Part shown: piece after piece, positions 1 through 64,000 of the stretch | Layout: every line of letters begins with the position of its first letter | How positions within the stretch are numbered: the first letter of the stretch is position 1 | Notes under the pieces: model-generated | The model's database searches: none | What the model saw: the letters and a program-made list of their open reading frames with translations, nothing else | What the model was told of the DNA's origin: nothing | Translations under genes and position numbers: made by a program | Source of the DNA: Saccharospirillum sp. | GTDB lineage: Bacteria > Pseudomonadota > Gammaproteobacteria > Pseudomonadales > Natronospirillaceae | DNA length: 64,000 nt | Assembly: GCA_018402545.1 (NCBI GenBank) | Contig: JAGYIL010000003.1 | Span: 124,001 to 188,000, forward strand | Reading direction: 5' to 3'

Positions 1-1143
1 ACTGCGCATTGGTTTGCTGTCTTCCGCTGCGGCTTCTGAAGGCTTGGCATTACGCACTGCAGTGGGGCGATCGAGCTTTTTGTAGTCGACGCTGCCATCT
101 GCTTTGCGGGTGTTATCCACCGCCACCTTGGGCTTGGCAGCCATGGCTTCGGCCTGGCCAATGCCAGTCGCTACCACGGTCACACGAATTTCATCACCCA
201 ATTCCGGATCAATAACCGTGCCAACTACCACAGTTGCGTCTTCTGAAGCGAATTCTTCGATGGTATCACCCACCTGAGTGAACTCATCCAGCCCCAGATC
301 GACACCGGCAGAAATGTTGACCAGGATGCCTTTGGCGCCATGCAGATCGACGTCTTCAAGCAGCGGGCTGCGAATCGCCATCTCAGCGGCTCTGACCGCA
401 CGGTCTTCTCCGGAGGCAATGCCACTACCCATCATCGCCATGCCCATCTCAGACATAACAGTCCGGACGTCGGCGAAGTCGAGGTTGATGGTACCTGGAC
501 GAATAATCAGGTCAGCGACCCCCTGAACGGCGTTCAGAAGTACGTTGTTGGCTTCGGAGAAAGCCTCCAACAGCGTCACATTCTTACCCAAAACGGTCAG
601 TAATTTCTCGTTGGGGATGGTGATCAGCGAATCCACATGCTCACGCAGCAGGTCCAGACCTTCGTTGGCGACCTTCATCCGGCGGCGGCCTTCGAACGGG
701 AAAGGCTTGGTCACCACGGCAACCGTCAGAATGCCGAGCTCTTTGGCCACTTCTGCCACGACAGGCGCAGCGCCGGTACCGGTACCGCCACCCATGCCTG
801 CGGTGATGAACACCATGTCAGCACCCTTGAGTACTTCGGCAATGCGCTCACGGTCTTCCAGAGCCGCCTGACGGCCTACTTCCGGGTTCGCACCGGCACC
901 CAGTCCGCGGGTAATGCCATTACCCAGCTGCAGCTGAGTCGTCGCCTCTACCCCACGCAATGCTTGAGCATCGGTGTTTGCGCAAATGAATTCGACGCCA
1001 TTGATGTGCGACTGCAGCATGTGACGCACAGCGTTACCGCCGCCACCACCACAGCCAAACACCTTGATCACCGCAGCTTGCGGCTGTTCGTCGACGAGTG
1101 TGAACATATCGCCGCCGTTTACTTCCGGATCATAATGTTTCAT
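1..1143 (-). CDS. ftsZ: Cell division protein FtsZ (3' end off the window)
   Basis: Tubulin-like GTPase that polymerises into the Z-ring at midcell and recruits the divisome. 381 residues are visible; the C-terminal tail, which binds FtsA and ZipA, lies beyond the left edge. I see the nucleotide-binding loop [10 protein letters not shown] near residue 30 (a Cys in the second position), the tubulin signature GGGTGTG near 119-125, and the T7 synergy loop NLDFADV near 220. The ATG at 1143 is preceded by a strong ribosome site, GGAAGGAG. This start adds about 12 residues relative to the usual gammaproteobacterial start, which would correspond to Met13 (MFTLVDE). Last gene of the dcw cluster seen here; a 165-bp gap from ftsA leaves room for its own promoter. 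Confidence 0.97.
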
Positions 1144-1186
1144 TTTCCTGCTCCTTCCATTGTTTTAAGAATGGATGTTGTTGTTT

Positions 1187-1202
1187 CAGACCCGAAGGTC
1201 TG
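1187..1202 (-). other. cUUCGg tetraloop hairpin in the ftsA-ftsZ gap
   Basis: Read on the minus strand the sequence is CAGACC-TTCG-GGTCTG, a perfect 6-bp stem closed by the very stable C(UUCG)G tetraloop, about 45 nt before the ftsZ start. No T-run follows, so it does not look like an intrinsic terminator. It could stabilise or delimit the ftsZ mRNA; that role is inference. Confidence 0.6.
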
Positions 1203-1308
1203 TGCCCTGAATGTGTGAGGGTCGTCCTGTCTTGGCTGCCCCTTACTGCTTGAATGTGGCAACCGTCCTTGTTCCGATCCGGCGTACCGGGTCGGTCTTG
1301 CAAAATGG

Positions 1309-2559
1309 TTAAAAATTGTTGGCCATCCAGCTGCGAAACCGGGTCCAGGCGCTCTCTTTTGGAACCTGTGCCTGTTTGCGTACCCGGGTGGCGGGTTGCT
1401 TGCCGCCCTGAAGCTGCTTCAGCCCGTACTGCAACAAGCCAACGCCGGTGGCGTGAATCGGGTTGGAGACCACATCCGACAAGCCTGACACGTTCTGCGG
1501 ATAGGCCAGCCGAACCGGCACATGAAACACCTCTTCGGCCAGCTCCACGGCGCCTTCCATCTTGGCGGTGCCACCGGTCAGCACGACACCGGCCGGAATC
1601 ATGTCTTCAAAGCCGCTGCGGCGCAGTTCCGACTTGATCAGATTGAACAATTCCTCGTAGCGTGGCTCGACCACTTCGGCCAGAGCCTGGCGGGTCAGTT
1701 CGCGGGCACTGCGGTCACCCACGCTCGGCACCTTGATGGTTTCATGCGCGCCGGCCAGTTGAGACAGCGCGCAGGCATATTTGATCTTGATCTCTTCGGC
1801 ATGCTGGGTCGGCGTAGCAAAGGCCATGGCGATGTCGTTGGTCACCTGGTCACCGGCAATCGGGATCACCGCTGTGTGGCGAATCGCGCCTTCGGTGAAA
1901 ATCGCCATATCGGTAGTACCGCCGCCGATGTCGACCAGACAGACACCCAGTTCCCGTTCATCGTCGGTCAGTACAGCCTGGGCGGAAGCCAGTTGCTCCA
2001 GGATGATCTGGTCGACCTCCAGTCCGCAGCGACGCACGCATTTGTCGATGTTCTGCACGGCATTCTGAGCACCGGTCACCAGATGCACCTTGGCCTCCAG
2101 GCGCACGCCACACATGCCCAGCGGCTCTTTGATGCCTTCCTGGGAATCGATGATGTATTCCTGCGGCAGGATGTGCAGAATCCGCTGGTCGGCCGGGATA
2201 GCGACGGCCTGGGCAGCATCGATCACGCGCTCAAGGTCGGCCTCGATCACCTCTTTTTCCTTGATCGCGACAATGCCGTGGCTGTTCAGACTGCTGATGT
2301 GACTGCCTGCGATGCCAACATACACAGAATGAATGTCGCAGCCAGACATCAGTTCAGCTTCCTCAACCGCGCGCTGAATGCTCTGAACGGTGGATTCAAT
2401 GTTCACCACCACCCCTTTTTTCAAACCGCGCGACGGGTGCGACCCCAGGCCAACAATCTCAATGCCGCCTTCGGCTGTCACCGTACCCACGATGGCGACG
2501 ACCTTGGATGTACCGATATCCAGACCGACGATCAATTTTCCCTGAAACGGCGATGTCAT
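1309..2559 (-). CDS. ftsA: Cell division protein FtsA
   Basis: Actin-fold ATPase that anchors FtsZ filaments to the inner membrane and signals to the later divisome. 416 residues, the normal length. Visible motifs are the phosphate-1 loop GLDIGTSKVVAIVG near the N-terminus, phosphate-2 LVDIGGGTTDMAIF in the middle, and the adenosine motif GVVLTGGTAKMEG. The C-terminus ends in a Trp/Arg/Phe-rich amphipathic helix (SAWTRFRSWMANNF), the membrane-targeting sequence of the family. The ATG at 2559 follows a GAGGTGAGAG ribosome site and lies 8 bp after the ftsQ stop. Confidence 0.97.
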   Translation of the reverse strand: MTSPFQGKLIVGLDIGTSKVVAIVGTVTAEGGIEIVGLGSHPSRGLKKGVVVNIESTVQSIQRAVEEAELMSGCDIHSVYVGIAGSHISSLNSHGIVAIKEKEVIEADLERVIDAAQAVAIPADQRILHILPQEYIIDSQEGIKEPLGMCGVRLEAKVHLVTGAQNAVQNIDKCVRRCGLEVDQIILEQLASAQAVLTDDERELGVCLVDIGGGTTDMAIFTEGAIRHTAVIPIAGDQVTNDIAMAFATPTQHAEEIKIKYACALSQLAGAHETIKVPSVGDRSARELTRQALAEVVEPRYEELFNLIKSELRRSGFEDMIPAGVVLTGGTAKMEGAVELAEEVFHVPVRLAYPQNVSGLSDVVSNPIHATGVGLLQYGLKQLQGGKQPATRVRKQAQVPKESAWTRFRSWMANNF

Positions 2560-2567
2560 CTCTCACC

Positions 2568-3356
2568 TCATACCGATGGTTCAGAAGATGCCCGGTGTCC
2601 GACGGCAAGGCCGTTCGGATACCGCGCATCGATGTATTCAATAGTGCCGGGTGCCACGCCCTCTGCATTCAGCAGCACAACTACCCGACGTGTTCTTGCC
2701 AGCATGTCCTTGGACCCGAGCGCCACTTCTATGCCACTGTCCAGCGTAAGCGTCCACGCACCACGACGGTGCATTTGGACGCCATTGAGCCGTTGCCCTG
2801 CACCGGAAAAGACCCGGCTAAACTGCAGGTATTGCTCCATCACGCGTTTGGCCTGTGCATCCGGACCGCTCAGTTCAGCCAGAACCAGTTCCGCAACCGG
2901 CCGGCTTAGGGGCTCACCGTCGCTGTTTAATACCTGGTCGCCGTTCCAGCGGGCGACCGGCTCGTGCTCGGTTACGGCCAGTTGCAACCGGTCGGGCCAG
3001 GCTTTGGTGACACTCACCTCGGCTATCCAGGGCAACTGTTCCAGTCGCTGCTGCACCTCACCCGGCGCAATGGTCAGTAAGCTGCGCCCGCGAAAGGCCT
3101 CCATGGCCGCATCCAGCCTGGTGCGATCTTCGTAAACCAGCAGTTCATCCACCTCCCAGGTGGTGACCGCCATGGGGCGCCAGTCCAGCGATACGTCCTG
3201 CTCGGCTACCCATCGACCGCCTACAACCAATACCGCGACCGCCAAACCACCCGCCAATGCCTGTGCTGACAGGCGCAGCGCCCGCCGCCAGTTGCGCGGC
3301 GGTTTGCTGGGCTTGCGCGGTACAGCGCCCTGGCCCCGTCGCTTGTGCTCGGTCAC
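2568..3356 (-). CDS. ftsQ: Cell division protein FtsQ
   Basis: Bitopic inner-membrane divisome protein that links early components to the FtsL-FtsB / FtsW-FtsI complex. 262 residues: a basic cytoplasmic N-terminus ([10 protein letters not shown]...), one membrane segment around residues 29-47, then a periplasmic POTRA domain and an FtsQ/DivIB beta domain. The start is GTG at 3356, embedded in GTGA so that it overlaps the ddlB stop by 4 bp. FtsQ sequences diverge quickly; the position between ddlB and ftsA supports the call as much as the sequence does. Confidence 0.93.
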   Translation of the reverse strand: MTEHKRRGQGAVPRKPSKPPRNWRRALRLSAQALAGGLAVAVLVVGGRWVAEQDVSLDWRPMAVTTWEVDELLVYEDRTRLDAAMEAFRGRSLLTIAPGEVQQRLEQLPWIAEVSVTKAWPDRLQLAVTEHEPVARWNGDQVLNSDGEPLSRPVAELVLAELSGPDAQAKRVMEQYLQFSRVFSGAGQRLNGVQMHRRGAWTLTLDSGIEVALGSKDMLARTRRVVVLLNAEGVAPGTIEYIDARYPNGLAVGHRASSEPSV

Positions 3357-4309
3357 GCCCGCTGCTCCGGCACTGTCGACAGAATACGGTGCATCAGTTC
3401 TGGCAATGGCCAGCCATGCGCCACCGAGGCTTTGGGCACCAGGCTGTGATCGGTCATGCCCGGTATGGTGTTCACTTCCAGTACAAAGGGCTGCCCGGCA
3501 CTGTCCATCATCAGGTCAACCCGCCCCCAGCCCTGGCAGCCCAGTGCCTGGAAGGCTTTAATCGACAGGGCTTTCACTTCGGCCTCCATCTCGCCTGATA
3601 AACCTGATGGCAGGGCATAGTGGGTATCGTTTGCAATGTATTTGGCGTTGTAATCGTAAAACCCTGAGGCTGGCTGCAAGCCGATCACCGGTAATGCCTG
3701 ATCTCCGATAACAGCGACGGTGTATTCCTTGCCCACCACGAACTGCTCGATCATGACCTCGGTGTCGAACTGGAAAGCCACTGCACAGGCGTCACTCAGA
3801 CCGGAAGCGTCTTCGACCCGGCTCATACCAATACTTGAACCTTCATGCACCGGCTTGACCATGACCGGGTATTCCAGCTGGCTGGCCAGGGCCGTACATT
3901 CTTCTGCCGAGCGCACTACCGCAAAAGGCGGTGTCGCAATCTGGCTGGCACCGAACACCCATTTACTGCGCAATTTGTCCATCGCCAGAGCCGACGCCAG
4001 AACACCACTGCCCACATAGGGAATACCCAGCCATTCGAGCAGGCCCTGCAGCGTGCCGTCTTCGCCACCCCGGCCATGCAACACCGGGAACACCAGATCA
4101 AGCTCGGTGGTTTGCAGCCAGTTGATCAGCGCCGGCCGGCCAGTTACGTCATGCTCGGCTACCTGATACCCCGCCTCGCGCAGAGCTCGGATAACGGTAC
4201 GGCCACTGCCCAGCGCAACCTCGCGTTCAGCAGATTGCCCGCCGTACACCACGCCCACACGCGGGAACCGCGCCAGGGTTTCTGTATTGATGAGTGCAGC
4301 ACCGGTCAT
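3353..4309 (-). CDS. ddlB: D-alanine--D-alanine ligase
   Basis: Cytoplasmic ATP-grasp ligase that joins two D-alanines to give the dipeptide MurF adds to the peptidoglycan precursor. 318 residues, typical of DdlB. Visible features are the N-terminal [17 protein letters not shown] segment, [12 protein letters not shown], the ATP-grasp core with [16 protein letters not shown], and the metal- and substrate-binding C-terminal motif [13 protein letters not shown]. The ATG at 4309 overlaps the murC stop by 4 bp (ATGA), so translation is probably coupled. The location inside the dcw cluster distinguishes it from a DdlA paralogue. Confidence 0.97.
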
Positions 4310-5751
4310 GATTTAAACCCCAGTTTGGCCGTTGCAATGTCGGCCGACAGTGCCCCGACATCACCCGCGCCCTGCGTTAACAGAATGTCACCGGCCCGCA
4401 GCACATCGGGCAGTACATCCAGCACCTTGTCTTTGTGTTCGATAAAAATCGGGTCTACCCGGCCACGCAGCCGGATACTGCGACTCAGGCTGCGGCCATC
4501 GGCGCCGGCGATGGTCTCTTCCCCGGCCGGGTACACATCCAGCAACAACAGCACATCGACTTTGGACAGCACATCGACGAAGTCTTCATACAGATCCCGG
4601 GTACGGCTGAACCGGTGTGGCTGAAACATCACCACCAGGCGACGGTCTGGCCAGCCCTGACGAATGGCATCGAAGGTCACTTCCAGCTCGCGCGGGTGGT
4701 GACCATAATCGTCGACCAGCATCACCTCACCACCGGGAACCGGGTATTCGCCCTGCAACTGGAACCGGCGACCCACACCTTCGAAACCGTTCAGCCCCTG
4801 GCAGATGGCGTCGTCCGTCATGCCTTCATCGGTCGCAACAGCAATGACCGCCAGGGCATTCAGCACGTTATGCATACCCGGCATGTGCAGCACGATGTCG
4901 AGCGGCTCGTGTCCACTTGGCCGATGCACCCGAAACTCGGTCCGGCCGCTGATCTGGCGTACATCGACCGCGCGGTAGTCGGCATCCGGGGCCAGCCCAT
5001 AGGTCACAAACTGGCGCGACAGGCGCGGCAGTATGGATTGAATGTGCTCATCATCGGCGCACAGCACCGCCAGCCCATAAAACGGCAGGTTGTGCAAAAA
5101 CTGGATGTAGGTGTCTTTGAGCTTTTCAAAATCACCCTCGTACGTATCCATATGATCGGCATCGATATTGGTGACGATCGCCGTCATCGGCTGCAGGTGC
5201 AGAAAGGAAGCGTCGCTCTCATCCGCTTCGGCCACCAGATAGCGGCTGGTACCCAGACGGGCATTACTGCCGGCACTGTTCAGCTTGCCGCCAATCACAA
5301 ACGTCGGGTCAAAACCACCCTGCGCCATCACCGAGGCCATCAGCGAAGTGGTGGTGGTTTTGCCATGCGCACCGGCAATGGCAATGCCGTGCCGGTAGCG
5401 CATCAGTTCAGCCAGCATTTCGGCGCGGCGAACCACGGGAATGCGACGATCCAGTGCCCACTTCACTTCCGGGTTCAACGGGTTTATGGCACTCGACACC
5501 ACCACGACATCAGCGCCAATCACGTTATTCTCGTCGTGACCGATGAACACCGTGACACCCATGGCGGCCAGCCGCTCGGTGGTCACGCTGTCTTTCAGAT
5601 CGGAACCACTGATGTTGTAGCCCTGGTTGTGCAGCACTTCAGCGATTCCGCACATGCCAACACCGCCGATGCCAATAAAATGGATGCGGCGAATGCGGCG
5701 CATTTCAGGAATCGGAAACTCTTGTCCGTTGTTTAAATCCAGGCGCGTCAT
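4306..5751 (-). CDS. murC: UDP-N-acetylmuramate--L-alanine ligase
   Basis: Adds L-alanine to UDP-MurNAc, the first amino-acid step of the peptidoglycan stem. 481 residues, normal for MurC. The N-terminal Rossmann-like domain carries [15 protein letters not shown] near residue 24; the central ATPase domain has the P-loop [10 protein letters not shown] near 127; the C-terminal domain includes DDYGHHPRE and [12 protein letters not shown], both typical of MurC. Start and stop overlap murG and ddlB by 4 bp each. Confidence 0.98.
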
Positions 5752-6827
5752 GCCGCGTCCTCCACTGCCAATTCGTTAATCACCGAGACCACACGCTGGG
5801 CGGAGTCCCGTATTCCACAGCGCCAACTGTTCGTGGCCCGGGTTTTCAATTCAGTTCGGTGGCTGTGCCAATAGGTCAGGCGTTCAGCCAGCCAGGTGTC
5901 GGTAAAGTCAGCCTGATCAATCAATTCGGCCGCCTGTTCATTCACCAGCCATTCAGCGTTGCGATACTGTTGCTGATCGCGATGCCAGGGATACGGCACC
6001 AGAATGCTGTAAGCACCTACCGCGGCGAGTTCCGATACCGTCGATGCGCCGCTGCGGCACACCACCACATCGGCCCAGGCATAGGCTTTGGCCATATCGT
6101 CGATAAACTCAACCACGCTGCCTTCTACGCCAGCGGCCTGATAAGCCGCCAGCGTTGTTTCAACTTTGTCACGACCCGCCTGATGCCAGAGCTCGGGGCG
6201 AGCTGACCGGTTAAGCGTGCCGACTGCACGGGGCACGACCTGGTTCAACGCCTGAGCACCCTGACTGCCGCCCATCACCAGCACCCGCAACCGCCGGTGA
6301 CCACCAAGTCCACGTTGTACCGGTTCGCCCAACCCAAGCAGCGCCTTGCGCACCGGGTTGCCGACCACTTCCACCTCACCGGCAAAGGTGCCGGGGAAAG
6401 CCTGCAGTACCCGGGTCGCTCGCCCGGCAAGGCGAGCGTTGGTCAGGCCCGGAATGCCATTTTGTTCATGCAACACCAGCGGTACCCGGCGCAACAACGC
6501 CGCAATACCACCGGGTGCAGAGGCGTAACCGCCAAAACCAACCACCACGCTCGGGCGCAACTGCGTCAACACCGACCAGGCTTGCGCCAGGGCGCGAATC
6601 AGATTCAAGGGCGCCAGCAATTTTCGCATCAGCCCACCGCCCTGCCAGGCAGAAACCGACAAGGCGTGAAGGTCATACCCGGCTTTGGGCACCAGCGTCA
6701 TTTCCATGCCGCGACGCGCACCCAGCCAGCTCACGGCATAGCCGGCTTCCTGTAGCGCTTCAGCCACGGCCATCGCCGGGAAAATGTGACCGCCGGTTCC
6801 GCCAGCCATAATCAGCACCCGCTTCAT
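5748..6827 (-). CDS. murG: Lipid II-forming GlcNAc transferase MurG
   Basis: Peripheral inner-membrane GT-B glycosyltransferase that moves GlcNAc from UDP-GlcNAc onto lipid I to give lipid II. 359 residues. Motifs seen are [15 protein letters not shown] at the N-terminus (the glycine-rich loop near lipid I), [21 protein letters not shown] at the domain junction, and [15 protein letters not shown] in the UDP-GlcNAc site. The ATG at 6827 overlaps the ftsW stop by 4 bp. Confidence 0.98.
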
Positions 6828-8011
6828 TTGGCCCCCTTCGCGCTCATGCGCAAGGTTTCGCCATAAACGCGGTTAACCAGTGCCACCAGCGCCATACACA
6901 CCAGCAAGCTGGTCCCGCCTGCGCTTACAAATGGCAAGGTGAGGCCCTTGGTAGGCAGCAAGCCGGTATTCACACCGACGTTGATAAAAATCTGAATCGA
7001 AAACAGCATGGCGATGCCATAGCTGACAAAAGCACCGAACAGATACCCTTTCTGCTCTGCCAGACGGCCTATGGCGAACATCCGGTAAATCAGCGCCGTA
7101 AAGAGTCCCAGCACAACCATCACGCCGACCAGACCCAGCTCTTCACCGATAATGGCCAGAATAAAGTCGTTGTGGGCCTCCGGCAGATAGAACAGCTTCT
7201 GCATGGAATTGCCCAGGCCAACGCCAAACCATTCACCCCGCCCAAAAGCGATCAGGGACTGGGTAAGCTGGTAACCGCTGCCATAGACGTTCTCTTCTGA
7301 CCAGGGGTCCATGAACGACAACAACCGCTGTACCCGGTAGCTCTGCGCAAACGCCATCAGCGTTACTGCGCCCGCCGCCGCGAGCACGGCCAGGAAAAAC
7401 TGGCCGGCCTTGACGCCGCCCAGAAACAACATGCCGAGAATGGTACCGATGACCACCACCACGGTGCCGAAATCGGGCTCCAGCAACAGCAACACCACCA
7501 TCACTGACATCACCAGCAAGGGCTTGACGAACCCGGACAGGCGACTGATGACTTCATCCCGGCGCCGCACCAGATAAGAGGCGACATACAGAATCATCGC
7601 GACCTTGCCCAGCTCGGAAGGCTGAAAGCCCACCGGACCGAGATCAATCCAGCGCCAGCTGCCTTTCACTTCCCGGCCGATACCCGGTATCAGCACCAAC
7701 ACCAACAGGACCATCGCCAATACCAGCAGCAGCCAGCTGAAGGATTGCCACAATCGCAACGGCACCGCACTGACCAGATAGGCCAGGCCAAAGCCGAGCA
7801 CCATGTAAATCGCATGGCGCAAAACGAAGTGGTGCGGCACACCGAATGTCTGTTCACTCACATCGATGGATGCCGAGCCGATCATCACCAGGCCAATCAG
7901 CAACAGCGCCATGCTGGTGCCCAGCAAAACCCGGTCGGGCTGCCACAACGGTTGATAGGCAACCGCCAAACGATCAGACAATAACGGCAGGGCATTCGCC
8001 TGAGCAGTCAT
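6824..8011 (-). CDS. ftsW: SEDS peptidoglycan polymerase FtsW
   Basis: Polytopic SEDS-family glycosyltransferase that polymerises lipid II at the septum with its partner FtsI. 395 residues with about ten hydrophobic segments. SEDS-typical stretches include GIGREVKGSWRWIDLG, FQPSELGKVAMILY, the LPEAHNDFILAIIGEELG loop, and the C-terminal PFVSAGGTSLL segment. The N-terminal cytoplasmic part is short. Overlaps both murD and murG by 4 bp, so it belongs to the same transcript. Confidence 0.97.
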   Translation of the reverse strand: MTAQANALPLLSDRLAVAYQPLWQPDRVLLGTSMALLLIGLVMIGSASIDVSEQTFGVPHHFVLRHAIYMVLGFGLAYLVSAVPLRLWQSFSWLLLVLAMVLLVLVLIPGIGREVKGSWRWIDLGPVGFQPSELGKVAMILYVASYLVRRRDEVISRLSGFVKPLLVMSVMVVLLLLEPDFGTVVVVIGTILGMLFLGGVKAGQFFLAVLAAAGAVTLMAFAQSYRVQRLLSFMDPWSEENVYGSGYQLTQSLIAFGRGEWFGVGLGNSMQKLFYLPEAHNDFILAIIGEELGLVGVMVVLGLFTALIYRMFAIGRLAEQKGYLFGAFVSYGIAMLFSIQIFINVGVNTGLLPTKGLTLPFVSAGGTSLLVCMALVALVNRVYGETLRMSAKGAK

Positions 8012-9363
8012 AGGCGCGCCTCCACCCAGGACCGGAACACATCGCCCCGGTGTTGAAAATCATTGAACTGATCAAAACTGGCACAGGCAGGTGACAGCAA
8101 CACAATGTCGCCGGCGAGCGCTTCTGCCTGGGCTCCGGCCAGTGCCTGCTCCAGGGTGTCGACCCGATGAACGGTGCTGGAATGCCCGCCAGCAGACAGC
8201 GCGGCAGCGATCTGCTCCTGGTCCTGACCAAACACCCAGGTCGACTTGCACAACTGCGCCACCGGCTCGCTCAACGAACTGAAGTCGGCCCCCTTGCCCT
8301 GGCCACCCAACAACAGAATCAGGCGTCCGGGATGATCACGACCCAGTCCTTCTACAGCGGCCAGCGTGGCACCCACGTTGGTGCCTTTTGAATCATTCAC
8401 AAACTGCACACCCTTAATGGACCCGACGGGCTCGCACCGGTGTGGCAAGCCTTTAAAGGCCTTCAAGGATGCCAGAGTAGCGTCGCGGTCCAGGCCAATG
8501 GCCTGAGCCAGCGCCATTACCGCCAGGGCATTGCTGCGATTGTGACGACCAGGCAAGGCGACTTCACTTGCCGGAATCCACAGGTCACGGCCGCAGGCCA
8601 GCCAGGCTTCGCCTTCATGCTCCAGTACTCCGAACTGATTCAGGTCGGGCTGGCCCAGACCAAAGGTTGTCTGGGCGACACCGATTGGCAGCAGCGGCGA
8701 GGTGAGCGCGTCATCCCGGTTATACACGGCGTGACGGCAGCCAAAGTAAATGCGTTGCTTGGTTTGCTGGTAGGCGGCAAAGCTCGGGTAACGGTCCTGA
8801 TGGTCTTCGGACACATTCAGAACCGTGGCCACATCGGCACGCAAGGGCCCGACCAGCTCCAGCTGAAAGCTCGACAGCTCCAGAATCGCCAGCTCGACCG
8901 GCTCTTCCAGCAAAGTCAGCGCCGGCTGCCCAAGATTGCCCCCAACCACATAAGAGAGCCCTGCACGGCTGGCGATATCCGCCAGCCAACTGGTGACCGT
9001 CGACTTGGCATTGGACCCGGTGATCAGCACGGTACGGCCCTGGTGCGCCTGGCAAAACAGCTCGATATCGCTGCTCAGACGAACCCCGTTAGCGAGCGCC
9101 GCCTGAACCGCCGGGGTCGACAGCGGCACGCCCGGGCTCATAACCAGTACATCCACCCGGGTCATGACATCGACATCAAAGCCACCCAGCGTCACCTCAA
9201 CGTCCGGAAATTCAGCCCGCAAGGTATCCAGCCCCGGGGGCGACTGCCGGCTGTCGATTACTGAACACAGCTTGCCCTGCGCCACCAGATAACGGACACA
9301 CGACAGCCCCGTAGCCCCAAGGCCCACGACTAAATAATGTGTGTCTGCTGCTATCAGTGCCAT
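8008..9363 (-). CDS. murD: UDP-N-acetylmuramoyl-L-alanine--D-glutamate ligase
   Basis: Adds D-glutamate to UDP-MurNAc-L-Ala. 451 residues. The N-terminal Rossmann-like domain starts YLVVGLGATGLSCVRYL; the ATP-binding P-loop reads GSNAKSTVTSW, with Ala where many Mur ligases have Gly; the C-terminal domain has NDSKGTNVGATLAA and LLLGGQGKGADF. The rest of the ligase core is intact, so I regard the Ala as a tolerated lineage variant. The ATG at 9363 follows the mraY stop by 1 bp. Confidence 0.97.
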   Translation of the reverse strand: MALIAADTHYLVVGLGATGLSCVRYLVAQGKLCSVIDSRQSPPGLDTLRAEFPDVEVTLGGFDVDVMTRVDVLVMSPGVPLSTPAVQAALANGVRLSSDIELFCQAHQGRTVLITGSNAKSTVTSWLADIASRAGLSYVVGGNLGQPALTLLEEPVELAILELSSFQLELVGPLRADVATVLNVSEDHQDRYPSFAAYQQTKQRIYFGCRHAVYNRDDALTSPLLPIGVAQTTFGLGQPDLNQFGVLEHEGEAWLACGRDLWIPASEVALPGRHNRSNALAVMALAQAIGLDRDATLASLKAFKGLPHRCEPVGSIKGVQFVNDSKGTNVGATLAAVEGLGRDHPGRLILLLGGQGKGADFSSLSEPVAQLCKSTWVFGQDQEQIAAALSAGGHSSTVHRVDTLEQALAGAQAEALAGDIVLLSPACASFDQFNDFQHRGDVFRSWVEARL

Positions 9364-9364
9364 A

Positions 9365-10450
9365 TCAGCGAATCTTCAACGTTGCCAAACCGATCAGCAC
9401 CAGAATGACGGTGATGATCCAGAACCGAACAATGACCCGGGGTTCGGGCCAGCCTTTTAATTCATAGTGGTGGTGCAGGGGTGCCATCCGGAAAATCCGC
9501 CGGCCGGTCAGTTTGTAGGACGCAACCTGCAGAATCACCGATACCGTCTCGGCCACAAAAACACCGCCCATGATGAACAGCACCAGCTCCTGCCGAACGA
9601 TCACTGCCATCACACCCAGACAGGCACCGAGCGCCAGCGACCCGACATCCCCCATAAATACCTGGGCCGGGTAAGTGTTGAACCACAAAAAACCGAGACC
9701 GGCGCCGACCAGGGAGCCACAAATGATGATCAGCTCCCCGGCACCCGGCACGTAGGGAATCTGCAGGTATTCCGAATACACCGTGTTGCCGCCAACGTAG
9801 GCCAGCACGCCCAGCGCACCGCCGACCAGTACCGTGGGCAGAATCGCCAGTCCGTCCAGACCATCGGTCAGGTTGACCGCGTTGGAGGTGCCGACAATCA
9901 CGAAATAGGCCAGCACCACAAAAAAGCCGCCCAGCACAATGGCGATGTTCTTGAAAAACGGCACATAGAGGGTGTTCGCCACAATGTAATCACCCGAAGT
10001 CCAGAACAGCGCCAGCGCACCGCCCAGACCAAATACCGACTGCCACAAATACTTCGAGCGAGCCGACAAACCGAGACTGTCACGCTTGACCACCTTGCGA
10101 TAGTCATCAACCCAGCCAATGGCGCCAAAACCGGCGGTCACCAGAATGGTGATCCAGATGTAACGATTACCCAGGTCGGCCCACAACAGGGTCGACACAA
10201 CAATTGACACCAGGATCAGTGCCCCGCCCATGGTTGGGGTGCCAGCCTTGCTCAGATGACTCTGGGGGCCGTCGGTACGAACCGACTGCCCGATCTGGTA
10301 CTGACGCAATGTCCGAATCAGCCAGGGGCCCAGAATCAGCGACACACCGAGCGCCGTCAGCACGCCAAAAATGGCTCTCAGTGTCAGGTACTGCAACACA
10401 CCGAAGCCGGAGTGGAGCTGCATGAGGTACTGTGTCAACCAAACAAACAT
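9365..10450 (-). CDS. mraY: Phospho-MurNAc-pentapeptide transferase MraY
   Basis: Integral membrane enzyme that transfers phospho-MurNAc-pentapeptide to undecaprenyl phosphate to make lipid I. 361 residues with about ten membrane segments. Catalytic-loop motifs are [24 protein letters not shown] and [20 protein letters not shown] chose the ATG at 10450, which shares one base with the murF TGA (TGATG) and follows an AAAGGAAA ribosome site; an in-frame TTG one codon earlier is less likely. Confidence 0.97.
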
Positions 10451-11793
10451 CAAGGTTTCCTTTTCAGGGTTTCTACGACCCGTTCCATACCTGCACTGCG
10501 CGATCCCTTGACCAGTACTGCGGTGGTTTCTGACAATCTGGATGGCAATGCATCCAGCAATTGCTTCAACGTTTCAAATGACTGACCGCCAAAGGCTTCG
10601 GCGGTCACGGATGATTCTGTTCCCAGCGTCCAGAGCGACTGAATACGGCCGCGCGCGTATACACCCAGCTCCTGGTGCAGAGCGTGGCTATCGTCGCCAA
10701 GCTCCGCCATATCGCCCAGTATCAGCAAGGTATCGCTGCCTTGCTCCGCCAACACATTGATGGCGGCTTTTACCGACGCCGGACTGGCGTTATAGGCATC
10801 GTTGATCAGGATGCCGCCATGCCCGGACACCAGCGGTTCCAGCCGGCCGGGCTCGGGTTGCATTTGCGACAAACCCTCGGCGATATCCAGAGGCGAAACC
10901 CCGGCCAGCCAGGCGGTTGCTGCAGCGGCGGCGGCGTTCAACGCCATGTGCTTGCCCAGCATCGACCAGGAGACCGAGATGTCACCATCGGGCAATGACA
11001 GGGTGAATTCACTGCCGGTACCCGAGGCCTGGAAAGACAACAGGCACACATCAGCCCGGCTGTGTTGTCCGAAACTGATCACCCGACGATCAACAGCCCG
11101 CTTCAGCCAGCCCTGATACCCGGGGTCGTCATGATTGAGCACACAACCGCCATCACGTTCGGTGCCTTCCAGAATCTCGCCCTTGGCCTGGCGAACCTGT
11201 TCAAGGCCACCAAAACCGGCAGAGTGGGCTTCAGAGGCATTCAACAGCAGGCTGATGTGTGGACGGGAAAAGCGCGTCATCCACTCAATCTCCCCGACGC
11301 CACTGGCACCCATTTCAAGCAACACCCGCTGATGCTGATCACTCAGCCGAAACCAGGTTTTCGGAACACCAATGTCGTTATTGAAATTGCCCTGAGTCGC
11401 CAGCAATCCGGGCTGCTGGTTAAAAATATGCTGTAACATGGACCGGGTTGAGGTCTTGCCGGCGCTGCCGGTAATTGCCACCACCTGCCCATCAAAGGCA
11501 TTGCGCAGCAGCCCGGCCAGATACCCCAGCGCCTGACGTGTGTCGTCTACCACTATTTGCGACACCGGGCAGTCAACAACGGGGTTATGCACAACAATAG
11601 CCGCGGCCTGTTTGAAAATGGCCGTAGGTACATAGTTGTGCCCATCGAACAGGTCGCCCACCAGTGCAACATAGACATCGCCTGGCTCAACGGTACGGCT
11701 ATCGGTTGATACCTCCCCGATAACCCGGTCTTCACCTATAAGCCGCCCCTGACAGGCAGAAGCCCACTGACTCAGTGTCGGATTACTCCACAT
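10450..11793 (-). CDS. murF: UDP-MurNAc-tripeptide--D-alanyl-D-alanine ligase
   Basis: Adds the D-Ala-D-Ala dipeptide made by Ddl, completing the UDP-MurNAc-pentapeptide. 447 residues in the Mur ligase three-domain order: an N-terminal UDP-binding domain ([18 protein letters not shown]), a central ATPase domain with P-loop [13 protein letters not shown], and a C-terminal domain with [15 protein letters not shown] and [13 protein letters not shown]. The start lies 11 bp inside the murE reading frame, so the two are translationally coupled. Confidence 0.96.
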
Positions 11794-13228
11794 GGTTCAC
11801 CTCATGCCAGGCCAAAACGGTTTCCTGATCGGAAAACGGATGCCGTGTACCCATGATTTCCTGATAGGCCTCATGGCCTTTACCGGCAATCAGCAGCACA
11901 TCACCGGCACTGCAGCGCGCCAGTGTTTGTTCAATGGCGGAACGACGATCGGGGATCTCAGTCACACGATCCGGGTGGGTAAAACCCTGACGGATATCAG
12001 CCAGAATGGCTGCGGAGGACTCACTGCGAGGGTTATCGTCGGTGACCACCACAAAATCAGCACCCTGCTCTGCTGCAGCGGCCATTTCGGGGCGCTTGCC
12101 GGGATCCCGGTCTCCGCCACAACCAAAGATCACGCCCAATCGCCCGGCTACATGGTCCCGACAGGCCGACAGCGCCTTGCTTACGGCATCGGGCGTGTGG
12201 GCATAGTCGACGACCACGGTGAGGCCGGAGTCGAGCGTCAGTTTTTCCATACGACCCTTGACCGGCCGCAAGGTCGACAACACCCTCGCCGCAGTCGACA
12301 ACGGCACAGATTCAGATAACAACACCGAAAACGCGGCCAGTGCATTGCTCAGGTTAAATTGCCCGAGCAGGGGCAGGTTCAATTCTGTTTCGCCCCAGGG
12401 CGTTGCGATCACAGCATCGATGCCACCGGGATGGCACTGATGAGAGACCACGCGAATATCCGCTTCAGGCGCATGGCCGAAGGTAATGACCCGCTCGGCC
12501 ACAATGCTGTCCAGATGCTGCTGCACCCAGGCATCATCGAGGTTCACAATGGCATTCACCAGACCCGGCCACTGGAACAGCGTCCACTTGGCGTTGCCGT
12601 AGGCTTCCATGGTGCCGTGATAGTCCAGATGGTCACGGCTCAGATTGGTGAAGACCGCCGTTTTGTAACGCACACCGGCAACCCGGCCCTGAACCAGGCC
12701 GTGGGAGGACACCTCCATCGCACAGAAACGCCCGCCCTGATCCCGCTGGCGCGCCAGCTCACGGTGCAAGCGCACGACATCGGGCGTGGTGTTAATGGTT
12801 TCCTGCAAGGCACCCCACAAGCCCTGGCCATTGGTGCCAATGATGCCGCAGCGCTTGCCCAGATAGTCCAGCGACTGGGCAATGTACTGGCAGGTCGACG
12901 TCTTGCCGTTGGTGCCGGTGATACCGATCATTTGCAGGTGGTCGCTCGGTGCCTGATAAAAATCGTGCGCCAGCTCACCCAACCGGGCTTTAAGATCGGA
13001 AACGACCACAACCGGCACCTCAGTGCCTGCGACCGGGTGTTCAGCGATGACCGCAACCGCACCGGCCTTAACCGCCGCGTCTATATAGTCGTGACCATCA
13101 ACAGCCGCCCCTTTCAGTGCTATGAACACATCCTTGCGGCCCACTTCACGACTGTCTAGCGTCAGATCGCGCACAGCCAGGCCAGACAGCTCAGGAATAC
13201 CGGGCAGGCCTTTATGCAGAGGCATCAT
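11783..13228 (-). CDS. murE: UDP-MurNAc-L-Ala-D-Glu--meso-DAP ligase
   Basis: Adds the third stem residue. The motif DDNPRSE near the C-terminal part marks the meso-diaminopimelate-specific type, which fits a Gram-negative wall. 481 residues. P-loop GITGTNGKTSTCQ; NTTPD and the MEVSSHGL segment with the region of the carbamylated lysine are present. The ORF opens with two consecutive ATG codons (13228 and 13225); the first overlaps the ftsI stop in the usual 4-bp manner. Confidence 0.97.
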   Translation of the reverse strand: MMPLHKGLPGIPELSGLAVRDLTLDSREVGRKDVFIALKGAAVDGHDYIDAAVKAGAVAVIAEHPVAGTEVPVVVVSDLKARLGELAHDFYQAPSDHLQMIGITGTNGKTSTCQYIAQSLDYLGKRCGIIGTNGQGLWGALQETINTTPDVVRLHRELARQRDQGGRFCAMEVSSHGLVQGRVAGVRYKTAVFTNLSRDHLDYHGTMEAYGNAKWTLFQWPGLVNAIVNLDDAWVQQHLDSIVAERVITFGHAPEADIRVVSHQCHPGGIDAVIATPWGETELNLPLLGQFNLSNALAAFSVLLSESVPLSTAARVLSTLRPVKGRMEKLTLDSGLTVVVDYAHTPDAVSKALSACRDHVAGRLGVIFGCGGDRDPGKRPEMAAAAEQGADFVVVTDDNPRSESSAAILADIRQGFTHPDRVTEIPDRRSAIEQTLARCSAGDVLLIAGKGHEAYQEIMGTRHPFSDQETVLAWHEVNHVE

Positions 13229-14892
13229 TGATCACCCTCCATGCGCGCCTGAGGTGGAATCAGGTCCGGCTCGACACCCAACAAAGGCAGTGCCTGCCGC
13301 ATAATGCCGTTAAACACCGGAGCAGCCACCCGACCCCCGTAATAGGCATCGGAAGGCGGTTCGTTGATCACCACAACGGTTACCACTTCGGGGTTTTGGG
13401 CCGGCGCAACACCCACAAAGGTAGACATATAGCGATCGTCAAAATAGCCTTCGCCACCGACCTTGTGCACCGTGCCTGTCTTGCCTGCCACACTGAACCA
13501 GTCGAGCGTTGCTGAGGTGCCGGTACCACCCGGTTGCACCACGGTTTCCATCATCGCCAGAACCTGACTCGAAATTTCCGCAGAGATGACCTGAGGGCCG
13601 GTCTCGATCGGCGCATCCATTAAAATGCGGGCATTAACCTTGTGCCCGCCATTGGCCAGCGTCGAATAAGCCTGGGCCAGTTGCAGTGGTGTGACCGCGA
13701 TGCCATAGCCATACGCCATGGATGCTTGCTCGACCGGCCGCCATTCCACCTGATTCGGCAAGCGGCCTACCGCTTCACCCGGGTAGCCAATACCGGTACC
13801 CTGACCCAGGCCCAGCGAGTAAAGCATGCTCCAGATATCCTGCCCTTCAAGCGCCAGCGCAACCTTGGCCATGCCTATATTGCTCGACTTGGTAATAATG
13901 CCGGTCAGGTCCAATTCACCGTAGTTGCGAAAATCACGAATGGTGTAGCTGCCCAGCCTCATATAGCCCGGGCTTGTATCAATAACGGTGTCGGGCTGAA
14001 ACTGGCCGCTTTGCAGCGCAACTGCCATGGTAATAGGCTTCATCACCGAACCCGGCTCAAACTGATCAGTCATCGCCCGGTTGCGCATGGCGGTTGGCGT
14101 CATGCTGGCCCGGTTATTGGGGTTAAATCCCGGCTGGTTCACCATGGCCAGCACATCACCGGTATGCACATCCATCATCACGACGGACCCGCCGGTTGCA
14201 CCCATCTGCGTCACGGCTTTCTTGAGCTCCCGGTAGGCCAGATACTGCAACCTCAGATCCAGGGTCAGACTCAGGTCCCGACCGGCCTTGGGTGCTTCCA
14301 GCTCGCCAACATCGCGCACCGAACGGCCGATCAGATCGCGAATCACTTCTTTCTTGCCAGCACGTGACTGCAACTGGCGGTCGTAAGCCAGTTCGATACC
14401 TTCCTGACCACGGTCGTCGATATCCGTGATCCCAACTATATGACTCGCCACTTCTCCCGCCGGGTAATAGCGCTTGTATTCGGTCAGGCCGTACACACCG
14501 GGAATGCCCAGCGCCAGAATCTCTTCCGCATCAGAAGGTGCCAGGTGCCGGGTTACATACATAAACGCACGATGTTGCTGGCGGCGTGCCGCCAGCGTGC
14601 GTTCGCTTACACCCGATGCAGCCGCGAGACGGCTGATATCCGACTCGCCGAGCTCGCGCGGGTCGGCCCAGACGGAGACCACCGGCGTACTAACCGCGAC
14701 CGGCTCGCCATGGCGATCGGTCAACATGCCCCGGGGCGCGTTAATCACTTCGGCACGCTGCCAGCGCGACGTACCCTGGTCGATCAGAAATTCCTTTTCC
14801 AGCACCTGCAAACTGAGCACGCGCCAAACCACAACCGCGAGCAGTGCCAGCAGTACGATTTGAACGAAATGAAAGCGCCAGTTTGCCAACAT
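13225..14892 (-). CDS. ftsI: Septal transpeptidase FtsI (PBP3)
   Basis: Class B penicillin-binding protein that cross-links septal peptidoglycan next to FtsW. 555 residues. A single N-terminal membrane helix (residues about 8-24) is followed by the pedestal domain and the transpeptidase domain with all three catalytic motifs: SVMK in EPGSVMKPIT (active-site Ser), SSN in TKSSNIGMAKV, and KTG in VAGKTGTVHKV. The ATG at 14892 comes 33 bp after ftsL. Confidence 0.97.
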   Translation of the reverse strand: MLANWRFHFVQIVLLALLAVVVWRVLSLQVLEKEFLIDQGTSRWQRAEVINAPRGMLTDRHGEPVAVSTPVVSVWADPRELGESDISRLAAASGVSERTLAARRQQHRAFMYVTRHLAPSDAEEILALGIPGVYGLTEYKRYYPAGEVASHIVGITDIDDRGQEGIELAYDRQLQSRAGKKEVIRDLIGRSVRDVGELEAPKAGRDLSLTLDLRLQYLAYRELKKAVTQMGATGGSVVMMDVHTGDVLAMVNQPGFNPNNRASMTPTAMRNRAMTDQFEPGSVMKPITMAVALQSGQFQPDTVIDTSPGYMRLGSYTIRDFRNYGELDLTGIITKSSNIGMAKVALALEGQDIWSMLYSLGLGQGTGIGYPGEAVGRLPNQVEWRPVEQASMAYGYGIAVTPLQLAQAYSTLANGGHKVNARILMDAPIETGPQVISAEISSQVLAMMETVVQPGGTGTSATLDWFSVAGKTGTVHKVGGEGYFDDRYMSTFVGVAPAQNPEVVTVVVINEPPSDAYYGGRVAAPVFNGIMRQALPLLGVEPDLIPPQARMEGDQ

Positions 14893-14925
14893 GTTATTTC
14901 CGGCTTCCCTTTTAGATGACTCAAC

Positions 14926-15222
14926 TCAGTCTGTTTGTGTTTGCAGTTCGCTTCGGTTCAACCAGCGCATTTGCTCTGGTTCAGGTTCCGACATACCCAA
15001 TTCTTCGCGTACCAGTCGCTCTACCCGGGCAGGAGACGAAAAGGCGCTCTCTTCCAGCAGCAACCGCCCCCACTCTTCCTCCAGCCTCTGCCCTTCCAGT
15101 CGCAACGACTCCAGCTGGGCAAATTGCACCCGGGTCTGGTAGGTCACCTGAATGACCCCGAAGGCGGACACCAGCACCGCAACCAGCAACCCGAGCGTCA
15201 GCAGCCGGGCCGGCCAGGACAT
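14926..15222 (-). CDS. ftsL: Cell division protein FtsL
   Basis: Small bitopic divisome protein that pairs with FtsB and FtsQ and helps activate FtsW-FtsI. 98 residues: a short cytoplasmic N-terminus, one membrane helix (residues about 5-24), then a leucine-rich coiled coil (QFAQLESLRLEGQRLEEEW) and a short tail. I placed the start at the ATG at 15222, six bases after a GGAGGT site and 13 bp after the rsmH stop; the longer open frame upstream overlaps rsmH and has no ribosome site. The call rests on size, topology and position. Confidence 0.92.
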   Translation of the reverse strand: MSWPARLLTLGLLVAVLVSAFGVIQVTYQTRVQFAQLESLRLEGQRLEEEWGRLLLEESAFSSPARVERLVREELGMSEPEPEQMRWLNRSELQTQTD

Positions 15223-15235
15223 CACCCGACCTCCA

Positions 15236-16177
15236 TCACAATTTCTCAGCAACCCTGAGGGTTGCACTGCGCGAGCGAATATTGCCCTGCACTTCCGCCG
15301 CACTGGCCTTGATCGGCTTGCCCACCTTCTTCATGGTGCGCGGAATCTCCGCTTCAAGAACCGGCAAACCCGGCGGCAGTTCAGGGCCCTGTTCCTGCTC
15401 ACGAATAAATTGCTTAACCAGCCGGTCTTCCAGACTGTGAAAGGTAATAACCGCCAGCCGGCCGCCAGGGGCCAGCAATTCAACGCAGTCGGCCAACAGC
15501 GTTTCCAGATCGGCCAGCTCTGCATTGATGTGAATGCGGATTGCCTGAAAACTGCGCGTTGCCGGATGCTTGTGACGCTCCCAGGCCGGGTGCGCCTTCG
15601 ACACGATATCCGCCAACTGCAAGGTTGTGGTAATGGGTGCTTCACCGCGCGCGCGTACGATGGCGCGGGCAATCCGGCGGCTGTAACGCTCCTCGCCGTA
15701 GCGAAACAGCACATTAGCCAGGTCCGTCTCGCCGACATGAGCAATCCACTGCGCTGCGCTGACGCCCGAGGTCGGATCCATGCGCATATCCAAAGGACCA
15801 TCCGCGCGAAAACTGAACCCCCGGCTGGCATCGTCAAGCTGCGGCGAAGACACACCCAGATCCAGCAATATGCCATTGACCCGGCCGGCCAGATCGCGCT
15901 GCTGCAACTGGGATTTCAAATCGGCGAAGCTGGCGTGGCAGACGCTGACCCGGGAATCCTGCTCAGCCAGCTCATTAGCCGTCGCAATCGCCAGCGGGTC
16001 CTTATCCACCACGACCAACTGACCCGCAGGCGCCAGCTGCTCTAACAGCAAACGGCTGTGACCGCCCCGCCCGAAGGTTCCGTCGACGTAGACGCCATCC
16101 GCCACCTGCAATGCCGCCACGGTCTCGTGCAGCAAAACGGTTTCATGACTGAACGTCTGGTCCGGTGTTGGGGTCAC
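15236..16177 (-). CDS. rsmH: 16S rRNA m4C1402 methyltransferase RsmH
   Basis: SAM-dependent N4-methylation of cytidine 1402 of 16S rRNA in the P-site; it acts together with RsmI, whose gene lies 1.6 kb upstream. 313 residues. SAM-binding VDGTFGRGGHSRLLLE near residue 31, LLDLGVSSPQLDDASRGFSF near 107, and the C-terminal ITFHSLEDRLVK. Historically called MraW. The start overlaps the mraZ stop by 4 bp. Confidence 0.97.
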   Translation of the reverse strand: MTPTPDQTFSHETVLLHETVAALQVADGVYVDGTFGRGGHSRLLLEQLAPAGQLVVVDKDPLAIATANELAEQDSRVSVCHASFADLKSQLQQRDLAGRVNGILLDLGVSSPQLDDASRGFSFRADGPLDMRMDPTSGVSAAQWIAHVGETDLANVLFRYGEERYSRRIARAIVRARGEAPITTTLQLADIVSKAHPAWERHKHPATRSFQAIRIHINAELADLETLLADCVELLAPGGRLAVITFHSLEDRLVKQFIREQEQGPELPPGLPVLEAEIPRTMKKVGKPIKASAAEVQGNIRSRSATLRVAEKL

Positions 16178-16629
16178 AGTGAAATTTGCTCCAGTTCTTC
16201 AGTTAAGGTGTCTTCATCGCCGGCTTCATCCAGGTAGGCATCGCGCGTGCGCTCCCACAACTCTTCCGACCACAATTCAAATTTGTTGCCCTGGCCCAGC
16301 AGCACGACTTTTTTATCCAGGCTGGCATAATCCCGCAGCGGCGGCGGAATCAGCACCCGGCCGGAACCGTCCATCTCCACATCCGTCGCATGACCGACCA
16401 GCAAACGCTGAATACGGCGGGCCGCCTTATTGAAGCTGGACAGTGCAGTGATTTTTTCCTGAATGACTTCCCACTCATCCAGCGGGTAAATCAGCAGACA
16501 GCGGGCTTCTGTATCAATGGTGACCACAAGTTGGCCTTCAGCCAGCGCCTGCAACACCGAACGGTAACGACTGGGCACGGCGAGGCGACCCTTGGCATCC
16601 AATGCCAGGGTGTGCACTCCTCGGAGCAT
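16174..16629 (-). CDS. mraZ: Transcriptional regulator MraZ
   Basis: First gene of the dcw operon and, in known cases, its DNA-binding autoregulator. 151 residues with two SpoVT/AbrB-like halves, each carrying the D-x-x-G-R signature (LDAKGRLAVPSRYR and MDGSGRVLIPPPLRDYA). I chose the ATG at 16629 because family members begin M-(F/L)-R-G; an in-frame ATG at 16653 would add eight residues, and neither has a clear ribosome site. Three candidate MraZ boxes lie about 130 bp upstream. Confidence 0.94.
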   Translation of the reverse strand: MLRGVHTLALDAKGRLAVPSRYRSVLQALAEGQLVVTIDTEARCLLIYPLDEWEVIQEKITALSSFNKAARRIQRLLVGHATDVEMDGSGRVLIPPPLRDYASLDKKVVLLGQGNKFELWSEELWERTRDAYLDEAGDEDTLTEELEQISL

Positions 16630-16756
16630 GATTGTGTCGGTCGCTCGTGCCATGGTGGTCGTAATCCGTTGTGTTGGTATGACTTCCTGTTGGGTTGTGC
16701 CGGATGCGTGCCCGGATGCCTAACGACTAATTCCGGTCAATCCCTGCCCCTCAAAC

Positions 16757-16780
16757 CCACTTTTTGCCACTTTTCTCCAC
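16757..16780 (-). promoter_or_regulatory. MraZ operator: three GTGGN repeats spaced 10 bp
   Basis: On the minus strand GTGGA, GTGGC and GTGGG begin at 16780, 16770 and 16760, separated by A-rich 5-nt spacers. MraZ proteins are known to bind arrays of direct repeats of this type (TGGGN or GTGGN with 5-nt spacing) at dcw promoters. The array starts at the predicted transcription start, so occupancy should block initiation or promoter escape. Confidence 0.8.
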
Positions 16781-16788
16781 ATAACGAC

Positions 16789-16817
16789 ACTATAGGAGTC
16801 ACGCGACCCACAAGCAA
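16789..16817 (-). promoter_or_regulatory. Sigma70 promoter of the dcw operon
   Basis: Minus-strand -35 TTGCTT (16817-16812), a 17-bp spacer, and -10 TATAGT (16794-16789). The start point would fall near 16782, directly against the first MraZ box. Spacing is optimal and each hexamer differs from consensus at two or fewer positions. Confidence 0.7.
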
Positions 16818-16950
16818 GTGGTCACTAGCCGGGGAGCTTCAGAAAAAACCACTAAAAACAGCAAGTTAGGAAATAGCGCACAAACTCACACCCTAAAGTT
16901 AGCGTCCACTAACACACCAAACCCAAGCAAACAGACCAACTTGGCCGCTC

Positions 16951-16977
16951 AAGTTAAAGTGACACATTAAGTTAAAG
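16951..16977. repeat. Direct repeat AAGTTAAAG, 18-bp period
   Basis: Two exact copies of AAGTTAAAG at 16951-16959 and 16969-16977, separated by 9 bp, lie in the AT-rich part of the mraZ-rnpB gap. The rest of 16830-17250 is AT-rich and has no convincing gene. The repeat could be a pair of protein-binding half-sites; this is weak inference. Confidence 0.35.
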
Positions 16978-17280
16978 AATATTTTGGAATATAAAATCAA
17001 AATATACGCCATTGAGGGAATTAGAGAAGCAGAACACCGGTCAGATGTGAAACGGCGCACAGCCGCATCATTACGGGCTTTGCGGTTTGCTGACAATGGA
17101 CAGAAGGGAAGTGGAGAACCAACTCACTCAGCTTAAAAAATACGCATATAAAAATTGAGGTAAGAATTTTTTTCTGGAAGACACTTGCATTGCAGGTCGA
17201 ACGAATTACTTGCCCGTAAAAGGTAAGTAGTAAATGCCTATTTAGTGGAGCTAAGGGAGCGTCAACCGCTGAGGCGCTGG

Positions 17281-17462
17281 AGGTTCCGCACCTATACCAG
17301 GGTGGCAATTAGCCAAGTGCAGGCTGCCGGGTAGGCCTATCCGGGGTAGTCCGCAGCAAGGATGCTGCGGCCTAGGCTCCACGGATGGATTCACGCCGAC
17401 CCCGGATAGGCCTACCCGACAGCCTGCACGGACAACAGCCACCCAGTGCGCAGGAACCTGCG
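17281..17462 (-). repeat. Palindromic intergenic element, copy A
   Basis: A 31-bp arm at 17317-17347 pairs with 17399-17429 with one mismatch. The centre holds a second hairpin (CCGCAGCA / TGCTGCGG) and, on the minus strand, the family core GGCGTGAATCCATCCGTGG. Weaker complementarity extends outwards to about 17281 and 17462 (for example GGTTCC against GGAACC). It ends about 10 bp before the T-run at the 3' end of rnpB. Same family as the copies at 44026, 44793, 49706 and 53315. Confidence 0.85.
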
Positions 17463-17482
17463 AAAAGGGTTTAAAAAAAGAG

Positions 17483-17828
17483 TGCGAGTCAGCCGATAAG
17501 CCGGGTTCTGTCGTGGACAGTCATTCGTCTAGCCCTGCAGTCACCCGCAGGGTCAAGCAGCCTACCCGGTCCCGACGCGGGCCGCGCCTTAGTGGGACCC
17601 TATTTGGCCTTGCTCCAGGTGGGGTTTACCATCGCCAGCTCTGTTACCAGACCTGCGGTGCGCTCTTACCGCACCTTTTCACCCTTACCGCTCGCAAGCG
17701 AACGGCGGTTTCCTTTCTGCTGCACTTTCCGTCGGCTTTCGCCGCCCAGACGTTATCTGGCACCCTGCCCTGTGGAGCCCGGACTTTCCTCTCCTTCTTT
17801 CGAAGCAGCGACTGCCTGGCCAACTCGC
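17483..17828 (-). ncRNA. rnpB: RNase P RNA (M1 RNA)
   Basis: Catalytic RNA of RNase P, which removes 5' leaders from tRNA precursors. Read on the minus strand I recognise the conserved blocks of type A RNase P RNA in order: GAGGAAAGTCCGGGCTCC near the 5' end, CAGGGTGCCAG, AAGGGTGAAAAGGTGCGGTA, GGTAAACCCCACCTGGAG, CAAGGCCAAATAGG, GGGTAGGCTGCTTGA, TAGACGAATGACTGTCCACG and ACAGAACCCGGCTTATCGG. About 346 nt. The 3' end is placed at the T-run 17479-17472; the 5' end is estimated from alignment to memory of the E. coli RNA and from the promoter at 17836-17863. Confidence 0.95.
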
Positions 17829-17835
17829 GGGGCGC

Positions 17836-17863
17836 ACAATACGGGAAACCCGACGAATCGCAA
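17836..17863 (-). promoter_or_regulatory. Promoter of rnpB
   Basis: Minus-strand -35 TTGCGA (17863-17858), 16-bp spacer, -10 TATTGT (17841-17836), followed by a GC-rich discriminator of the kind found at stable-RNA promoters. The predicted start near 17829 matches the expected 5' end of the RNA. Confidence 0.65.
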
Positions 17864-17892
17864 GTGTTTTTCTGTCGCAGAGCCGCCGAGGC

Positions 17893-18750
17893 TCAATCGG
17901 CCTTATTCAAACCGGTAATCAGCTCATACCACTCTTTCTTGCGTCCACCGATTAACGACACCATGGCTGCCGCGGCTTGTTTGGGTGGCATCAGCGGCGC
18001 CAGCACATCCGCCAAAGCCTTTGGATCGAGCCCAACTGCCTGATCCGCTCGCGCCTCCCCTGCCACCATCACCACAAACTCACCTTTGCGCTGATGCTCG
18101 TCTGCCTCAACCCAGCCCAACACCTCATCGAGCGTACCTCGCAATACGGTTTCAAAGGTCTTCGTGAGCTCCCGGGCAACCACTACCCGCCGGTCGCCGC
18201 CATAGACCGATACCATATCCCCCAGGCTGGCCAGAATGCGATGGCTACTCTCGTAGAACACCAGGGTGTGAGGGCTCTCTGCACAGGCTTGCAACGCCTT
18301 TTGCCGGGCGGCCGTCTTAGCTGGCAAAAAGCCTTCGAACCGCCAGTGGTCCGTGGGTAAACCGGCGACGCTTAAAGCGGTAATGACCGCACTGACTCCA
18401 GGCACCGGATGCACCGGGAAGCCGGCGTCGGCCACGGCCTGAACCAGGTGATAGCCCGGGTCGGAGATCAGCGGTGTACCGGCATCGCTGATCAGTGCGA
18501 CCGACTGGCCCTGCTCCAGTAAAGAAACAATAAAGTGTCCGCGGTCCCGTTCATTATGCTCATGGACGGAGATGAGTCGGGGTGACGCCCCCAGATGATC
18601 CAGCAAACGGCGGCTGTGCCGGGTATCTTCCGCACAGCAGACATCCACTGACGATAGCACCGAGACCGCACGGCGCGTTATATCATCCAGATTTCCGATG
18701 GGCGTCGCGACGACATAAAGAGCCGCTGGCAGAGTTGTATTGACAGACAT
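17893..18750 (-). CDS. rsmI: 16S rRNA 2'-O-methyltransferase RsmI
   Basis: SAM-dependent 2'-O-methylation of C1402 of 16S rRNA, the same nucleotide RsmH modifies. 285 residues, a tetrapyrrole-methylase fold: YVVATPIGNLDDITRRA at the N-terminus, AEDTRHSRRLL, SDAGTPLISDPGYHLV and the RRKGEFVVMV segment. I chose the ATG at 18750, preceded by GAGGT; an in-frame GTG at 18780 would add ten residues. Divergent from lpoA, the arrangement seen in E. coli. Confidence 0.96.
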   Translation of the reverse strand: MSVNTTLPAALYVVATPIGNLDDITRRAVSVLSSVDVCCAEDTRHSRRLLDHLGASPRLISVHEHNERDRGHFIVSLLEQGQSVALISDAGTPLISDPGYHLVQAVADAGFPVHPVPGVSAVITALSVAGLPTDHWRFEGFLPAKTAARQKALQACAESPHTLVFYESSHRILASLGDMVSVYGGDRRVVVARELTKTFETVLRGTLDEVLGWVEADEHQRKGEFVVMVAGEARADQAVGLDPKALADVLAPLMPPKQAAAAMVSLIGGRKKEWYELITGLNKAD

Positions 18751-18916
18751 GAGACCTCGGCTGGGTGGTGCCAGAAGCACCCGGGCAAACTAGGGTTAAC
18801 GGGAACGGTTATAACCGACACTGTACCAGAAGCGGGTTCCTTACAGGCAACGCCCTATTTCATCTTCACTTTATTCAGTAGAATGACGGTTATCCATTGT
18901 AACCAGCGCCCGGTCC

Positions 18917-20743
18917 ATGTTGAAAATGTCCATCACCAAAACTGCCCTGTCACTCTGCACCTGGATTGCCATCGCGCTGCTGGCCGGCTGTGCCAGCCAG
19001 TCAACAACCTCGGACCCATCGTCGGATGAATCGGCACCAACGGTCGACGGCCTCGTCGACCAGCGCCTGGACCAGGCACAGGCCCTGCTCGAAGACTATC
19101 AGGTCAATGAAGCCGAGGTGGTACTGAGCGGTCTTCAGTTCAATCAATTGACCACATCCCAGCGCACACGCTACGCGCAATTGAGAGCCGAGCTGGCGCT
19201 GAGCCTGGGTGACGGCAATGAAGCACTCAACTGGCTCAGTGGAGACCGCGCCTCCCTGTTTGATGGATTGCCGTTGGAGCAGCAAAAAGTCATCAGCCTG
19301 ATGCGGGCGGAAGCTTACGAATATTCCGGCAACTATTTATCGGCCGCACGTGAGCGAATATTTCTGGCGCCGGTTTTGGAAGGTGATGATGCCCGGTTCA
19401 ACAACGAACAGATTTGGTTCGACCTGCAACTGGTACCCGAAGAGTCGATTCGCGACCTGGTCGCCGCAGAATCGAGCCCCGACCTGACCGGCTGGCTCGA
19501 GCTGGCGCTGATAGCGCGGGACAATCCGGACGACCTGCGCCGTCAGGTGATCGCCATCGACGAATGGATCAACAGCCATCCGTCACATCCGGCCGCCCAG
19601 AACATCCCCGGCGACCTGGCGTTACTGCGCCAACTGGCCAACACCCAGCCCCGCAACATCGCAGTACTGCTGCCTTTGTCCGGTCCGTTGGAAATGGCCG
19701 GCAAGGCCATACGCAGCGGTTTACTGGCAGCCTGGTACGAATCGAGCATCGAAGAAGGCGTAGTACCCTCACTGACTTTCTTTGACACCAACAAGAATGC
19801 CGATGCCTACAACACCTACAAGCAAGCCGTGTTCGAAGGCGCCGACCTAGTCATCGGTCCGCTCGATAAAACACGGGTTCAGCAATTGCAGCAGCAAACT
19901 GTACTTTCAGTTCCGGTATTGGCTCTTAACTACAGCGACCTTGCGGGCAGTGGTCCGTCCAACTTTTACCAGTTCGGCCTGGCACCTGAAGACGAAGCCA
20001 AGCAGGTTGCCGAACAGGCCTGGCAGCAGGGCAATCGCAACGCCATGGTGCTGGCACCCGATTCTGATTGGGGTCGCAAAGTAAGCGACACCTTCGTTCG
20101 CAACTGGGAAACCCAGGGCGGGCGGATAACCAGCAAATCACTCTATACCCAGCCAGACCAGTATCTCAACACGGTTCGCCAGGCACTTAACATCGATCAG
20201 AGTGAACGACGCATGCGCGCGCTCGATACCCTGATCGAGCGAAACATTATTTTTGAGCCACGCCGGCGCGAAGACATCGACATGATATTCATGGTCGCTT
20301 TTCCGTCTCAAGCTCGTCAGCTCAAACCCATGCTGAATTTTCAATACGCCTCTGACATTCCGGTTATGGCCACATCGCACCTCTATGATGGCACCCGCAA
20401 TACCAGCCGCGATCAGGATCTGAATGGCGTGTCATTCGTCGAAATGCCCTGGGAGTTGCGCGAAAACCAGATCAAACGTGATGTACAGGCTGCGTTTAAT
20501 GAACAGTTTGCAGGCTTCGAATCTCTGGTAGCACTGGGTGTAGACAGCTACCGGCTTTACCCACGTTTGCCGCAATTACAACAGTTCCCCGACACTCGCG
20601 TCTACGGTGTCACCGGCACTTTAAGGCTCGATGCCCGGCAACGTATTGAGCGTGAATTAACCTGGGCCCAGTTCAGCAACGGTGAAGTTCGCCCGGGCAC
20701 CGGACTGGTCAATGTTCTCAACCCCACGGGTATTACGCCCTGA
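18917..20743 (+). CDS. lpoA: Outer-membrane lipoprotein activator LpoA
   Basis: Outer-membrane lipoprotein that reaches through the periplasm to stimulate the transpeptidase of PBP1A. 608 residues. A signal peptide ends in the lipobox LAGC with the lipidated Cys at residue 25. The N-terminal third is helical with TPR-like character; from about residue 240 (NIAVLLPLSGPLEMAGKAIRSG) there is a periplasmic-binding-protein-like domain. The divergent partner rsmI and downstream yraN, diaA and dolP match the gammaproteobacterial block. Stop and yraN start share one base. Confidence 0.94.
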   Translation: MLKMSITKTALSLCTWIAIALLAGCASQSTTSDPSSDESAPTVDGLVDQRLDQAQALLEDYQVNEAEVVLSGLQFNQLTTSQRTRYAQLRAELALSLGDGNEALNWLSGDRASLFDGLPLEQQKVISLMRAEAYEYSGNYLSAARERIFLAPVLEGDDARFNNEQIWFDLQLVPEESIRDLVAAESSPDLTGWLELALIARDNPDDLRRQVIAIDEWINSHPSHPAAQNIPGDLALLRQLANTQPRNIAVLLPLSGPLEMAGKAIRSGLLAAWYESSIEEGVVPSLTFFDTNKNADAYNTYKQAVFEGADLVIGPLDKTRVQQLQQQTVLSVPVLALNYSDLAGSGPSNFYQFGLAPEDEAKQVAEQAWQQGNRNAMVLAPDSDWGRKVSDTFVRNWETQGGRITSKSLYTQPDQYLNTVRQALNIDQSERRMRALDTLIERNIIFEPRRREDIDMIFMVAFPSQARQLKPMLNFQYASDIPVMATSHLYDGTRNTSRDQDLNGVSFVEMPWELRENQIKRDVQAAFNEQFAGFESLVALGVDSYRLYPRLPQLQQFPDTRVYGVTGTLRLDARQRIERELTWAQFSNGEVRPGTGLVNVLNPTGITP

Positions 20744-21096
20744 TGGTTTGGCGACCGGTAAAAGGCGGCGATGCGGAAGACCAGGCTCACGACTGGTGCC
20801 AGCAGCAAGGCTGGACGGTGCTGGCGCGCAATTTTCAGGTAAAGGTAGGCGAAATAGATCTGATTTGTCGCGATGGAGAAACACTGGTGTTTGTCGAAGT
20901 CCGGCAGCGTCGCAATGAGCGGTTTGGCTCCGCCAGCGCCAGTGTTACCCCCGCGAAACAGAAAAAACTGATTCGGGCGGCCCAATGGTATTTGCAATCC
21001 AACCCGGCACAAGCCCGCCGCGGCGCCCGCTTTGATGTACTGGCACTCGATAAAAACAATGCCATTCACTGGATTAAAGGAGCCTTTGCGGCCTGA
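20743..21096 (+). CDS. yraN: UPF0102 endonuclease-fold protein YraN
   Basis: 117 residues of the UPF0102 family, which has a restriction-endonuclease-like fold (GEIDLICRDGETLVFVEVRQR contains the E-x-D...E-V-R/K pattern). The biochemical role is not established. The ATG at 20743 overlaps the lpoA TGA by one base and its own TGA overlaps diaA the same way, so the three are a tight translational unit. Confidence 0.93.
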   Translation: MVWRPVKGGDAEDQAHDWCQQQGWTVLARNFQVKVGEIDLICRDGETLVFVEVRQRRNERFGSASASVTPAKQKKLIRAAQWYLQSNPAQARRGARFDVLALDKNNAIHWIKGAFAA

Positions 21097-21692
21097 TGAC
21101 CGAGCCCGATGACATTCTCTACGAGCACATTGGCCAAAGCCTTGAATCCTTTCAATGGGTGGCCGAACAACTCGACGAATTGCTGCACCACGGCGCCGAC
21201 CTGCTAACCGAAGCGCTGCTTAACGACGGAAAAATACTGGTCTGCGGCATGGGCAGTTCCGCCGCACTTGGCCAGGGCTTTGCCACGGGCATGCTCAGTC
21301 GATTCGACCGGGAGCGCCCCGGCTTGCCCGTCTTGGCGCTGTCGGGCGACGGGTCTCTGATGAGTGGCATCAGCTACGACACCAACCCCAATGACATCTT
21401 CGCCCGGCAGGTTCGCACGCTCGGGCACGACCAGGACGTGCTGCTCGCAATTTCAGCATCGGGCAAGGCTCCTGCCGTAATCAAAGCGGTGCAGGCTGCT
21501 CACGACATGGGTTTGTGCGTTGTCGCACTAACCGGGCCGGACGGTGGTGACATCGCTACTCTGTTGGAAGAGAATGATGTTGAACTCAGTGTTTCCGGCG
21601 CCACCAATACCAGTCTGCAGCTCACCCACCATTTGATTCTGAACTGCCTGGGTGCGCTGATCGAACATCAATTATTTGGAAGTGAGCTCTGA
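21096..21692 (+). CDS. diaA: SIS-domain DnaA initiator-associating protein DiaA
   Basis: 198 residues of the phosphoheptose-isomerase-like SIS family. In E. coli the gene at this locus, DiaA, is a tetramer that binds DnaA and promotes timely initiation at oriC. Visible are GKILVCGMGSSAALGQGFA, RQVRTLGHDQDVLLAISASGKAPAVIKAV and VALTGPDGGDIA. Sequence alone cannot fully separate DiaA from GmhA; the lpoA-yraN-dolP neighbourhood favours DiaA. Confidence 0.88.
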   Translation: MTEPDDILYEHIGQSLESFQWVAEQLDELLHHGADLLTEALLNDGKILVCGMGSSAALGQGFATGMLSRFDRERPGLPVLALSGDGSLMSGISYDTNPNDIFARQVRTLGHDQDVLLAISASGKAPAVIKAVQAAHDMGLCVVALTGPDGGDIATLLEENDVELSVSGATNTSLQLTHHLILNCLGALIEHQLFGSEL

Positions 21693-21693
21693 T

Positions 21694-22263
21694 ATGAAAC
21701 TCCCTGTTATCATCGTTATGTCCGGTTTTCTCGCCCTCAGCGGGTGCGCAAGCCTGTTAGGCAGCGCTACCGATGAGCCCATTGTTCCCGACACCGAAGG
21801 CCGTAGCATGGGCCAGGTGATAGACGACAACAGCCTCGAAACGCGCCTGGCCGTCAACCTCGACAAAGCCGATGAACGCTTCAGCCAGAGCCGCATCGGC
21901 ATTCACGTCAACAGCGGTCTGGTGCTTCTGGTTGGTCAGGTTCCCAGCACTGATTTAATTGCCCGGGCCACCGAGGTTGCGCGCAACGACCCCAAGGTCG
22001 AAGCGGTGCACAACCACCTCACAGCAAAGGCACCCATTTCAGCCGGTGTGCGCACCAATGACTCCTGGCTTGAGGTAAAAGTTAAATCGAGAATGTTTAC
22101 CACCGATGAATTCTCGTCTTCCAACGTAAATATTGTGGTTGAAGAGGGTGTTGTTTATTTGCTCGGTCGGGTAACCCGTGACACCGCACAACAGGCGGTC
22201 ACCATCGCGTCGGAAGTCTCGGGTGTGCAAAAAGTGGTGACTGTTTTTACCCCGGCCGACTAG
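21694..22263 (+). CDS. dolP: Dual-BON-domain outer-membrane lipoprotein DolP
   Basis: 189-residue lipoprotein (formerly YraP) that supports outer-membrane integrity and, in E. coli, division-site envelope functions. Signal peptide with lipobox LSGC, Cys at residue 18; Ser at +2 fits outer-membrane sorting. Two BON domains follow, the first around residues 50-110 (VNLDKADERFSQSRIGIHVNSG), the second around 115-185 (VKVKSRMFTTDEFSSSNVNI). I used the ATG at 21694, one base after the diaA stop, because upstream in-frame codons would lengthen the signal peptide into diaA. Confidence 0.93.
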   Translation: MKLPVIIVMSGFLALSGCASLLGSATDEPIVPDTEGRSMGQVIDDNSLETRLAVNLDKADERFSQSRIGIHVNSGLVLLVGQVPSTDLIARATEVARNDPKVEAVHNHLTAKAPISAGVRTNDSWLEVKVKSRMFTTDEFSSSNVNIVVEEGVVYLLGRVTRDTAQQAVTIASEVSGVQKVVTVFTPAD

Positions 22264-22315
22264 TTCCGGCCAGCACCGGGAAGGCCTGGAATAATTTGAA
22301 GCACGCGCAGACAAG

Positions 22316-22328
22316 CGCAGTAACTGCG
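22316..22328. promoter_or_regulatory. 13-bp palindrome before the usp gene
   Basis: CGCAGT-A-ACTGCG, a perfect 6+1+6 inverted repeat, 54 bp before the start of the stress-protein gene. Possible operator; no regulator can be named. Confidence 0.35.
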
Positions 22329-22381
22329 ACTAAGCTTTAAACAACAGCCGCCGAATGAATCGACCCTGTGAGGAACTGGCC

Positions 22382-23281
22382 ATGTTTAAACACAAACACA
22401 TTATTGTCTTGATTGACCCGGCCGAAGACAGTGCTCTGGCCGTCAGCAAGGCAAGCCGTCTGGCGCGTCTTGACGACGCGCACCTCACCCTTTTTGCCTG
22501 CGGTTACAATGCCAGCCTGGCGTCCAACCATCCGCTCAACCCGGAAACGTCCGAAAAAGCCCAGAAAGCCTATATGCATCGCATGATGGAAGGGCTGGAA
22601 ACCATCGCCGACATCGCTCGCAATGAAGCCGTCGAGGTCTCACTTGAAGGCGTCTGGGACAAGCACGCGGGCACGGCGTTGTTGAATTACCTCTCTGAAC
22701 ACCCGACCGACATGGTGGTAAAGGCAACGCACCATCAAAACGTGATTCAGCGTACCTTCTTCAGCCAGACCGACTGGGAGCTGATTCGCCATTGCCCGGT
22801 GCCGCTGCTGCTGACCAAATCAAACGCCTGGGGTGACCCGGTGCGCCTTACTGCCGCTGTAGACCCGGTGCAGGCGAACGATAAACCCGATACGCTCGAT
22901 GAACACATTGTTCGCTGGGGCAAGGATTTTGGCACCCATCTTAACGGCCGGCTCGAGCTGCTGCATGTGTACGACCCCACGCCCCTGCTTATTTACCTCG
23001 ATCAGCCCACCATCGACAGTGCCGACATCAGCGAAGAGATTCGCGAGCAACACGAGCAGGCCTTGCACCAACTGGCCGATCAGCATCAGATCGACCGGGC
23101 CAACACGGTGCTCGAAACCGGCTCAACACTGTCGGTTATTCCGGAATACCTGCACCAGGCCAATGTTGACATGGTCATCATGGGGGCTGTGGCCCGAAGC
23201 GGACTGGAACGCTGGCTGCTGGGCCACACCGCCGAGAAAATTCTGGACCGGATAACGGTCGATATTCTGATCGTTAAGTAA
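22382..23281 (+). CDS. uspE: Tandem universal stress protein, UspE-like
   Basis: 299 residues with two Usp domains in tandem, as in UspE: residues about 1-140 (HIIVLIDPAEDSALAVSKASRLARL) and about 150-299. The second ends in IMGAVARSGLERWLLGHTAEKILDR and VDILIVK, the G-x2-G-x9-G-S/T-type nucleotide-loop pattern of ATP-binding Usp proteins. The DWELIRHCPVPLLLTK segment is UspE-like. I chose the ATG at 22382, after GAGGAA; an ATG at 22355 is in frame but lacks a site. Role by family: survival under starvation or low oxygen. Confidence 0.85.
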   Translation: MFKHKHIIVLIDPAEDSALAVSKASRLARLDDAHLTLFACGYNASLASNHPLNPETSEKAQKAYMHRMMEGLETIADIARNEAVEVSLEGVWDKHAGTALLNYLSEHPTDMVVKATHHQNVIQRTFFSQTDWELIRHCPVPLLLTKSNAWGDPVRLTAAVDPVQANDKPDTLDEHIVRWGKDFGTHLNGRLELLHVYDPTPLLIYLDQPTIDSADISEEIREQHEQALHQLADQHQIDRANTVLETGSTLSVIPEYLHQANVDMVIMGAVARSGLERWLLGHTAEKILDRITVDILIVK

Positions 23282-23309
23282 CGGCGCGCCCTCGTTCAGC
23301 ATGCCATAA

Positions 23310-23340
23310 GGTGCAACACACTCTTTCAAGGTGTTGCACC
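23310..23340. repeat. 10-bp perfect inverted repeat between usp and aroA
   Basis: GGTGCAACAC (23310-23319) and GTGTTGCACC (23331-23340) flank an 11-nt loop. No T-run follows, so a simple intrinsic terminator is unlikely. It sits 59 bp before aroA and 29 bp after the usp stop; an operator or RNA hairpin are both possible. Confidence 0.6.
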
Positions 23341-23398
23341 GGATGCAAGACCACCCCAAGCTGACGTACAATAGCCGCCCGATTTCTTCAGCGTACGG

Positions 23399-24691
23399 AT
23401 GGCTATGCAAACTCTGACCCTCCCCAGACTGCGACAGGCGCGCGGCACCGTTCACATTCCCGGCTCCAAAAGCCTGTCGAACCGAATTCTGCTGCTGGCG
23501 GCCCTGTGCAAGGGCACTACCCGCGTAAGCAACCTGCTGGTCAGCGACGACATCCGCTATATGCTCGACGCCCTGTACGAACTGGGCATTCCCTATTATC
23601 TGAGCGACGACGGCACCGAATGCCGCGTGGTCGGCCAGGCGGGTGAACTGGCTCGCGGCCAGGTGTTAACCCTGTTTCTGGGCAATGCCGGCACCGCCAT
23701 GCGGCCCCTGGCTGCCGCCCTCTGTGCCGGTTCCGGTGAGTTTGAACTGACGGGTGAGCCGCGCATGGCTGAACGCCCCATCGGCGACCTGATCGACGCC
23801 CTGACGCCGCTAGGCGCCAACGTAACCTACCTCGGACAAACCGGTTACCCGCCCTTGCTGATTAAAGCCCAGCCACTTCGGGGCGGTGAAGTCAGTATCG
23901 ATGGCAGTATTTCCAGCCAGTTTCTAACCGCACTGCTGATGACAGCCCCCCTGCTGACCGAAGACCTCACCATCAAGGTGAGCGGTGAGCTGGTGTCCAA
24001 ACCCTATATCGACATCACGCTCAATGTTATGCAGCAGTTCGGGGTAACGGTTAGCAACGACAACTACCGTTCCTTCCACATCAGCGCCGACCAGGCCTAC
24101 GTCAGCCCGGGCCGGATCATGGTCGAGGGCGACGCCTCCAGTGCCAGCTATTTTCTCGCCGCTGGCGCCATTGGTGGCGGGCCCGTCCGGGTTGAAGGCA
24201 CCGGAACGGTATCGGTACAGGGTGATGCTCGTTTCGCCGAAGTACTCGAACAAATGGGTGCCCGGGTAACCTGGAGCGAACACTGGATTGAAGTCAGCAA
24301 GGACGGTCCACTTAAAGCCGTCGATGTCGACCTGAACCACATTCCCGATGCGGCCATGACCATCGCCACCACGGCCCTGTTTGCCGAGGGCACCACACGC
24401 ATCCGCAATATTTATAACTGGCGGGTCAAGGAGACCGACCGGCTGGCGGCCATGGCGACAGAATTGCGCAAACTGGGTGCTATTGTGGATGAAGGCGAGG
24501 ATTACATTGCCATCACGCCGCCCAAAGTACTGCAATCGGCCGCCATTGATACCTACAACGACCATCGCATTGCCATGTGCTTTTCGCTGGCAGCTTTCGG
24601 CGAGGCCGAGATCACCATTAACGACCCGGGCTGTACGTCAAAAACCTTTCCGGACTATTTCGAACGCTTTGCCAGCATCACCCACAGTTAG
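23399..24691 (+). CDS. aroA: 3-phosphoshikimate 1-carboxyvinyltransferase (EPSP synthase)
   Basis: Sixth step of the shikimate pathway: shikimate-3-phosphate plus PEP to EPSP. 430 residues. Motifs are [18 protein letters not shown] at the N-terminus, [17 protein letters not shown] (PEP/glyphosate loop, class I), [17 protein letters not shown], and [17 protein letters not shown] near the C-terminus. ATG codons at 23399 and 23405 are both possible starts. aroQ, another shikimate gene, is 2.2 kb downstream. Confidence 0.97.
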
Positions 24692-24741
24692 TGAGCTCTG
24701 TGTACCCTGCGGAAAACCCTCACTCTGCGACCATGGTAAGG

Positions 24742-24770
24742 CTGCAAAGCGGCGTGTCAGTCCCTATAAT
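24742..24770 (+). promoter_or_regulatory. Promoter of ppa
   Basis: A perfect -10 TATAAT at 24765-24770 with CTGCAA 17 bp upstream (24742-24747) as a weak -35. The start would be near 24777, giving a leader of about 65 nt. Confidence 0.5.
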
Positions 24771-24841
24771 GGCGCGCACACTGTTAACACCTGCCGCCTG
24801 AGACCAGGCGGTACCATTTTACGAACCAGGAGGCCCGCTTC

Positions 24842-25372
24842 ATGAGCTATAACCAGATCCCGGCCGGGAAAGACCTGCCTAACGATGTCTACGTTGCCAT
24901 TGAAATACCGGCGAACAGCAGCCCGATCAAATACGAAATCGACAAGGATTTCGACGCGCTGATGGTCGACCGCTTCATGGCTACGCCCATGTTTTACCCG
25001 GCCAACTATGGCTATATCCCCAATACCCTGGCCGATGATGGCGATGCGGTAGACGTATTGGTCGTCACGCCCTACCCGGTGGTACCCGGCAGTGTCATTC
25101 GCGCGCGTCCGGTGGGCGTGCTGGAAATGACCGACGAAGCGGGCTCCGATGCCAAAGTGGTTGCGGTTCCGCACAGCAAGCTCAGCGCTCTGTACGACGA
25201 TGTCCAGGAAGTGACCGACCTGCCCGCCCTGCTGCTGGAGCAAATCAAACACTTCTTCGAGAACTATAAGGATCTCGAGAAAGGCAAGTGGGTTAAAGTC
25301 GAAGGCTGGGCCGATGCAGCCCGTGCCAAAGAAATTATTACCGAAGCGGCCAACGCCTACGACAAGCAATAA
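24842..25372 (+). CDS. ppa: Inorganic pyrophosphatase, family I
   Basis: Cytoplasmic Mg-dependent hydrolysis of pyrophosphate to phosphate, pulling biosynthetic reactions forward. 176 residues, normal for the hexameric bacterial enzyme. Family signature DGDAVDVLV with its metal-binding Asp residues, plus [17 protein letters not shown] and [11 protein letters not shown] preceded by a strong AGGAGG. Followed by a bidirectional terminator shared with the convergent DUF2333 gene. Confidence 0.98.
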
Positions 25373-25403
25373 TCCAATTGGCCTGAATCGCCAAAAAAAT
25401 GCT

Positions 25404-25437
25404 AAAAAAAGCCGGGGTCACAGCCCCGGCTTTTTTA
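25404..25437. terminator. Bidirectional terminator between ppa and the DUF2333 gene
   Basis: Stem GCCGGGG (25411-25417) / CCCCGGC (25424-25430) with a 6-nt loop, an A7 tract before it and a T6 tract after it, so it can serve transcription from either side. Confidence 0.9.
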
Positions 25438-25454
25438 TGTCTGTCGCTAACCCG

Positions 25455-26507
25455 TTAACCGCTGGCCATCAGCTCGCGCAGATCGGCCAGGGCTGCGTTC
25501 GCCCGGGAGATGTAGTTGGCCATGACCAGTGAATGATTGGCCAGAAGACCAAAGCCACTGCCGTTCAGGACCATGGGTGAAAAGACCATTCTCTGAGTAC
25601 CTTCCAGCTCGCGGATCACTTGCTGCAGACTGACCCGGGCATTCTTGTTATCCAGAATCGAACCAAAATCCGCTTCGATGGCTTTCAAAATGTGCAACAA
25701 CGCCCAGGCAGACCCCCGGGCTTCATAGAAAACATTATCCACTTCGAGGCGCGGCGTTTTTACAATCTGTTCTTCGCTGCTGATGACGTCAGTGGCCGCA
25801 TCAGGGTTGAGCATCAGATTGGTACTCACACTGCGCTGGCCCACCGAGGCACTCAGTCGCTGCGACAGGGACCCCAGCCGGGTTTCCACATCTTCCAGCC
25901 AGCGGTTCAGGTTATCGGCACGCGCATAGAACTGAGCCCGGGTGTTATCGGGATCAGACAAGCGCAGCATATAGGCATCAATGTACCCGAGACCTCTGCG
26001 GTACTCACTCTCGGTGGACGGCAGCATCCAGCTATTGTGGTCAAAATGAAACAGCGGCTCCGCTCTGGCCAGATCCGGATCTTCGGTCGACTGGGACTGG
26101 GAGCGACTCATATCCCGGCGCATGGCCCGGCTCAGATCCCTTACCTGAATGATCACACCAAACTCCCAACTTGGCATGTTATCGAGCCACAGCGATGGCG
26201 GCGTCACGTCATTGGAGAGGTAACCACCGGGCTTCTCCAGCACCACCGTCATTAGCTCTCTGAGGGTATAGGTTGTGGTGTAACCGACCACAAGCTCATG
26301 GCCGTTCTCGCTGGCATGGCGTTCGGCGAGCGCAACGACATCCCGCTCTCCGGGTTCGTTACTCCAGTACCAGCCCAGCAGAACCAGTGACAGAAATACA
26401 ACCAGCACCACCAGGCCCAGCCAGCGGCTGGAACGACCGGTCAACCGGAATCGGCCAAGCCCCCGACCCAGCCCTGTCTTAATGCGTGACCATCGTTCAC
26501 GAATCAT
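25455..26507 (-). CDS. DUF2333 family membrane-anchored protein
   Basis: 350 residues: a basic N-terminus, one membrane helix at about residues 29-46 (WLGLVVLVVFLSLVLLGWYW), then a soluble, presumably periplasmic domain. Segments such as GYTTTYTLRELMTVVLEKPGG, PSWEFGVIIQVRDLSRAMRRDMSRSQSQS and the VLNGSGFGLLANHSLVMANYISRANAAL tail are features I associate with the DUF2333 family. Function unknown. Convergent with ppa; divergent from aroQ across a 343-bp gap. Confidence 0.8.
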   Translation of the reverse strand: MIRERWSRIKTGLGRGLGRFRLTGRSSRWLGLVVLVVFLSLVLLGWYWSNEPGERDVVALAERHASENGHELVVGYTTTYTLRELMTVVLEKPGGYLSNDVTPPSLWLDNMPSWEFGVIIQVRDLSRAMRRDMSRSQSQSTEDPDLARAEPLFHFDHNSWMLPSTESEYRRGLGYIDAYMLRLSDPDNTRAQFYARADNLNRWLEDVETRLGSLSQRLSASVGQRSVSTNLMLNPDAATDVISSEEQIVKTPRLEVDNVFYEARGSAWALLHILKAIEADFGSILDNKNARVSLQQVIRELEGTQRMVFSPMVLNGSGFGLLANHSLVMANYISRANAALADLRELMASG

Positions 26508-26718
26508 CTGTCTGAACTCCCTGCCAGTCGTGCTTTTAACGTTCGAAAATGTGAAACCACTGACGCCAGCTTAGTCATCCGCCCTCCCGAAACCAAGGGA
26601 TGAAGGTCACAAAAGTAATAATGCCGCTGAGCCGGCTTCACCGCCTCCGGCCGGACAGCGCCTGAAATGCACGAAAAGCATGGAAAGGCAGGCATTTGAT
26701 GATGTAAATTCACAACTA

Positions 26719-26749
26719 AAATTCGTCGATTCAGTTGTTCGACGAATTT
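26719..26749. promoter_or_regulatory. 11-bp perfect inverted repeat upstream of aroQ-accBC
   Basis: AAATTCGTCGA (26719-26729) and TCGACGAATTT (26739-26749) flank 9 bp, in the divergent gap between the DUF2333 gene and aroQ, about 100 bp before the aroQ start. A possible -10, TATATT at 26765-26770, lies just downstream, placing the repeat around the -35 region, as expected for a repressor operator. No T-run follows. The rest of 26508-26850 holds nothing I can identify. Confidence 0.55.
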
Positions 26750-26850
26750 AACAGCACTATCGTCTATATTTCCGGTCAGGTTCCCGGACATTGGTCGATT
26801 CACCACCTACACTCTCATCCGGACCAACAGCTAAGGACTAACAGGTACTC

Positions 26851-27291
26851 ATGGCGCAATTACTGCTGCTCAATGGCCCCAACCTCAATTTGCTGGGCAC
26901 CCGGGAGCCCGAGGTATACGGGCATACTACGCTCAACGATATCGAACAGTCGCTAACACGCGCCGCTGCCGACCTCGGTCACAGCCTGGCCTGCACCCAA
27001 AGCAATCACGAAGGCATGCTGATCGACCGCATTCATCAGGCCCGGGATGAAGGGGTCAACTTCATTCTGATCAACCCCGGTGCGTTCACTCACACCAGTG
27101 TCGCCCTGCGCGATGCGCTTGCCGGCGTTGCCATTCCCTACATTGAATTGCACCTGTCCAACGTGCATGCCCGTGAACCGTTCAGACATCATTCGTATCT
27201 TTCCGACCAGGCGGTCGGAGTGATATGTGGATTTGGAGCGCACAGCTACGAACTCGCTCTGCACGCCGCCCATCAACAGTTAACGCACTGA
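26851..27291 (+). CDS. aroQ: 3-dehydroquinate dehydratase, type II
   Basis: Third step of the shikimate pathway (3-dehydroquinate to 3-dehydroshikimate). 146 residues, the type II dodecameric enzyme. Motifs are [18 protein letters not shown] with the catalytic-loop Arg and Tyr, [31 protein letters not shown], and [19 protein letters not shown] with the catalytic His. First gene of an aroQ-accB-accC operon, an order common in gammaproteobacteria. Confidence 0.97.
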
Positions 27292-27306
27292 ATAAAGGAA
27301 CCCGTT

Positions 27307-27761
27307 ATGGACATTCGCAAGGTCAAGAAGTTGATCGAACTGCTGGAAGAATCCGGCATTGACGAAATTGAAATTACCGAAGGCGAAGAAGCCATTCGCA
27401 TCAGCCGTACGTCGCACAGCCTGCCCCCGCAGCAAATGCATTACGCAGCAGCGCCCGCTCAATGGCAGCGCCTGCCGCCGCACCAGCCCCGGCAGCTGCC
27501 GAACCCAGCGCCCCGGCTGAACCGGCAGGCCACTCAGTACGGTCACCCATGGTCGGCACTTTCTATCGCGCGCCGTCTCCGACCAGCCCCAACTTTGTAG
27601 AAGTAGGCCAGCAAGTGAAACAGGGTGACACCATTTGCATCGTAGAAGCGATGAAGATGATGAACCAGATCGAGGCCGACAAGAGCGGCACCGTTGAAGC
27701 GATTCTGGTTGAAAACGGTCAGCCGGTCGAATTCGACCAACCCCTGGTCACCATTAGCTAA
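27307..27761 (+). CDS. accB: Biotin carboxyl carrier protein AccB, with a frame break
   Basis: Carries biotin between biotin carboxylase and carboxyltransferase in acetyl-CoA carboxylase. The N-terminus ([20 protein letters not shown], residues 1-20) reads in one frame from 27307 to about 27460. The Ala/Pro linker and biotinyl domain ([31 protein letters not shown] with the biotinylated Lys, to the TAA at 27759) read in the -1 frame. One extra base near 27459-27463 (for example CAAATGG in place of CAATGG) would restore a normal protein of about 151 residues. The gene is essential in relatives and both parts are well preserved, so I favour a sequencing or assembly error; a true recent mutation is possible. 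Confidence 0.9.
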
Positions 27762-27772
27762 CGAGGCCTGTC

Positions 27773-29119
27773 ATGCTTAAGAAAGTCCTGATTGCTAACC
27801 GCGGCGAGATTGCCTTGCGCATCCTGCGGGCCTGCAAAGAGCTGGGCATTCAGACGGTGGCGGTGCACTCTGTCGTCGACCGTGAGTTGAAACACGTGAA
27901 GCTCGCCGACGAGTCGGTCTGTATTGGTCCCAATGCCTCCTCAGCCAGCTACCTGAACATACCCGCCCTGATTGCCGCGGCCGAAGTCACCGATGCCGAT
28001 GGCATTCACCCCGGTTACGGCTTTCTGGCCGAACGGGCTGACTTCTGCGAGCAGGTCGAGAAATCCGGCTTTACCTTCATCGGCCCGTCGTCCAGCGTTA
28101 TCCGGCTGATGGGTGACAAGGTTTCGGCCATTGAAGCCATGAAAAAAGCCGGTGTGCCGACGGTTCCGGGTTCCGATGGCCCGATGACCGACGACCCGGA
28201 AAAATGCCTTGCCATGGGTCGCCAGGTGGGCTACCCGGTCATCATCAAGGCCGCTGCGGGTGGTGGCGGTCGGGGCATGCGTGTCGTACATGCCGAAAAA
28301 GACCTGCTCAACGCCATTCAGGTTACGCAGAACGAAGCCGCAGCCGCCTTTGGCGACGGCACCGTTTACATGGAAAAGTTCCTGCAGAACCCGCGTCACG
28401 TTGAAATTCAGGTACTGGCCGACACCCATGGCAACGCCATTCACCTCGGCGATCGCGACTGCTCACTGCAGCGTCGTCACCAGAAGGTTATGGAAGAAGC
28501 TCCGGCTCCGCACATCGACCCGGAAGCGCGCGCCAAAGTGCAAAAGGCCTGTGTGGATGCCTGCATCGAAATTGGCTACCGGGGCGCTGGCACCTTTGAA
28601 TTCCTGTATGAAGACGGCAACTTCTATTTCATTGAAATGAACACCCGTGTTCAGGTTGAGCATCCGGTGACCGAAATGGTGACCGGGGTGGACATCATCA
28701 AGGAACAGCTGCGCATCGCCTCGGGCGAGCCACTGTCCTATCGTCAGGATGAAATCCATATCAAGGGCCATGCCTTTGAGTGCCGCATTAACGCCGAAGA
28801 CCCGCGTACTTTCATGCCCAGCCCGGGCAAAATCACCCAGTTCCACCCGCCCGGTGGCCTGGGCGTACGCTGGGATTCGCACATTTACTCCGGTTACACC
28901 ATTCCGCCGTTTTACGACTCCATGATCGGCAAGCTGATCACCCTGGCAGACGATCGTCCCCAGGCACTGGCGCGCATGAAATCGGCACTGGATGAACTGG
29001 TCATCGCCGGGATCAAGACCAACACCCCGTTGCAAATGGATCTGGTACGAGACGCTGGCTTTGCGCGTGGTGGTGTCAACATTCACTACCTTGAGCACAA
29101 ACTGGCCGACGAACAGTAA
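27773..29119 (+). CDS. accC: Biotin carboxylase subunit AccC
   Basis: ATP-dependent carboxylation of the biotin on AccB, first half-reaction of malonyl-CoA synthesis. 448 residues, the normal length. Visible are [35 protein letters not shown], the ATP-grasp glycine loop [29 protein letters not shown], and [18 protein letters not shown] with the catalytic Glu and Arg. 11 bp after accB; followed by an intrinsic terminator. Confidence 0.98.
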
Positions 29120-29161
29120 GCGGATAATCCGGCACCCGTTGCCGGAACACTGATTGCTACC

Positions 29162-29188
29162 AAGCCGGGTTCTGCCCGGCTTTTTGTT
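29162..29188 (+). terminator. Terminator after accC
   Basis: AAGCCGGG / CCCGGCTT stem with a 5-nt loop followed by TTTTTGTTGTTT, 43 bp after the accC stop. Confidence 0.88.
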
Positions 29189-29303
29189 GTTTGGCCGCAA
29201 AAATAGCCTATCGAGAGCCTGATTGCAGGCAGAACTGAACCAGCAGGCGCTCTGGTGTACACTTCGCCTCTTAGACGCTGCCCAACCTTGCACAGGATTT
29301 GCC

Positions 29304-30197
29304 ATGCCCTGGTTACACATCAAGATTCCCACGCTGCCCGAGCACACCGACGCTCTGGAAGATGCCCTGCTACTGGCCGGTTGCCAGGCGGTGACCCTGG
29401 TCGATACCGAAGACCAACCGGTTTTCGAACCCATCCGTGGCACAACACCACTGTGGCAGCACACAACGATTCAGGGCCTGTTCGACCACGAACTGGATGC
29501 CAATGCCCTGACCCGGCAGTTGCAGGACGCCATGCAGGCAATGAACATTGAAGCTCAGGGCCCTATCATCACGGAAATCCTGGAAGACAAAGACTGGGAA
29601 CGCAGCTGGATGGACAATTTCAAGCCCATTCCCTGCGGCGACCGGTTGTGGATCTGCCCGTCCTGGCTCGAGCCACCCGATCCGACGGCCATTAATCTGA
29701 GACTGGACCCTGGTCTCGCCTTTGGTACTGGCACTCACCCGACCACCTACCTGTGTCTGACCTGGCTCGACCAGAATACCCGGCCCGGTGACACCGTGCT
29801 GGACTACGGCTGTGGTTCCGGCATCCTCGGCCTGGCCGCCCTGCTACTGGGCGCTGACCGCATGGACGGGCTCGACATTGATCCCCAGGCACTCGATGCG
29901 ACCCGGGCCAACGCCGTCAACAACGCCATCGACCCGTCACGCTTTCGGGTCATGCTCGACGACCAGGATCTCGACCCCCACTATGACCTGGTGGTCGCCA
30001 ACATTCTCGCAGGCCCGCTGTGCGACCTGGCGGCGTCGATCTGCAACCGGCTCAGACCCGGCGGCAAAATTGCACTGTCGGGCATACTGGAACACCAGGC
30101 CGATACGGTACTCGCTGCCTATGCCCCCTGGGTCGACTTTGAGCCCCGAGCAAGCCATGATGGCTGGGTTCGACTGAACGGGCAACGGCGTCAGTAG
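29304..30197 (+). CDS. prmA: Ribosomal protein L11 methyltransferase PrmA
   Basis: SAM-dependent methyltransferase that trimethylates lysines and the N-terminus of ribosomal protein L11. 297 residues. N-terminal recognition domain (MPWLHIKIPT...), then a class I SAM fold: DPGLAFGTGTHPTT, VLDYGCGSGILGLAALLLGA, GLDIDPQAL and VVANILAGPLCDLA. I chose the ATG at 29304, matching the family N-terminus; the open frame extends upstream to 29223 but that part is unlike PrmA. Confidence 0.96.
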   Translation: MPWLHIKIPTLPEHTDALEDALLLAGCQAVTLVDTEDQPVFEPIRGTTPLWQHTTIQGLFDHELDANALTRQLQDAMQAMNIEAQGPIITEILEDKDWERSWMDNFKPIPCGDRLWICPSWLEPPDPTAINLRLDPGLAFGTGTHPTTYLCLTWLDQNTRPGDTVLDYGCGSGILGLAALLLGADRMDGLDIDPQALDATRANAVNNAIDPSRFRVMLDDQDLDPHYDLVVANILAGPLCDLAASICNRLRPGGKIALSGILEHQADTVLAAYAPWVDFEPRASHDGWVRLNGQRRQ

Positions 30198-30368
30198 TGG
30201 CGCCTGCCAGTCGGGTGAGGCAGTCACATATTGTTATCTGACAGCGCCTTTCTTACACTAACCGACCGTCGCGCCAAATAAAACGGACCAATAATACCCT
30301 GCGGGTCACCTGAACCGTGGCCAGAGACAGGACCAATCGTGCATGGATGCCAGGAATCATAATTAGCA

Positions 30369-31733
30369 ATGGCTGAAACCTTTATTACACAGTGCCCGCA
30401 CTGCGGCACCTCTTTTCGCGTCAGTGACGAACAGCTGTCCATCGCCAACGGCTCTGTGCGCTGTGGTGCCTGCCTGCAGGTTTTCAGTGCCCGAAACCAC
30501 ATTGTGACGGCTGCTGCCGGCAAGCCAAAACCCAAACCGGCAGCCCGCCCAGCGCCCAGCGCTGCAAAGCCGGCCCGGCCAACAGCAAAAAAACCGGCTC
30601 AAACCCCGCGAGCAACAGCACCAAAAGCCGCCGCAGCCGCCAAACCCAAAGCACCGCCACCGGCAGCGAAACCCAAACCCGCCAAGCCAGCTCCGTCTTC
30701 GCGCTTTGCTGCGGACGACGATGATGATGCCGACTTCCTGTTCGCAGACAACCCTGAAGAAGACCAGGAATACGTCTTTCAGGACAGCGATGACGACCTC
30801 TACGACCAGGACGATGACGATTCCGAACTGGGCGATTTAAGCGACTCGTTCATTAGCCTCAACAACCCGACCAGCGATCGTAAAGGCGCCAACCCCTTTC
30901 AGCGCGAAGCCGATGATGAAAAAGACATCCTCGACGACCCGGAAAGCGCTGATGAAAGCTGGGCAGAGTCAATCCTGGAAGAACTTGAACGCGAGGAATC
31001 CCGGGATAGCCGTCGCCAGGAAAAAGCACAGTTCGTCAGCAAGCCGACCTCCGCCCCCCGGCCGGTCAAGGCAAAACGGCAAGAGGCCGAACCCGCCTGG
31101 TCCGTTGATGACTCGGACACCGACGAATTCGACAGCCCCGCTTTCGGCAGCACTGACCGGCGCGGCAATGACAAGGCCACCGCATCCTCTGTTGTTCGTC
31201 AGCTGAATCACGACATCGACCTGGACTTCAATGCCGAAGACCGTCTGGCGCGCTGGCGCTGGCTGGGTGCGGTTTTTATTGTCGTGCTGATCGGAGTTCT
31301 GGTTGCCCAGCTTGCCTGGGTGCAACGGGATACCTATGCCAAGATGGATCAGTGGCGGGGCCTTTATCAGACGGTGTGTAACGCAGTGGGCTGCACCTTG
31401 CCGGAACAGGAAGATCTGGATCTGGTGCGCACGTCGAACGTCCTGATCCGGGATCACCGCGCATTGAATGATGTGAAATTGCTCGATGCCGTTCTGACCA
31501 ACCGTGCCGCCTTCCGGCAGCCCTTTCCGGTGTTGATTCTGCAATACACCGACGTCAACGGGGAACTGGTAGCCGACCAGTCGTTCACACCCGAGCAATA
31601 CCTGCGTGGCGAACTGACCGGCACCCGCCTGATGCCCGTCAATACACGCATCTATGTCTCCCTTCCAATTCTCGATCCCGGCACCCGGGCCGTGAACTAC
31701 CAGCTTGTTCTGGCGCCTGCCGGAACCAGTTGA
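30369..31733 (+). CDS. Zinc-ribbon / DUF3426 membrane protein
   Basis: 454 residues. The N-terminus is an MJ0042-type zinc ribbon with Cys pairs at residues 9/12 and 32/35. An Ala/Pro/Lys-rich linker (about 50-115) and a very acidic stretch (about 115-160, runs of Asp/Glu) follow. A single membrane helix lies near residues 297-320 (WLGAVFIVVLIGVLVAQLAWV), then a C-terminal DUF3426 domain. Function unknown; the architecture puts the zinc ribbon in the cytoplasm and DUF3426 in the periplasm. In gammaproteobacteria it commonly lies between prmA and dusB-fis, as here. Confidence 0.85.
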   Translation: MAETFITQCPHCGTSFRVSDEQLSIANGSVRCGACLQVFSARNHIVTAAAGKPKPKPAARPAPSAAKPARPTAKKPAQTPRATAPKAAAAAKPKAPPPAAKPKPAKPAPSSRFAADDDDDADFLFADNPEEDQEYVFQDSDDDLYDQDDDDSELGDLSDSFISLNNPTSDRKGANPFQREADDEKDILDDPESADESWAESILEELEREESRDSRRQEKAQFVSKPTSAPRPVKAKRQEAEPAWSVDDSDTDEFDSPAFGSTDRRGNDKATASSVVRQLNHDIDLDFNAEDRLARWRWLGAVFIVVLIGVLVAQLAWVQRDTYAKMDQWRGLYQTVCNAVGCTLPEQEDLDLVRTSNVLIRDHRALNDVKLLDAVLTNRAAFRQPFPVLILQYTDVNGELVADQSFTPEQYLRGELTGTRLMPVNTRIYVSLPILDPGTRAVNYQLVLAPAGTS

Positions 31734-31764
31734 AAGCGACACCGGAACAGCTCAGACAATCAAC

Positions 31765-31786
31765 GGGGCCAAAGGCCCCATTTTTT
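31765..31786 (+). terminator. Terminator after the DUF3426 gene
   Basis: GGGGCC-AAA-GGCCCC followed by A then T6, 31 bp downstream of the stop codon. Confidence 0.88.
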
Positions 31787-31875
31787 AAAAAGAAACGGAT
31801 TGTCAATCTTTCATCTGAACGCCAGAGCCAGTATCATTCCCCGCCCTTGAGCTGAGCAATTTTTAACCGATTACT

Positions 31876-32865
31876 GTGTTTGCCATCGGCCCCTATACCA
31901 TTACACAACCGACCGTCCTGGCGCCTATGGCCGGAGTCACCGATCGACCGTTTCGCTCGCTGTGCCGGTCGCTGGGTGCGGGGCTGGTCGTGTCGGAAAT
32001 GGTCACCAGTGATACTCGCCTGTGGAACAGCAACAAGTCTCGCTGGCGGCTCGATCACCGTGGTGAACAGGGGCCGATCAGTGTCCAGATTGCCGGTGGC
32101 GACGCCGACATGATGGCGCAGGCTGCGCAGGCCAATGTGGCCCGCGGCGCACAGATTATCGACATTAATATGGGCTGCCCGGCCAAGAAAGTGTGCAACA
32201 AGGCGGCCGGTTCAGCCCTGATGCGCGATGAAGGTCTGGTTCGGGACATCCTGGCCGCCGTGGTTGGGGCGGTTGATGTACCCGTTACCCTGAAAATCCG
32301 GACTGGCTGGTCGGCAGACCAGCGCAATGCCGTCACCATTGCTCGCATGGCGGAAGACCTGGGCATTGCGTTGCTGTCCGTACATGGACGGACCCGGGCC
32401 GATGCCTATAAAGGCGCGGCCGAGTACGACACCATCGCACAGGTAAAGCAGGCCGTGCGCATTCCGGTGCTCGCCAATGGCGATATCGACAGCCCACAGC
32501 AGGCAGCGAAGGTGCTCTCAGTCACCGGTGCCGACGGGGTAATGATTGGCCGGGCGGCCCAGGGAAACCCCTGGATCTTTCAGGCCATCAATCACTACCT
32601 GGCCCATGGCGAGTTGTTGCCAGAGCCGGATCTGGACACGGTCGCTGCGACGCTGAGCCAGCATGTCCAGTCGCTGCATCAGTTTTATGGAGACTACATG
32701 GGCGTGCGCATTGCCCGTAAACACGTGGGCTGGTATCTCAAGGCCCGGGGTGTCGACCGGACGACACTCTCAGCATTCAATCACCTGGAGCAACCGCGTG
32801 AGCAGCTCCAGGTTATAGCCACCCTTTTTCAACGTTTGACATCGTTAAAGGATACAGCAGCATGA
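31876..32865 (+). CDS. dusB: tRNA-dihydrouridine synthase B
   Basis: FMN- and NADPH-dependent reduction of uridines to dihydrouridine in tRNA. 329 residues, TIM-barrel. Motifs are LAPMAGVTDRPFRSLCR, VQIAGGDADMM, INMGCPAKKVCNKAAGSALM with the catalytic Cys, HGRTRAD and GADGVMIGRAAQGNPWIF. The start is GTG at 31876. The stop overlaps fis by 4 bp, the conserved dusB-fis operon. Confidence 0.96.
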   Translation: MFAIGPYTITQPTVLAPMAGVTDRPFRSLCRSLGAGLVVSEMVTSDTRLWNSNKSRWRLDHRGEQGPISVQIAGGDADMMAQAAQANVARGAQIIDINMGCPAKKVCNKAAGSALMRDEGLVRDILAAVVGAVDVPVTLKIRTGWSADQRNAVTIARMAEDLGIALLSVHGRTRADAYKGAAEYDTIAQVKQAVRIPVLANGDIDSPQQAAKVLSVTGADGVMIGRAAQGNPWIFQAINHYLAHGELLPEPDLDTVAATLSQHVQSLHQFYGDYMGVRIARKHVGWYLKARGVDRTTLSAFNHLEQPREQLQVIATLFQRLTSLKDTAA

Positions 32866-33170
32866 ACCTCGACACCGTTGCCCAGGACCCTCAGCGCCCT
32901 GATTCAAAAGATTCACTGAACATCCACTCCTCGGCCGACAACCCCCAGACTCTGCGTGACAGCGTTGAAATTGCCATGCGCAACTACTTTGCCCACCTCG
33001 AAGGCCAGGACGTTGCCAATGTCTACCAGATGGTCATGAGCGAAGTGGAAGCCCCCATGCTCGAAGCCGTCATGCGCTTCAGCCGGGACAACCAGACCAA
33101 AGCCAGCCGGGTGCTCGGCCTCAACCGGGGTACCTTGCGCAAAAAATTGAAGCAGTACGGGCTGCTCTAA
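32862..33170 (+). CDS. fis: Nucleoid-associated regulator Fis
   Basis: DNA-bending dimer that shapes the nucleoid and activates stable-RNA promoters during fast growth. 102 residues: a variable N-terminal arm, the dimer helices, and a C-terminal helix-turn-helix (QTKASRVLGLNRGTLRKKLK). Co-translated with dusB (ATGA overlap) and followed directly by a terminator. Confidence 0.97.
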   Translation: MNLDTVAQDPQRPDSKDSLNIHSSADNPQTLRDSVEIAMRNYFAHLEGQDVANVYQMVMSEVEAPMLEAVMRFSRDNQTKASRVLGLNRGTLRKKLKQYGLL

Positions 33171-33175
33171 CCACG

Positions 33176-33202
33176 AAAAAGGCGACCTCGAGTCGCCTTT
33201 TT
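33176..33202 (+). terminator. Terminator after fis
   Basis: A5, then GGCGAC-CTCGA-GTCGCC, then T5, starting 5 bp after the fis stop. Confidence 0.9.
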
Positions 33203-33333
33203 GCATTTCGGACAACCGGTTTTTGACCAGTTGCACCAGATTTACCATCACCGACTCTGTTTTTGACTGAAACCGGCCCAACCCGGCACCGCGTCTGCCG
33301 CCACAAGCCACCGACCGATCGTTCGAGGATCCT

Positions 33334-34914
33334 ATGACCAAAACGCCACAACGCGCCCTGATCAGCGTCTCCGACAAAACCGGCATCGTCGACTTTGCCC
33401 GTGAACTCAACCAGCGCGGTGTCGAACTGTTGTCCACCGGAGGTACCTTTCGCCTGCTGACCGACGCCGGTGTTCCGGTAACCGAAGTATCTGCTCACAC
33501 CGGTTTTCCGGAAATGATGGACGGCCGGGTAAAGACGCTGCATCCAAAGATTCACGGTGGCATTCTGGGCCGGCGCGGTCAGGACGACACGGTCATGAAC
33601 GAGCACGGCATTGCTGCCATCGATCTGGTGGTGGTCAACCTCTACCCCTTCGCCGACACCGTCAGCCGGGAGGACTGCACACTGGCCGACGCCATTGAAA
33701 ACATCGACATCGGCGGCCCGACCATGGTGCGCTCAGCGGCCAAAAACCACGCCGACGTGGCCATCGTCGTCAACACGGACGATTATCCGGTTATTCTCAG
33801 TGAATGGGATGCCAGCGGCGGCTTGTCGCATGCCACCCGCTTCCGGCTGGCCCGGTCCGCCTTTGAACATACGGCTGCGTATGATGGCATGATCGCCAAT
33901 TACCTCGGCCGGGTAGACCTCGATACCGACCCGGCCAGTGTTCCCGAAAAAGCCGATTTCCCGCACACCTACAATCAGCAGTGGCACTTGAAAGACGTTA
34001 TGCGCTACGGTGAAAACCCGCACCAGAAAGCGGCGTTTTACGTCGATGCCGAGACCCCCGAGGCCAGCATAGCCACCGCCACCAGTCTGCAAGGCAAGGC
34101 GCTCAGTTACAACAACATTGCCGATACCGATGCGGCCCTGGAATGCGTCAAACGCTTCGAGCAGCCAGCCTGTGTCATCGTCAAACACGCCAACCCCTGC
34201 GGTGTGGCAGTTGCCGATACGCAGCTGACCGCCTACGAGCGCGCCTTCCAGACTGACCCGACCTCGGCTTTTGGCGGCATCATCGCTTTCAACCGGGAAC
34301 TCGATGCTGCCACGGCCCGTGCTATTATTGATCGTCAGTTTGTCGAAGTGATCATAGCGCCCTCGGTCAGTGCCGAAGCAGCTTCCATCGTTGCCGCCAA
34401 ACCCAATGTCCGCCTGCTCAGCAGTGGCTTCTGGGATCGTGCCGTGCCCGGTTTTGATTTCAAACGCGTTAACGGTGGGCTGCTGATTCAGGACCGGGAC
34501 CTGGGCGACGTCTCGGCCGATGAATTCAAACTGGTCACAAAAACAGCGCCAACCCCCGAACAACTGCTCGACCTGCAATTCGCCTGGTCGGTATGCAAAT
34601 TCGTTAAATCCAACGCCATTGTCTATGCCAAAGACGGCCAGACGGTCGGCATTGGCGCGGGTCAGATGAGCCGCGTTTACAGTGCTAAAATCGCCGGCAT
34701 CAAGGCCGCCGACGAAGGGCTGCAAATCGCCGGTTCAGTCATGGCATCTGACGCTTTCTTCCCGTTCCGCGACGGTCTCGACCAGGCGGCCGAGATGGGC
34801 GTCAAAGCCGTCATTCAACCGGGTGGCAGCATGCGCGACGACGAAGTCATCGCCGCTGCAGATGAGCATGGCATTGCCATGGTGTTGACCGGCATGCGCC
34901 ATTTCCGCCACTGA
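33334..34914 (+). CDS. purH: Bifunctional AICAR transformylase / IMP cyclohydrolase PurH
   Basis: Last two steps of de novo IMP synthesis. 526 residues. The N-terminal MGS-like cyclohydrolase domain ([37 protein letters not shown]) is followed from about residue 200 by the transformylase domain ([25 protein letters not shown] with the catalytic Lys-His, and [19 protein letters not shown]). purD follows after a 132-bp gap that contains a long inverted repeat. Confidence 0.98.
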
Positions 34915-34926
34915 AACCGGCCTAGT

Positions 34927-35023
34927 TTAGTAACTCAAGTTTTGGTGTTCGCCTGCAAAGGATGAGCACCGGACGCCAGGCAACACAAACAACCGCGAAC
35001 ACCGAAAATTGAGCTGGTAACCT
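34927..35023. repeat. Long imperfect inverted repeat between purH and purD
   Basis: About 30 bases ending GGTGTTCGC at 34951 are complementary, with about six mismatches, to about 30 bases beginning GCGAACACC near 34994. The 18 bp nearest the loop are the best paired. The loop is about 42 nt. Arm length resembles the palindromic element family at 44 kb, but the core motif of that family is absent, so it may be unrelated. Confidence 0.55.
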
Positions 35024-35046
35024 ATTAAGTACACAGGACACCTGAT

Positions 35047-36330
35047 ATGAACATTCTGATCATCGGTAATGGCGGGCGCGAGCATGCGCTGGCCTGGAAA
35101 GCCCGGCAAAGCCCTCTGGCCGACACTGTCTATGTAGCCCCGGGCAATGCCGGAACAGCCCGTGAAACCGGAATCGAGAACGTTGCCATTGACGTTCTGG
35201 ATCTGGAGGGCCTTGCACGCTTTGCCGAGGAACACCGGGTTGACTTGACCATCGTCGGCCCCGAGGCACCTCTGGTCGCTGGCGTGGTCGACCTGTTCGA
35301 GCAGCGGGGCCTGCCTATTTTCGGGCCTACCCAGGGTGCGGCGCAGCTCGAAGGCTCCAAGGCATTCACCAAAGACTTCCTGCAGCGTCATGCCATCCCG
35401 ACGGCCTGGTATCAGGTGTTTACCGACGCCGCTGAAGCCCGCGCCTTTGTGCATGAAAAAGGCGCGCCCATCGTCGTAAAAGCCGATGGTCTGGCGGCCG
35501 GCAAAGGGGTCATCGTTGCCCGTACCGAAGCGGAAGCCATCGCTGCCATCGACGACATGCTGTCTGGCAATGCGTTCGGCAACGCCGGCTCACGTGTTGT
35601 GGTTGAGCAATGCCTGACTGGCGAAGAAGCCAGTTTCATCGTTATGGTCGATGGTGAGACCGTTGTGCCCTTTGCCTCCTCCCAGGATCACAAGGCGCGC
35701 GATAACGGCGACACCGGTCCCAACACGGGGGGCATGGGTGCCTATTCGCCCGCCCCTGTAGTCACCGATGAACTGCACCAGCGCATCATGGATGAGGTGA
35801 TTTACCGCACCGTTCGCGGAATGCAGGCCGAGGGCAACCGCTACCGGGGCTTTCTCTACGCCGGCATTATGGTCGCCGCTGATGGCACGCCCAACGTGCT
35901 TGAATACAACTGCCGCTTCGGTGACCCGGAAACACAACCAATCATGATGCGCCTGCAATCGGATCTGGTAGCCCTGTGCCTGGCCGCCGTCGAGGGCAGG
36001 CTGAAAGGTCAGCAGACCCTATGGGATCCGCGACCGGCGCTGGGCGTTGTACTGGCCGCTGGCGGATACCCGGCCAGTTATCGCTCGGGCGATGTGATTC
36101 GCGGTCTGGACACCGACCTCGGCCCTGATGCCAAAGTCTTCCAGGCGGGTACAGGCCTGAACGACCAGGGAGAGACAGTCACCAGAGGGGGCCGTGTGCT
36201 GTGTGCCACTGCCCTGGGCCAGACCATTAGCGACGCCCAGCAACGTGCCTATGAAGCGGTTGACTCGGTTCAATTCGCCGACAGCTACCACCGCACCGAC
36301 ATCGGACACCGGGCGATCAACCGCGACTGA
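35047..36330 (+). CDS. purD: Phosphoribosylamine--glycine ligase PurD
   Basis: Second step of de novo purine synthesis, ATP-grasp ligase. 427 residues. Visible are IIGNGGREHALAWKA, TIVGPEAPLVAGVVD, KADGLAAGKGVIVA, SSQDHKARDNGDTGPNTGGM and EYNCRFGDPETQ. ATG preceded by a weak GGA-type site. A GNRA-loop hairpin (TCGGGGC-GAAA-GCCCCGA, 36343-36360) lies 13 bp after the stop, without a T-run. Confidence 0.98.
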   Translation: MNILIIGNGGREHALAWKARQSPLADTVYVAPGNAGTARETGIENVAIDVLDLEGLARFAEEHRVDLTIVGPEAPLVAGVVDLFEQRGLPIFGPTQGAAQLEGSKAFTKDFLQRHAIPTAWYQVFTDAAEARAFVHEKGAPIVVKADGLAAGKGVIVARTEAEAIAAIDDMLSGNAFGNAGSRVVVEQCLTGEEASFIVMVDGETVVPFASSQDHKARDNGDTGPNTGGMGAYSPAPVVTDELHQRIMDEVIYRTVRGMQAEGNRYRGFLYAGIMVAADGTPNVLEYNCRFGDPETQPIMMRLQSDLVALCLAAVEGRLKGQQTLWDPRPALGVVLAAGGYPASYRSGDVIRGLDTDLGPDAKVFQAGTGLNDQGETVTRGGRVLCATALGQTISDAQQRAYEAVDSVQFADSYHRTDIGHRAINRD

Positions 36331-36469
36331 CCGGCACAGCCATCGGGGCGAAAGCCCCGACTTCTGCGGCACCGACTTGGGGCCAGTGCCCGTCGGCGTT
36401 ATACTGCGCCCACGCGGGCATCAGCAATCAGCTGGCGCCCAGGGACGTTCGGTGCCGGAGCTCTGCCTT

Positions 36470-38887
36470 GTGAAAACTGTTCGACTGATACACAGCGCCA
36501 GCGCTGCCATTATGCTGCTGGCGCTCACCCTGCTGGCGAGCCTGGCGGCGGCCAATGAGCCCATCATGCTCAACCAGAGCTCTCTGGACATCAACATCCT
36601 TGAGCATTCGGATTACCTGTTCGATGCCGACAACCAGTACTCTGTCTACCAGTTGCAGCAGGAAGGGCTGGCCAATCAGTTCACACCTTTGCACCAGCGC
36701 CTGTTGCGCAGCGGCCTCTTTGATGGCGCCTACTGGATCCGTGTACCGGTCAATAACTCCGGTGGCCAGACCCGAAGCTATTCATTTTTTGTAGAAAGTC
36801 ACGCAAACCATCTGATCGAGATCTACTACCCCAGCACCAATCCGACCGCCTACACCAGCTTCAACGAGAGTGCCGCCGCACTGACGTTCAGCAGCGTTCG
36901 TTCAGGCGCCAGCGTGCCGCTGGACAGCCGGCCGGAGCCACTTGGAACCTACGTTCTTCCGGTACCGATTCAGCCTGGAAATCAATATCTGTACATCAAA
37001 CTGCAATCGGCCGACCCGCTAAACACCCTAATTTCTGTGGTGGATGAGCGCACTCTAAAGCTCCGGGTCGCGCGCAGCATCAGCACTCACTCTGCGCTGT
37101 TTGCCGTCCAGTGGGTACTGGCGATGATCGCGCTGATCGCCTGGTTCAAGCTGAGGTCCGCCGCGATTCTGTGGGCGCTGCTGCTTAACCTGGGTTTTAT
37201 TGCGATCAATGCTGGCTGGAGTGGCCTGGCGTCTTTCGTGATTCCGGGTCAGGGCTATCTGGACATTCATGCGCGTAACGTGGGTGGGGTAACGGTTCTC
37301 ATGAGCATGCTTGGCCTGCTGGCCGAGGTACGTAAAGAAACCTACCCCGCCTGGCTGCGCGAAAGCCTGACCTGGCTACTGCGTCTGCTGGCCGTATTGG
37401 CCGTAGTCACCCTATTGCCGATGTCACGCACCTTCAGCCCGATTCTGCTGACCCTGATCCCGATACTGTTGCTGACCATTGTTGCACTCTGGCTTTATCG
37501 GCGGGATGCCAAGGCTCCCTATGAAGGCTGGTTGTTGGCCGGTGTAGGCAATCTGATGATTCTTTTCATTGTCATCATGACAGCCAGCCTCGGCCTGATT
37601 AAGAGCATTGCCCTGAATGCCTTCGCGCTGCACAGCCTCGCCGTGACTGCCGCCCTGATTTTTGGCTGGGCGGCCTTTGCCGTCGCCCGCAAGAGTGACT
37701 CCCGCCTTGCGGTCGACGGGCTTAATCTGCCCAACCTGCACTGGCCCCTATTACGTAAACTGAACCACGAAATGCGCGGCCCGATCAACGGTGTGCTCGG
37801 CATGACCGAACTGTTGCAAGACACCAGCTTGTCGGCGCACCAGCAGGAGTACGTGAATACCGTACAAGCGGCCGGATTTTCATTGCTGCGCCAGGCTGAT
37901 CAGCTGCAAAACCTGGTACGCATCGGTCTTAACCGGCTGCCGGAAGGCGAAGACGAATTTGATCTGTACGATTTGCTGGAAGACGCTATTCAACCCTACT
38001 CTCGCCTCGCGCATGCCAAGCAACTGGAACTGGTCATGGACGTTGCGCCGGAACTGCCGACACGCTATCGGGGCAACGCCCAGATCATTGCCCAGGTCCT
38101 GAGCAACCTGCTCGACAACGCCCTGAATTATACCGACAACGGCGAGGTTCTGATTCAGGTCAAACCCTGGCATCACAACCGCATCCGCTTCAGTGTGACC
38201 GATACCGGGCCAGGCCTGCCCAAGGAACTGAAAAGCAACCTGTTCGACTTTCCGGCCGTGCGCGCCGAAGATCAGCTGGCCCCGCGTGATATGCACCTGG
38301 GCTTGCCCATTACTCGTATATTGGTCGGATTGCTGGGTGGCCAGATCACCTTCAGCAGCGAGCTGCGCATGGGCACGACGTTCTGGATTGATCTGCCACT
38401 GGCCGAGATCAGCGCGACCACCGAAGTCGATGACTATTCGGTTCAGGATCTGGACCAGATGCGACTGATGGTCGTCGACGACAACCTCACCTGCCGCAAG
38501 GTTATAGAACATCTGGGCATGAGCTGGGGAATGGATGTGTTCAGCATGAGCAATGGCCAGTCAGCCCTGGCCAATCTCCATAACGAATTTCACAAGGGCA
38601 CGCCGGTGGATGTCCTGGTGCTCGACCAGAACATGCCGAGCATGACCGGCATCGAACTGGCGGAACGCATTCGCGCCGACAGCAGTCTGAACAAGGACAT
38701 TATTATCATCATGTTAACCGGAGTTGATGTCGGTCATGTCGATCTGGATGAAAGTCGGCTTAACATTCAGTACTTGCTGACCAAGCCGGTATCCGGCCGG
38801 GCACTGAAACAAACGCTTATGCAAGCCATGCCTGATATTCAGGCCAACCGGGAACGTACCCATGCCAAGAAGTCACTCTTTTTCTGA
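36470..38887 (+). CDS. Hybrid histidine kinase with 7TMR-DISM sensor and receiver domain
   Basis: 805 residues. Order: signal sequence or first helix (about 8-27); periplasmic 7TMR-DISM-type sensor domain (about 35-190); a block of seven membrane helices (about 205-405); HisKA with [15 protein letters not shown] (phospho-His near 432); HATPase with [11 protein letters not shown] and [11 protein letters not shown]; and a C-terminal receiver domain with DD near 667 and the phospho-Asp in [12 protein letters not shown] near 722. The ligand and partner regulator are unknown. I used the GTG at 36470 after CCGGAG; the open frame extends upstream into purD but without a plausible start. The 3' end overlaps coq7 by 26 bp. 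Confidence 0.85.
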
Positions 38888-39503
38888 TCGTCTGGTCGCC
38901 CATCTCGACAACGCCCTCAAGACGCTGACACCGGGGGCCGTTCAGGCGCGCCAGCCCCTCCCTGTCGAAGATCAGGACATACCGGCGCTGGACACCGCTC
39001 AGACACAACATATTGCCGGTTTAATGCGCATCAATCATACCGGTGAAGTCTGTGCACAGGGGTTGTATCAGGGCCAGGCGCTCACCGCAAAACTGGCACA
39101 GGTGCGGGAAGACATGGACCAGGCGGCTGAAGAAGAACTCGATCATCTTGCCTGGTGCGAGCAGCGGCTTAACGAACTGAACAGCCGCACCAGCTTTCTG
39201 AACCCGATATTTTACGGGCTCTCCTACGCCATGGGGGCAGCAGCAGGCTTGGCCGGTGATCGCTGGTCGCTGGGTTTCGTCGCAGCCACAGAAGACCAGG
39301 TCAGTGCACATCTGCGCGATCACCTGCACCAGATTGACCGGCAAGATCCTCGCTCAACCGCCATTCTTGAGCGCATGCTGGCCGACGAGGAACGTCATGC
39401 GGAACACGCCCTTGCAGCCGGCGGACGGGCATTCCCGACCCCGGTGAAGCAAGCAATGACGGAGATTTCAAAAATCATGACCAAAACGGTCTACCGGATT
39501 TAA
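38862..39503 (+). CDS. coq7: 2-octaprenyl-3-methyl-6-methoxy-benzoquinol hydroxylase
   Basis: Diiron monooxygenase of ubiquinone biosynthesis (UbiF-type step in bacteria that lack UbiF). 213 residues. The diiron ligand pattern is visible: E in [14 protein letters not shown], then E in ATEDQV and the second DEERHAEHA. The ATG at 38862 lies 26 bp inside the upstream kinase gene, so the pair are probably co-transcribed. Confidence 0.95.
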
Positions 39504-39522
39504 GGCCGTTTTGAATACTTGG

Positions 39523-41280
39523 TTAGCGCACTTCCGGCGTCACCCGGAACACCTCTTCCGGCGTGGTAATACCGGCCGCTACTTTACGGGCGCCGGATAA
39601 ACGCAAGCTGAGCATGCCCTGCTTGATGGCGTGTTTGCGAAACCGTTGCGGATCACAGTCGTCCGTCACCAGCCCGGCCAGCTCACCGCTCATCAGAAAG
39701 CTTTCATACAAACCTGAACGACCCAGATAACCGGTATTGCGACATTCCAGGCACCCCACCGGCTGATAGAACGACGCCGGTTTCGGTGCCGACCAGGGCT
39801 TGACCAGTTGCTGCCAGATATCGTCACTCGCGTCGGTGGTGGTCTTGCAATGCGGGCACAGGGTTCGCACCAGGCGCTGCGCCATGGCGCCCAGGACGGT
39901 GGCTTTAATCAGATAACTGGGCACGCCCAGATCGAGCAGTCGCGTAATGGCAGTGGGGGCATCATTGGTGTGCACGGTAGAGAGTACCAAGTGCCCGGTC
40001 AGCGCGGCTTGCACGGCCATTTGTGCGGTTTCCAGGTCGCGAATCTCGCCAATCATGATGATGTCCGGGTCCTGACGCATTAGGGCGCGAATGCCGTCGG
40101 CAAAACTGAGATCGATGTTCTGCTGAATCTGCATTTGATTGAACGCCGGCTCCACCATTTCAATCGGATCTTCAATGGTGCAGACATTCACTTCCGGCGT
40201 GGCCAGAGTGCGCAGCGTTGAGTACAGCGTGGTTGTTTTACCCGATCCGGTTGGTCCGGTTACCAGAATGATGCCGTTCGGGTTGCGGATCATCTGCTTC
40301 CAGTTGTTGAGGTCTTCATCCTGCAAGCCGAGCGCAGAGAAGCTCTTCAACAACACTTCCGGATCAAATATCCGCATCACCAGTTTTTCGCCAAAGGCCG
40401 TTGGCAGTGTCGACAACCGCAGCTCTACTTCCTGCCCCTCCGGCGTTTTGGTTTTAACCCGTCCGTCCTGTGGTTTGCGCTTTTCAGCAACGTTCATCCG
40501 GCCGAGAATCTTGATGCGGCTGACTACAGCCTGGCCCACCTGAATGGGCATCTGATACACAGCGTGCAAGATGCCATCAATACGGAACCGGATATGGGCG
40601 TAATCGCGCCGGGGTTCGACGTGAATATCACTGGCGCGCTGATCGAATGCATACTGAAATAACCAGTCAACGATATTGACGATGTGTTCATCGTTGGCTT
40701 CGACATTCTGCAGGTTGCCGAGTTCAACCAGTTGTTCAAAGTTGCCGATTCCCGCTGCCGTCTTCCGCCCAACCGCACCCGTCACTGAACGGTTCAGCGC
40801 ATAAAATTCGAGCGAAAAGCGGTCTATGTCTTCTGGGCTGGCGACAACCTTGCGAATGGTACGCCGGGATACCTGCTCGATCGCGTCTTCCCAACCGGTC
40901 AGCAATGGCTCGCTGGTGGCGATTTCCACCACGTCGTCTTCAATCACCAGAGGCAGCAGATTGTAACGACGCGCGAATTCATACGACATCACATCGGTGA
41001 TGCGGGTGACATCGACTTTCAGCGGATCAATATTTCGGTAAGGTAATCCAACGTGCTCGGCCAGCCATTGCGTCAGCGCATTGAGGCTTAGCTTTTTGGT
41101 GGGATTGGCCAGGTCGGTCAACTCGAGCGATGCCAGGCGCTGCAGCGGATGTTCCTTGCCCGGGCGCACCTTGCGACGAGCCCGGTCGGTTTGCTCGGCA
41201 CTGAGACGACCATCGTCCTGCAGTGCCCGCAATACGCTGTCTATGTCTAACCGACCCGGCAACAAGGAGGCTGCGGCCAA
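39523..41280 (-). CDS. PilB/GspE-family secretion ATPase (orphan)
   Basis: 585 residues. N-terminal T2SSE/MshEN-like domain, then the hexameric ATPase domain with Walker A GPTGSGKTTT (about 341-350), the Asp box (IEDPIEM), Walker B RQDPDIIMIGEIRD and the His box (TGHLVLSTVHTND). A four-Cys zinc site lies near 476-479 and 509-512 (CPHC, CLEC), as in PilB and GspE. No pilus or secretion genes adjoin. The start is TTG at 41280, chosen because GGAGG stands seven bases upstream and overlaps the end of the preceding gene. Whether it powers a type IV pilus or type II system cannot be told from here. Confidence 0.88.
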   Translation of the reverse strand: MAAASLLPGRLDIDSVLRALQDDGRLSAEQTDRARRKVRPGKEHPLQRLASLELTDLANPTKKLSLNALTQWLAEHVGLPYRNIDPLKVDVTRITDVMSYEFARRYNLLPLVIEDDVVEIATSEPLLTGWEDAIEQVSRRTIRKVVASPEDIDRFSLEFYALNRSVTGAVGRKTAAGIGNFEQLVELGNLQNVEANDEHIVNIVDWLFQYAFDQRASDIHVEPRRDYAHIRFRIDGILHAVYQMPIQVGQAVVSRIKILGRMNVAEKRKPQDGRVKTKTPEGQEVELRLSTLPTAFGEKLVMRIFDPEVLLKSFSALGLQDEDLNNWKQMIRNPNGIILVTGPTGSGKTTTLYSTLRTLATPEVNVCTIEDPIEMVEPAFNQMQIQQNIDLSFADGIRALMRQDPDIIMIGEIRDLETAQMAVQAALTGHLVLSTVHTNDAPTAITRLLDLGVPSYLIKATVLGAMAQRLVRTLCPHCKTTTDASDDIWQQLVKPWSAPKPASFYQPVGCLECRNTGYLGRSGLYESFLMSGELAGLVTDDCDPQRFRKHAIKQGMLSLRLSGARKVAAGITTPEEVFRVTPEVR

Positions 41281-41282
41281 AA

Positions 41283-42749
41283 TTACACCTCCAGTACGGC
41301 ATCCCGGGAATCAAACAAGCGACCCGCCAGTTGCTTGATGTCGCGCAACAGCACCGGCTGGCTGCGCGTCCAGCTGTACACCGACGCTTGCTGATCCAGA
41401 GGCAAGTCGTTCAGCCATTCGTGCAGACGGCTGACGACATCCATGGCTGACAATTTCGATAGGTTGTCTTCAAGCGCCTGGAGCTCAGCCTGGTAATGAT
41501 CGAGATCTTCACTGTAAAGCGTGTTGAAGTACTGGCACAGCATTAGCAAGCGATGCACGGCCGGGTACTGAGCCAGGGCATGACTGGTGCTGCCGGCAAA
41601 CTGTTCGGGGTTGAAGGCCTGCCATGCAGTGGATAGCGAACGGTCGAGGCCGTCGCTCACCGCCACTTCGGAAGCACACTTGTGTTCCTCGGTCTGATCT
41701 TCCCGCCAGCTGCGCAAATGCAACCACTGCGTCATCGACATCAGCGTATGGCCAAAATCGGCATTGCTCGCCAGATCTTCAATACCTTCCAACGCACGAA
41801 TGGCCTTGGCCTGTTGTAAACTGACGGCAATGTTTTCTGGCTCGCTGCGAGCATCCTGACTGAGCGCAAAACACGCCGGCCACCAGGAGACCAGCGGCCG
41901 AATGGCGCCTTCGAGCCAGCCCACCCAGGCTTTAACCTGGAGACGATGTCGGGTTGGCAGAATATCGCTGAACCATTCAAATTCAGTCTGCATATTGCCC
42001 AGCGTAACCAGCATGGCCTGCACCTGAGACCATTGCTGCGTCATCCAGAACAGATCCCACTGACGCTGCAGGCGCTCCAGTTCGTAACCGAAAAGCGCAC
42101 AAAATGCGCTCTCCATGCTCTGTTGGGCTACAATGGCTGGCAACGGCAGATTGACCGGTACTGCATGGTTCAGCAGGCGGTACCCACGCTCGGCCTTGGA
42201 GATATCGGAAGGCACCAGCGGGATACTGCGCGTCAGTTCATGCGCCAGCGACAGCAGTGCCGCCAGACCACCCGACTTCAATTCAAGTTCGACTTCACTG
42301 ATCGCCTGAGAATCGGCGCCCGCAGACACCTCACCTTCATCCAGCACGACTTCAATATCAGCACCCTGGTGCTGTACCAGCCAGCGGTGCCGGTTAAACC
42401 GGGTGCTGAACAGCTGCGTCAACCGACTGGCGACGCCTTCAGGCAGCACCCCGGCCGGAAATTCCGACAAATCAAGCTGGCCATCGGGCCGTTCAACTTC
42501 CCACTCGTCGCGCTGGTGCAGCCCACCCACATTAGAACCCCGGGTTTTCAGCGTCTGAACGCAGTGACCGCCCTGAAAGCGCAAACGCAGTGCCGTACCG
42601 GACTGCGTCAGTTGTTGATCGGGCGTATCGTAATACTGATTTTCGAGCGCAGAAGACTGGGATGGCAGTGAGGACAACACCGGATGTGACCTGAAAGCTT
42701 CGACCGCCGAGGGACGAATACTGAGCTTCAATTCGATTTCCTGACCCAT
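41283..42749 (-). CDS. ygiF: CYTH-CHAD inorganic triphosphatase, YgiF-like
   Basis: 488 residues. The N-terminal CYTH domain starts MGQEIELKLSIRP (the ExExK metal/phosphate motif) and includes YYDTPDQQLTQSG and VELELKSG. The rest is an alpha-helical CHAD domain with conserved His/Arg and likely polyphosphate binding. In E. coli YgiF hydrolyses inorganic triphosphate. Its TAA lies two bases before the TTG of the secretion ATPase, so the two share a transcript. Confidence 0.9.
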   Translation of the reverse strand: MGQEIELKLSIRPSAVEAFRSHPVLSSLPSQSSALENQYYDTPDQQLTQSGTALRLRFQGGHCVQTLKTRGSNVGGLHQRDEWEVERPDGQLDLSEFPAGVLPEGVASRLTQLFSTRFNRHRWLVQHQGADIEVVLDEGEVSAGADSQAISEVELELKSGGLAALLSLAHELTRSIPLVPSDISKAERGYRLLNHAVPVNLPLPAIVAQQSMESAFCALFGYELERLQRQWDLFWMTQQWSQVQAMLVTLGNMQTEFEWFSDILPTRHRLQVKAWVGWLEGAIRPLVSWWPACFALSQDARSEPENIAVSLQQAKAIRALEGIEDLASNADFGHTLMSMTQWLHLRSWREDQTEEHKCASEVAVSDGLDRSLSTAWQAFNPEQFAGSTSHALAQYPAVHRLLMLCQYFNTLYSEDLDHYQAELQALEDNLSKLSAMDVVSRLHEWLNDLPLDQQASVYSWTRSQPVLLRDIKQLAGRLFDSRDAVLEV

Positions 42750-42996
42750 GAGACTACCCGTTTTGCTGATGCTTATAGTTATAATTCAGCCAGTTTCACT
42801 AAACACCACCCAGCGTGGATGGCGACAATGCGGCCCGGCTGGCAAACATCGTCCTGATAGACAATGTATTCTTAATGTCAGTTTACCTTGCCGGGCCGGG
42901 GTGTACAGTCAGGAATAGGCGATATTCATCACACTTTACGGTCTATTCGAGCCGATCGCCAAAATTTACAGCGAACCTGTTCAATGTTTGAACAAT

Positions 42997-43815
42997 TCAG
43001 CCTGAATGACTGGGGCCGGGGCCATTGCTCATGTTGCGTGAGTAGAAAATTTCCTGCATTTCCCGCCAGAGTCGCTCGGTAATGCTGGTCAGTTCAGACT
43101 CGGAATAAGCGTCAACACCGCTGCCAAAGAGGTAATTTTCAATATTGAACTCTTTCAGCAGCATTTTGGTGTGAAAGATATTCTCCTGATAAATATTCAC
43201 ATCGATCATTTCGTAGGCTTGTTTGGTGTCTTCTGCCAGATAATTCTGAATTGAATTGATCTGGTGATCGATGTAGTGCTTGCGCCCGTCGACATCCCGG
43301 GTAAAGCCCCGCACCCGGTAATCGGTGGTGACAATATCGCTGTCGAAGGAGTGAATCAGGAAGTTAAGCGCTTTCAGTGGCGAGATAACCCCGCAGGTGC
43401 TGACGTCGATATCGGCGCGGAAGGTCGAAATGCCGTTATCCGGGTGACTTTCCGGATAGGTATGAACAGTAATGTGGCTTTTATCGAGGTGCCCCACCAC
43501 CGAATTGGGCATCGGCCCCGGCGTCGCGGTAGAAAAGTCCTCGTTGCCGTCAACGGGGTACTCGGAGATCAGAATTGTAACGCTGGCACCGTGTGGCTCG
43601 TAATCCTGACGGGCCACATTCAATATGTTGGCCCCAATAATGTCAGTCACCTGAGTCAGAATTTCAGTCAGGCGGTCGGCATTGTACATTTCATCGATGT
43701 AGGCAATGTACTCGTTCTGCTGCTGCTCGGTTTTCGCATAATTAATGTCATAGATGTTAAAACTGAGCGATTTGGTCAGGTTGTTGAATCCGTGTAAACG
43801 CAATTCGTCATTCAT
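42997..43815 (-). CDS. speD: S-adenosylmethionine decarboxylase proenzyme
   Basis: Makes decarboxylated SAM, the aminopropyl donor for spermidine. 272 residues, the E. coli-like class 1 form. Self-cleavage before the Ser in [15 protein letters not shown] would generate the pyruvoyl group. [33 protein letters not shown] and [18 protein letters not shown] are all present. I chose the ATG at 43815; a TTG two codons upstream (43821) lies closer to the GAGG site and cannot be excluded. No speE is next to it. Confidence 0.95.
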
Positions 43816-43821
43816 GAGCAA

Positions 43822-44025
43822 TGAAACCTCTTACAGGCCGGCAATTTCAAGGGACTTAACCGTCAATCCAGTCGTCCCACGGGGCACAGCACAGCCGGGC
43901 TGTACTAGAGCGGGCCGTATTATGCGGATCACACTCTGATGAGCCCAGCTTTTTTTCAACGAATATTCGAAGTTCGAAGTCGCTGTTCTAGGTGGCTAAT
44001 TTTACTACAGCAAGTGCCGGAATCC
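43822..44025. other. speD upstream region
   Basis: Part of the 396-bp gap between speD and osmC. It holds the presumed speD promoter and the ribosome site GAGG, but no gene I can support. The repeat element at 44026-44138 occupies the rest. Confidence 0.4.
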
Positions 44026-44138
44026 GTGCTGGCCACCGGGCAGGCTTGTCCGGGGCCGGCGTGAACCCATCCATGGGGCCTAGACTTCGGCATCCATGCC
44101 TCAGACTTCCCCGGAAAAGCCTACCCGGCAGCCATCAC
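44026..44138 (+). repeat. Palindromic intergenic element, copy B
   Basis: Arms 44026-44055 and 44109-44138 are complementary with several mismatches (inner 8 bp TCCGGGG/CCCCGGA best). Core on the plus strand is GGCGTGAACCCATCCATGG followed by GGCCTAGAC. The central hairpin contains GGCATCCATGCC. With copy E, in opposite orientation, it brackets osmC. Confidence 0.85.
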
Positions 44139-44211
44139 TTACTACATTGGCTAAACTAACTACCCGCACTTGTCGCAAAGGTGAACGGCATATTCATCAT
44201 GCTTACCAATT

Positions 44212-44634
44212 TCACTCAACATCAACCAATTCAAAGTCATGAGTGATCACAACGCCACCTTTCTCCAGCATCATGGACGCCGAACAGTACTTTTCGGCCG
44301 AGAGTGCTATGGCTCGCTCTACCTGAGCAGGTTTAAGTTGACGCCCGGTAACGATGAAATGAATGTGTATTTTGGTAAAAACTGCCGGCACGGTATCGGC
44401 GCGCTCAGCACTCAGCTGTGCCTCGCAGTTCACCACGTCCTGGCGACTTTTCTGCAGGATGTTGACCACATCATAAGAGGTACAGCCGCCCAGGCCATTC
44501 AGTATCAATTCCATTGGGCTCGGACCCTTGCTACCCGGGCCGTCTTTGGCGGCACCATCCATATAGCCCTTATGGCCCGATTCCGACTCGTAGGAAAAGG
44601 CCTTGCCACCTGCCCATGCAACCGTTGCTTTCAC
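44212..44634 (-). CDS. OsmC/YhfA-family protein
   Basis: 140 residues of the OsmC/Ohr fold. The two redox Cys positions are visible in LGGCTSYDVV and EKYCSASMML. Family members reduce organic hydroperoxides with a thiol partner; the YhfA branch is not well defined biochemically. A gene of this kind next to crp is conserved in gammaproteobacteria (yhfA-crp), which supports that branch. The start is GTG at 44634 after an AGAGGAG site. Confidence 0.88.
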   Translation of the reverse strand: MKATVAWAGGKAFSYESESGHKGYMDGAAKDGPGSKGPSPMELILNGLGGCTSYDVVNILQKSRQDVVNCEAQLSAERADTVPAVFTKIHIHFIVTGRQLKPAQVERAIALSAEKYCSASMMLEKGGVVITHDFELVDVE

Positions 44635-44792
44635 GCTTCATTACTCCTCTGAAACCCGACTGAGCGGGCCCGGGTTAGTGTTCAATACCGTCTGAGGCGC
44701 GAAGCCTAGCACAGTCTGATTTAAAGCCGAACAGAGGCCCCCCCCCTTCCTGTACGCCTTGTCACTAAAGTTTCAGTGTTCGCAATGGATTA

Positions 44793-44905
44793 GCGACGGG
44801 TGGTAGGGCTGCTTTTGCGGGGATATCTGAGGCATGGATGCCGAAGCTAAGCCTACATGGAGGTATGCACGGCGACCCCGCAAAAGTGGCCCTGCCATCC
44901 GTCGC
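44793..44905 (-). repeat. Palindromic intergenic element, copy E
   Basis: Arms 44793-44822 and 44876-44905 pair with about four mismatches (GCGACGG/CCGTCGC outside, TTTTGCGGGG/CCCCGCAAAA inside). It lies in the inverse orientation to copy B: the 18-base GAGGCATGGATGCCGAAG is shared exactly with the reverse complement of copy B. Its minus-strand core has drifted furthest from the family. Confidence 0.82.
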
Positions 44906-45040
44906 GGGCGCAAGGCAATGTATCCAACCCTAACTCCAAATCCTGGCCATAATGGGCAATGAACTTGTAAAAACGGGACGCAAGTCATACAAATAGGTAG
45001 AGCCCATAGCCAGAATCGATTGAATATCCCATAATGCCGA

Positions 45041-45102
45041 GCAGTGTTCGCACACTGCGCACAGACATTCTGTGCCCGAATTCACGTAATTCGGTCTATA
45101 CT
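45041..45102 (+). promoter_or_regulatory. crp promoter region with three inverted repeats
   Basis: Consecutive perfect inverted repeats: GCAGTG-6nt-CACTGC (45041-45058), CACAGA-3nt-TCTGTG (45060-45074) and CCGAATT-5nt-AATTCGG (45076-45094). A -10-like TATACT follows at 45097-45102 with no good -35. The layout suggests an activator-dependent or multiply regulated promoter. A 150-nt leader follows, with the palindrome AGCCCCGGGGCT at 45196-45207. The remainder of the 624-bp osmC-crp gap contains repeat copy E and nothing else I recognise. Confidence 0.5.
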
Positions 45103-45258
45103 CGCAGACGGGTTACCCTTTAATCTGACACAGGTTGGAGGCACCGGTCTTTGTTGCGTTCGTCGCACAGCGGTTAGACCGAACATACAACATGGAGCCC
45201 CGGGGCTGATCAGGCAGTGACCCCCCGGCCGTAGACGCTACACTGGAAAGCAGAGATC

Positions 45259-45909
45259 ATGGTTAATCAGTCACTCGAACATACGCATCTCGACTACTTC
45301 CTGTCGCAATGCCACCGCCGTCGCTACCCGTCCAAAACCACCCTGATATACGCCGGAGACAAAAGCGACTCCCTGTATTACATCATTAAAGGCACCGTTT
45401 CGGTCATTATCGAAGATGATGACGGCCGGGAAATGATCATGGCGTATCTGAACGCCGGTGATTTCTTCGGCGAACTGGGCCTGTTCGACGCCATGGATTC
45501 GCGATCAGCCTGGGTTAAGACTAAAACCGAGTGCGAAGTGGCCGAAATTTCCTACACCAAATTTCGCGAAATCACCCAGAACGACGCCCGCATTTTGTAC
45601 TTCATTGGCGAACAGATGGCCACCCGCCTGCGCGCCACGACCCGCAAAGTAGGCGACCTGGCGTTTCTGGACGTTACCGGCCGGGTCGCTCGCACCCTGC
45701 TCGACCTGTGCAAGCAGCCCGATGCCATGACGCACCCCGAGGGCATGCAGATCAAGATTACCCGCCAGGAAATCGGTCGCATTGTCGGTTGCTCACGCGA
45801 AATGGTCGGCCGGGTATTGAAGAACCTGGAAGAACAGGGTCTGGTCAGCGTGAAAGGCAAAACCATGGTGGTCTACGGCTCGCGCGAGTTTTTCCAGCAA
45901 CCAGCCTGA
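45259..45909 (+). CDS. crp: cAMP receptor protein Crp/Vfr
   Basis: Global cAMP-responsive activator that binds TGTGA-N6-TCACA. 216 residues. The cAMP-binding domain has [11 protein letters not shown] followed by the RSAWV segment (Arg and Ser that contact cAMP). After the long hinge helix, the winged helix-turn-helix is [20 protein letters not shown], with the Arg-Glu-x3-Arg recognition pattern of Crp. Closer in feel to Pseudomonas Vfr than to enteric Crp. A perfect Crp site lies at 52571 in this window. Confidence 0.95.
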
Positions 45910-45988
45910 CAGCACATGCGCTGGCAGTGACCCCGGGCGGTCACTCGCCCGGCGGCTGACACGGCTCGCACCACTTTCCGCCCCGGTT

Positions 45989-46002
45989 TTGACCCAGATC
46001 AG
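45989..46002 (+). promoter_or_regulatory. FNR/ANR-type box upstream of hemN
   Basis: TTGAC-CCAG-ATCAG matches the FNR/ANR consensus TTGAT-N4-ATCAA at 8 of 10 positions, 67 bp before the hemN start. Oxygen-regulated hemN promoters with such a box are known in Pseudomonas. Confidence 0.6.
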
Positions 46003-46068
46003 CCCTCCTCTGCTGCCAAAGGCTTAAGCTTGCACGCTGTTAACCCACCAGCACAGCGAGCATACGCC

Positions 46069-47460
46069 ATGTCGGCTTTCAACGCCCAGTCCATTCAGTG
46101 GGATGCGCGCCTGATCGAAAAGTACAACGTTCAGGGACCGCGCTACACCTCATACCCGACCGCTGCCCAGTTTCATGACATCAGTGCGGCCGGGGCCAGC
46201 GAGCACTATCACCAGCAAACAACCTCTGTGGCACCCATATCGCTGTACGTGCACATCCCCTTTTGCCGCCACCTTTGCTATTACTGTGGCTGCAACAAAG
46301 TAGCGGCCAAAAGCAGCGCCCGGGGCGACGATTACCTGACCTGGCTGGAGCGGGAAATGGCGCTGATGTCACACGATTTTGGCCAGCGCCCCGTTACCCA
46401 GCTTCATCTTGGTGGTGGCACGCCCACCTTTCTGACGGTCAATCAGATGCGGCAACTGCTCGACCGGCTGTCGATCTATTTCGACTGGAACCCAAGCGAC
46501 CGGCCAGGCGAATACTCCATTGAACTCGACCCCCGGGAAACCTCGTCCGACATGCTGGAATTACTGCGCCAGCGTGGGTTTAACCGGTTGAGCTTCGGCA
46601 TTCAGGATTTCAACCACCAGACCCAGGTCGCCATTCACCGGGTGCAACCGAAGTCGGTGGTTGAACCCCTGGTGCAGCAAGCCCGGCATCTAGCGTTCGA
46701 ATCGATCAGTTTTGATCTGATTTATGGGCTGCCCTACCAAACAGTCGACCGGGTTGATGCAACACTCGACGATGTACTCGACCTGGGGCCCGATCGAATC
46801 AGCCTGTACAACTATGCTCACTTGCCTGATCGCTTTGTGGCCCAACGGAGAATCAGCAGCGACAGCCTGCCCGACGCCGACGAAAAGCTGCGCATTCTGC
46901 AACACTGCATCATCAAATTGCAGGCGGCTGGCTATGTCTACATCGGCATGGACCATTTTGCACGGCGTGACGACACCCTGGTCAAAGCGCTCGCCGATGG
47001 CAGCCTGCAACGCAACTTCCAGGGGTATTCGACCCAGGCAGAGACCGACATGCTGGCACTCGGTGTCTCTGGCATCAGCCAGATACAGGGCGCCTTCATA
47101 CAGAACCACAGCCAACTAGAGCCTTACTACAATGCGCTCAAGCAGGGCACACTAGCGGTTCAGCGCGGCTATTTCCTGACCCGGGATGACCAGATGCGGC
47201 GCGACATCATCAACCAGCTGGCCTGCCAGGGGCAGATCGATCTGGGGCCTGTCGCAGAGCACTATGGCCTGAATGCAGGCCGGGATTTCAGCCGCGAATG
47301 GCAGCAACTGGCCGATCTGGAGCAAGACGGACTGGTGCAACTGACTGAGCACCGGATAACCGTAACGGCACTCGGTCGTTTATTGCTTCGCCCGATCCTG
47401 ATGGTCTTCGATGCCTATTTGAGCAACCAGAACCGTCAGCGTTTTTCCAAAGTGATGTGA
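46069..47460 (+). CDS. hemN: Oxygen-independent coproporphyrinogen III oxidase
   Basis: Radical-SAM enzyme that converts coproporphyrinogen III to protoporphyrinogen IX without oxygen. 463 residues. The cluster motif is HIPFCRHLCYYCGCNK (Cx3CxxCxC) near residue 60; LHLGGGTPTFL and SFGIQDFNHQTQVAIHR follow, and the C-terminal HemN domain is present. I chose the ATG at 46069 (MSAFNAQ); an in-frame TTG at 46030 gives 13 more residues without a site. Regulation by an FNR-type protein is supported by the box 67 bp upstream. Confidence 0.95.
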   Translation: MSAFNAQSIQWDARLIEKYNVQGPRYTSYPTAAQFHDISAAGASEHYHQQTTSVAPISLYVHIPFCRHLCYYCGCNKVAAKSSARGDDYLTWLEREMALMSHDFGQRPVTQLHLGGGTPTFLTVNQMRQLLDRLSIYFDWNPSDRPGEYSIELDPRETSSDMLELLRQRGFNRLSFGIQDFNHQTQVAIHRVQPKSVVEPLVQQARHLAFESISFDLIYGLPYQTVDRVDATLDDVLDLGPDRISLYNYAHLPDRFVAQRRISSDSLPDADEKLRILQHCIIKLQAAGYVYIGMDHFARRDDTLVKALADGSLQRNFQGYSTQAETDMLALGVSGISQIQGAFIQNHSQLEPYYNALKQGTLAVQRGYFLTRDDQMRRDIINQLACQGQIDLGPVAEHYGLNAGRDFSREWQQLADLEQDGLVQLTEHRITVTALGRLLLRPILMVFDAYLSNQNRQRFSKVM

Positions 47461-47533
47461 CAACGGCCTGTATCTGGCGGTAGAGCCCGACAGGCCTTAT
47501 CCGGTATCATGGCGGCAACTAAGGAGACCCGCC

Positions 47534-48805
47534 TTGACCGACTTTGTTCGTATTTTTCGCAACAGCGCACCCTACATTCATGCCTACCGGGGCAAAACCG
47601 CCGTGGTCTGGGTGCGCGGCACCGTGCTCAGCCCATCGTCCGTGCATGCCCTGGTCAGTGACCTGGCACTGCTGAACAGCCTGGGTATGAAATTGTTGCT
47701 GTTGTTCGATGCTGAAGATGAAGTCGGCGAACTGCGACTCGATGAACACGCCCAGATCGATGGCGACGCCATGGACGCCATTCTCAATCGCATCGGCCAT
47801 TGGCGCAGCCGGCTGGAAGCGCAATTTACCCAGGGCCTGGCCAATTCGCCAATGCACGGTGCCCGGGTCAGGGTGATCAGTGGTAATTTTGTCACCGCAC
47901 GCCCCACGGGCGTTGTCGACGGTGTCGACTTGCTGGCCCAGGGGCGCGTGCGCCGTATCGATCACCTGGCCATTCGCGAACACCTCGACAAAGGCAATAT
48001 CGTGCTGATGCCTCCGCTGGGCTATTCGGTCACCGGTGAGGTTTTTTATCTGGCACCTGATCACCTGATGGTCGAGACCGCGCGCCGGTTGGACGCTGAC
48101 AAAATCGTCATCGTCGGCGATAACCCGCACCCGGTGACCGCCAACCAGAAAGAAATGGACGCCTTTGAACTGCGCCGGTGTCTTGAAGGTAAAACCGGCC
48201 TGGCTGCCGGTGAGCGTGAATTGCTGACGGCTCTGGCCGCCAGTGAAGCCGGTATTCCGCGCTGCCATGTGATCGACGGCCATCAGGACGGTGCCCTGCT
48301 GGCAGAGCTCTTTACCCGCGACGGCGTCGGCACCCTGATCGCCCGCGATCGCTACGACACCTTTCGCCCGGCCCGGCCCGATGACATCAACGGCATTCTT
48401 GCCTTGCTTCAACCGCTTGAAGAGCGGGGCATTCTGGTGCGCCGTGACCGCGAAAAACTGGAAAATGAAATCTCCCATTTTCACGTCAACGAACGCGACG
48501 GCATGATCGTCGGCTGTGCCGCCTTGTACCTGATTCCCGACACAGAACCCCAGGTAGCCGAGCTGGCCTGCGTGGCAGTGCATCAGGATTATCGTCAGTC
48601 AGGTCGTGGTGATGCCCTGTTGCGGGCGCTGGAAAAACGCGCACGCGAGCACAAGGTTGAGCGTTTGTTCGTGCTGACTACCCAGACCGCACACTGGTTT
48701 GCCGAACGCGGGTTTGAGTCTGCACCCGTGGCTGAACTGCCACCCGAACGGCAAAGTTTGTACAACTTTCAGCGAAATTCGAAAGTCTTTTTCAAATCAC
48801 TTTGA
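47534..48805 (+). CDS. argA: N-acetylglutamate synthase ArgA
   Basis: First step of arginine synthesis. 423 residues: an N-terminal amino-acid-kinase-like domain (about 1-290, regulatory arginine binding) fused to a C-terminal GNAT acetyltransferase domain (about 290-423; VAVHQDYRQSGRGDALL contains the acetyl-CoA loop). The start is TTG at 47534 with an AAGGAG site seven bases upstream. Fusion of both domains is the classical ArgA form. Confidence 0.95.
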   Translation: MTDFVRIFRNSAPYIHAYRGKTAVVWVRGTVLSPSSVHALVSDLALLNSLGMKLLLLFDAEDEVGELRLDEHAQIDGDAMDAILNRIGHWRSRLEAQFTQGLANSPMHGARVRVISGNFVTARPTGVVDGVDLLAQGRVRRIDHLAIREHLDKGNIVLMPPLGYSVTGEVFYLAPDHLMVETARRLDADKIVIVGDNPHPVTANQKEMDAFELRRCLEGKTGLAAGERELLTALAASEAGIPRCHVIDGHQDGALLAELFTRDGVGTLIARDRYDTFRPARPDDINGILALLQPLEERGILVRRDREKLENEISHFHVNERDGMIVGCAALYLIPDTEPQVAELACVAVHQDYRQSGRGDALLRALEKRAREHKVERLFVLTTQTAHWFAERGFESAPVAELPPERQSLYNFQRNSKVFFKSL

Positions 48806-48844
48806 ACGGTCATCAACAACCGTTCGCAAGCAGGGGGTAACACC

Positions 48845-49663
48845 GTGAACTTTATGGACGCCATCGCCCGGCGCTGGGACCAGGGCACCCAGGTTTGCAT
48901 CGGGCTCGATCCCTTTATCGACCGGCTGCCCGCCCCGTTCCAGCAACAGAGTGACGGCATTCTGGCGTTCAACAAAGCCATTGTGGACGCCACCTCAGAT
49001 CTTGCCTGTTGCTACAAACCCCAGTTTGCCCATTTCGCGGCCGAGCAAGCCGAAGCGCAACTGAAGGCGAGTATTGCCTACATCAAAGCCCGATATCCGG
49101 ATGTTCCGGTTATTCTGGATTCCAAGCGAGGCGACATCGGCTCTACCGCCGCCATGTATGCCCGTGAAGCGTTCGAACATTACGGCGCCGACGCGGTAAC
49201 GGTTAACCCCTATATGGGTTCCGACACCGTCCTGCCTTTTGCAGATCATGCCGATAAAGGTGTCATTCTGCTGTGCCGCACCTCGAATCCCTCGGCGGCC
49301 GAATTCCAGAACCTGCTGATCGACGGCGAACCACTCTACATTCACGTGGCGCGACGCGCCCAGCAACACTGGAACCAGAATAAAAACATCGCTCTGGTGG
49401 TCGGCGCCACGGCCCCGGAAGAGATGGCGCGCATTCGCCAGGCCGCCCCGGACCTGCCCTTTCTGGTACCCGGCATCGGCGCCCAGGGTGGCGACCTGCC
49501 CGGCACCGTGCATAACGGACAAACCGCCCCGGGGCGCGGACTGATGATCAATGCCTCGCGCAGCATACTTTACGCCAGCCAGGGCACCGACTTTGCCGAG
49601 GCGGCACGAGCCGAAGCGCTGAGCCTGCGCGATCAAATTCAGTCACTGGCCACTGCTGGCTAG
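48845..49663 (+). CDS. pyrF: Orotidine-5'-phosphate decarboxylase, type 2
   Basis: Last step of UMP synthesis. 272 residues, longer than the enteric PyrF, with the type 2 catalytic sequence LDSKRGDIGSTAAMYA (Lys-x-x-Asp geometry differs from type 1 LDLKxHD). Also CIGLDPFIDRLP at the N-terminus and FLVPGIGAQGGD for phosphate binding. GTG start at 48845 after AGGGGG. Repeat copy C begins 43 bp after the stop. Confidence 0.94.
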   Translation: MNFMDAIARRWDQGTQVCIGLDPFIDRLPAPFQQQSDGILAFNKAIVDATSDLACCYKPQFAHFAAEQAEAQLKASIAYIKARYPDVPVILDSKRGDIGSTAAMYAREAFEHYGADAVTVNPYMGSDTVLPFADHADKGVILLCRTSNPSAAEFQNLLIDGEPLYIHVARRAQQHWNQNKNIALVVGATAPEEMARIRQAAPDLPFLVPGIGAQGGDLPGTVHNGQTAPGRGLMINASRSILYASQGTDFAEAARAEALSLRDQIQSLATAG

Positions 49664-49705
49664 CATTCGAGTACCTGGGCTGGGTTGGCAGGCCGGCACT
49701 GGTCC

Positions 49706-49818
49706 GCGCCGGTTACCGGGTATGCCACTGTGGGGTCGGCGTGAACCCATCCATGGGGCCTAGACCGCAACATCCATGTTGCGGACTTCCCCACAGAGGC
49801 ATACCCGGCACCCGGCGC
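49706..49818 (+). repeat. Palindromic intergenic element, copy C
   Basis: Arms 49706-49735 and 49789-49818 pair with about four mismatches (GCGCCGG/CCGGCGC, TGTGGGG/CCCCACA). Core GGCGTGAACCCATCCATGG is identical to copy B. Inner hairpin CCGCAACAT-CC-ATGTTGCGG. It fills the space between the convergent pyrF and aminotransferase genes, and its right edge touches the aminotransferase stop codon. Confidence 0.9.
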
Positions 49819-51263
49819 TAGTCTCCTGAAAAATCTCCTGAACTTGAATGAATGAGCCAGTCACCCCAAAGCTGGGCCGTATTCAAAGATGGTTGTGAAC
49901 TCGCCACTTTCCCACCGCCTACCAGTGCCTTCAATGCGGATAAAATCCGGTCAAGGTCCTCCGTGGTCATCATCGGATGAAAGCTCAGCCGGACCCATCC
50001 GGGTTTTGCGGCCAGTTCGCCGCGATCCAGCTGGCCGGTAATGGCCTGGCTGGTTGCGCGGTCTATGCCCAGCAAATAGTGCCCGTACGTACCTGCACAG
50101 GCACAGCCACCGCGGGCTTCAATGCCGTATTCACGGCTCAGCCGCTGCACCGCCTGCTGGTAATGCAGGCCCTCGATGATGACTGAAAAGACACTGAGCC
50201 GTTCGCTTTGCTCCCGTGCCAGGCATTGAACGCCGGCTATGCGGTCAAGCCCCTGCAGGAAATACTGGTTTAACTCATGCTCGCGCTGAGCGATAGCGCT
50301 AACGCCAATCTCATCTTTTAATTGCGCTGCCATCGCTGCTTTCAGGCTCTGCAGAATGCCCGGTGTTCCGCCCGATTCACGGGTTGCAATGTCCTGATAG
50401 AAGCGATGCTCGCCCCAGGGGTTGGTCCAGACCACGGTACCACCGCCGGGCTGCTCTGGTATCCGGTTGTGATACAACGCTGCATTGAACACCAACACAC
50501 CGCTGGCCCCGGGCCCGCCTAGATATTTGTGGGGTGAGAAAAACACGGCATCCAGGGGTTCATCGTCTGCGGGGTGCATGTCGATGTCGACGTAGGGGGC
50601 TGCGCAGGCAAAATCGACAAAACAGTATCCGCCTGCCTGATGCATCAGTCGCGCAATGGCGCGGTACGGGGCTGCCACGCCAGTCACATTGCTGGCCGCC
50701 GTGACCGAGGCCATGACGGGCTGACCAGCAGGCAGCTCGCGCAGCGACCCGGCCAGCCAGTCCAGATCCACATCCCCGGTCTGGGTAGGCGGGATGATCA
50801 CGACCTCGGCCAGCGTCTCAAGCCACAGTGTATGGTTGCTGTGGTGCTCCATATGGGTCACATAGACCCGGGGCCGGTGGGTCAGCGTCGACAACACCGT
50901 GTCGCGGTGAGATTCGTGAACCCAGAGCCCCAGCATCCGCACCAGCTTGGCCAGTGCCCCGGTCATGCCCGTGCCGGTAAACAACAGCACATCGTCCTGG
51001 GCGGCATTTACGTGCTGACGCAGGATCTGGTGGGCTTCGTCCAGTGCCCGGGTCATAAACCCGCCAGTGAGGCTGTCTTCGGTGTGGGTGTTGGCCATCA
51101 TCGGGCCGGCGACCTCGAGCAAGCGCTGCTCGATCGGGCGATAAAGCCGCCCACTGGCGGTCCAGTCAGCGTAAAGCCGGTTGCCGGGTATCGGCAGGGT
51201 GTTGGCGCGCAGGCGGGCCCAATCGGGGCTGGTCGCTATGGGGCGAGTACTGTATGCGGTCAT
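49818..51263 (-). CDS. Class V aminotransferase, cysteine-desulfurase-like
   Basis: 481 residues, PLP-dependent fold type I. The PLP lysine is in FFSPHKYLGGPGASG; HMEHHSNHTLW gives the His that stacks on the cofactor; DFACAAPYVDID holds the PLP-N1 Asp; and a conserved Cys region, ARGGCACAGTYGHYLLG, is in the position of the desulfurase/selenocysteine-lyase cysteine. It lacks a full isc or suf context, so the substrate is unknown. Divergent from an Lrp/AsnC regulator 128 bp away, which may control it. The stop codon lies at the edge of repeat copy C. Confidence 0.8.
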   Translation of the reverse strand: MTAYSTRPIATSPDWARLRANTLPIPGNRLYADWTASGRLYRPIEQRLLEVAGPMMANTHTEDSLTGGFMTRALDEAHQILRQHVNAAQDDVLLFTGTGMTGALAKLVRMLGLWVHESHRDTVLSTLTHRPRVYVTHMEHHSNHTLWLETLAEVVIIPPTQTGDVDLDWLAGSLRELPAGQPVMASVTAASNVTGVAAPYRAIARLMHQAGGYCFVDFACAAPYVDIDMHPADDEPLDAVFFSPHKYLGGPGASGVLVFNAALYHNRIPEQPGGGTVVWTNPWGEHRFYQDIATRESGGTPGILQSLKAAMAAQLKDEIGVSAIAQREHELNQYFLQGLDRIAGVQCLAREQSERLSVFSVIIEGLHYQQAVQRLSREYGIEARGGCACAGTYGHYLLGIDRATSQAITGQLDRGELAAKPGWVRLSFHPMMTTEDLDRILSALKALVGGGKVASSQPSLNTAQLWGDWLIHSSSGDFSGD

Positions 51264-51391
51264 GGGCGGTTCCCGTTAGTCATTACCCGACCAGTGTGAC
51301 GCCTCGAGAGTCCCAATGTATTTCATTTTTTGCGACGAATGCGCTAAATTCAGCAAATAATTTCTGACATTTACTTAATTGGAGGCATAGA

Positions 51392-51844
51392 TTGCCCGAC
51401 ACGATCGACATAGCCATTTTGAACCTGCTGCAACAGGATGCGACCCTGTCGGTGCAGGCCATCGCCGAGAAGGTTAATCTGACCTCCAGTCCCTGCTGGC
51501 GTCGCATCCAGGCACTGGAAGACCAGGGGTATATTCGACGCCGGGTTGCGCTGCTAAACCGGCAACCGCTGGCATTGGGCGTGGATGTGTTCGTCTTCAT
51601 TCGTACCCGCGAACACAACGACACCTGGCTGACGGACTTTACCGAGGCGGTGCTGGCCATGCCCGAGGTGATGGAAGCCTACCGGATGAGCGGAGATGTC
51701 GACTATCTGCTCAGAGTCGTGGTAGGCGACATCGCCGCCTACGACCGCTTCTACAAGCGGCTGGTCAGTCGGGTGAAACTGGCGGATGTGAGCAGCAGTT
51801 TCGCGATGGAGCAGTTGAAATACACCACCGCCCTGCCCCTGTAG
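51392..51844 (+). CDS. Lrp/AsnC-family transcriptional regulator
   Basis: 150 residues: N-terminal winged helix-turn-helix (DIAILNLLQQDATLSVQAIAEKVNLTSSPCWRRIQALE) and C-terminal RAM ligand-binding domain (VFVFIRTREHN... VMEAYRMSGDVDYLLRVVVGD). The start is TTG at 51392 after a GGAGG site. Divergent from the aminotransferase, the common layout for a local Lrp-type regulator and its target; the amino-acid ligand is unknown. Confidence 0.9.
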   Translation: MPDTIDIAILNLLQQDATLSVQAIAEKVNLTSSPCWRRIQALEDQGYIRRRVALLNRQPLALGVDVFVFIRTREHNDTWLTDFTEAVLAMPEVMEAYRMSGDVDYLLRVVVGDIAAYDRFYKRLVSRVKLADVSSSFAMEQLKYTTALPL

Positions 51845-51857
51845 CAGCCAGGCACCA

Positions 51858-52442
51858 CTATTGCGTATGGCCACGGGTGAGCGCCAAAAAGCCACCGAGT
51901 GAGATCAGCAGTACCGAGGCGCCGCCCAGTATAGCGACCGGATACATCAGATTGCCGGCTAGATCGAGTTGGCTGTATTTAATGATCATGATCAGCGACT
52001 CGAGAACCAGCGCAATACACACCGTGCCCAGAAACCGGGTAATGGTTCGGCGAATGTTGGTAAAGACGTTCTCTTCCTGATCAGATTCCGTGTACTCCTT
52101 GCTGATGCCTGCCCCGAGTTCGAACATGGCCAGACCGATGATCAGCGAGTTGACCACGTTGACCGTGATGGACATAAAGCTACGTTCACCGGCTATAACA
52201 TCGGTGAAAAAATGAAACACCCCGCTGATCACCAACAATGCGGACAGACTGTAAAACAGGACGGTAAAAACCCGAACCATCAGCTGTTTGCCGACATGGC
52301 TCAATGCCTTGAACCCCAGCGGGTGAAAAGCCTGCGTCGCCTCGGCAGGGAGCTTTTCTGCCTGCTCCGCTGGTCCATTCGGAGTATTCAATTCACGAAT
52401 CTCTTCCGGTGTTAAGTTCAAATCAATGGTCTGGCTTGTCAT
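51858..52442 (-). CDS. Uncharacterised four-helix membrane protein
   Basis: 194 residues with an N-terminal soluble part (about 1-55) that begins MTSQTIDLNLTPEEIRELN, then four hydrophobic segments at roughly 63-83, 95-118, 136-158 and 168-190. A conserved-looking amphipathic stretch, SKEYTESDQEENVFTNIRRTI, lies between helices 2 and 3. I do not recognise a family. I chose the ATG at 52442 after AGGGAA; the open frame runs further upstream without a site. The last bases are 13 bp from the Lrp-type gene, in convergent orientation. Confidence 0.75.
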   Translation of the reverse strand: MTSQTIDLNLTPEEIRELNTPNGPAEQAEKLPAEATQAFHPLGFKALSHVGKQLMVRVFTVLFYSLSALLVISGVFHFFTDVIAGERSFMSITVNVVNSLIIGLAMFELGAGISKEYTESDQEENVFTNIRRTITRFLGTVCIALVLESLIMIIKYSQLDLAGNLMYPVAILGGASVLLISLGGFLALTRGHTQ

Positions 52443-52570
52443 ACTGTTAATTCCCTTGCTGACTGGGTAAAGCGTGCGACCGATGCTATAGCAAGTCGGG
52501 GGCCGGGCAAGCAGCGTCAGGTAAAGCCGGGCGGGAATCGGGTAAAGGCGCGTAAAGCTTCTCACTCAGG

Positions 52571-52586
52571 TGTGACCAGGCTCACA
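52571..52586. promoter_or_regulatory. Perfect Crp-binding site
   Basis: TGTGA-CCAGGC-TCACA matches the Crp consensus TGTGA-N6-TCACA at all ten positions. It lies between the divergent membrane-protein gene (starts at 52442) and the outer-membrane-type gene (starts at 52740), with crp itself in this window. A -10-like TACTCT near 52656 or an unseen site nearer the box could belong to the plus-strand gene. Confidence 0.75.
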
Positions 52587-52739
52587 TAGCCAGGAGTTCC
52601 AGCCTAAGGTTTGTCAGCCTGTGAAAATTCAGTTGGGGTTCATGATAGAGGCAGATACTCTACTCATTGCATTGAGCGGCGAGTCGTACTGTGCCAGACG
52701 CATCCGACCGTCACCCCAAGATTGCGGGAGCCATCAATC

Positions 52740-53273
52740 ATGACGTGCCCGACCGGATACCGGCAAGCCATCCTCATCGCTTGCCTGATGACAGCAACCA
52801 GCCTCGCCCAGGCCAAAGATGACTTTGTCTGGCTATCCTATGGAGGTCAGCAGGGTTATTTCGAATCGCCCTATGTGGGCGTCGGCTTTATGGCCGATAC
52901 CTGGGGCGCTGAGCTGGGTCTGGTATTGCGGTCAGACTACTCTGGCAACGTGAACATGTACGAGCCACCACACAGCGACACTTACCGGGTCTCGAACAAC
53001 GCCGTCGTAGGTTTCCCGCTGCACCTGTCCATTCTGAAGGGCTACGCCCCCAACGACCGCATAGCGTTCTACACCTCGCTGGGCTTGCTGGCTTCAACCC
53101 GGTGCGATATTGAAGAATCCAACGTCACCGGCTATGCCTACTGCGCCAATGAGCGCTCGGAGTTTGAACTGATACCCGGCGTCAGCGCCCTGTTCAGCCT
53201 GAATGAGTTCACCCTGGGCATGGGCTACCAGTATGGGATTGGCCCGCTGATCTCGCTGGGAACGGATTTTTAA
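52740..53273 (+). CDS. Uncharacterised exported protein, outer-membrane beta-barrel-like
   Basis: 177 residues. A Sec signal peptide (MTCPTGYRQAILIACLMTAT...) with probable cleavage after SLAQA, then alternating hydrophobic/polar strands rich in Gly, Tyr and Phe, ending in a terminal Phe (LISLGTDF), which suits an outer-membrane barrel. One Cys pair could form a disulfide. No family recognised. I chose the ATG at 52740 because the signal peptide starts there and GGGAG precedes it. Confidence 0.72.
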   Translation: MTCPTGYRQAILIACLMTATSLAQAKDDFVWLSYGGQQGYFESPYVGVGFMADTWGAELGLVLRSDYSGNVNMYEPPHSDTYRVSNNAVVGFPLHLSILKGYAPNDRIAFYTSLGLLASTRCDIEESNVTGYAYCANERSEFELIPGVSALFSLNEFTLGMGYQYGIGPLISLGTDF

Positions 53274-53314
53274 AACTCACTACCCATAACGGTTCACCTT
53301 AGTGGTATTGGCCC

Positions 53315-53498
53315 GCACCGGCCACCGGGTATGCCTCTGTGGGGTCGGCGTAGATCCATCCATGGAGCCTAGGCCGCATGATATGAATCCCCTCCATGGG
53401 ATTCACCCTCCGGGCTCGCTGCGCTCATGCTAAAACACTCCTGGCGTTTTAGTCCCTGCTGCGGACTACCCCACAGAGGCATACCCGGCACCCGGTGC
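53315..53498 (+). repeat. Palindromic intergenic element, copy D (expanded)
   Basis: Arms 53315-53344 and 53469-53498 pair with three mismatches (GCACCGG/CCGGTGC, TCTGTGGGG/CCCCACAGA). Core GGCGTAGATCCATCCATGG. Unlike the other copies, about 70 bp is inserted in the central loop (roughly 53380-53457). The insert carries two hairpins of its own: TGAATCCC/GGGATTCA (53384-53405) and CTAAAAC/GTTTTAG (53430-53452). Confidence 0.87.
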
Positions 53499-53528
53499 TA
53501 GTCTGCAGGGTAAATGCCTTACCTTGAG

Positions 53529-54128
53529 CTAGAACAAACCATTGGCACCATTGGCAACAAACTGAATCGCCAGCGCCGCCAGTATGACACCGAGCAAACG
53601 CTGAATGATTTCATCGCCGGTCTTACCGATGACCTTGCGGATCTGACTGGCCAGCAAGCCTGTGGCCAGGGTGACCAGCAATACCGAAATCACCGCCGCG
53701 ATGACCCACCCCTGATTGGCCGGTGAGTCCGCATCGGCCATTAACAACACGGTGATGGTCAGGGTACCCGGGCCAGCCATCAGCGGTATCGCAAGCGGGT
53801 AAACGGCGATGTCACCCACGCTGCGATCTGTGGGTTTGTCCGGCAGCGGGGCTGAGGTAATCATCCTGAAGGCCGTATTGAACAGCAGAATGCCGCCGGC
53901 CACTCTCAGCGCATCCATGCTGATACCGAGTGTGGTTAGCAATCCTTCACCCACCCAGGCAAAGATCAGAATCACCGCTGCGGCGATCCCGGTCGCCTTC
54001 AGAATCACCCTGAGGCGTTGCCGAAAGGTTCGACCCAGGGTCAGTGAATAGAAAATCAGCGCCGCGCCAATCGGATCGATAACCACGAAATAGCTGGTAA
54101 AGGCATTCAGAAACAGCGTTGTATTCAT
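53529..54128 (-). CDS. marC: MarC/UPF0056 family integral membrane protein
   Basis: 199 residues with six membrane segments, the size and layout of the MarC family. [27 protein letters not shown] and [18 protein letters not shown] are family-typical. No transport substrate is known; the old link to multiple antibiotic resistance is not supported for MarC itself. Its ATG overlaps the tdh stop by 4 bp, so it is the last gene of kbl-tdh-marC. Confidence 0.9.
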
Positions 54129-55150
54129 ACCCAGTCCAGAATCACCTTGCCGGATTGGCCGCTGCGCATAATGTCGAAGCCTTCCTGAAAATCAGCGACG
54201 GGCAGGGTGTGGGTAATCATCGGTTTCAGATCGAGGCCCGACTGAATCAGACCGGCCATCTTGTACCAGGTTTCGAACATTTCCCGGCCATAGATGCCTT
54301 TCAATTCCAGTCCCTTGAAAATGACCTGACTCCAGTCGATGGCCATGTCTTCACCGGGAATGCCGAGCAGCGCTACCTTGCCACCGTGGTTCATAGACGA
54401 CAGCATGGAACGAAAAGCACTGGGCACGCCCGACATTTCCAGCCCAACATCAAACCCCTCGGTCATGCCCAGGCTGGTCATGACGTCTTTGAGGCTCTCG
54501 TTGGCCACATTAACGGTACGCGTAGCCCCCATGCGTTTTGCCAGGGCCAGACGGAAATCATTCACATCGGTGATCACAATGTTCCGGGCGCCGACATGAC
54601 GGGCCACGGCGGCCGCCATCATGCCAATCGGCCCTGCGCCGGTAATCAGCACATCTTCCGCTACCAGGTTGAAACTCAGGGCGGTGTGCACCGCGTTGCC
54701 GAACGGATCAAAAATAGCGGCCAGCTCATCACTGACGTCATCGGGCAACTTGAAGGCGTTGAACGCCGGTATCACCAGATACTCGGCAAAGGCCCCGGCA
54801 CGGTTCACCCCGACACCAACGGTATTGCGGCACAGATGGCGCCGCCCGGCCCGGCAGTTACGGCAATAGCCGCAGGTAATATGGCCTTCGCCACTGACCC
54901 GGTCGCCAATGGCAAAACCGGTGACTTCCTCTCCCATGCCGACGACCTCGCCTACATACTCATGGCCGGTAACCAGACCCAGCGGTACTGTGTTTTGCGA
55001 CCACTGATCCCAGTTGTAGATATGCACATCGGTGCCACAGATCGCAGTCTTGCGAATGCGAATCAGCAGGTCGTTGTGACCCACCTCGGGCTCATCGACC
55101 TCGGTCATCCAGATACCGGCTTTCGGGTACAGCTTGGCAAGGGCTTTCAT
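54125..55150 (-). CDS. tdh: L-threonine 3-dehydrogenase
   Basis: NAD-dependent oxidation of threonine to 2-amino-3-ketobutyrate, passed to Kbl. 341 residues, zinc-type medium-chain dehydrogenase. The catalytic zinc region is [16 protein letters not shown] and [12 protein letters not shown]; the structural zinc uses the Cys cluster [18 protein letters not shown]; the NAD fold is [20 protein letters not shown]. Lies 12 bp after kbl. Confidence 0.98.
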
Positions 55151-55162
55151 AGCGAGGACTCC

Positions 55163-56347
55163 TTAAATAAGCGACAGTTCACGACCGACTTCGGTGAACG
55201 CCGCAATGGCGATATCCAATTGCTCCCGGGTAAGCCCGGCACTCATTTGGGTGCGAATGCGCGCTGCACCCTGAGGCACCACAGGGTAACTGAAACCGAT
55301 CACATACACACCGCGCTGCAGCAACTTGTCCGCCATGGTGCTGGCGACGGTCGCATCGCCAACCATCACTGGAATGATCGGATGGTCGGCACCGGCGAGC
55401 GTGAAGCCAGCGGCTTCCATTTGCTCCCGAAAGTAACGGGTGTTGTCCCAGAGTTGCCGGCGCAGGTCACCGCCCTGCTCGATCATATCGAGCACTTTCA
55501 GGCTGGCGGCCGCGATGCTGGGCGACAGCGAATTGGAAAACAGATAAGGGCGAGAGCGCTGACGCAACCAGTCGACAATGGGCTTTGCCGCCGCCGTATA
55601 GCCGCCACTGGCACCACCCAGAGCTTTGCCCAGGGTGCCGGTGATGATATCAACCCGATCCATCACCCCATGAAACTCGGGTGTTCCGCGACCGTGCTCG
55701 CCCATAAAGCCTACCGCATGGCTGTCGTCGACCATAACCAGAGCGTCATATCGCTCCGCCAGATCGCAAATACCGGTCAGGTTGGCAACCACGCCATCCA
55801 TCGAGAACACACCATCGGTCACAATCAGACGGTACCGTGCCGACTGGCTTTGCTGCAGACAGTGTTCGAGTTCAGCCAGATCATTGTTGCTGTAGCGAAA
55901 CCGGCGTGCCTTACACAGGCGCACACCATCAATAATGGAAGCGTGGTTTAGCGCATCGGAAATGATGGCATCCTGGTCATTCAGCAAGGTTTCAAACAGG
56001 CCGGTATTGGCGTCGAAACAGCTGGAATACAAGATGGTGTCTTCCATACCGAGAAAGTCGCTCAGGCGCTGTTCCAGTGCTTTGTGAACATTCTGGGTAC
56101 CACAAATGAACCGCACTGAAGCGACGCCAAACCCAAACTCATCGAGCCCTTGCTTCGCGGCAGCAATCAACGCCGGGCTATTGGCCAACCCCAGGTAGTT
56201 GTTGGCACAGAGGTTCAATACTGTCCCTCCGTCGGTCTTTACCTGCGCGCCCTGGGGGGAACTGATGATGCGCTCTGTCTTGTAAAGCCCCTGAGTTTTC
56301 AGATCGGCCAGGGCCTCAGGCAACTGTTGAATGAGTGATCGGGACAT
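55163..56347 (-). CDS. kbl: Glycine C-acetyltransferase (2-amino-3-ketobutyrate CoA ligase)
   Basis: PLP enzyme that splits 2-amino-3-ketobutyrate with CoA into glycine and acetyl-CoA. 394 residues of the alpha-oxoamine synthase family. Motifs are [57 protein letters not shown], and the PLP Lys in [15 protein letters not shown] chose the ATG at 56347, seven bases after CCGGAG; the open frame runs ten codons further. A long structured leader lies upstream. Confidence 0.98.
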
Positions 56348-56590
56348 GAAAAAACTCCGGTATTGGTAAGGGAACATCCCAGTTCAATGATGCGGCCACC
56401 CTGCGGGAACGACCCGAAGGGGTGCACATGGGACTCTGGGTTGGTTTGCCTTTAGGTTCTCAGACCCGCCTGCGAAAGGCGACCCGCCGCCCATCAATAG
56501 AACACTCTGTTCCTTAATGGGCTTGTAAGCCTGCCGCTACAGCCGCAATACCCGGCACTCGGGGCCTGAGATCTGTATAAAAACCATAAA
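56348..56590 (-). other. Hairpin-rich leader upstream of kbl-tdh
   Basis: About 240 bp of non-coding sequence, on the minus strand, before kbl. Hairpins visible are CCCAT...GAACA / TGTTC...ATGGG (56490-56521), GGGATGTTCCC (56370-56380), CACCC / GGGTG around 56398-56425, and GGCTT-GT-AAGCC (56520-56531). I looked for the glycine riboswitch core and did not find it. The remaining 56591-56924 contains no gene I can support other than the small protein's ribosome site. Confidence 0.5.
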
Positions 56591-56924
56591 AATCTAATCT
56601 ACCACCGTTCTATTTAGCCTAATGATTTGAATTCCATCACAAAAATCGCTTCAATAGCATCCGCTCCATGTCGTACACCACCGCGCATCGCCAGAACAAT
56701 CCGACAGAACGAAGACTGCGTAGGAACGATACGACGAGAAACCCTGTAGATCAGTGACAAATCAGCGCATGCAGTAGCAATTGTCATGCGGGTCAACTAG
56801 CATTGAGTGCGTGAGTGACGTAACGATGGCGTGACATCTTACCCTTTTCAACCCGCCATGAAACTCACACACAGGAATCTTTGGCCGGCTGACATTGCGG
56901 TCATCGTGGGACAACGAGGGAACT

Positions 56925-57110
56925 ATGGATCAAAAGCTGGAAGAGCTTGAGCAGGCTATTGTTGAAGCCGAAGAAGCGAAACGCCAGTTCGTTAGAGAAA
57001 ACCCTAATGGGACTGGCAGCAAAGACGATCGTATGCGTTTGTACAATGATGTCGAACGCGCGCGTAAAGCTTTGCGTGACTACAAACGCATGAACCCCCA
57101 TTTGCTGTAA
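56925..57110 (+). CDS. Small coiled-coil protein of unknown function
   Basis: 61 residues, highly charged, mostly predicted helix with heptad-like spacing (MDQKLEELEQAIVEAEEAK...). I chose the ATG at 56925, after a GAGGG site four bases upstream. No family is recognised and no partner is obvious. The clear ribosome site and charged, non-random composition favour a real gene. Convergent with the MFS gene. Confidence 0.65.
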   Translation: MDQKLEELEQAIVEAEEAKRQFVRENPNGTGSKDDRMRLYNDVERARKALRDYKRMNPHLL

Positions 57111-57152
57111 CCCGCCCTAATTGCCGTTCGGGCACTGCGCCTGCCCTCTGTG

Positions 57153-58493
57153 TTACTGCACAGCGGGCAGGCGGGCACACATCAACGCAGCCATCACAGA
57201 CAAGCCGCTCAACAGGAGGATGACTGCCAGCGGCGACCACAGATCACCCAGTAAACCAATCAGTCCGCCAATCAGCATGATCACTCCCACCACGGTATTG
57301 CTGACCGCCACGTAGCTGGCCCGGTTGGACTCGGTTGCCATATCCACCAGGTAGGCCTTGCGACCCAGCCGAACGCCCCCGTGACAGATCATGATCATCC
57401 CATAGGCCAGGCTCAGGCCCACCAGAAGGGCAACGCCCGATAACCAGACGGAACTCGCCCACGCCAGCAAGCCTGCCAGTGCTGCTCCGCACGCAGCCAC
57501 CGCCATAACGCCCTGGCTGGACCGGTCACTGAAACGCCCCCAGACGCCCGACGACAGTGAGGCAGCCAGCCCGCTGATGATAATCAGTGCACCCAGGCCA
57601 AGCCCGCCACCCTCTGTTTGCTGAACCATCACCACATAAAACGGCGGCATCAGTGCGACACTGAGCAATGCCGACCGGGATAATACGAAAAAACGGAAGG
57701 TCGAATCGGACCGCAACAGCCCGAGTTGCTGCCAGGCGACGGTCCAGCCATTGCCACCGCCCTCGGTTGCACCAGGCGCTTCCTCGATGGCGGTAAACGC
57801 CAACATGGCGAGCCACCAGAACAGCGTCGCCATCAGTAACAGCCCTATCAGAAGACCAGAGTGTTCACTCAGATCCGGAACACCGGTGAGCACCAGCCCG
57901 AACCCCAATACAGCGAGGCCCGCCACCGAGGCACTGTATCCCATTACCGTTCCGCGCCGGCGTTTGGAGACGGCCTTGCCCAGAACATCTTTCGCCGACA
58001 CCGAACACAAGCCTCGAGCCAGGCTATAAAACACCAGGCCCACCAGCATCCAGATGCCAGCAACTAGCCCGTCACTGAGCAAGGCGGCGGCTGCGATCGC
58101 TAACAAGGCCAGGGAGGATACAGCGGCGCCCACCAACCAGACGGGTTTGCGGTAGGCACGCCCGCGAACATAGGCCGCTACCAGCAGCTGGGGAATTAGC
58201 ACTCCCGCTTCACGTATCGGCACCAGAAAGCCAACCAGCACCAGCGGCACACCCAGGGCGCTCATTAACCAGGGCAGGATAAGGCGAGCGCTGCTCAGCT
58301 CATCGGCAATCTTGCTGAAAGTGTTGGCCACCAGGTAGGCGAAGAAATTGCGGGGTTGGTGCCGACAGGCCGTTTCGGGAATGTCTTTGCATACCCGCGC
58401 GTCCTCTTCACCGACAACCTGCTCATAGGCCCAGCCAAGCGCACGGTTCACCGGGCGACCTTTAGCCTGGCCGGAAGGCAGTAATTGCGCCAT
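57153..58493 (-). CDS. Major facilitator superfamily transporter
   Basis: 446 residues with about twelve hydrophobic segments after an unusually long, soluble N-terminus of about 45 residues containing two cysteines (ARVCKDIPETACRH). YSASVAGLAVLGFGL and a loop RRRGTVMGY resemble MFS motifs. Substrate unknown. The ATG at 58493 follows GGAGAGAG; an in-frame TTG at 58523 is possible but less likely. Confidence 0.82.
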   Translation of the reverse strand: MAQLLPSGQAKGRPVNRALGWAYEQVVGEEDARVCKDIPETACRHQPRNFFAYLVANTFSKIADELSSARLILPWLMSALGVPLVLVGFLVPIREAGVLIPQLLVAAYVRGRAYRKPVWLVGAAVSSLALLAIAAAALLSDGLVAGIWMLVGLVFYSLARGLCSVSAKDVLGKAVSKRRRGTVMGYSASVAGLAVLGFGLVLTGVPDLSEHSGLLIGLLLMATLFWWLAMLAFTAIEEAPGATEGGGNGWTVAWQQLGLLRSDSTFRFFVLSRSALLSVALMPPFYVVMVQQTEGGGLGLGALIIISGLAASLSSGVWGRFSDRSSQGVMAVAACGAALAGLLAWASSVWLSGVALLVGLSLAYGMIMICHGGVRLGRKAYLVDMATESNRASYVAVSNTVVGVIMLIGGLIGLLGDLWSPLAVILLLSGLSVMAALMCARLPAVQ

Positions 58494-58847
58494 GGGCGGC
58501 TTCTCTCTCCACAACAAAGACAACAGCCAACCTTGGCGCCGGCTGGCAAGTAACCGCCAACTCTATCGATTCATCACCCGCCGGGCCAACCTTAACGGTA
58601 TAAAGACAGGTTTTGAGCACTCTGACAGCTCAGGTTGCAAGCATTGGCGTCGGCTGCGCTGGCATGGTTTAATACCCCCTGAAAGACCGTTGTGCTGCAC
58701 CCTGACCAGGCGTTCAGTCCACGTTGTTAGCGCCAAGTTCGCTTAAAACAAGATTAAAACAATAATTCACGACTACAACTACACATTGCAGCCGATGATC
58801 AAAACTATCCCGCGTGTTTGCCTTGTCCCGATAAAAAAGGATCACTC
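58494..58847. other. Gap between MFS and dctQ genes
   Basis: 354 bp between divergent genes, so both promoters must lie here. AT-rich from 58740 to 58800 (ACAAGATTAAAACAATAATT), consistent with a promoter for dctQM. No gene, repeat-family copy or clear operator is seen. Confidence 0.4.
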
Positions 58848-59396
58848 ATGAAAAGCCTCGCGTTCGTGGTCAGGCTCTGTTGCCTGCTGAACCGATTCCT
58901 GGGTCAGGTATTTTCCTGGCTGACGCTGGGAATTGTACTGGTTTGTTTCACCGTCGTTGTCATGCGCTATGTCTTTTCGACCGGCTCGGTCCTGATGCAG
59001 GATCTGTATGTCTGGATGAATGGCGTCATGTTTATGGGAATTGCCGGCTACACTCTGCTGCGCGAAGGTCATGTCCGGGTCGATGTGTTTTACCGGACTG
59101 CCCCGGTTAAACGAAAGGCTCTGGTCGACCTGTTTGGCTGCCTGGTGTTTCTGTTTCCCTTCATCATCACCATCAGTCTGTATGCCTACCCCTATGTCGC
59201 CCGGTCATGGCGCTTTATGGAAGGCTCGTCCAATTACGGGGGCATGCCAGGCCTTTTTATAGTGAAGTCCTTCATTATCGTATTCGCCGTTGTGGTCGCG
59301 ATTCAGGCTTTGGCCATGATCGGGCGCAGCATTCTGGTGCTGGCTAACCGCCAGGAGCTGGTGCCTGAAGATTATCGTTACGGGGAGAACGTCTGA
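58848..59396 (+). CDS. dctQ: TRAP transporter small permease DctQ
   Basis: 182 residues with four membrane helices (about 18-38, 50-70, 88-108, 132-152), the small membrane subunit of a tripartite ATP-independent periplasmic transporter. TGSVLMQDLYVWMNGVMFMG and EGHVRVDVFY are DctQ-typical. ATG at 58848 after an AAGGA site. Its TGA shares one base with the dctM ATG, so they are co-translated. Confidence 0.92.
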   Translation: MKSLAFVVRLCCLLNRFLGQVFSWLTLGIVLVCFTVVVMRYVFSTGSVLMQDLYVWMNGVMFMGIAGYTLLREGHVRVDVFYRTAPVKRKALVDLFGCLVFLFPFIITISLYAYPYVARSWRFMEGSSNYGGMPGLFIVKSFIIVFAVVVAIQALAMIGRSILVLANRQELVPEDYRYGENV

Positions 59397-60787
59397 TGGA
59401 AGTAACGTTGTTGGGCGAAATCCTCGCGCTCGTTATGTTTTTCGCGGTCATTGGTGTGTTGATGCTCGGCTTCCCGGTGGCGTTCTCGCTGGCCGGCACC
59501 TCATTGATATTTGCCGCCATTGCCCATTTTTTAGGTGCGCTTGATCTGTCGAACCTGTCGAGTGTTGCACCGCGTTATATGGGCATCATGCTGAACGAGG
59601 TACTGGTTGCAGTGCCCCTGTTTATTTTTATGGGGATGATGCTGGAGCGTTCCGGCATTGCCGAAAAACTGCTGATTACCATGGGTCGTCTGTTTGGCGA
59701 CCTGCGCGGCGGTCTCGGTTTGTCGGTGATTATCGTGGGCGCCTTGCTGGCTGCCTCGACCGGTATTATCGGTGCTACCGTGGTCACCATGGGCTTGCTG
59801 TCTCTTCCGGCCATGCTGAAAGCCGGGTACGACCCCAAACTCGCAACCGGGGTCATTACCGCCTCCGGCACGCTCGGCCAGATCATTCCGCCCTCAACCG
59901 TGCTGATCTTTATGGGCGATATGCTCTCGGGTATCAACAGCCAGGTGCAAATGTCCCTGGGCAACTTTGCACCAAAGCCCGTCTCTGTCGGTGATCTGTT
60001 TGCCGGTGCGTTTATACCCGGCATGATGCTCATGGGGATTTACATGCTGTACATGATCTTCAAGGCCGTGCGTCAGCCTGATAGCTGCCCGGCTCTGATC
60101 ATGACGACCGAGGAAAAGTCCCGGTTGCTGAAAGATGTATTTACTACTTTGCTGCCACCGCTGGCGCTTATCATAGCGGTGCTTGGCTCCATTTTGGGTG
60201 GCATTGCCACGCCAACCGAATCGGCTTCGGTAGGCGCCATCGGTGCTATGATACTGGCCGCTTTCCAACGCAAACTGACCTACAGCAATCTTCGTCAGGT
60301 AATGTACGCAACGGCCAATACCACCACCATGATCTTCATCATCCTGATCGGCGCAACGGTGTTCTCGCTGGTGTTCCGGATGATGGGCGGTGAAGAACTG
60401 GTCAGCGACTTCCTCAACAGCCTGCCCGGTGGCCAGTTGGGTGCCATTCTGTTCGTGATGTTGCTGATGTTCCTGCTTGGTTTCATTCTGGATACCTTTG
60501 AAATCATCTTTCTGGTATTGCCAATCACCGCACCGATTCTGCTGATGATGGGTGTAGAGCCGGTGTGGCTGGGTGTGATTGTCGCGGTCAACCTGCAAAC
60601 CAGCTTCCTGACGCCACCTTTTGGTTTCGCACTGTTCTATCTAAGGGGCGTGGCACCCGATTCCGTCTCGACGATGACTATCTACAAAGGCGCCATTCCC
60701 TTTGTGTTCTTGCAACTGATCGTGATCGTATTGCTGGTGGCCTTTCCCCAGCTGGTTACCTGGCTGCCATCGCAGCTCTACAACTAA
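59396..60787 (+). CDS. dctM: TRAP transporter large permease DctM
   Basis: 463 residues, twelve or more membrane segments, the sodium-coupled transport subunit. Family features are LMLGFPVAFSLAGTSL, GALLAASTGIIGATVVTMG, ASGTLGQIIPPSTVLI and LQTSFLTPPFGFALFYL. Substrate is set by DctP, encoded convergently just downstream. Confidence 0.95.
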   Translation: MEVTLLGEILALVMFFAVIGVLMLGFPVAFSLAGTSLIFAAIAHFLGALDLSNLSSVAPRYMGIMLNEVLVAVPLFIFMGMMLERSGIAEKLLITMGRLFGDLRGGLGLSVIIVGALLAASTGIIGATVVTMGLLSLPAMLKAGYDPKLATGVITASGTLGQIIPPSTVLIFMGDMLSGINSQVQMSLGNFAPKPVSVGDLFAGAFIPGMMLMGIYMLYMIFKAVRQPDSCPALIMTTEEKSRLLKDVFTTLLPPLALIIAVLGSILGGIATPTESASVGAIGAMILAAFQRKLTYSNLRQVMYATANTTTMIFIILIGATVFSLVFRMMGGEELVSDFLNSLPGGQLGAILFVMLLMFLLGFILDTFEIIFLVLPITAPILLMMGVEPVWLGVIVAVNLQTSFLTPPFGFALFYLRGVAPDSVSTMTIYKGAIPFVFLQLIVIVLLVAFPQLVTWLPSQLYN

Positions 60788-60808
60788 AAGCCTGCACATA
60801 AACAGGTT

Positions 60809-60832
60809 CGGGTTATCGACCTCGATAACCCG
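60809..60832. repeat. 11-bp perfect inverted repeat after dctM
   Basis: CGGGTTATCGA (60809-60819) and TCGATAACCCG (60822-60832) with only 2 bp between, 21 bp after the dctM stop and just before the terminator. The near-continuous palindrome suits a protein site or cruciform better than an RNA loop. Confidence 0.6.
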
Positions 60833-60835
60833 CCC

Positions 60836-60867
60836 ACAAAAAAACCCGGCACAAGGCCGGGTTTTTT
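60836..60867. terminator. Bidirectional terminator between dctM and dctP
   Basis: ACCCGGC-ACAAG-GCCGGGT with an A-tract before and a T6 tract after, serving both converging genes. Confidence 0.92.
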
Positions 60868-60884
60868 ATGAGCCTGGGCTCGCT

Positions 60885-61988
60885 TTACATCTGGAAGTAC
60901 TTCTGACGCGCCGTCAGGAAAGCACCGTCAACCTGTTCGGTACGGGTACGCAACAGAGCAAGCGCTTCGAAGTAGCTTTCAGTGGTTTTACGCACCAGAG
61001 CGTCATCGCTGTCGCGCAATTCACCCAGAACTTCCTTCGCCGCTTCAGCACCGGCTTGCAATACTTCTTCAGGGAAGTATTTAACCTGAACCCCATGCTG
61101 TTCCACCAGAGTGCGCAGGGCAATCGGGTCGTTGGCGTAGAAATCAGAGGCTACCTGGTCGTACTCGGCCTGACAGGCAAACTCGACAATTTGTTGCAGG
61201 TCGCGCGGCAATGCCTCGAACTTGGACTTGCTGACCACCGCTTCGGTCGCCAGGCCCGGCTCGATAAAGCTCGGCATGTAATAGTTCTTGGCAATCTGGT
61301 AGAAACCCAGAGCCAGGTCGTTATAGGGGCCAACGAACTCAGCCGCATCCAGCGCGCCCGATTGCAGTGCCTGATAGATCTCACCACCGGCCATGTTAAC
61401 CACACTGGCGCCCAGCTTTTCCCAAACCTGGCCACCCAGACCCGGGGTCCGGAATTTCAAACCCTGAATATCTTCCAGGCTGGTGATTTCGTCGCGGAAC
61501 CAGCCGCCGGCCTGCGTACCGGTATCACCTGACAGGAAGCCTTTTACGCCAAACTGATCGTAGATTTCATCCCAGATTTCCTGGCCGCCCATGTAACGAA
61601 CCCAGGCAGCCAATTCGCGGGAGGTCATGCCATACGGCACACCGGTAAAGAAGGACGTGGCCCGGCTCTTGTTCTGCCAATAGTAGGCTGCACCGTGGCT
61701 CATCTCAGCAGACCCTTCAATGACCGCATCGAACGCACCCAAAGGCGGCACCAGTTCACCAGCCGCGTAGACTTGTACCGTCAATCGGCCATTGGACATG
61801 GCGGTAATACGATCTGCAAGGCGTTGCGCACCCACACCCAGACCAGGGAAGTTCTTCGGCCAGGTGGTCACCATGCGCCAGGTGATGCGGTCTTCAGCCA
61901 GTGCCGGAGTACCAATGGTGGTCGCTGCCGCCACGCTACCTGCGCCGATCAAGCCTTTCTTGATGACGTCACGTCTTTTCATGTTCAA
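60885..61988 (-). CDS. dctP: TRAP transporter substrate-binding protein DctP
   Basis: 367 residues. A Tat-like signal (KRRDVIKKGLIGAGS) with cleavage after PALA precedes a periplasmic DctP fold. TWPKNFPGLGVGAQRLADRI and EFVGPYNDLALGFYQIAKNY resemble the TakP branch, which binds 2-oxo acids such as pyruvate with a metal ion; that substrate is my inference. Faces dctQM and shares their terminator, so its own promoter must lie beyond 61988. Two starts are possible (61988 and 61982). Confidence 0.92.
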   Translation of the reverse strand: MNMKRRDVIKKGLIGAGSVAAATTIGTPALAEDRITWRMVTTWPKNFPGLGVGAQRLADRITAMSNGRLTVQVYAAGELVPPLGAFDAVIEGSAEMSHGAAYYWQNKSRATSFFTGVPYGMTSRELAAWVRYMGGQEIWDEIYDQFGVKGFLSGDTGTQAGGWFRDEITSLEDIQGLKFRTPGLGGQVWEKLGASVVNMAGGEIYQALQSGALDAAEFVGPYNDLALGFYQIAKNYYMPSFIEPGLATEAVVSKSKFEALPRDLQQIVEFACQAEYDQVASDFYANDPIALRTLVEQHGVQVKYFPEEVLQAGAEAAKEVLGELRDSDDALVRKTTESYFEALALLRTRTEQVDGAFLTARQKYFQM

Positions 61989-62566
61989 CTCTCCATCATG
62001 GGGTCAGGGAGGTACTCAACACGCGTCTGCTGGCTGCAATCTTACCGGAGTGCGAATGCGAGCCAGAGAGACCGGGTCACCGACCTCAATGTTCCAGTTT
62101 TTTATTGTGGTTAGTCGGGGAAAACCGACACGGCCGTTTACCTCTATGGGAACGATCCGGCACCGTGTTATCCCGCATCGGAGTGAGCTTGCGAGCCGTT
62201 TATAGTTTTAATGGCCTGCGACGACTCCAGAACGCCGGGCCTTAGAATACCCCGCAGTCTGCTTTATCTCAATTCAGTTTAGCCTGCCTTGTCCGGTTTC
62301 GCCTGCTCCTTTAGTGGTATCCCGATAAAGTTGCCCAGCTCCGACTCGTTGAAGGTCACCAGCGGCCTTTGGACTTGCACCGACTTCAATAGCCAGCCAG
62401 TATGACGTTACCAGGCCGGGCTTAACGGCAACTGAATACTCAGCGAGCGGGTACACCGATCCCGGTATCTGGAAAGCAGTAACAACAATAAAAACAGGAT
62501 GGACAGCCGATACAACGCCAGGCGTTGTACAGCGAGCAGGGTCCATCAGGCAATTGAGGGATACAC
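61989..62566. other. dctP-pntA intergenic region
   Basis: 578 bp between divergent genes. No gene is supported. The promoters of dctP and pntA must be here. The right end (62498-62547) holds a nested inverted repeat described separately; no copy of the palindromic family occurs. Confidence 0.4.
62498..62547 (+). promoter_or_regulatory. Nested inverted repeat in the pntA leader
   Basis: The inner palindrome TACAACGCC-A-GGCGTTGTA (62511-62529) has a 9-bp arm on each side of one base. It sits inside an outer pair, GATGGAC (62498-62504) and GTCCATC (62541-62547). It lies 20 bp before the pntA start; operator or leader hairpin are both possible. Confidence 0.55.
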
Positions 62567-64000
62567 ATGTCGCTAACCCTAGCTGTTCCCGTTGACCGGG
62601 CTCCGGGTGAAACCCGGGTTCCAGTCACGCCCGATACCACCCGTAAACTGATCGATCTGGGGTTTACTGTCCTCATAGAACCTGGTGCCGGAACCAGGGC
62701 ACAATTTGCAGATACCCTCTATGAACAGGCAGGCGCAGAACTCGAAGCCGATGTAACCCGGCTGTATCAACGCGCCGATGTACTGTTGAAGATCAACGGC
62801 CCCCAGGCGCAAGCAGAAGGCCTGTCTGGCAGTGAACTTGAAGCCCTGGGCAGTACCCCTGAGAAGGCGAAAACCTGGATATCCTTCCTGGCGCCCGGTC
62901 AAAACGCGCCCCTGCTTGAACAATTCAACAACCAGCACGCTACAGCACTGTCACTCGATGCCATTCCCCGGATTTCCCGTGCCCAAAAAATGGATGTACT
63001 CAGTTCAATGGCCAACATCGCCGGGTACCGGGCCGTAATTGAAGCCGCCAATCAGTTCGGTCGCTTCTTTACCGGCCAGATTACGGCGGCGGGCAAGATC
63101 CCCCCGGCCAAGGTGCTGGTCATCGGTGCCGGGGTTGCCGGGCTGGCCGCCATTGGTGCGGCCAAGAGCCTTGGCGCCATCGTGCGCGCCTTCGACACCC
63201 GCAAAGAGGTTAAGGAACAGGTAGAGTCCATGGGCGGTGAGTTTCTCACCATTGAACTTGAAGAAGACGGCGCCGGTACGGGCGGCTACGCCAAGGAAAT
63301 GTCGCAGGCGTTTATCGATGCGGAAATGGCTCTGTTTATGGAACAGGCAAAAGAGGTGGACATTATCATCACCACCGCCCTGATTCCGGGCAAGCCAGCA
63401 CCCAAGCTGATCACCGAGGCCATGGTTGAGGCCATGCAGCCCGGCAGCGTGGTGGTTGACCTGGCGGCACCCAACGGTGGCAATTGCGAATGCACGGTGA
63501 AAGACGAGATCGTGAAGGCGCACGATGTTACCGTCATCGGTTTTACTAACCTGGCCGCCCGGGCCGCCACCCAGGCCAGCCAGCTGCTGGCGAACAATCT
63601 GTGGCGCTTGCTGGAACACCTCTGTCCAAATAAAGATGGCCAACTGGTCATTGATCTGACCGACGAGATCACCCGCGGTTGCACCGTGGTGCATGGCGGC
63701 GATATCACCTGGCCACCGCCACCGCCCAAACTCTCTGCGGCGCCCAAACCGGCCGCCTCTTCAGTCCCCAAAACAGCTGAAGAGCCGGCAACCGCTCCGC
63801 GTAAAGCCCGACCGATCGCACTCTATTGGCTGATCGCCGGCGCCCTGATACTGGGGCTGGGCGCGGTCGCACCGGCTGATTTTGTCAGCCATTTCACGGT
63901 CTTTGTGCTGGCGATTTTCATCGGCTGGCAGGTCATCTGGAACGTGAGCCATTCACTGCATACACCGCTAATGAGTGTCACCAATGCGATCTCCGGCATC
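62567..64000 (+). CDS. pntA: NAD(P) transhydrogenase subunit alpha (3' end off the window)
   Basis: Alpha subunit of the membrane transhydrogenase that uses the proton gradient to move hydride between NAD(H) and NADP(H). 478 residues are visible, of about 510 expected. N-terminal AlaDH/PNT domain; the NAD-binding Rossmann loop is [20 protein letters not shown] near residue 184, followed by [15 protein letters not shown]. From about 415 the first membrane helices start ([22 protein letters not shown]), cut by the right edge. ATG at 62567 after a GAGGG site. pntB is expected next. Confidence 0.96.

Follow-up and report, generated by a model that had tools for sequence, protein, structure and literature searches.

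Among dispersed bacterial repeats, REP and REPIN sequences are, according to the available text of PMC3733652, high-copy, extragenic and palindromic, often occur as inverted pairs, and lie mostly in tandem and convergent gaps. Among structured RNAs, a motif named TwoAYGGAY (Rfam RF01731, clan CL00106) has been proposed to bind CsrA in the part of PMC4333381 accessible to us, and the high-affinity site of CsrA/RsmE is a hexaloop ANGGAX directly on a stem, as set out in the accessible part of PMC4005645. Here we describe a palindrome family in a marine Saccharospirillum-like genome that is high-copy, dispersed and, relative to TwoAYGGAY as published, new. No description of it was found in the literature among the matches listed, which included repeats of Marinobacter, Shewanella and Halomonas and work on CsrA together with repeats.

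Copies in the window

The window is the whole stretch of 64,000 nucleotides that was analysed. An initial annotation had reported five dispersed palindromes in it, and all five are present: the covariance model R1 (alignment A2), built from 31 copies, recovers each with E values of 4.3e-30 to 4.8e-23, the other five of its ten window rows being the same palindromes on the opposite strand. The reported loci were right, as were the four quoted outer ends (GTGCAGG/CCTGCAC, GCGACGG/CCGTCGC, GCGCCGG/CCGGCGC and GCACCGG/CCGGTGC); the limits are better placed at the positions given below. Gene calls made with our own codon-usage script agree that the copies are intergenic, save that the end of copy 4 overlaps the 3-base stop codon of the gene at 49818-51263.

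In each element a stem of about 29 bp closes a three-way junction with two hairpins, the loops of which read A-N-G-G-A-N on one strand, hereafter the GGA strand. Copy 1 (17315-17432, GGA strand +, R1 130.7 bits) has this architecture of ~29-bp arms, three-way junction and two ANGGAN hairpins, and is separated by about 50 bp from the 3' end of rnpB, the gene for RNase P RNA (17481-17827, - strand, by Rfam). Copy 2 (44023-44140, -, 115 bits) lies between a SAM-decarboxylase-like gene and an OsmC-like gene as assigned by Pfam, and copy 3 (44791-44908, +, 109.9 bits) between the same OsmC-like gene and a CRP-like gene, so that the two flank the OsmC-like gene as a (-,+) pair. Copy 4 (49703-49820, -) has the best score of the window copies, 138.8 bits, and sits between convergent genes. 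Its hairpin 1 (49738-49760, -) reads GGCCCC-AUGGAU-GGG with a UUCAC bulge and GCC, with the loop at 49749-49754, and its hairpin 2 (49765-49784, -) reads CCGCAAC-AUGGAU-GUUGCGG, with the loop at 49772-49777. Copy 5 (53312-53500, -, 108.6 bits) is longer owing to an insert of about 71 nt within hairpin 2 (about 53379-53452), which adds further hairpins; similar inserts occur in loci L374 and L378-L381. Every copy folds better than 200 of 200 dinucleotide shuffles on the strand or strands folded (both for copy 1, + for copies 2 and 4, one each for copies 3 and 5), with z values of -10.3 and -9.5 for the two strands of copy 1 and -8.9 for copy 5.

Family size, fold and strand asymmetry

A covariance-model search of the genome and its relatives, as the initial annotation had proposed, returned many further copies. 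At least 150 are present in this genome, being those scored out of 2096 first-look candidates; since the window copies at 44791 and 53312 are absent from them, this is a lower bound. The family also occurs in 22 of 56 other genomes of the order and in 22 of 142 other genomes across the class. A blastn search of copy 4 against phages and plasmids, which distant copies would escape, gave no match at E 1e-3, and a viral-contig scan with a protein from a neighbouring gene, which bears little on the element itself, gave none either.

Of 1302 cells, 97.5% are paired; shuffling lowers this to 87.0%, and sliding one side to 32-48%. The arms change between copies while their pairing is kept, as had been claimed: 27 of 42 pairs are changed on both sides, a value that 0 of 500 shuffles reach, against 13.6 in the shuffles, which do not control for relatedness of the copies. 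Mismatches on the GGA strand are strongly uneven. Across the 120 copies of exactly 118 nt (the 30 with indels left out) there are 238 G.T and 7 A.C mismatches, plus 119 others; without columns 11 and 12 the counts are 102 and 7, and in columns 12/106 G.U is the commonest pair, found in 74 of the 120 copies. Most of the counted copies came from a model that knows the fold, and a BLAST-only set of 28 copies, used as a control, gives G.T 45 versus A.C 2. The arms of 28 copies in G024, a genome from another family of the order, give 34 versus 7, and copies from other relatives 42 versus 20, a rough figure because the arms were matched at one fixed offset.

Spreading alone would not be expected to favour G.T over A.C on one strand in this way, and the excess sustains the earlier suggestion that the folded form is under selection; a single strand therefore seems to be selected. 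To judge from these mismatches it seems to act most simply as RNA. Single-stranded DNA hairpins too tolerate G.T better than A.C, which counts against the RNA reading.

Loop sequences and proposed function

The initial annotation did not remark that the two central hairpins have similar A-N-GGA-N loops. Each letter of A..GGA and the closing C-G is kept in at least 118 of the 120 full-length copies; ANGGA stands in the loop of hairpin 1 in 118, in that of hairpin 2 in 114 and intact in both in 113. Of 150 copies, 149 carry the CsrA-type form CANGGANG one or more times on the GGA strand and 1 carries it on the opposite strand; the sites add up to at least 278, with two or more in 129 copies. In the genomes of relatives, 33 of 34 copies (seven opposite-strand rows of the same palindromes excluded, same-genus copies included) contain at least two ANGGA at any position. 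The corresponding figure for G024 is 26 of 28, and two full CANGGANG sites are present in just 1 of these 28, which counts against the CsrA reading. In several distant copies CGTC precedes hairpin 2.

The loops have the published high-affinity form, with at least two hexaloops ANGGAX directly on a stem. This suggests CsrA as the partner rather than a nucleoid protein, one of the candidates raised initially, and the palindromes are probably CsrA decoys. A CsrA gene was found in all 57 genomes, one in the window's own, and since it is there with or without the element, its presence proves nothing.

We propose a Gammaproteobacterial element that is architecturally related to the TwoAYGGAY RNA motif and would work as the folded RNA of one strand, in which a long stem of freely changing sequence carries a three-way junction presenting two stem-capped A-N-GGA-N loops as a clamp for one CsrA/RsmA dimer. 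Intergenic DNA, mostly behind genes, would be where copies spread and turn over, and transcription of the GGA strand would give the transcript a CsrA decoy or a CsrA-protected end. That the family is a dispersed, non-autonomous palindromic element whose GGA-strand RNA forms such a two-loop clamp, as decoy or protected end, is a reading for which, from sequence comparison, we put the chances about even. More tentatively, a selfish family may seed Gammaproteobacterial genomes with these clamps as mobile regulatory decoys, with selection via the single strand maintaining the fold amid turnover of arms, orientation and locus contents; it would thereby form a distributed sponge that buffers the Csr network, or use CsrA for its own survival or spread.

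If true, the CsrA-clamp reading would join REP/MITE-like repeats with the Csr/Rsm RNA network, fields that have been kept apart. Should the CANGGANG sites bind CsrA, they would have been put there by a mobile repeat; predictions of Csr targets would have to reckon with this, and a way of explaining the orphan TwoAYGGAY motif would follow.

Mobility and turnover

The foremost alternative, which we consider unlikely though deserving of weight, is a mobile palindrome acting purely as DNA, MITE- or REPIN-like, in which a transposase or recombinase reads folded single-stranded DNA or the outer repeats, the RNA is unused and the asymmetry stems from single-strand folding during mobilisation. Several features are in keeping with it, beginning with an orientation to genes that is random (see below). 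Of 150 copies, 43 have outer inverted repeats at both ends, with 184 bp the commonest length (18 of 43); that part of the copies carry such repeats was beyond what the initial annotation could see. Close pairs have a fixed (-,+) polarity, in 8 of 8 cases in G000 and 7 of 7 in G024, although some direct pairs do occur (L065, L074 and, in G001, C11:9908 and 10681).

Turnover between species points the same way. S. impatiens lacks copies 2 and 3 at the corresponding sites and has copy 5 inverted relative to its flanks (L336); the gap of copy 3 holds copies in the same orientation in L288, L289 and L292. Nine of 18 shared single-copy sites, hand-picked with both flanks matched and with four paired-copy loci left out, are inverted between the two species, and their contents often differ; the inversions also weigh against the clamp reading. 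Since the 40 S. impatiens loci came from listed high-scoring places and G000 was compared only around known copies, sites empty in G000 could not show.

Against a purely DNA-level palindrome stands, to begin with, the lack of a partner. R1 gave a single weak match (30.5 bits) in 30 Y1_Tnp loci, covering about 1.5 kb on each side where the contig allows, and Y1_Tnp is about equally frequent with the element (16 of 23 genomes) and without it (22 of 34); these results do not support a RAYT partner. In G001, one Y1_Tnp gene (C58:13968) is 3.6 kb away from a copy. Among the places listed (about 100 of 119), no transposase with the outer repeats was found, and the one 1.3-kb spacing looked at as a mark of an autonomous transposon is an IS inserted into a copy. 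Nor was a clear target duplication found in the 43 copies with both outer repeats, the excess at 6-7 bp being weak (z 2.9 and 4.3) and confounded by the palindromic flanks. The MITE/REP-like character first suggested is partly borne out: the family is a dispersed palindrome that differs between species, with the RAYT, outer-repeat and target-duplication results just given. Movement as DNA gives no reason for A-N-GGA-N in both loops, with stems and N free, across many genera.

Relation to neighbouring genes

Intergenic placement and random orientation to genes are traits shared by the copies of the window's genome. Between codirectional neighbours, 46 copies point with the genes and 47 against them, and both loops are intact in 33 of 36 antisense copies versus 39 of 41 sense copies, so that selection does not act simply through read-through of a neighbouring gene; function by read-through is rejected for want of an orientation bias. 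Position is uneven: of 142 gaps with a copy 38 are convergent and 17 divergent, against 17 and 61 of 188 gaps of at least 60 bp without one, and the median distance of copies is 47 bp to gene 3' ends versus 127 bp to 5' ends.

This enrichment in convergent gaps, avoidance of divergent ones and nearness to 3' ends would fit a transcript-end element, a terminator or 3'-end protector working on either strand for the neighbouring genes. We regard that as improbable: only one strand shows the asymmetry while the copies are oriented at random to genes, a species of the genus lacks copies 2 and 3 at the corresponding sites, and insertions avoiding promoters would yield equal placement. A G.U signature confined to one strand, combined with random orientation, raises the question of what selects an RNA-like fold heedless of neighbouring genes.

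Change in the arms

In six well-matched copies shared by the two species (rank 4 or better with a 118-nt partner; two with longer partners left out), 25 pairs differ, 14 on both sides and 9 through G.U, and 2 are broken. The 119-nt copies of L289 and L292 are six bases apart: one arm change on both sides, both N positions of loop 1, and two of the outer bases. The arms were rejected as guides or copies of host sequence: a search of 16 of the 28 G024 arms against the genome they come from gave 36 matches, 32 of them to the copy's own two arms; the remaining four, of 15-18 bases, had E values no better than 0.19.

That the arms match merely by copying each other, through template switching at palindromes and with the fold unselected, is very improbable: the G024 arms, nearly unrelated between copies and each self-complementary, the joint change of two neighbouring arm pairs between L351 and C1:2427825 and the opposite orientations at the same sites would fit it, yet copying gives perfect arms where G.U is commonest at 12/106 and imperfect pairs are G.T, not A.C, and it does not conserve loops, so that template switching may help the arms change quickly and is hard to keep as the whole story.

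Comparison with known systems

MITEs resemble the palindromes in being short and non-coding and in the ~18-bp inverted repeats that bound part of the copies; they differ in that 43 of 150 copies have both repeats, with no clear duplication and no autonomous partner found among the places listed. REPs and REPINs with RAYT (GTAG REPs) and CGTC REPs share copy number, extragenic placement, palindromes, inverted pairs and a preference for tandem and convergent gaps. However, REPs span 20-40 bp and the present element about 118 bp with ~29-bp arms, and save for the one weak match no palindrome lies beside the RAYT-type genes looked at. CGTC REPs have stems of 8-9 bp, loops of 4-5 and a CCA tail, whereas hairpin 2 has 7 counted pairs and the palindrome loops are of 6 with GGA. 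The CsrA-sequestering RNAs of the CsrB/RsmX/Y/Z type likewise carry several GGA loops of high-affinity form (available part of PMC4005645); from the accessible part of PMC4333381 and general knowledge these are single sRNA genes, in contrast to many dispersed two-loop units.

The closest likeness is to TwoAYGGAY, which has the same architecture, although the initial annotation could match the element to no named family. The window has no RF01731 match at the gathering score of 43 bits; copy 2, its best copy, reaches 29.5 bits, copy 4 alone is not listed at E up to 2, and loci of relatives give 0 of 11 at E up to 1. This genome has a canonical member at C6:287664-287784 (-, 49.6 bits, over the cut-off) and a second match at C6:298446-298567 (-, 42.9 bits), which forms a (-,+) pair with a family copy at C6:298648. 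Relatives carry dispersed TwoAYGGAY sets, in G014 with close pairs (-,+) in 4 of 4 cases among the places listed. The link that the models would draw between the two is thin; in the alignment they share a long stem, a three-way junction and two A-Y-GGA-Y-loop hairpins in equal order, the loops lying in CAUGGAUG context in both. As far as its published description was available, TwoAYGGAY is a structured RNA candidate, possibly a CsrA-binding sRNA, and not a dispersed repeat. The palindrome family differs from it in loops relaxed to A-N-GGA-N, in a far higher copy number and in the outer inverted repeats that part of its copies carry.

Family and fold

DNA similarity and covariance model searches bear out the initial annotation: the window's five palindromes (copies 1-5, at 17315-17432, 44023-44140, 44791-44908, 49703-49820 and 53312-53500) are genuine members of one family. 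Each copy has arms of about 29 bp closing a three-way junction with two hairpins, and on one strand (the GGA strand) both hairpin loops read A-N-G-G-A-N. A plain DNA similarity search with copy 4 gave 55 matches in the window's own 4.25-Mb genome (G000), some partial and some opposite-strand readings of copies. From 28 copies taken from DNA-similarity matches, copy 4 included, and three other window copies we built a covariance model (R1), which found further copies both in this genome and in relatives. At least 150 matches lie in G000, this being the number scored among 2096 first-look candidates; since two window copies fall outside the 150, the true copy number is higher. With G000 excluded, R1 matches occurred in 22 of 56 genomes from its genus, family and order at E 1e-6 and in 22 of 142 genomes sampled across the class at E 1e-7. 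In phage and plasmid records, blastn found no match to copy 4. The host is close to Saccharospirillum impatiens (their OsmC-like neighbours are 91% identical), which NCBI taxonomy places in the Gammaproteobacteria.

Standard pairs fill 97.5% of the 1302 pair cells of the 31 model copies. The compensatory changes first noticed in the window are confirmed: 27 of 42 pairs are altered on both sides, a number equalled by none of 500 shuffles. Among 120 full-length copies, the loop letters A, G, G and A and the closing C-G are each kept in at least 118; the N preceding GGA and the final loop base of hairpin 1 vary freely. The full letter set is intact in loop 1 of 118 copies, loop 2 of 114 and both loops of 113. 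CANGGANG is present on the GGA strand of 149 of the 150 copies, 129 of them having two or more occurrences; the opposite strand has it in one copy.

Arm sequences are nearly free, with pairing kept. In G024, from another family of the order, the cores are closely similar and the arms barely more alike than shuffled arms (mean best arm-to-arm match 10.6 versus 9.9 of 26 positions, one shuffle); each arm pairs with its own partner at a mean of 25.9 of 28 positions. The best-matching arm pairs reach 19 of 26 positions, so these arms are likely distantly related. Sixteen of them, searched in their own genome, gave no convincing match beyond themselves. Six well-matched copies common to G000 and S. 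impatiens differ at 25 of 252 pairs: two-sided change accounts for 14 and change via G.U for 9, and 2 are broken.

Short, core-less elements with the same outer inverted repeats lie at G000:C1:1597306-1597410 (L376, 105 bp) and G000:C1:1715151-1715234 (L377, 84 bp). An insert of about 71 nt recurs in hairpin 2 (L374, L378-L381 and window 53379-53452), adding hairpins with AGGA or ATGGA close to their tips; other copies have a motif of 15-16 nt within hairpin 2 or, in reverse-complement form, within hairpin 1. One copy is split by an insertion sequence with a 316-aa transposase-like ORF (L373:1575-2785, about G000:C1:2714374-2715584), which interrupts the CTAG of the core and has CCTAGG at both edges; by eye, we take the ORF to be IS481-like.

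Strand asymmetry

On the GGA strand of the 120 full-length copies, imperfect pairs comprise 238 G.T versus 7 A.C, with 119 other mismatches; without two columns where G.U is common, 102 versus 7 remain. For the 28 BLAST-found copies, where no structural model was used, the counts are 45 versus 2, or 17 versus 2 without the two columns, and for the arms of 28 G024 copies they are 34 versus 7. One strand of the element seems to be under selection, and the asymmetry is most simply accounted for if that strand is RNA. A transposon with single-stranded DNA as its working form is a less probable alternative. Plain arm-to-arm copying is disfavoured, because it would not yield such an excess of G.T over A.C on one strand.

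Placement and turnover

Overlap with called genes stays below 30 bp for all 150 G000 copies. Of these, 93 lie in tandem, 40 in convergent and 17 in divergent gaps. Relative to codirectional genes, orientation is random (46 with, 47 against). Close pairs mostly face outward: full counts give outward GGA strands in 8 of 8 pairs within 800 bp in G000 and in 7 of 7 close pairs in G024, and direct, same-strand pairs were seen in loci L065 and L074 and in S. impatiens (C11:9908 and C11:10681, 655 bp apart). Copy 1 lies about 50 bp from the 3' end of a class A RNase P RNA gene (17481-17827; Rfam, 334.6 bits), and the end of copy 4 (49818-49820) is the stop codon of an aminotransferase-like gene on the minus strand (49818-51263).

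Common sites can be occupied in opposite orientations and with differing contents. A set of 40 S. impatiens loci includes 18 single-copy sites where the flanks on either side and a copy all match G000; orientation is the same at 9 and opposite at 9. For 21 S. impatiens copies, the positional partner ranked anywhere from 1st to 118th in similarity among 151 G000 copies, which suggests that sites outlive the particular element occupying them. At C1:2431778, R1 detects a copy at the same place in four species; relative to G000 the orientation is the same in S. salsuginis and opposite in S. impatiens, and the relative G003 has an outward-facing (-,+) pair.

The OsmC-like gene (44212-44634) lies inside a (-,+) pair in the window and in L288 and L289 (Vreelandella utahensis) and L292 (Halovibrio salipaludis); in S. 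impatiens both flanking copies are missing at the same sites. R1 scans of 80 loci, each containing an OsmC relative, gave matches in the two flanking gaps of four. The upstream gap holds a match in the window's orientation in L288, L289 and L292; the downstream gap holds one in that orientation in L289 and L292, and one in the opposite orientation in L285, from a MAG. Another copy was recognised by eye in the downstream gap of L288.

Proposed role and comparison with known RNAs

GGA-strand transcripts may bind a CsrA dimer via their two loops, and the copies would jointly act as a sponge or shield the transcripts that carry them; spread would be by some enzyme or by recombination. A simple cis role is disfavoured, because orientation is random and sense and antisense copies are similarly intact.

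The family looks related to the Rfam family TwoAYGGAY (RF01731), which has the same architecture: stem, junction and two loops are those of copy 2. Copy 2 scores 29.5 bits and thus does not reach the 43-bit cut-off, so we do not class the family as a member. With copy 4 alone, TwoAYGGAY was not among the Rfam matches listed, mostly weak microRNA matches, and 11 relatives' loci gave no TwoAYGGAY match at E up to 1. Seven of 57 genomes, G000 among them, have members that score above the cut-off of the TwoAYGGAY model, which at E 0.01 has 33 matches in G054, 11 in G014 and 15 in G020. Three core-only matches on one strand of S. impatiens (G001:C53:1547-2183), spaced by about 270-310 bp, perhaps form an array.

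TwoAYGGAY is recorded from human gut, gamma-Proteobacteria and Clostridiales in PMC2864571 and proposed as CsrA-binding in PMC4333381, and in PMC4005645 the CsrA/RsmE site of high affinity is defined as a stem topped by the hexaloop ANGGAX. By anatomy, the present family would likewise be a CsrA-binding RNA.
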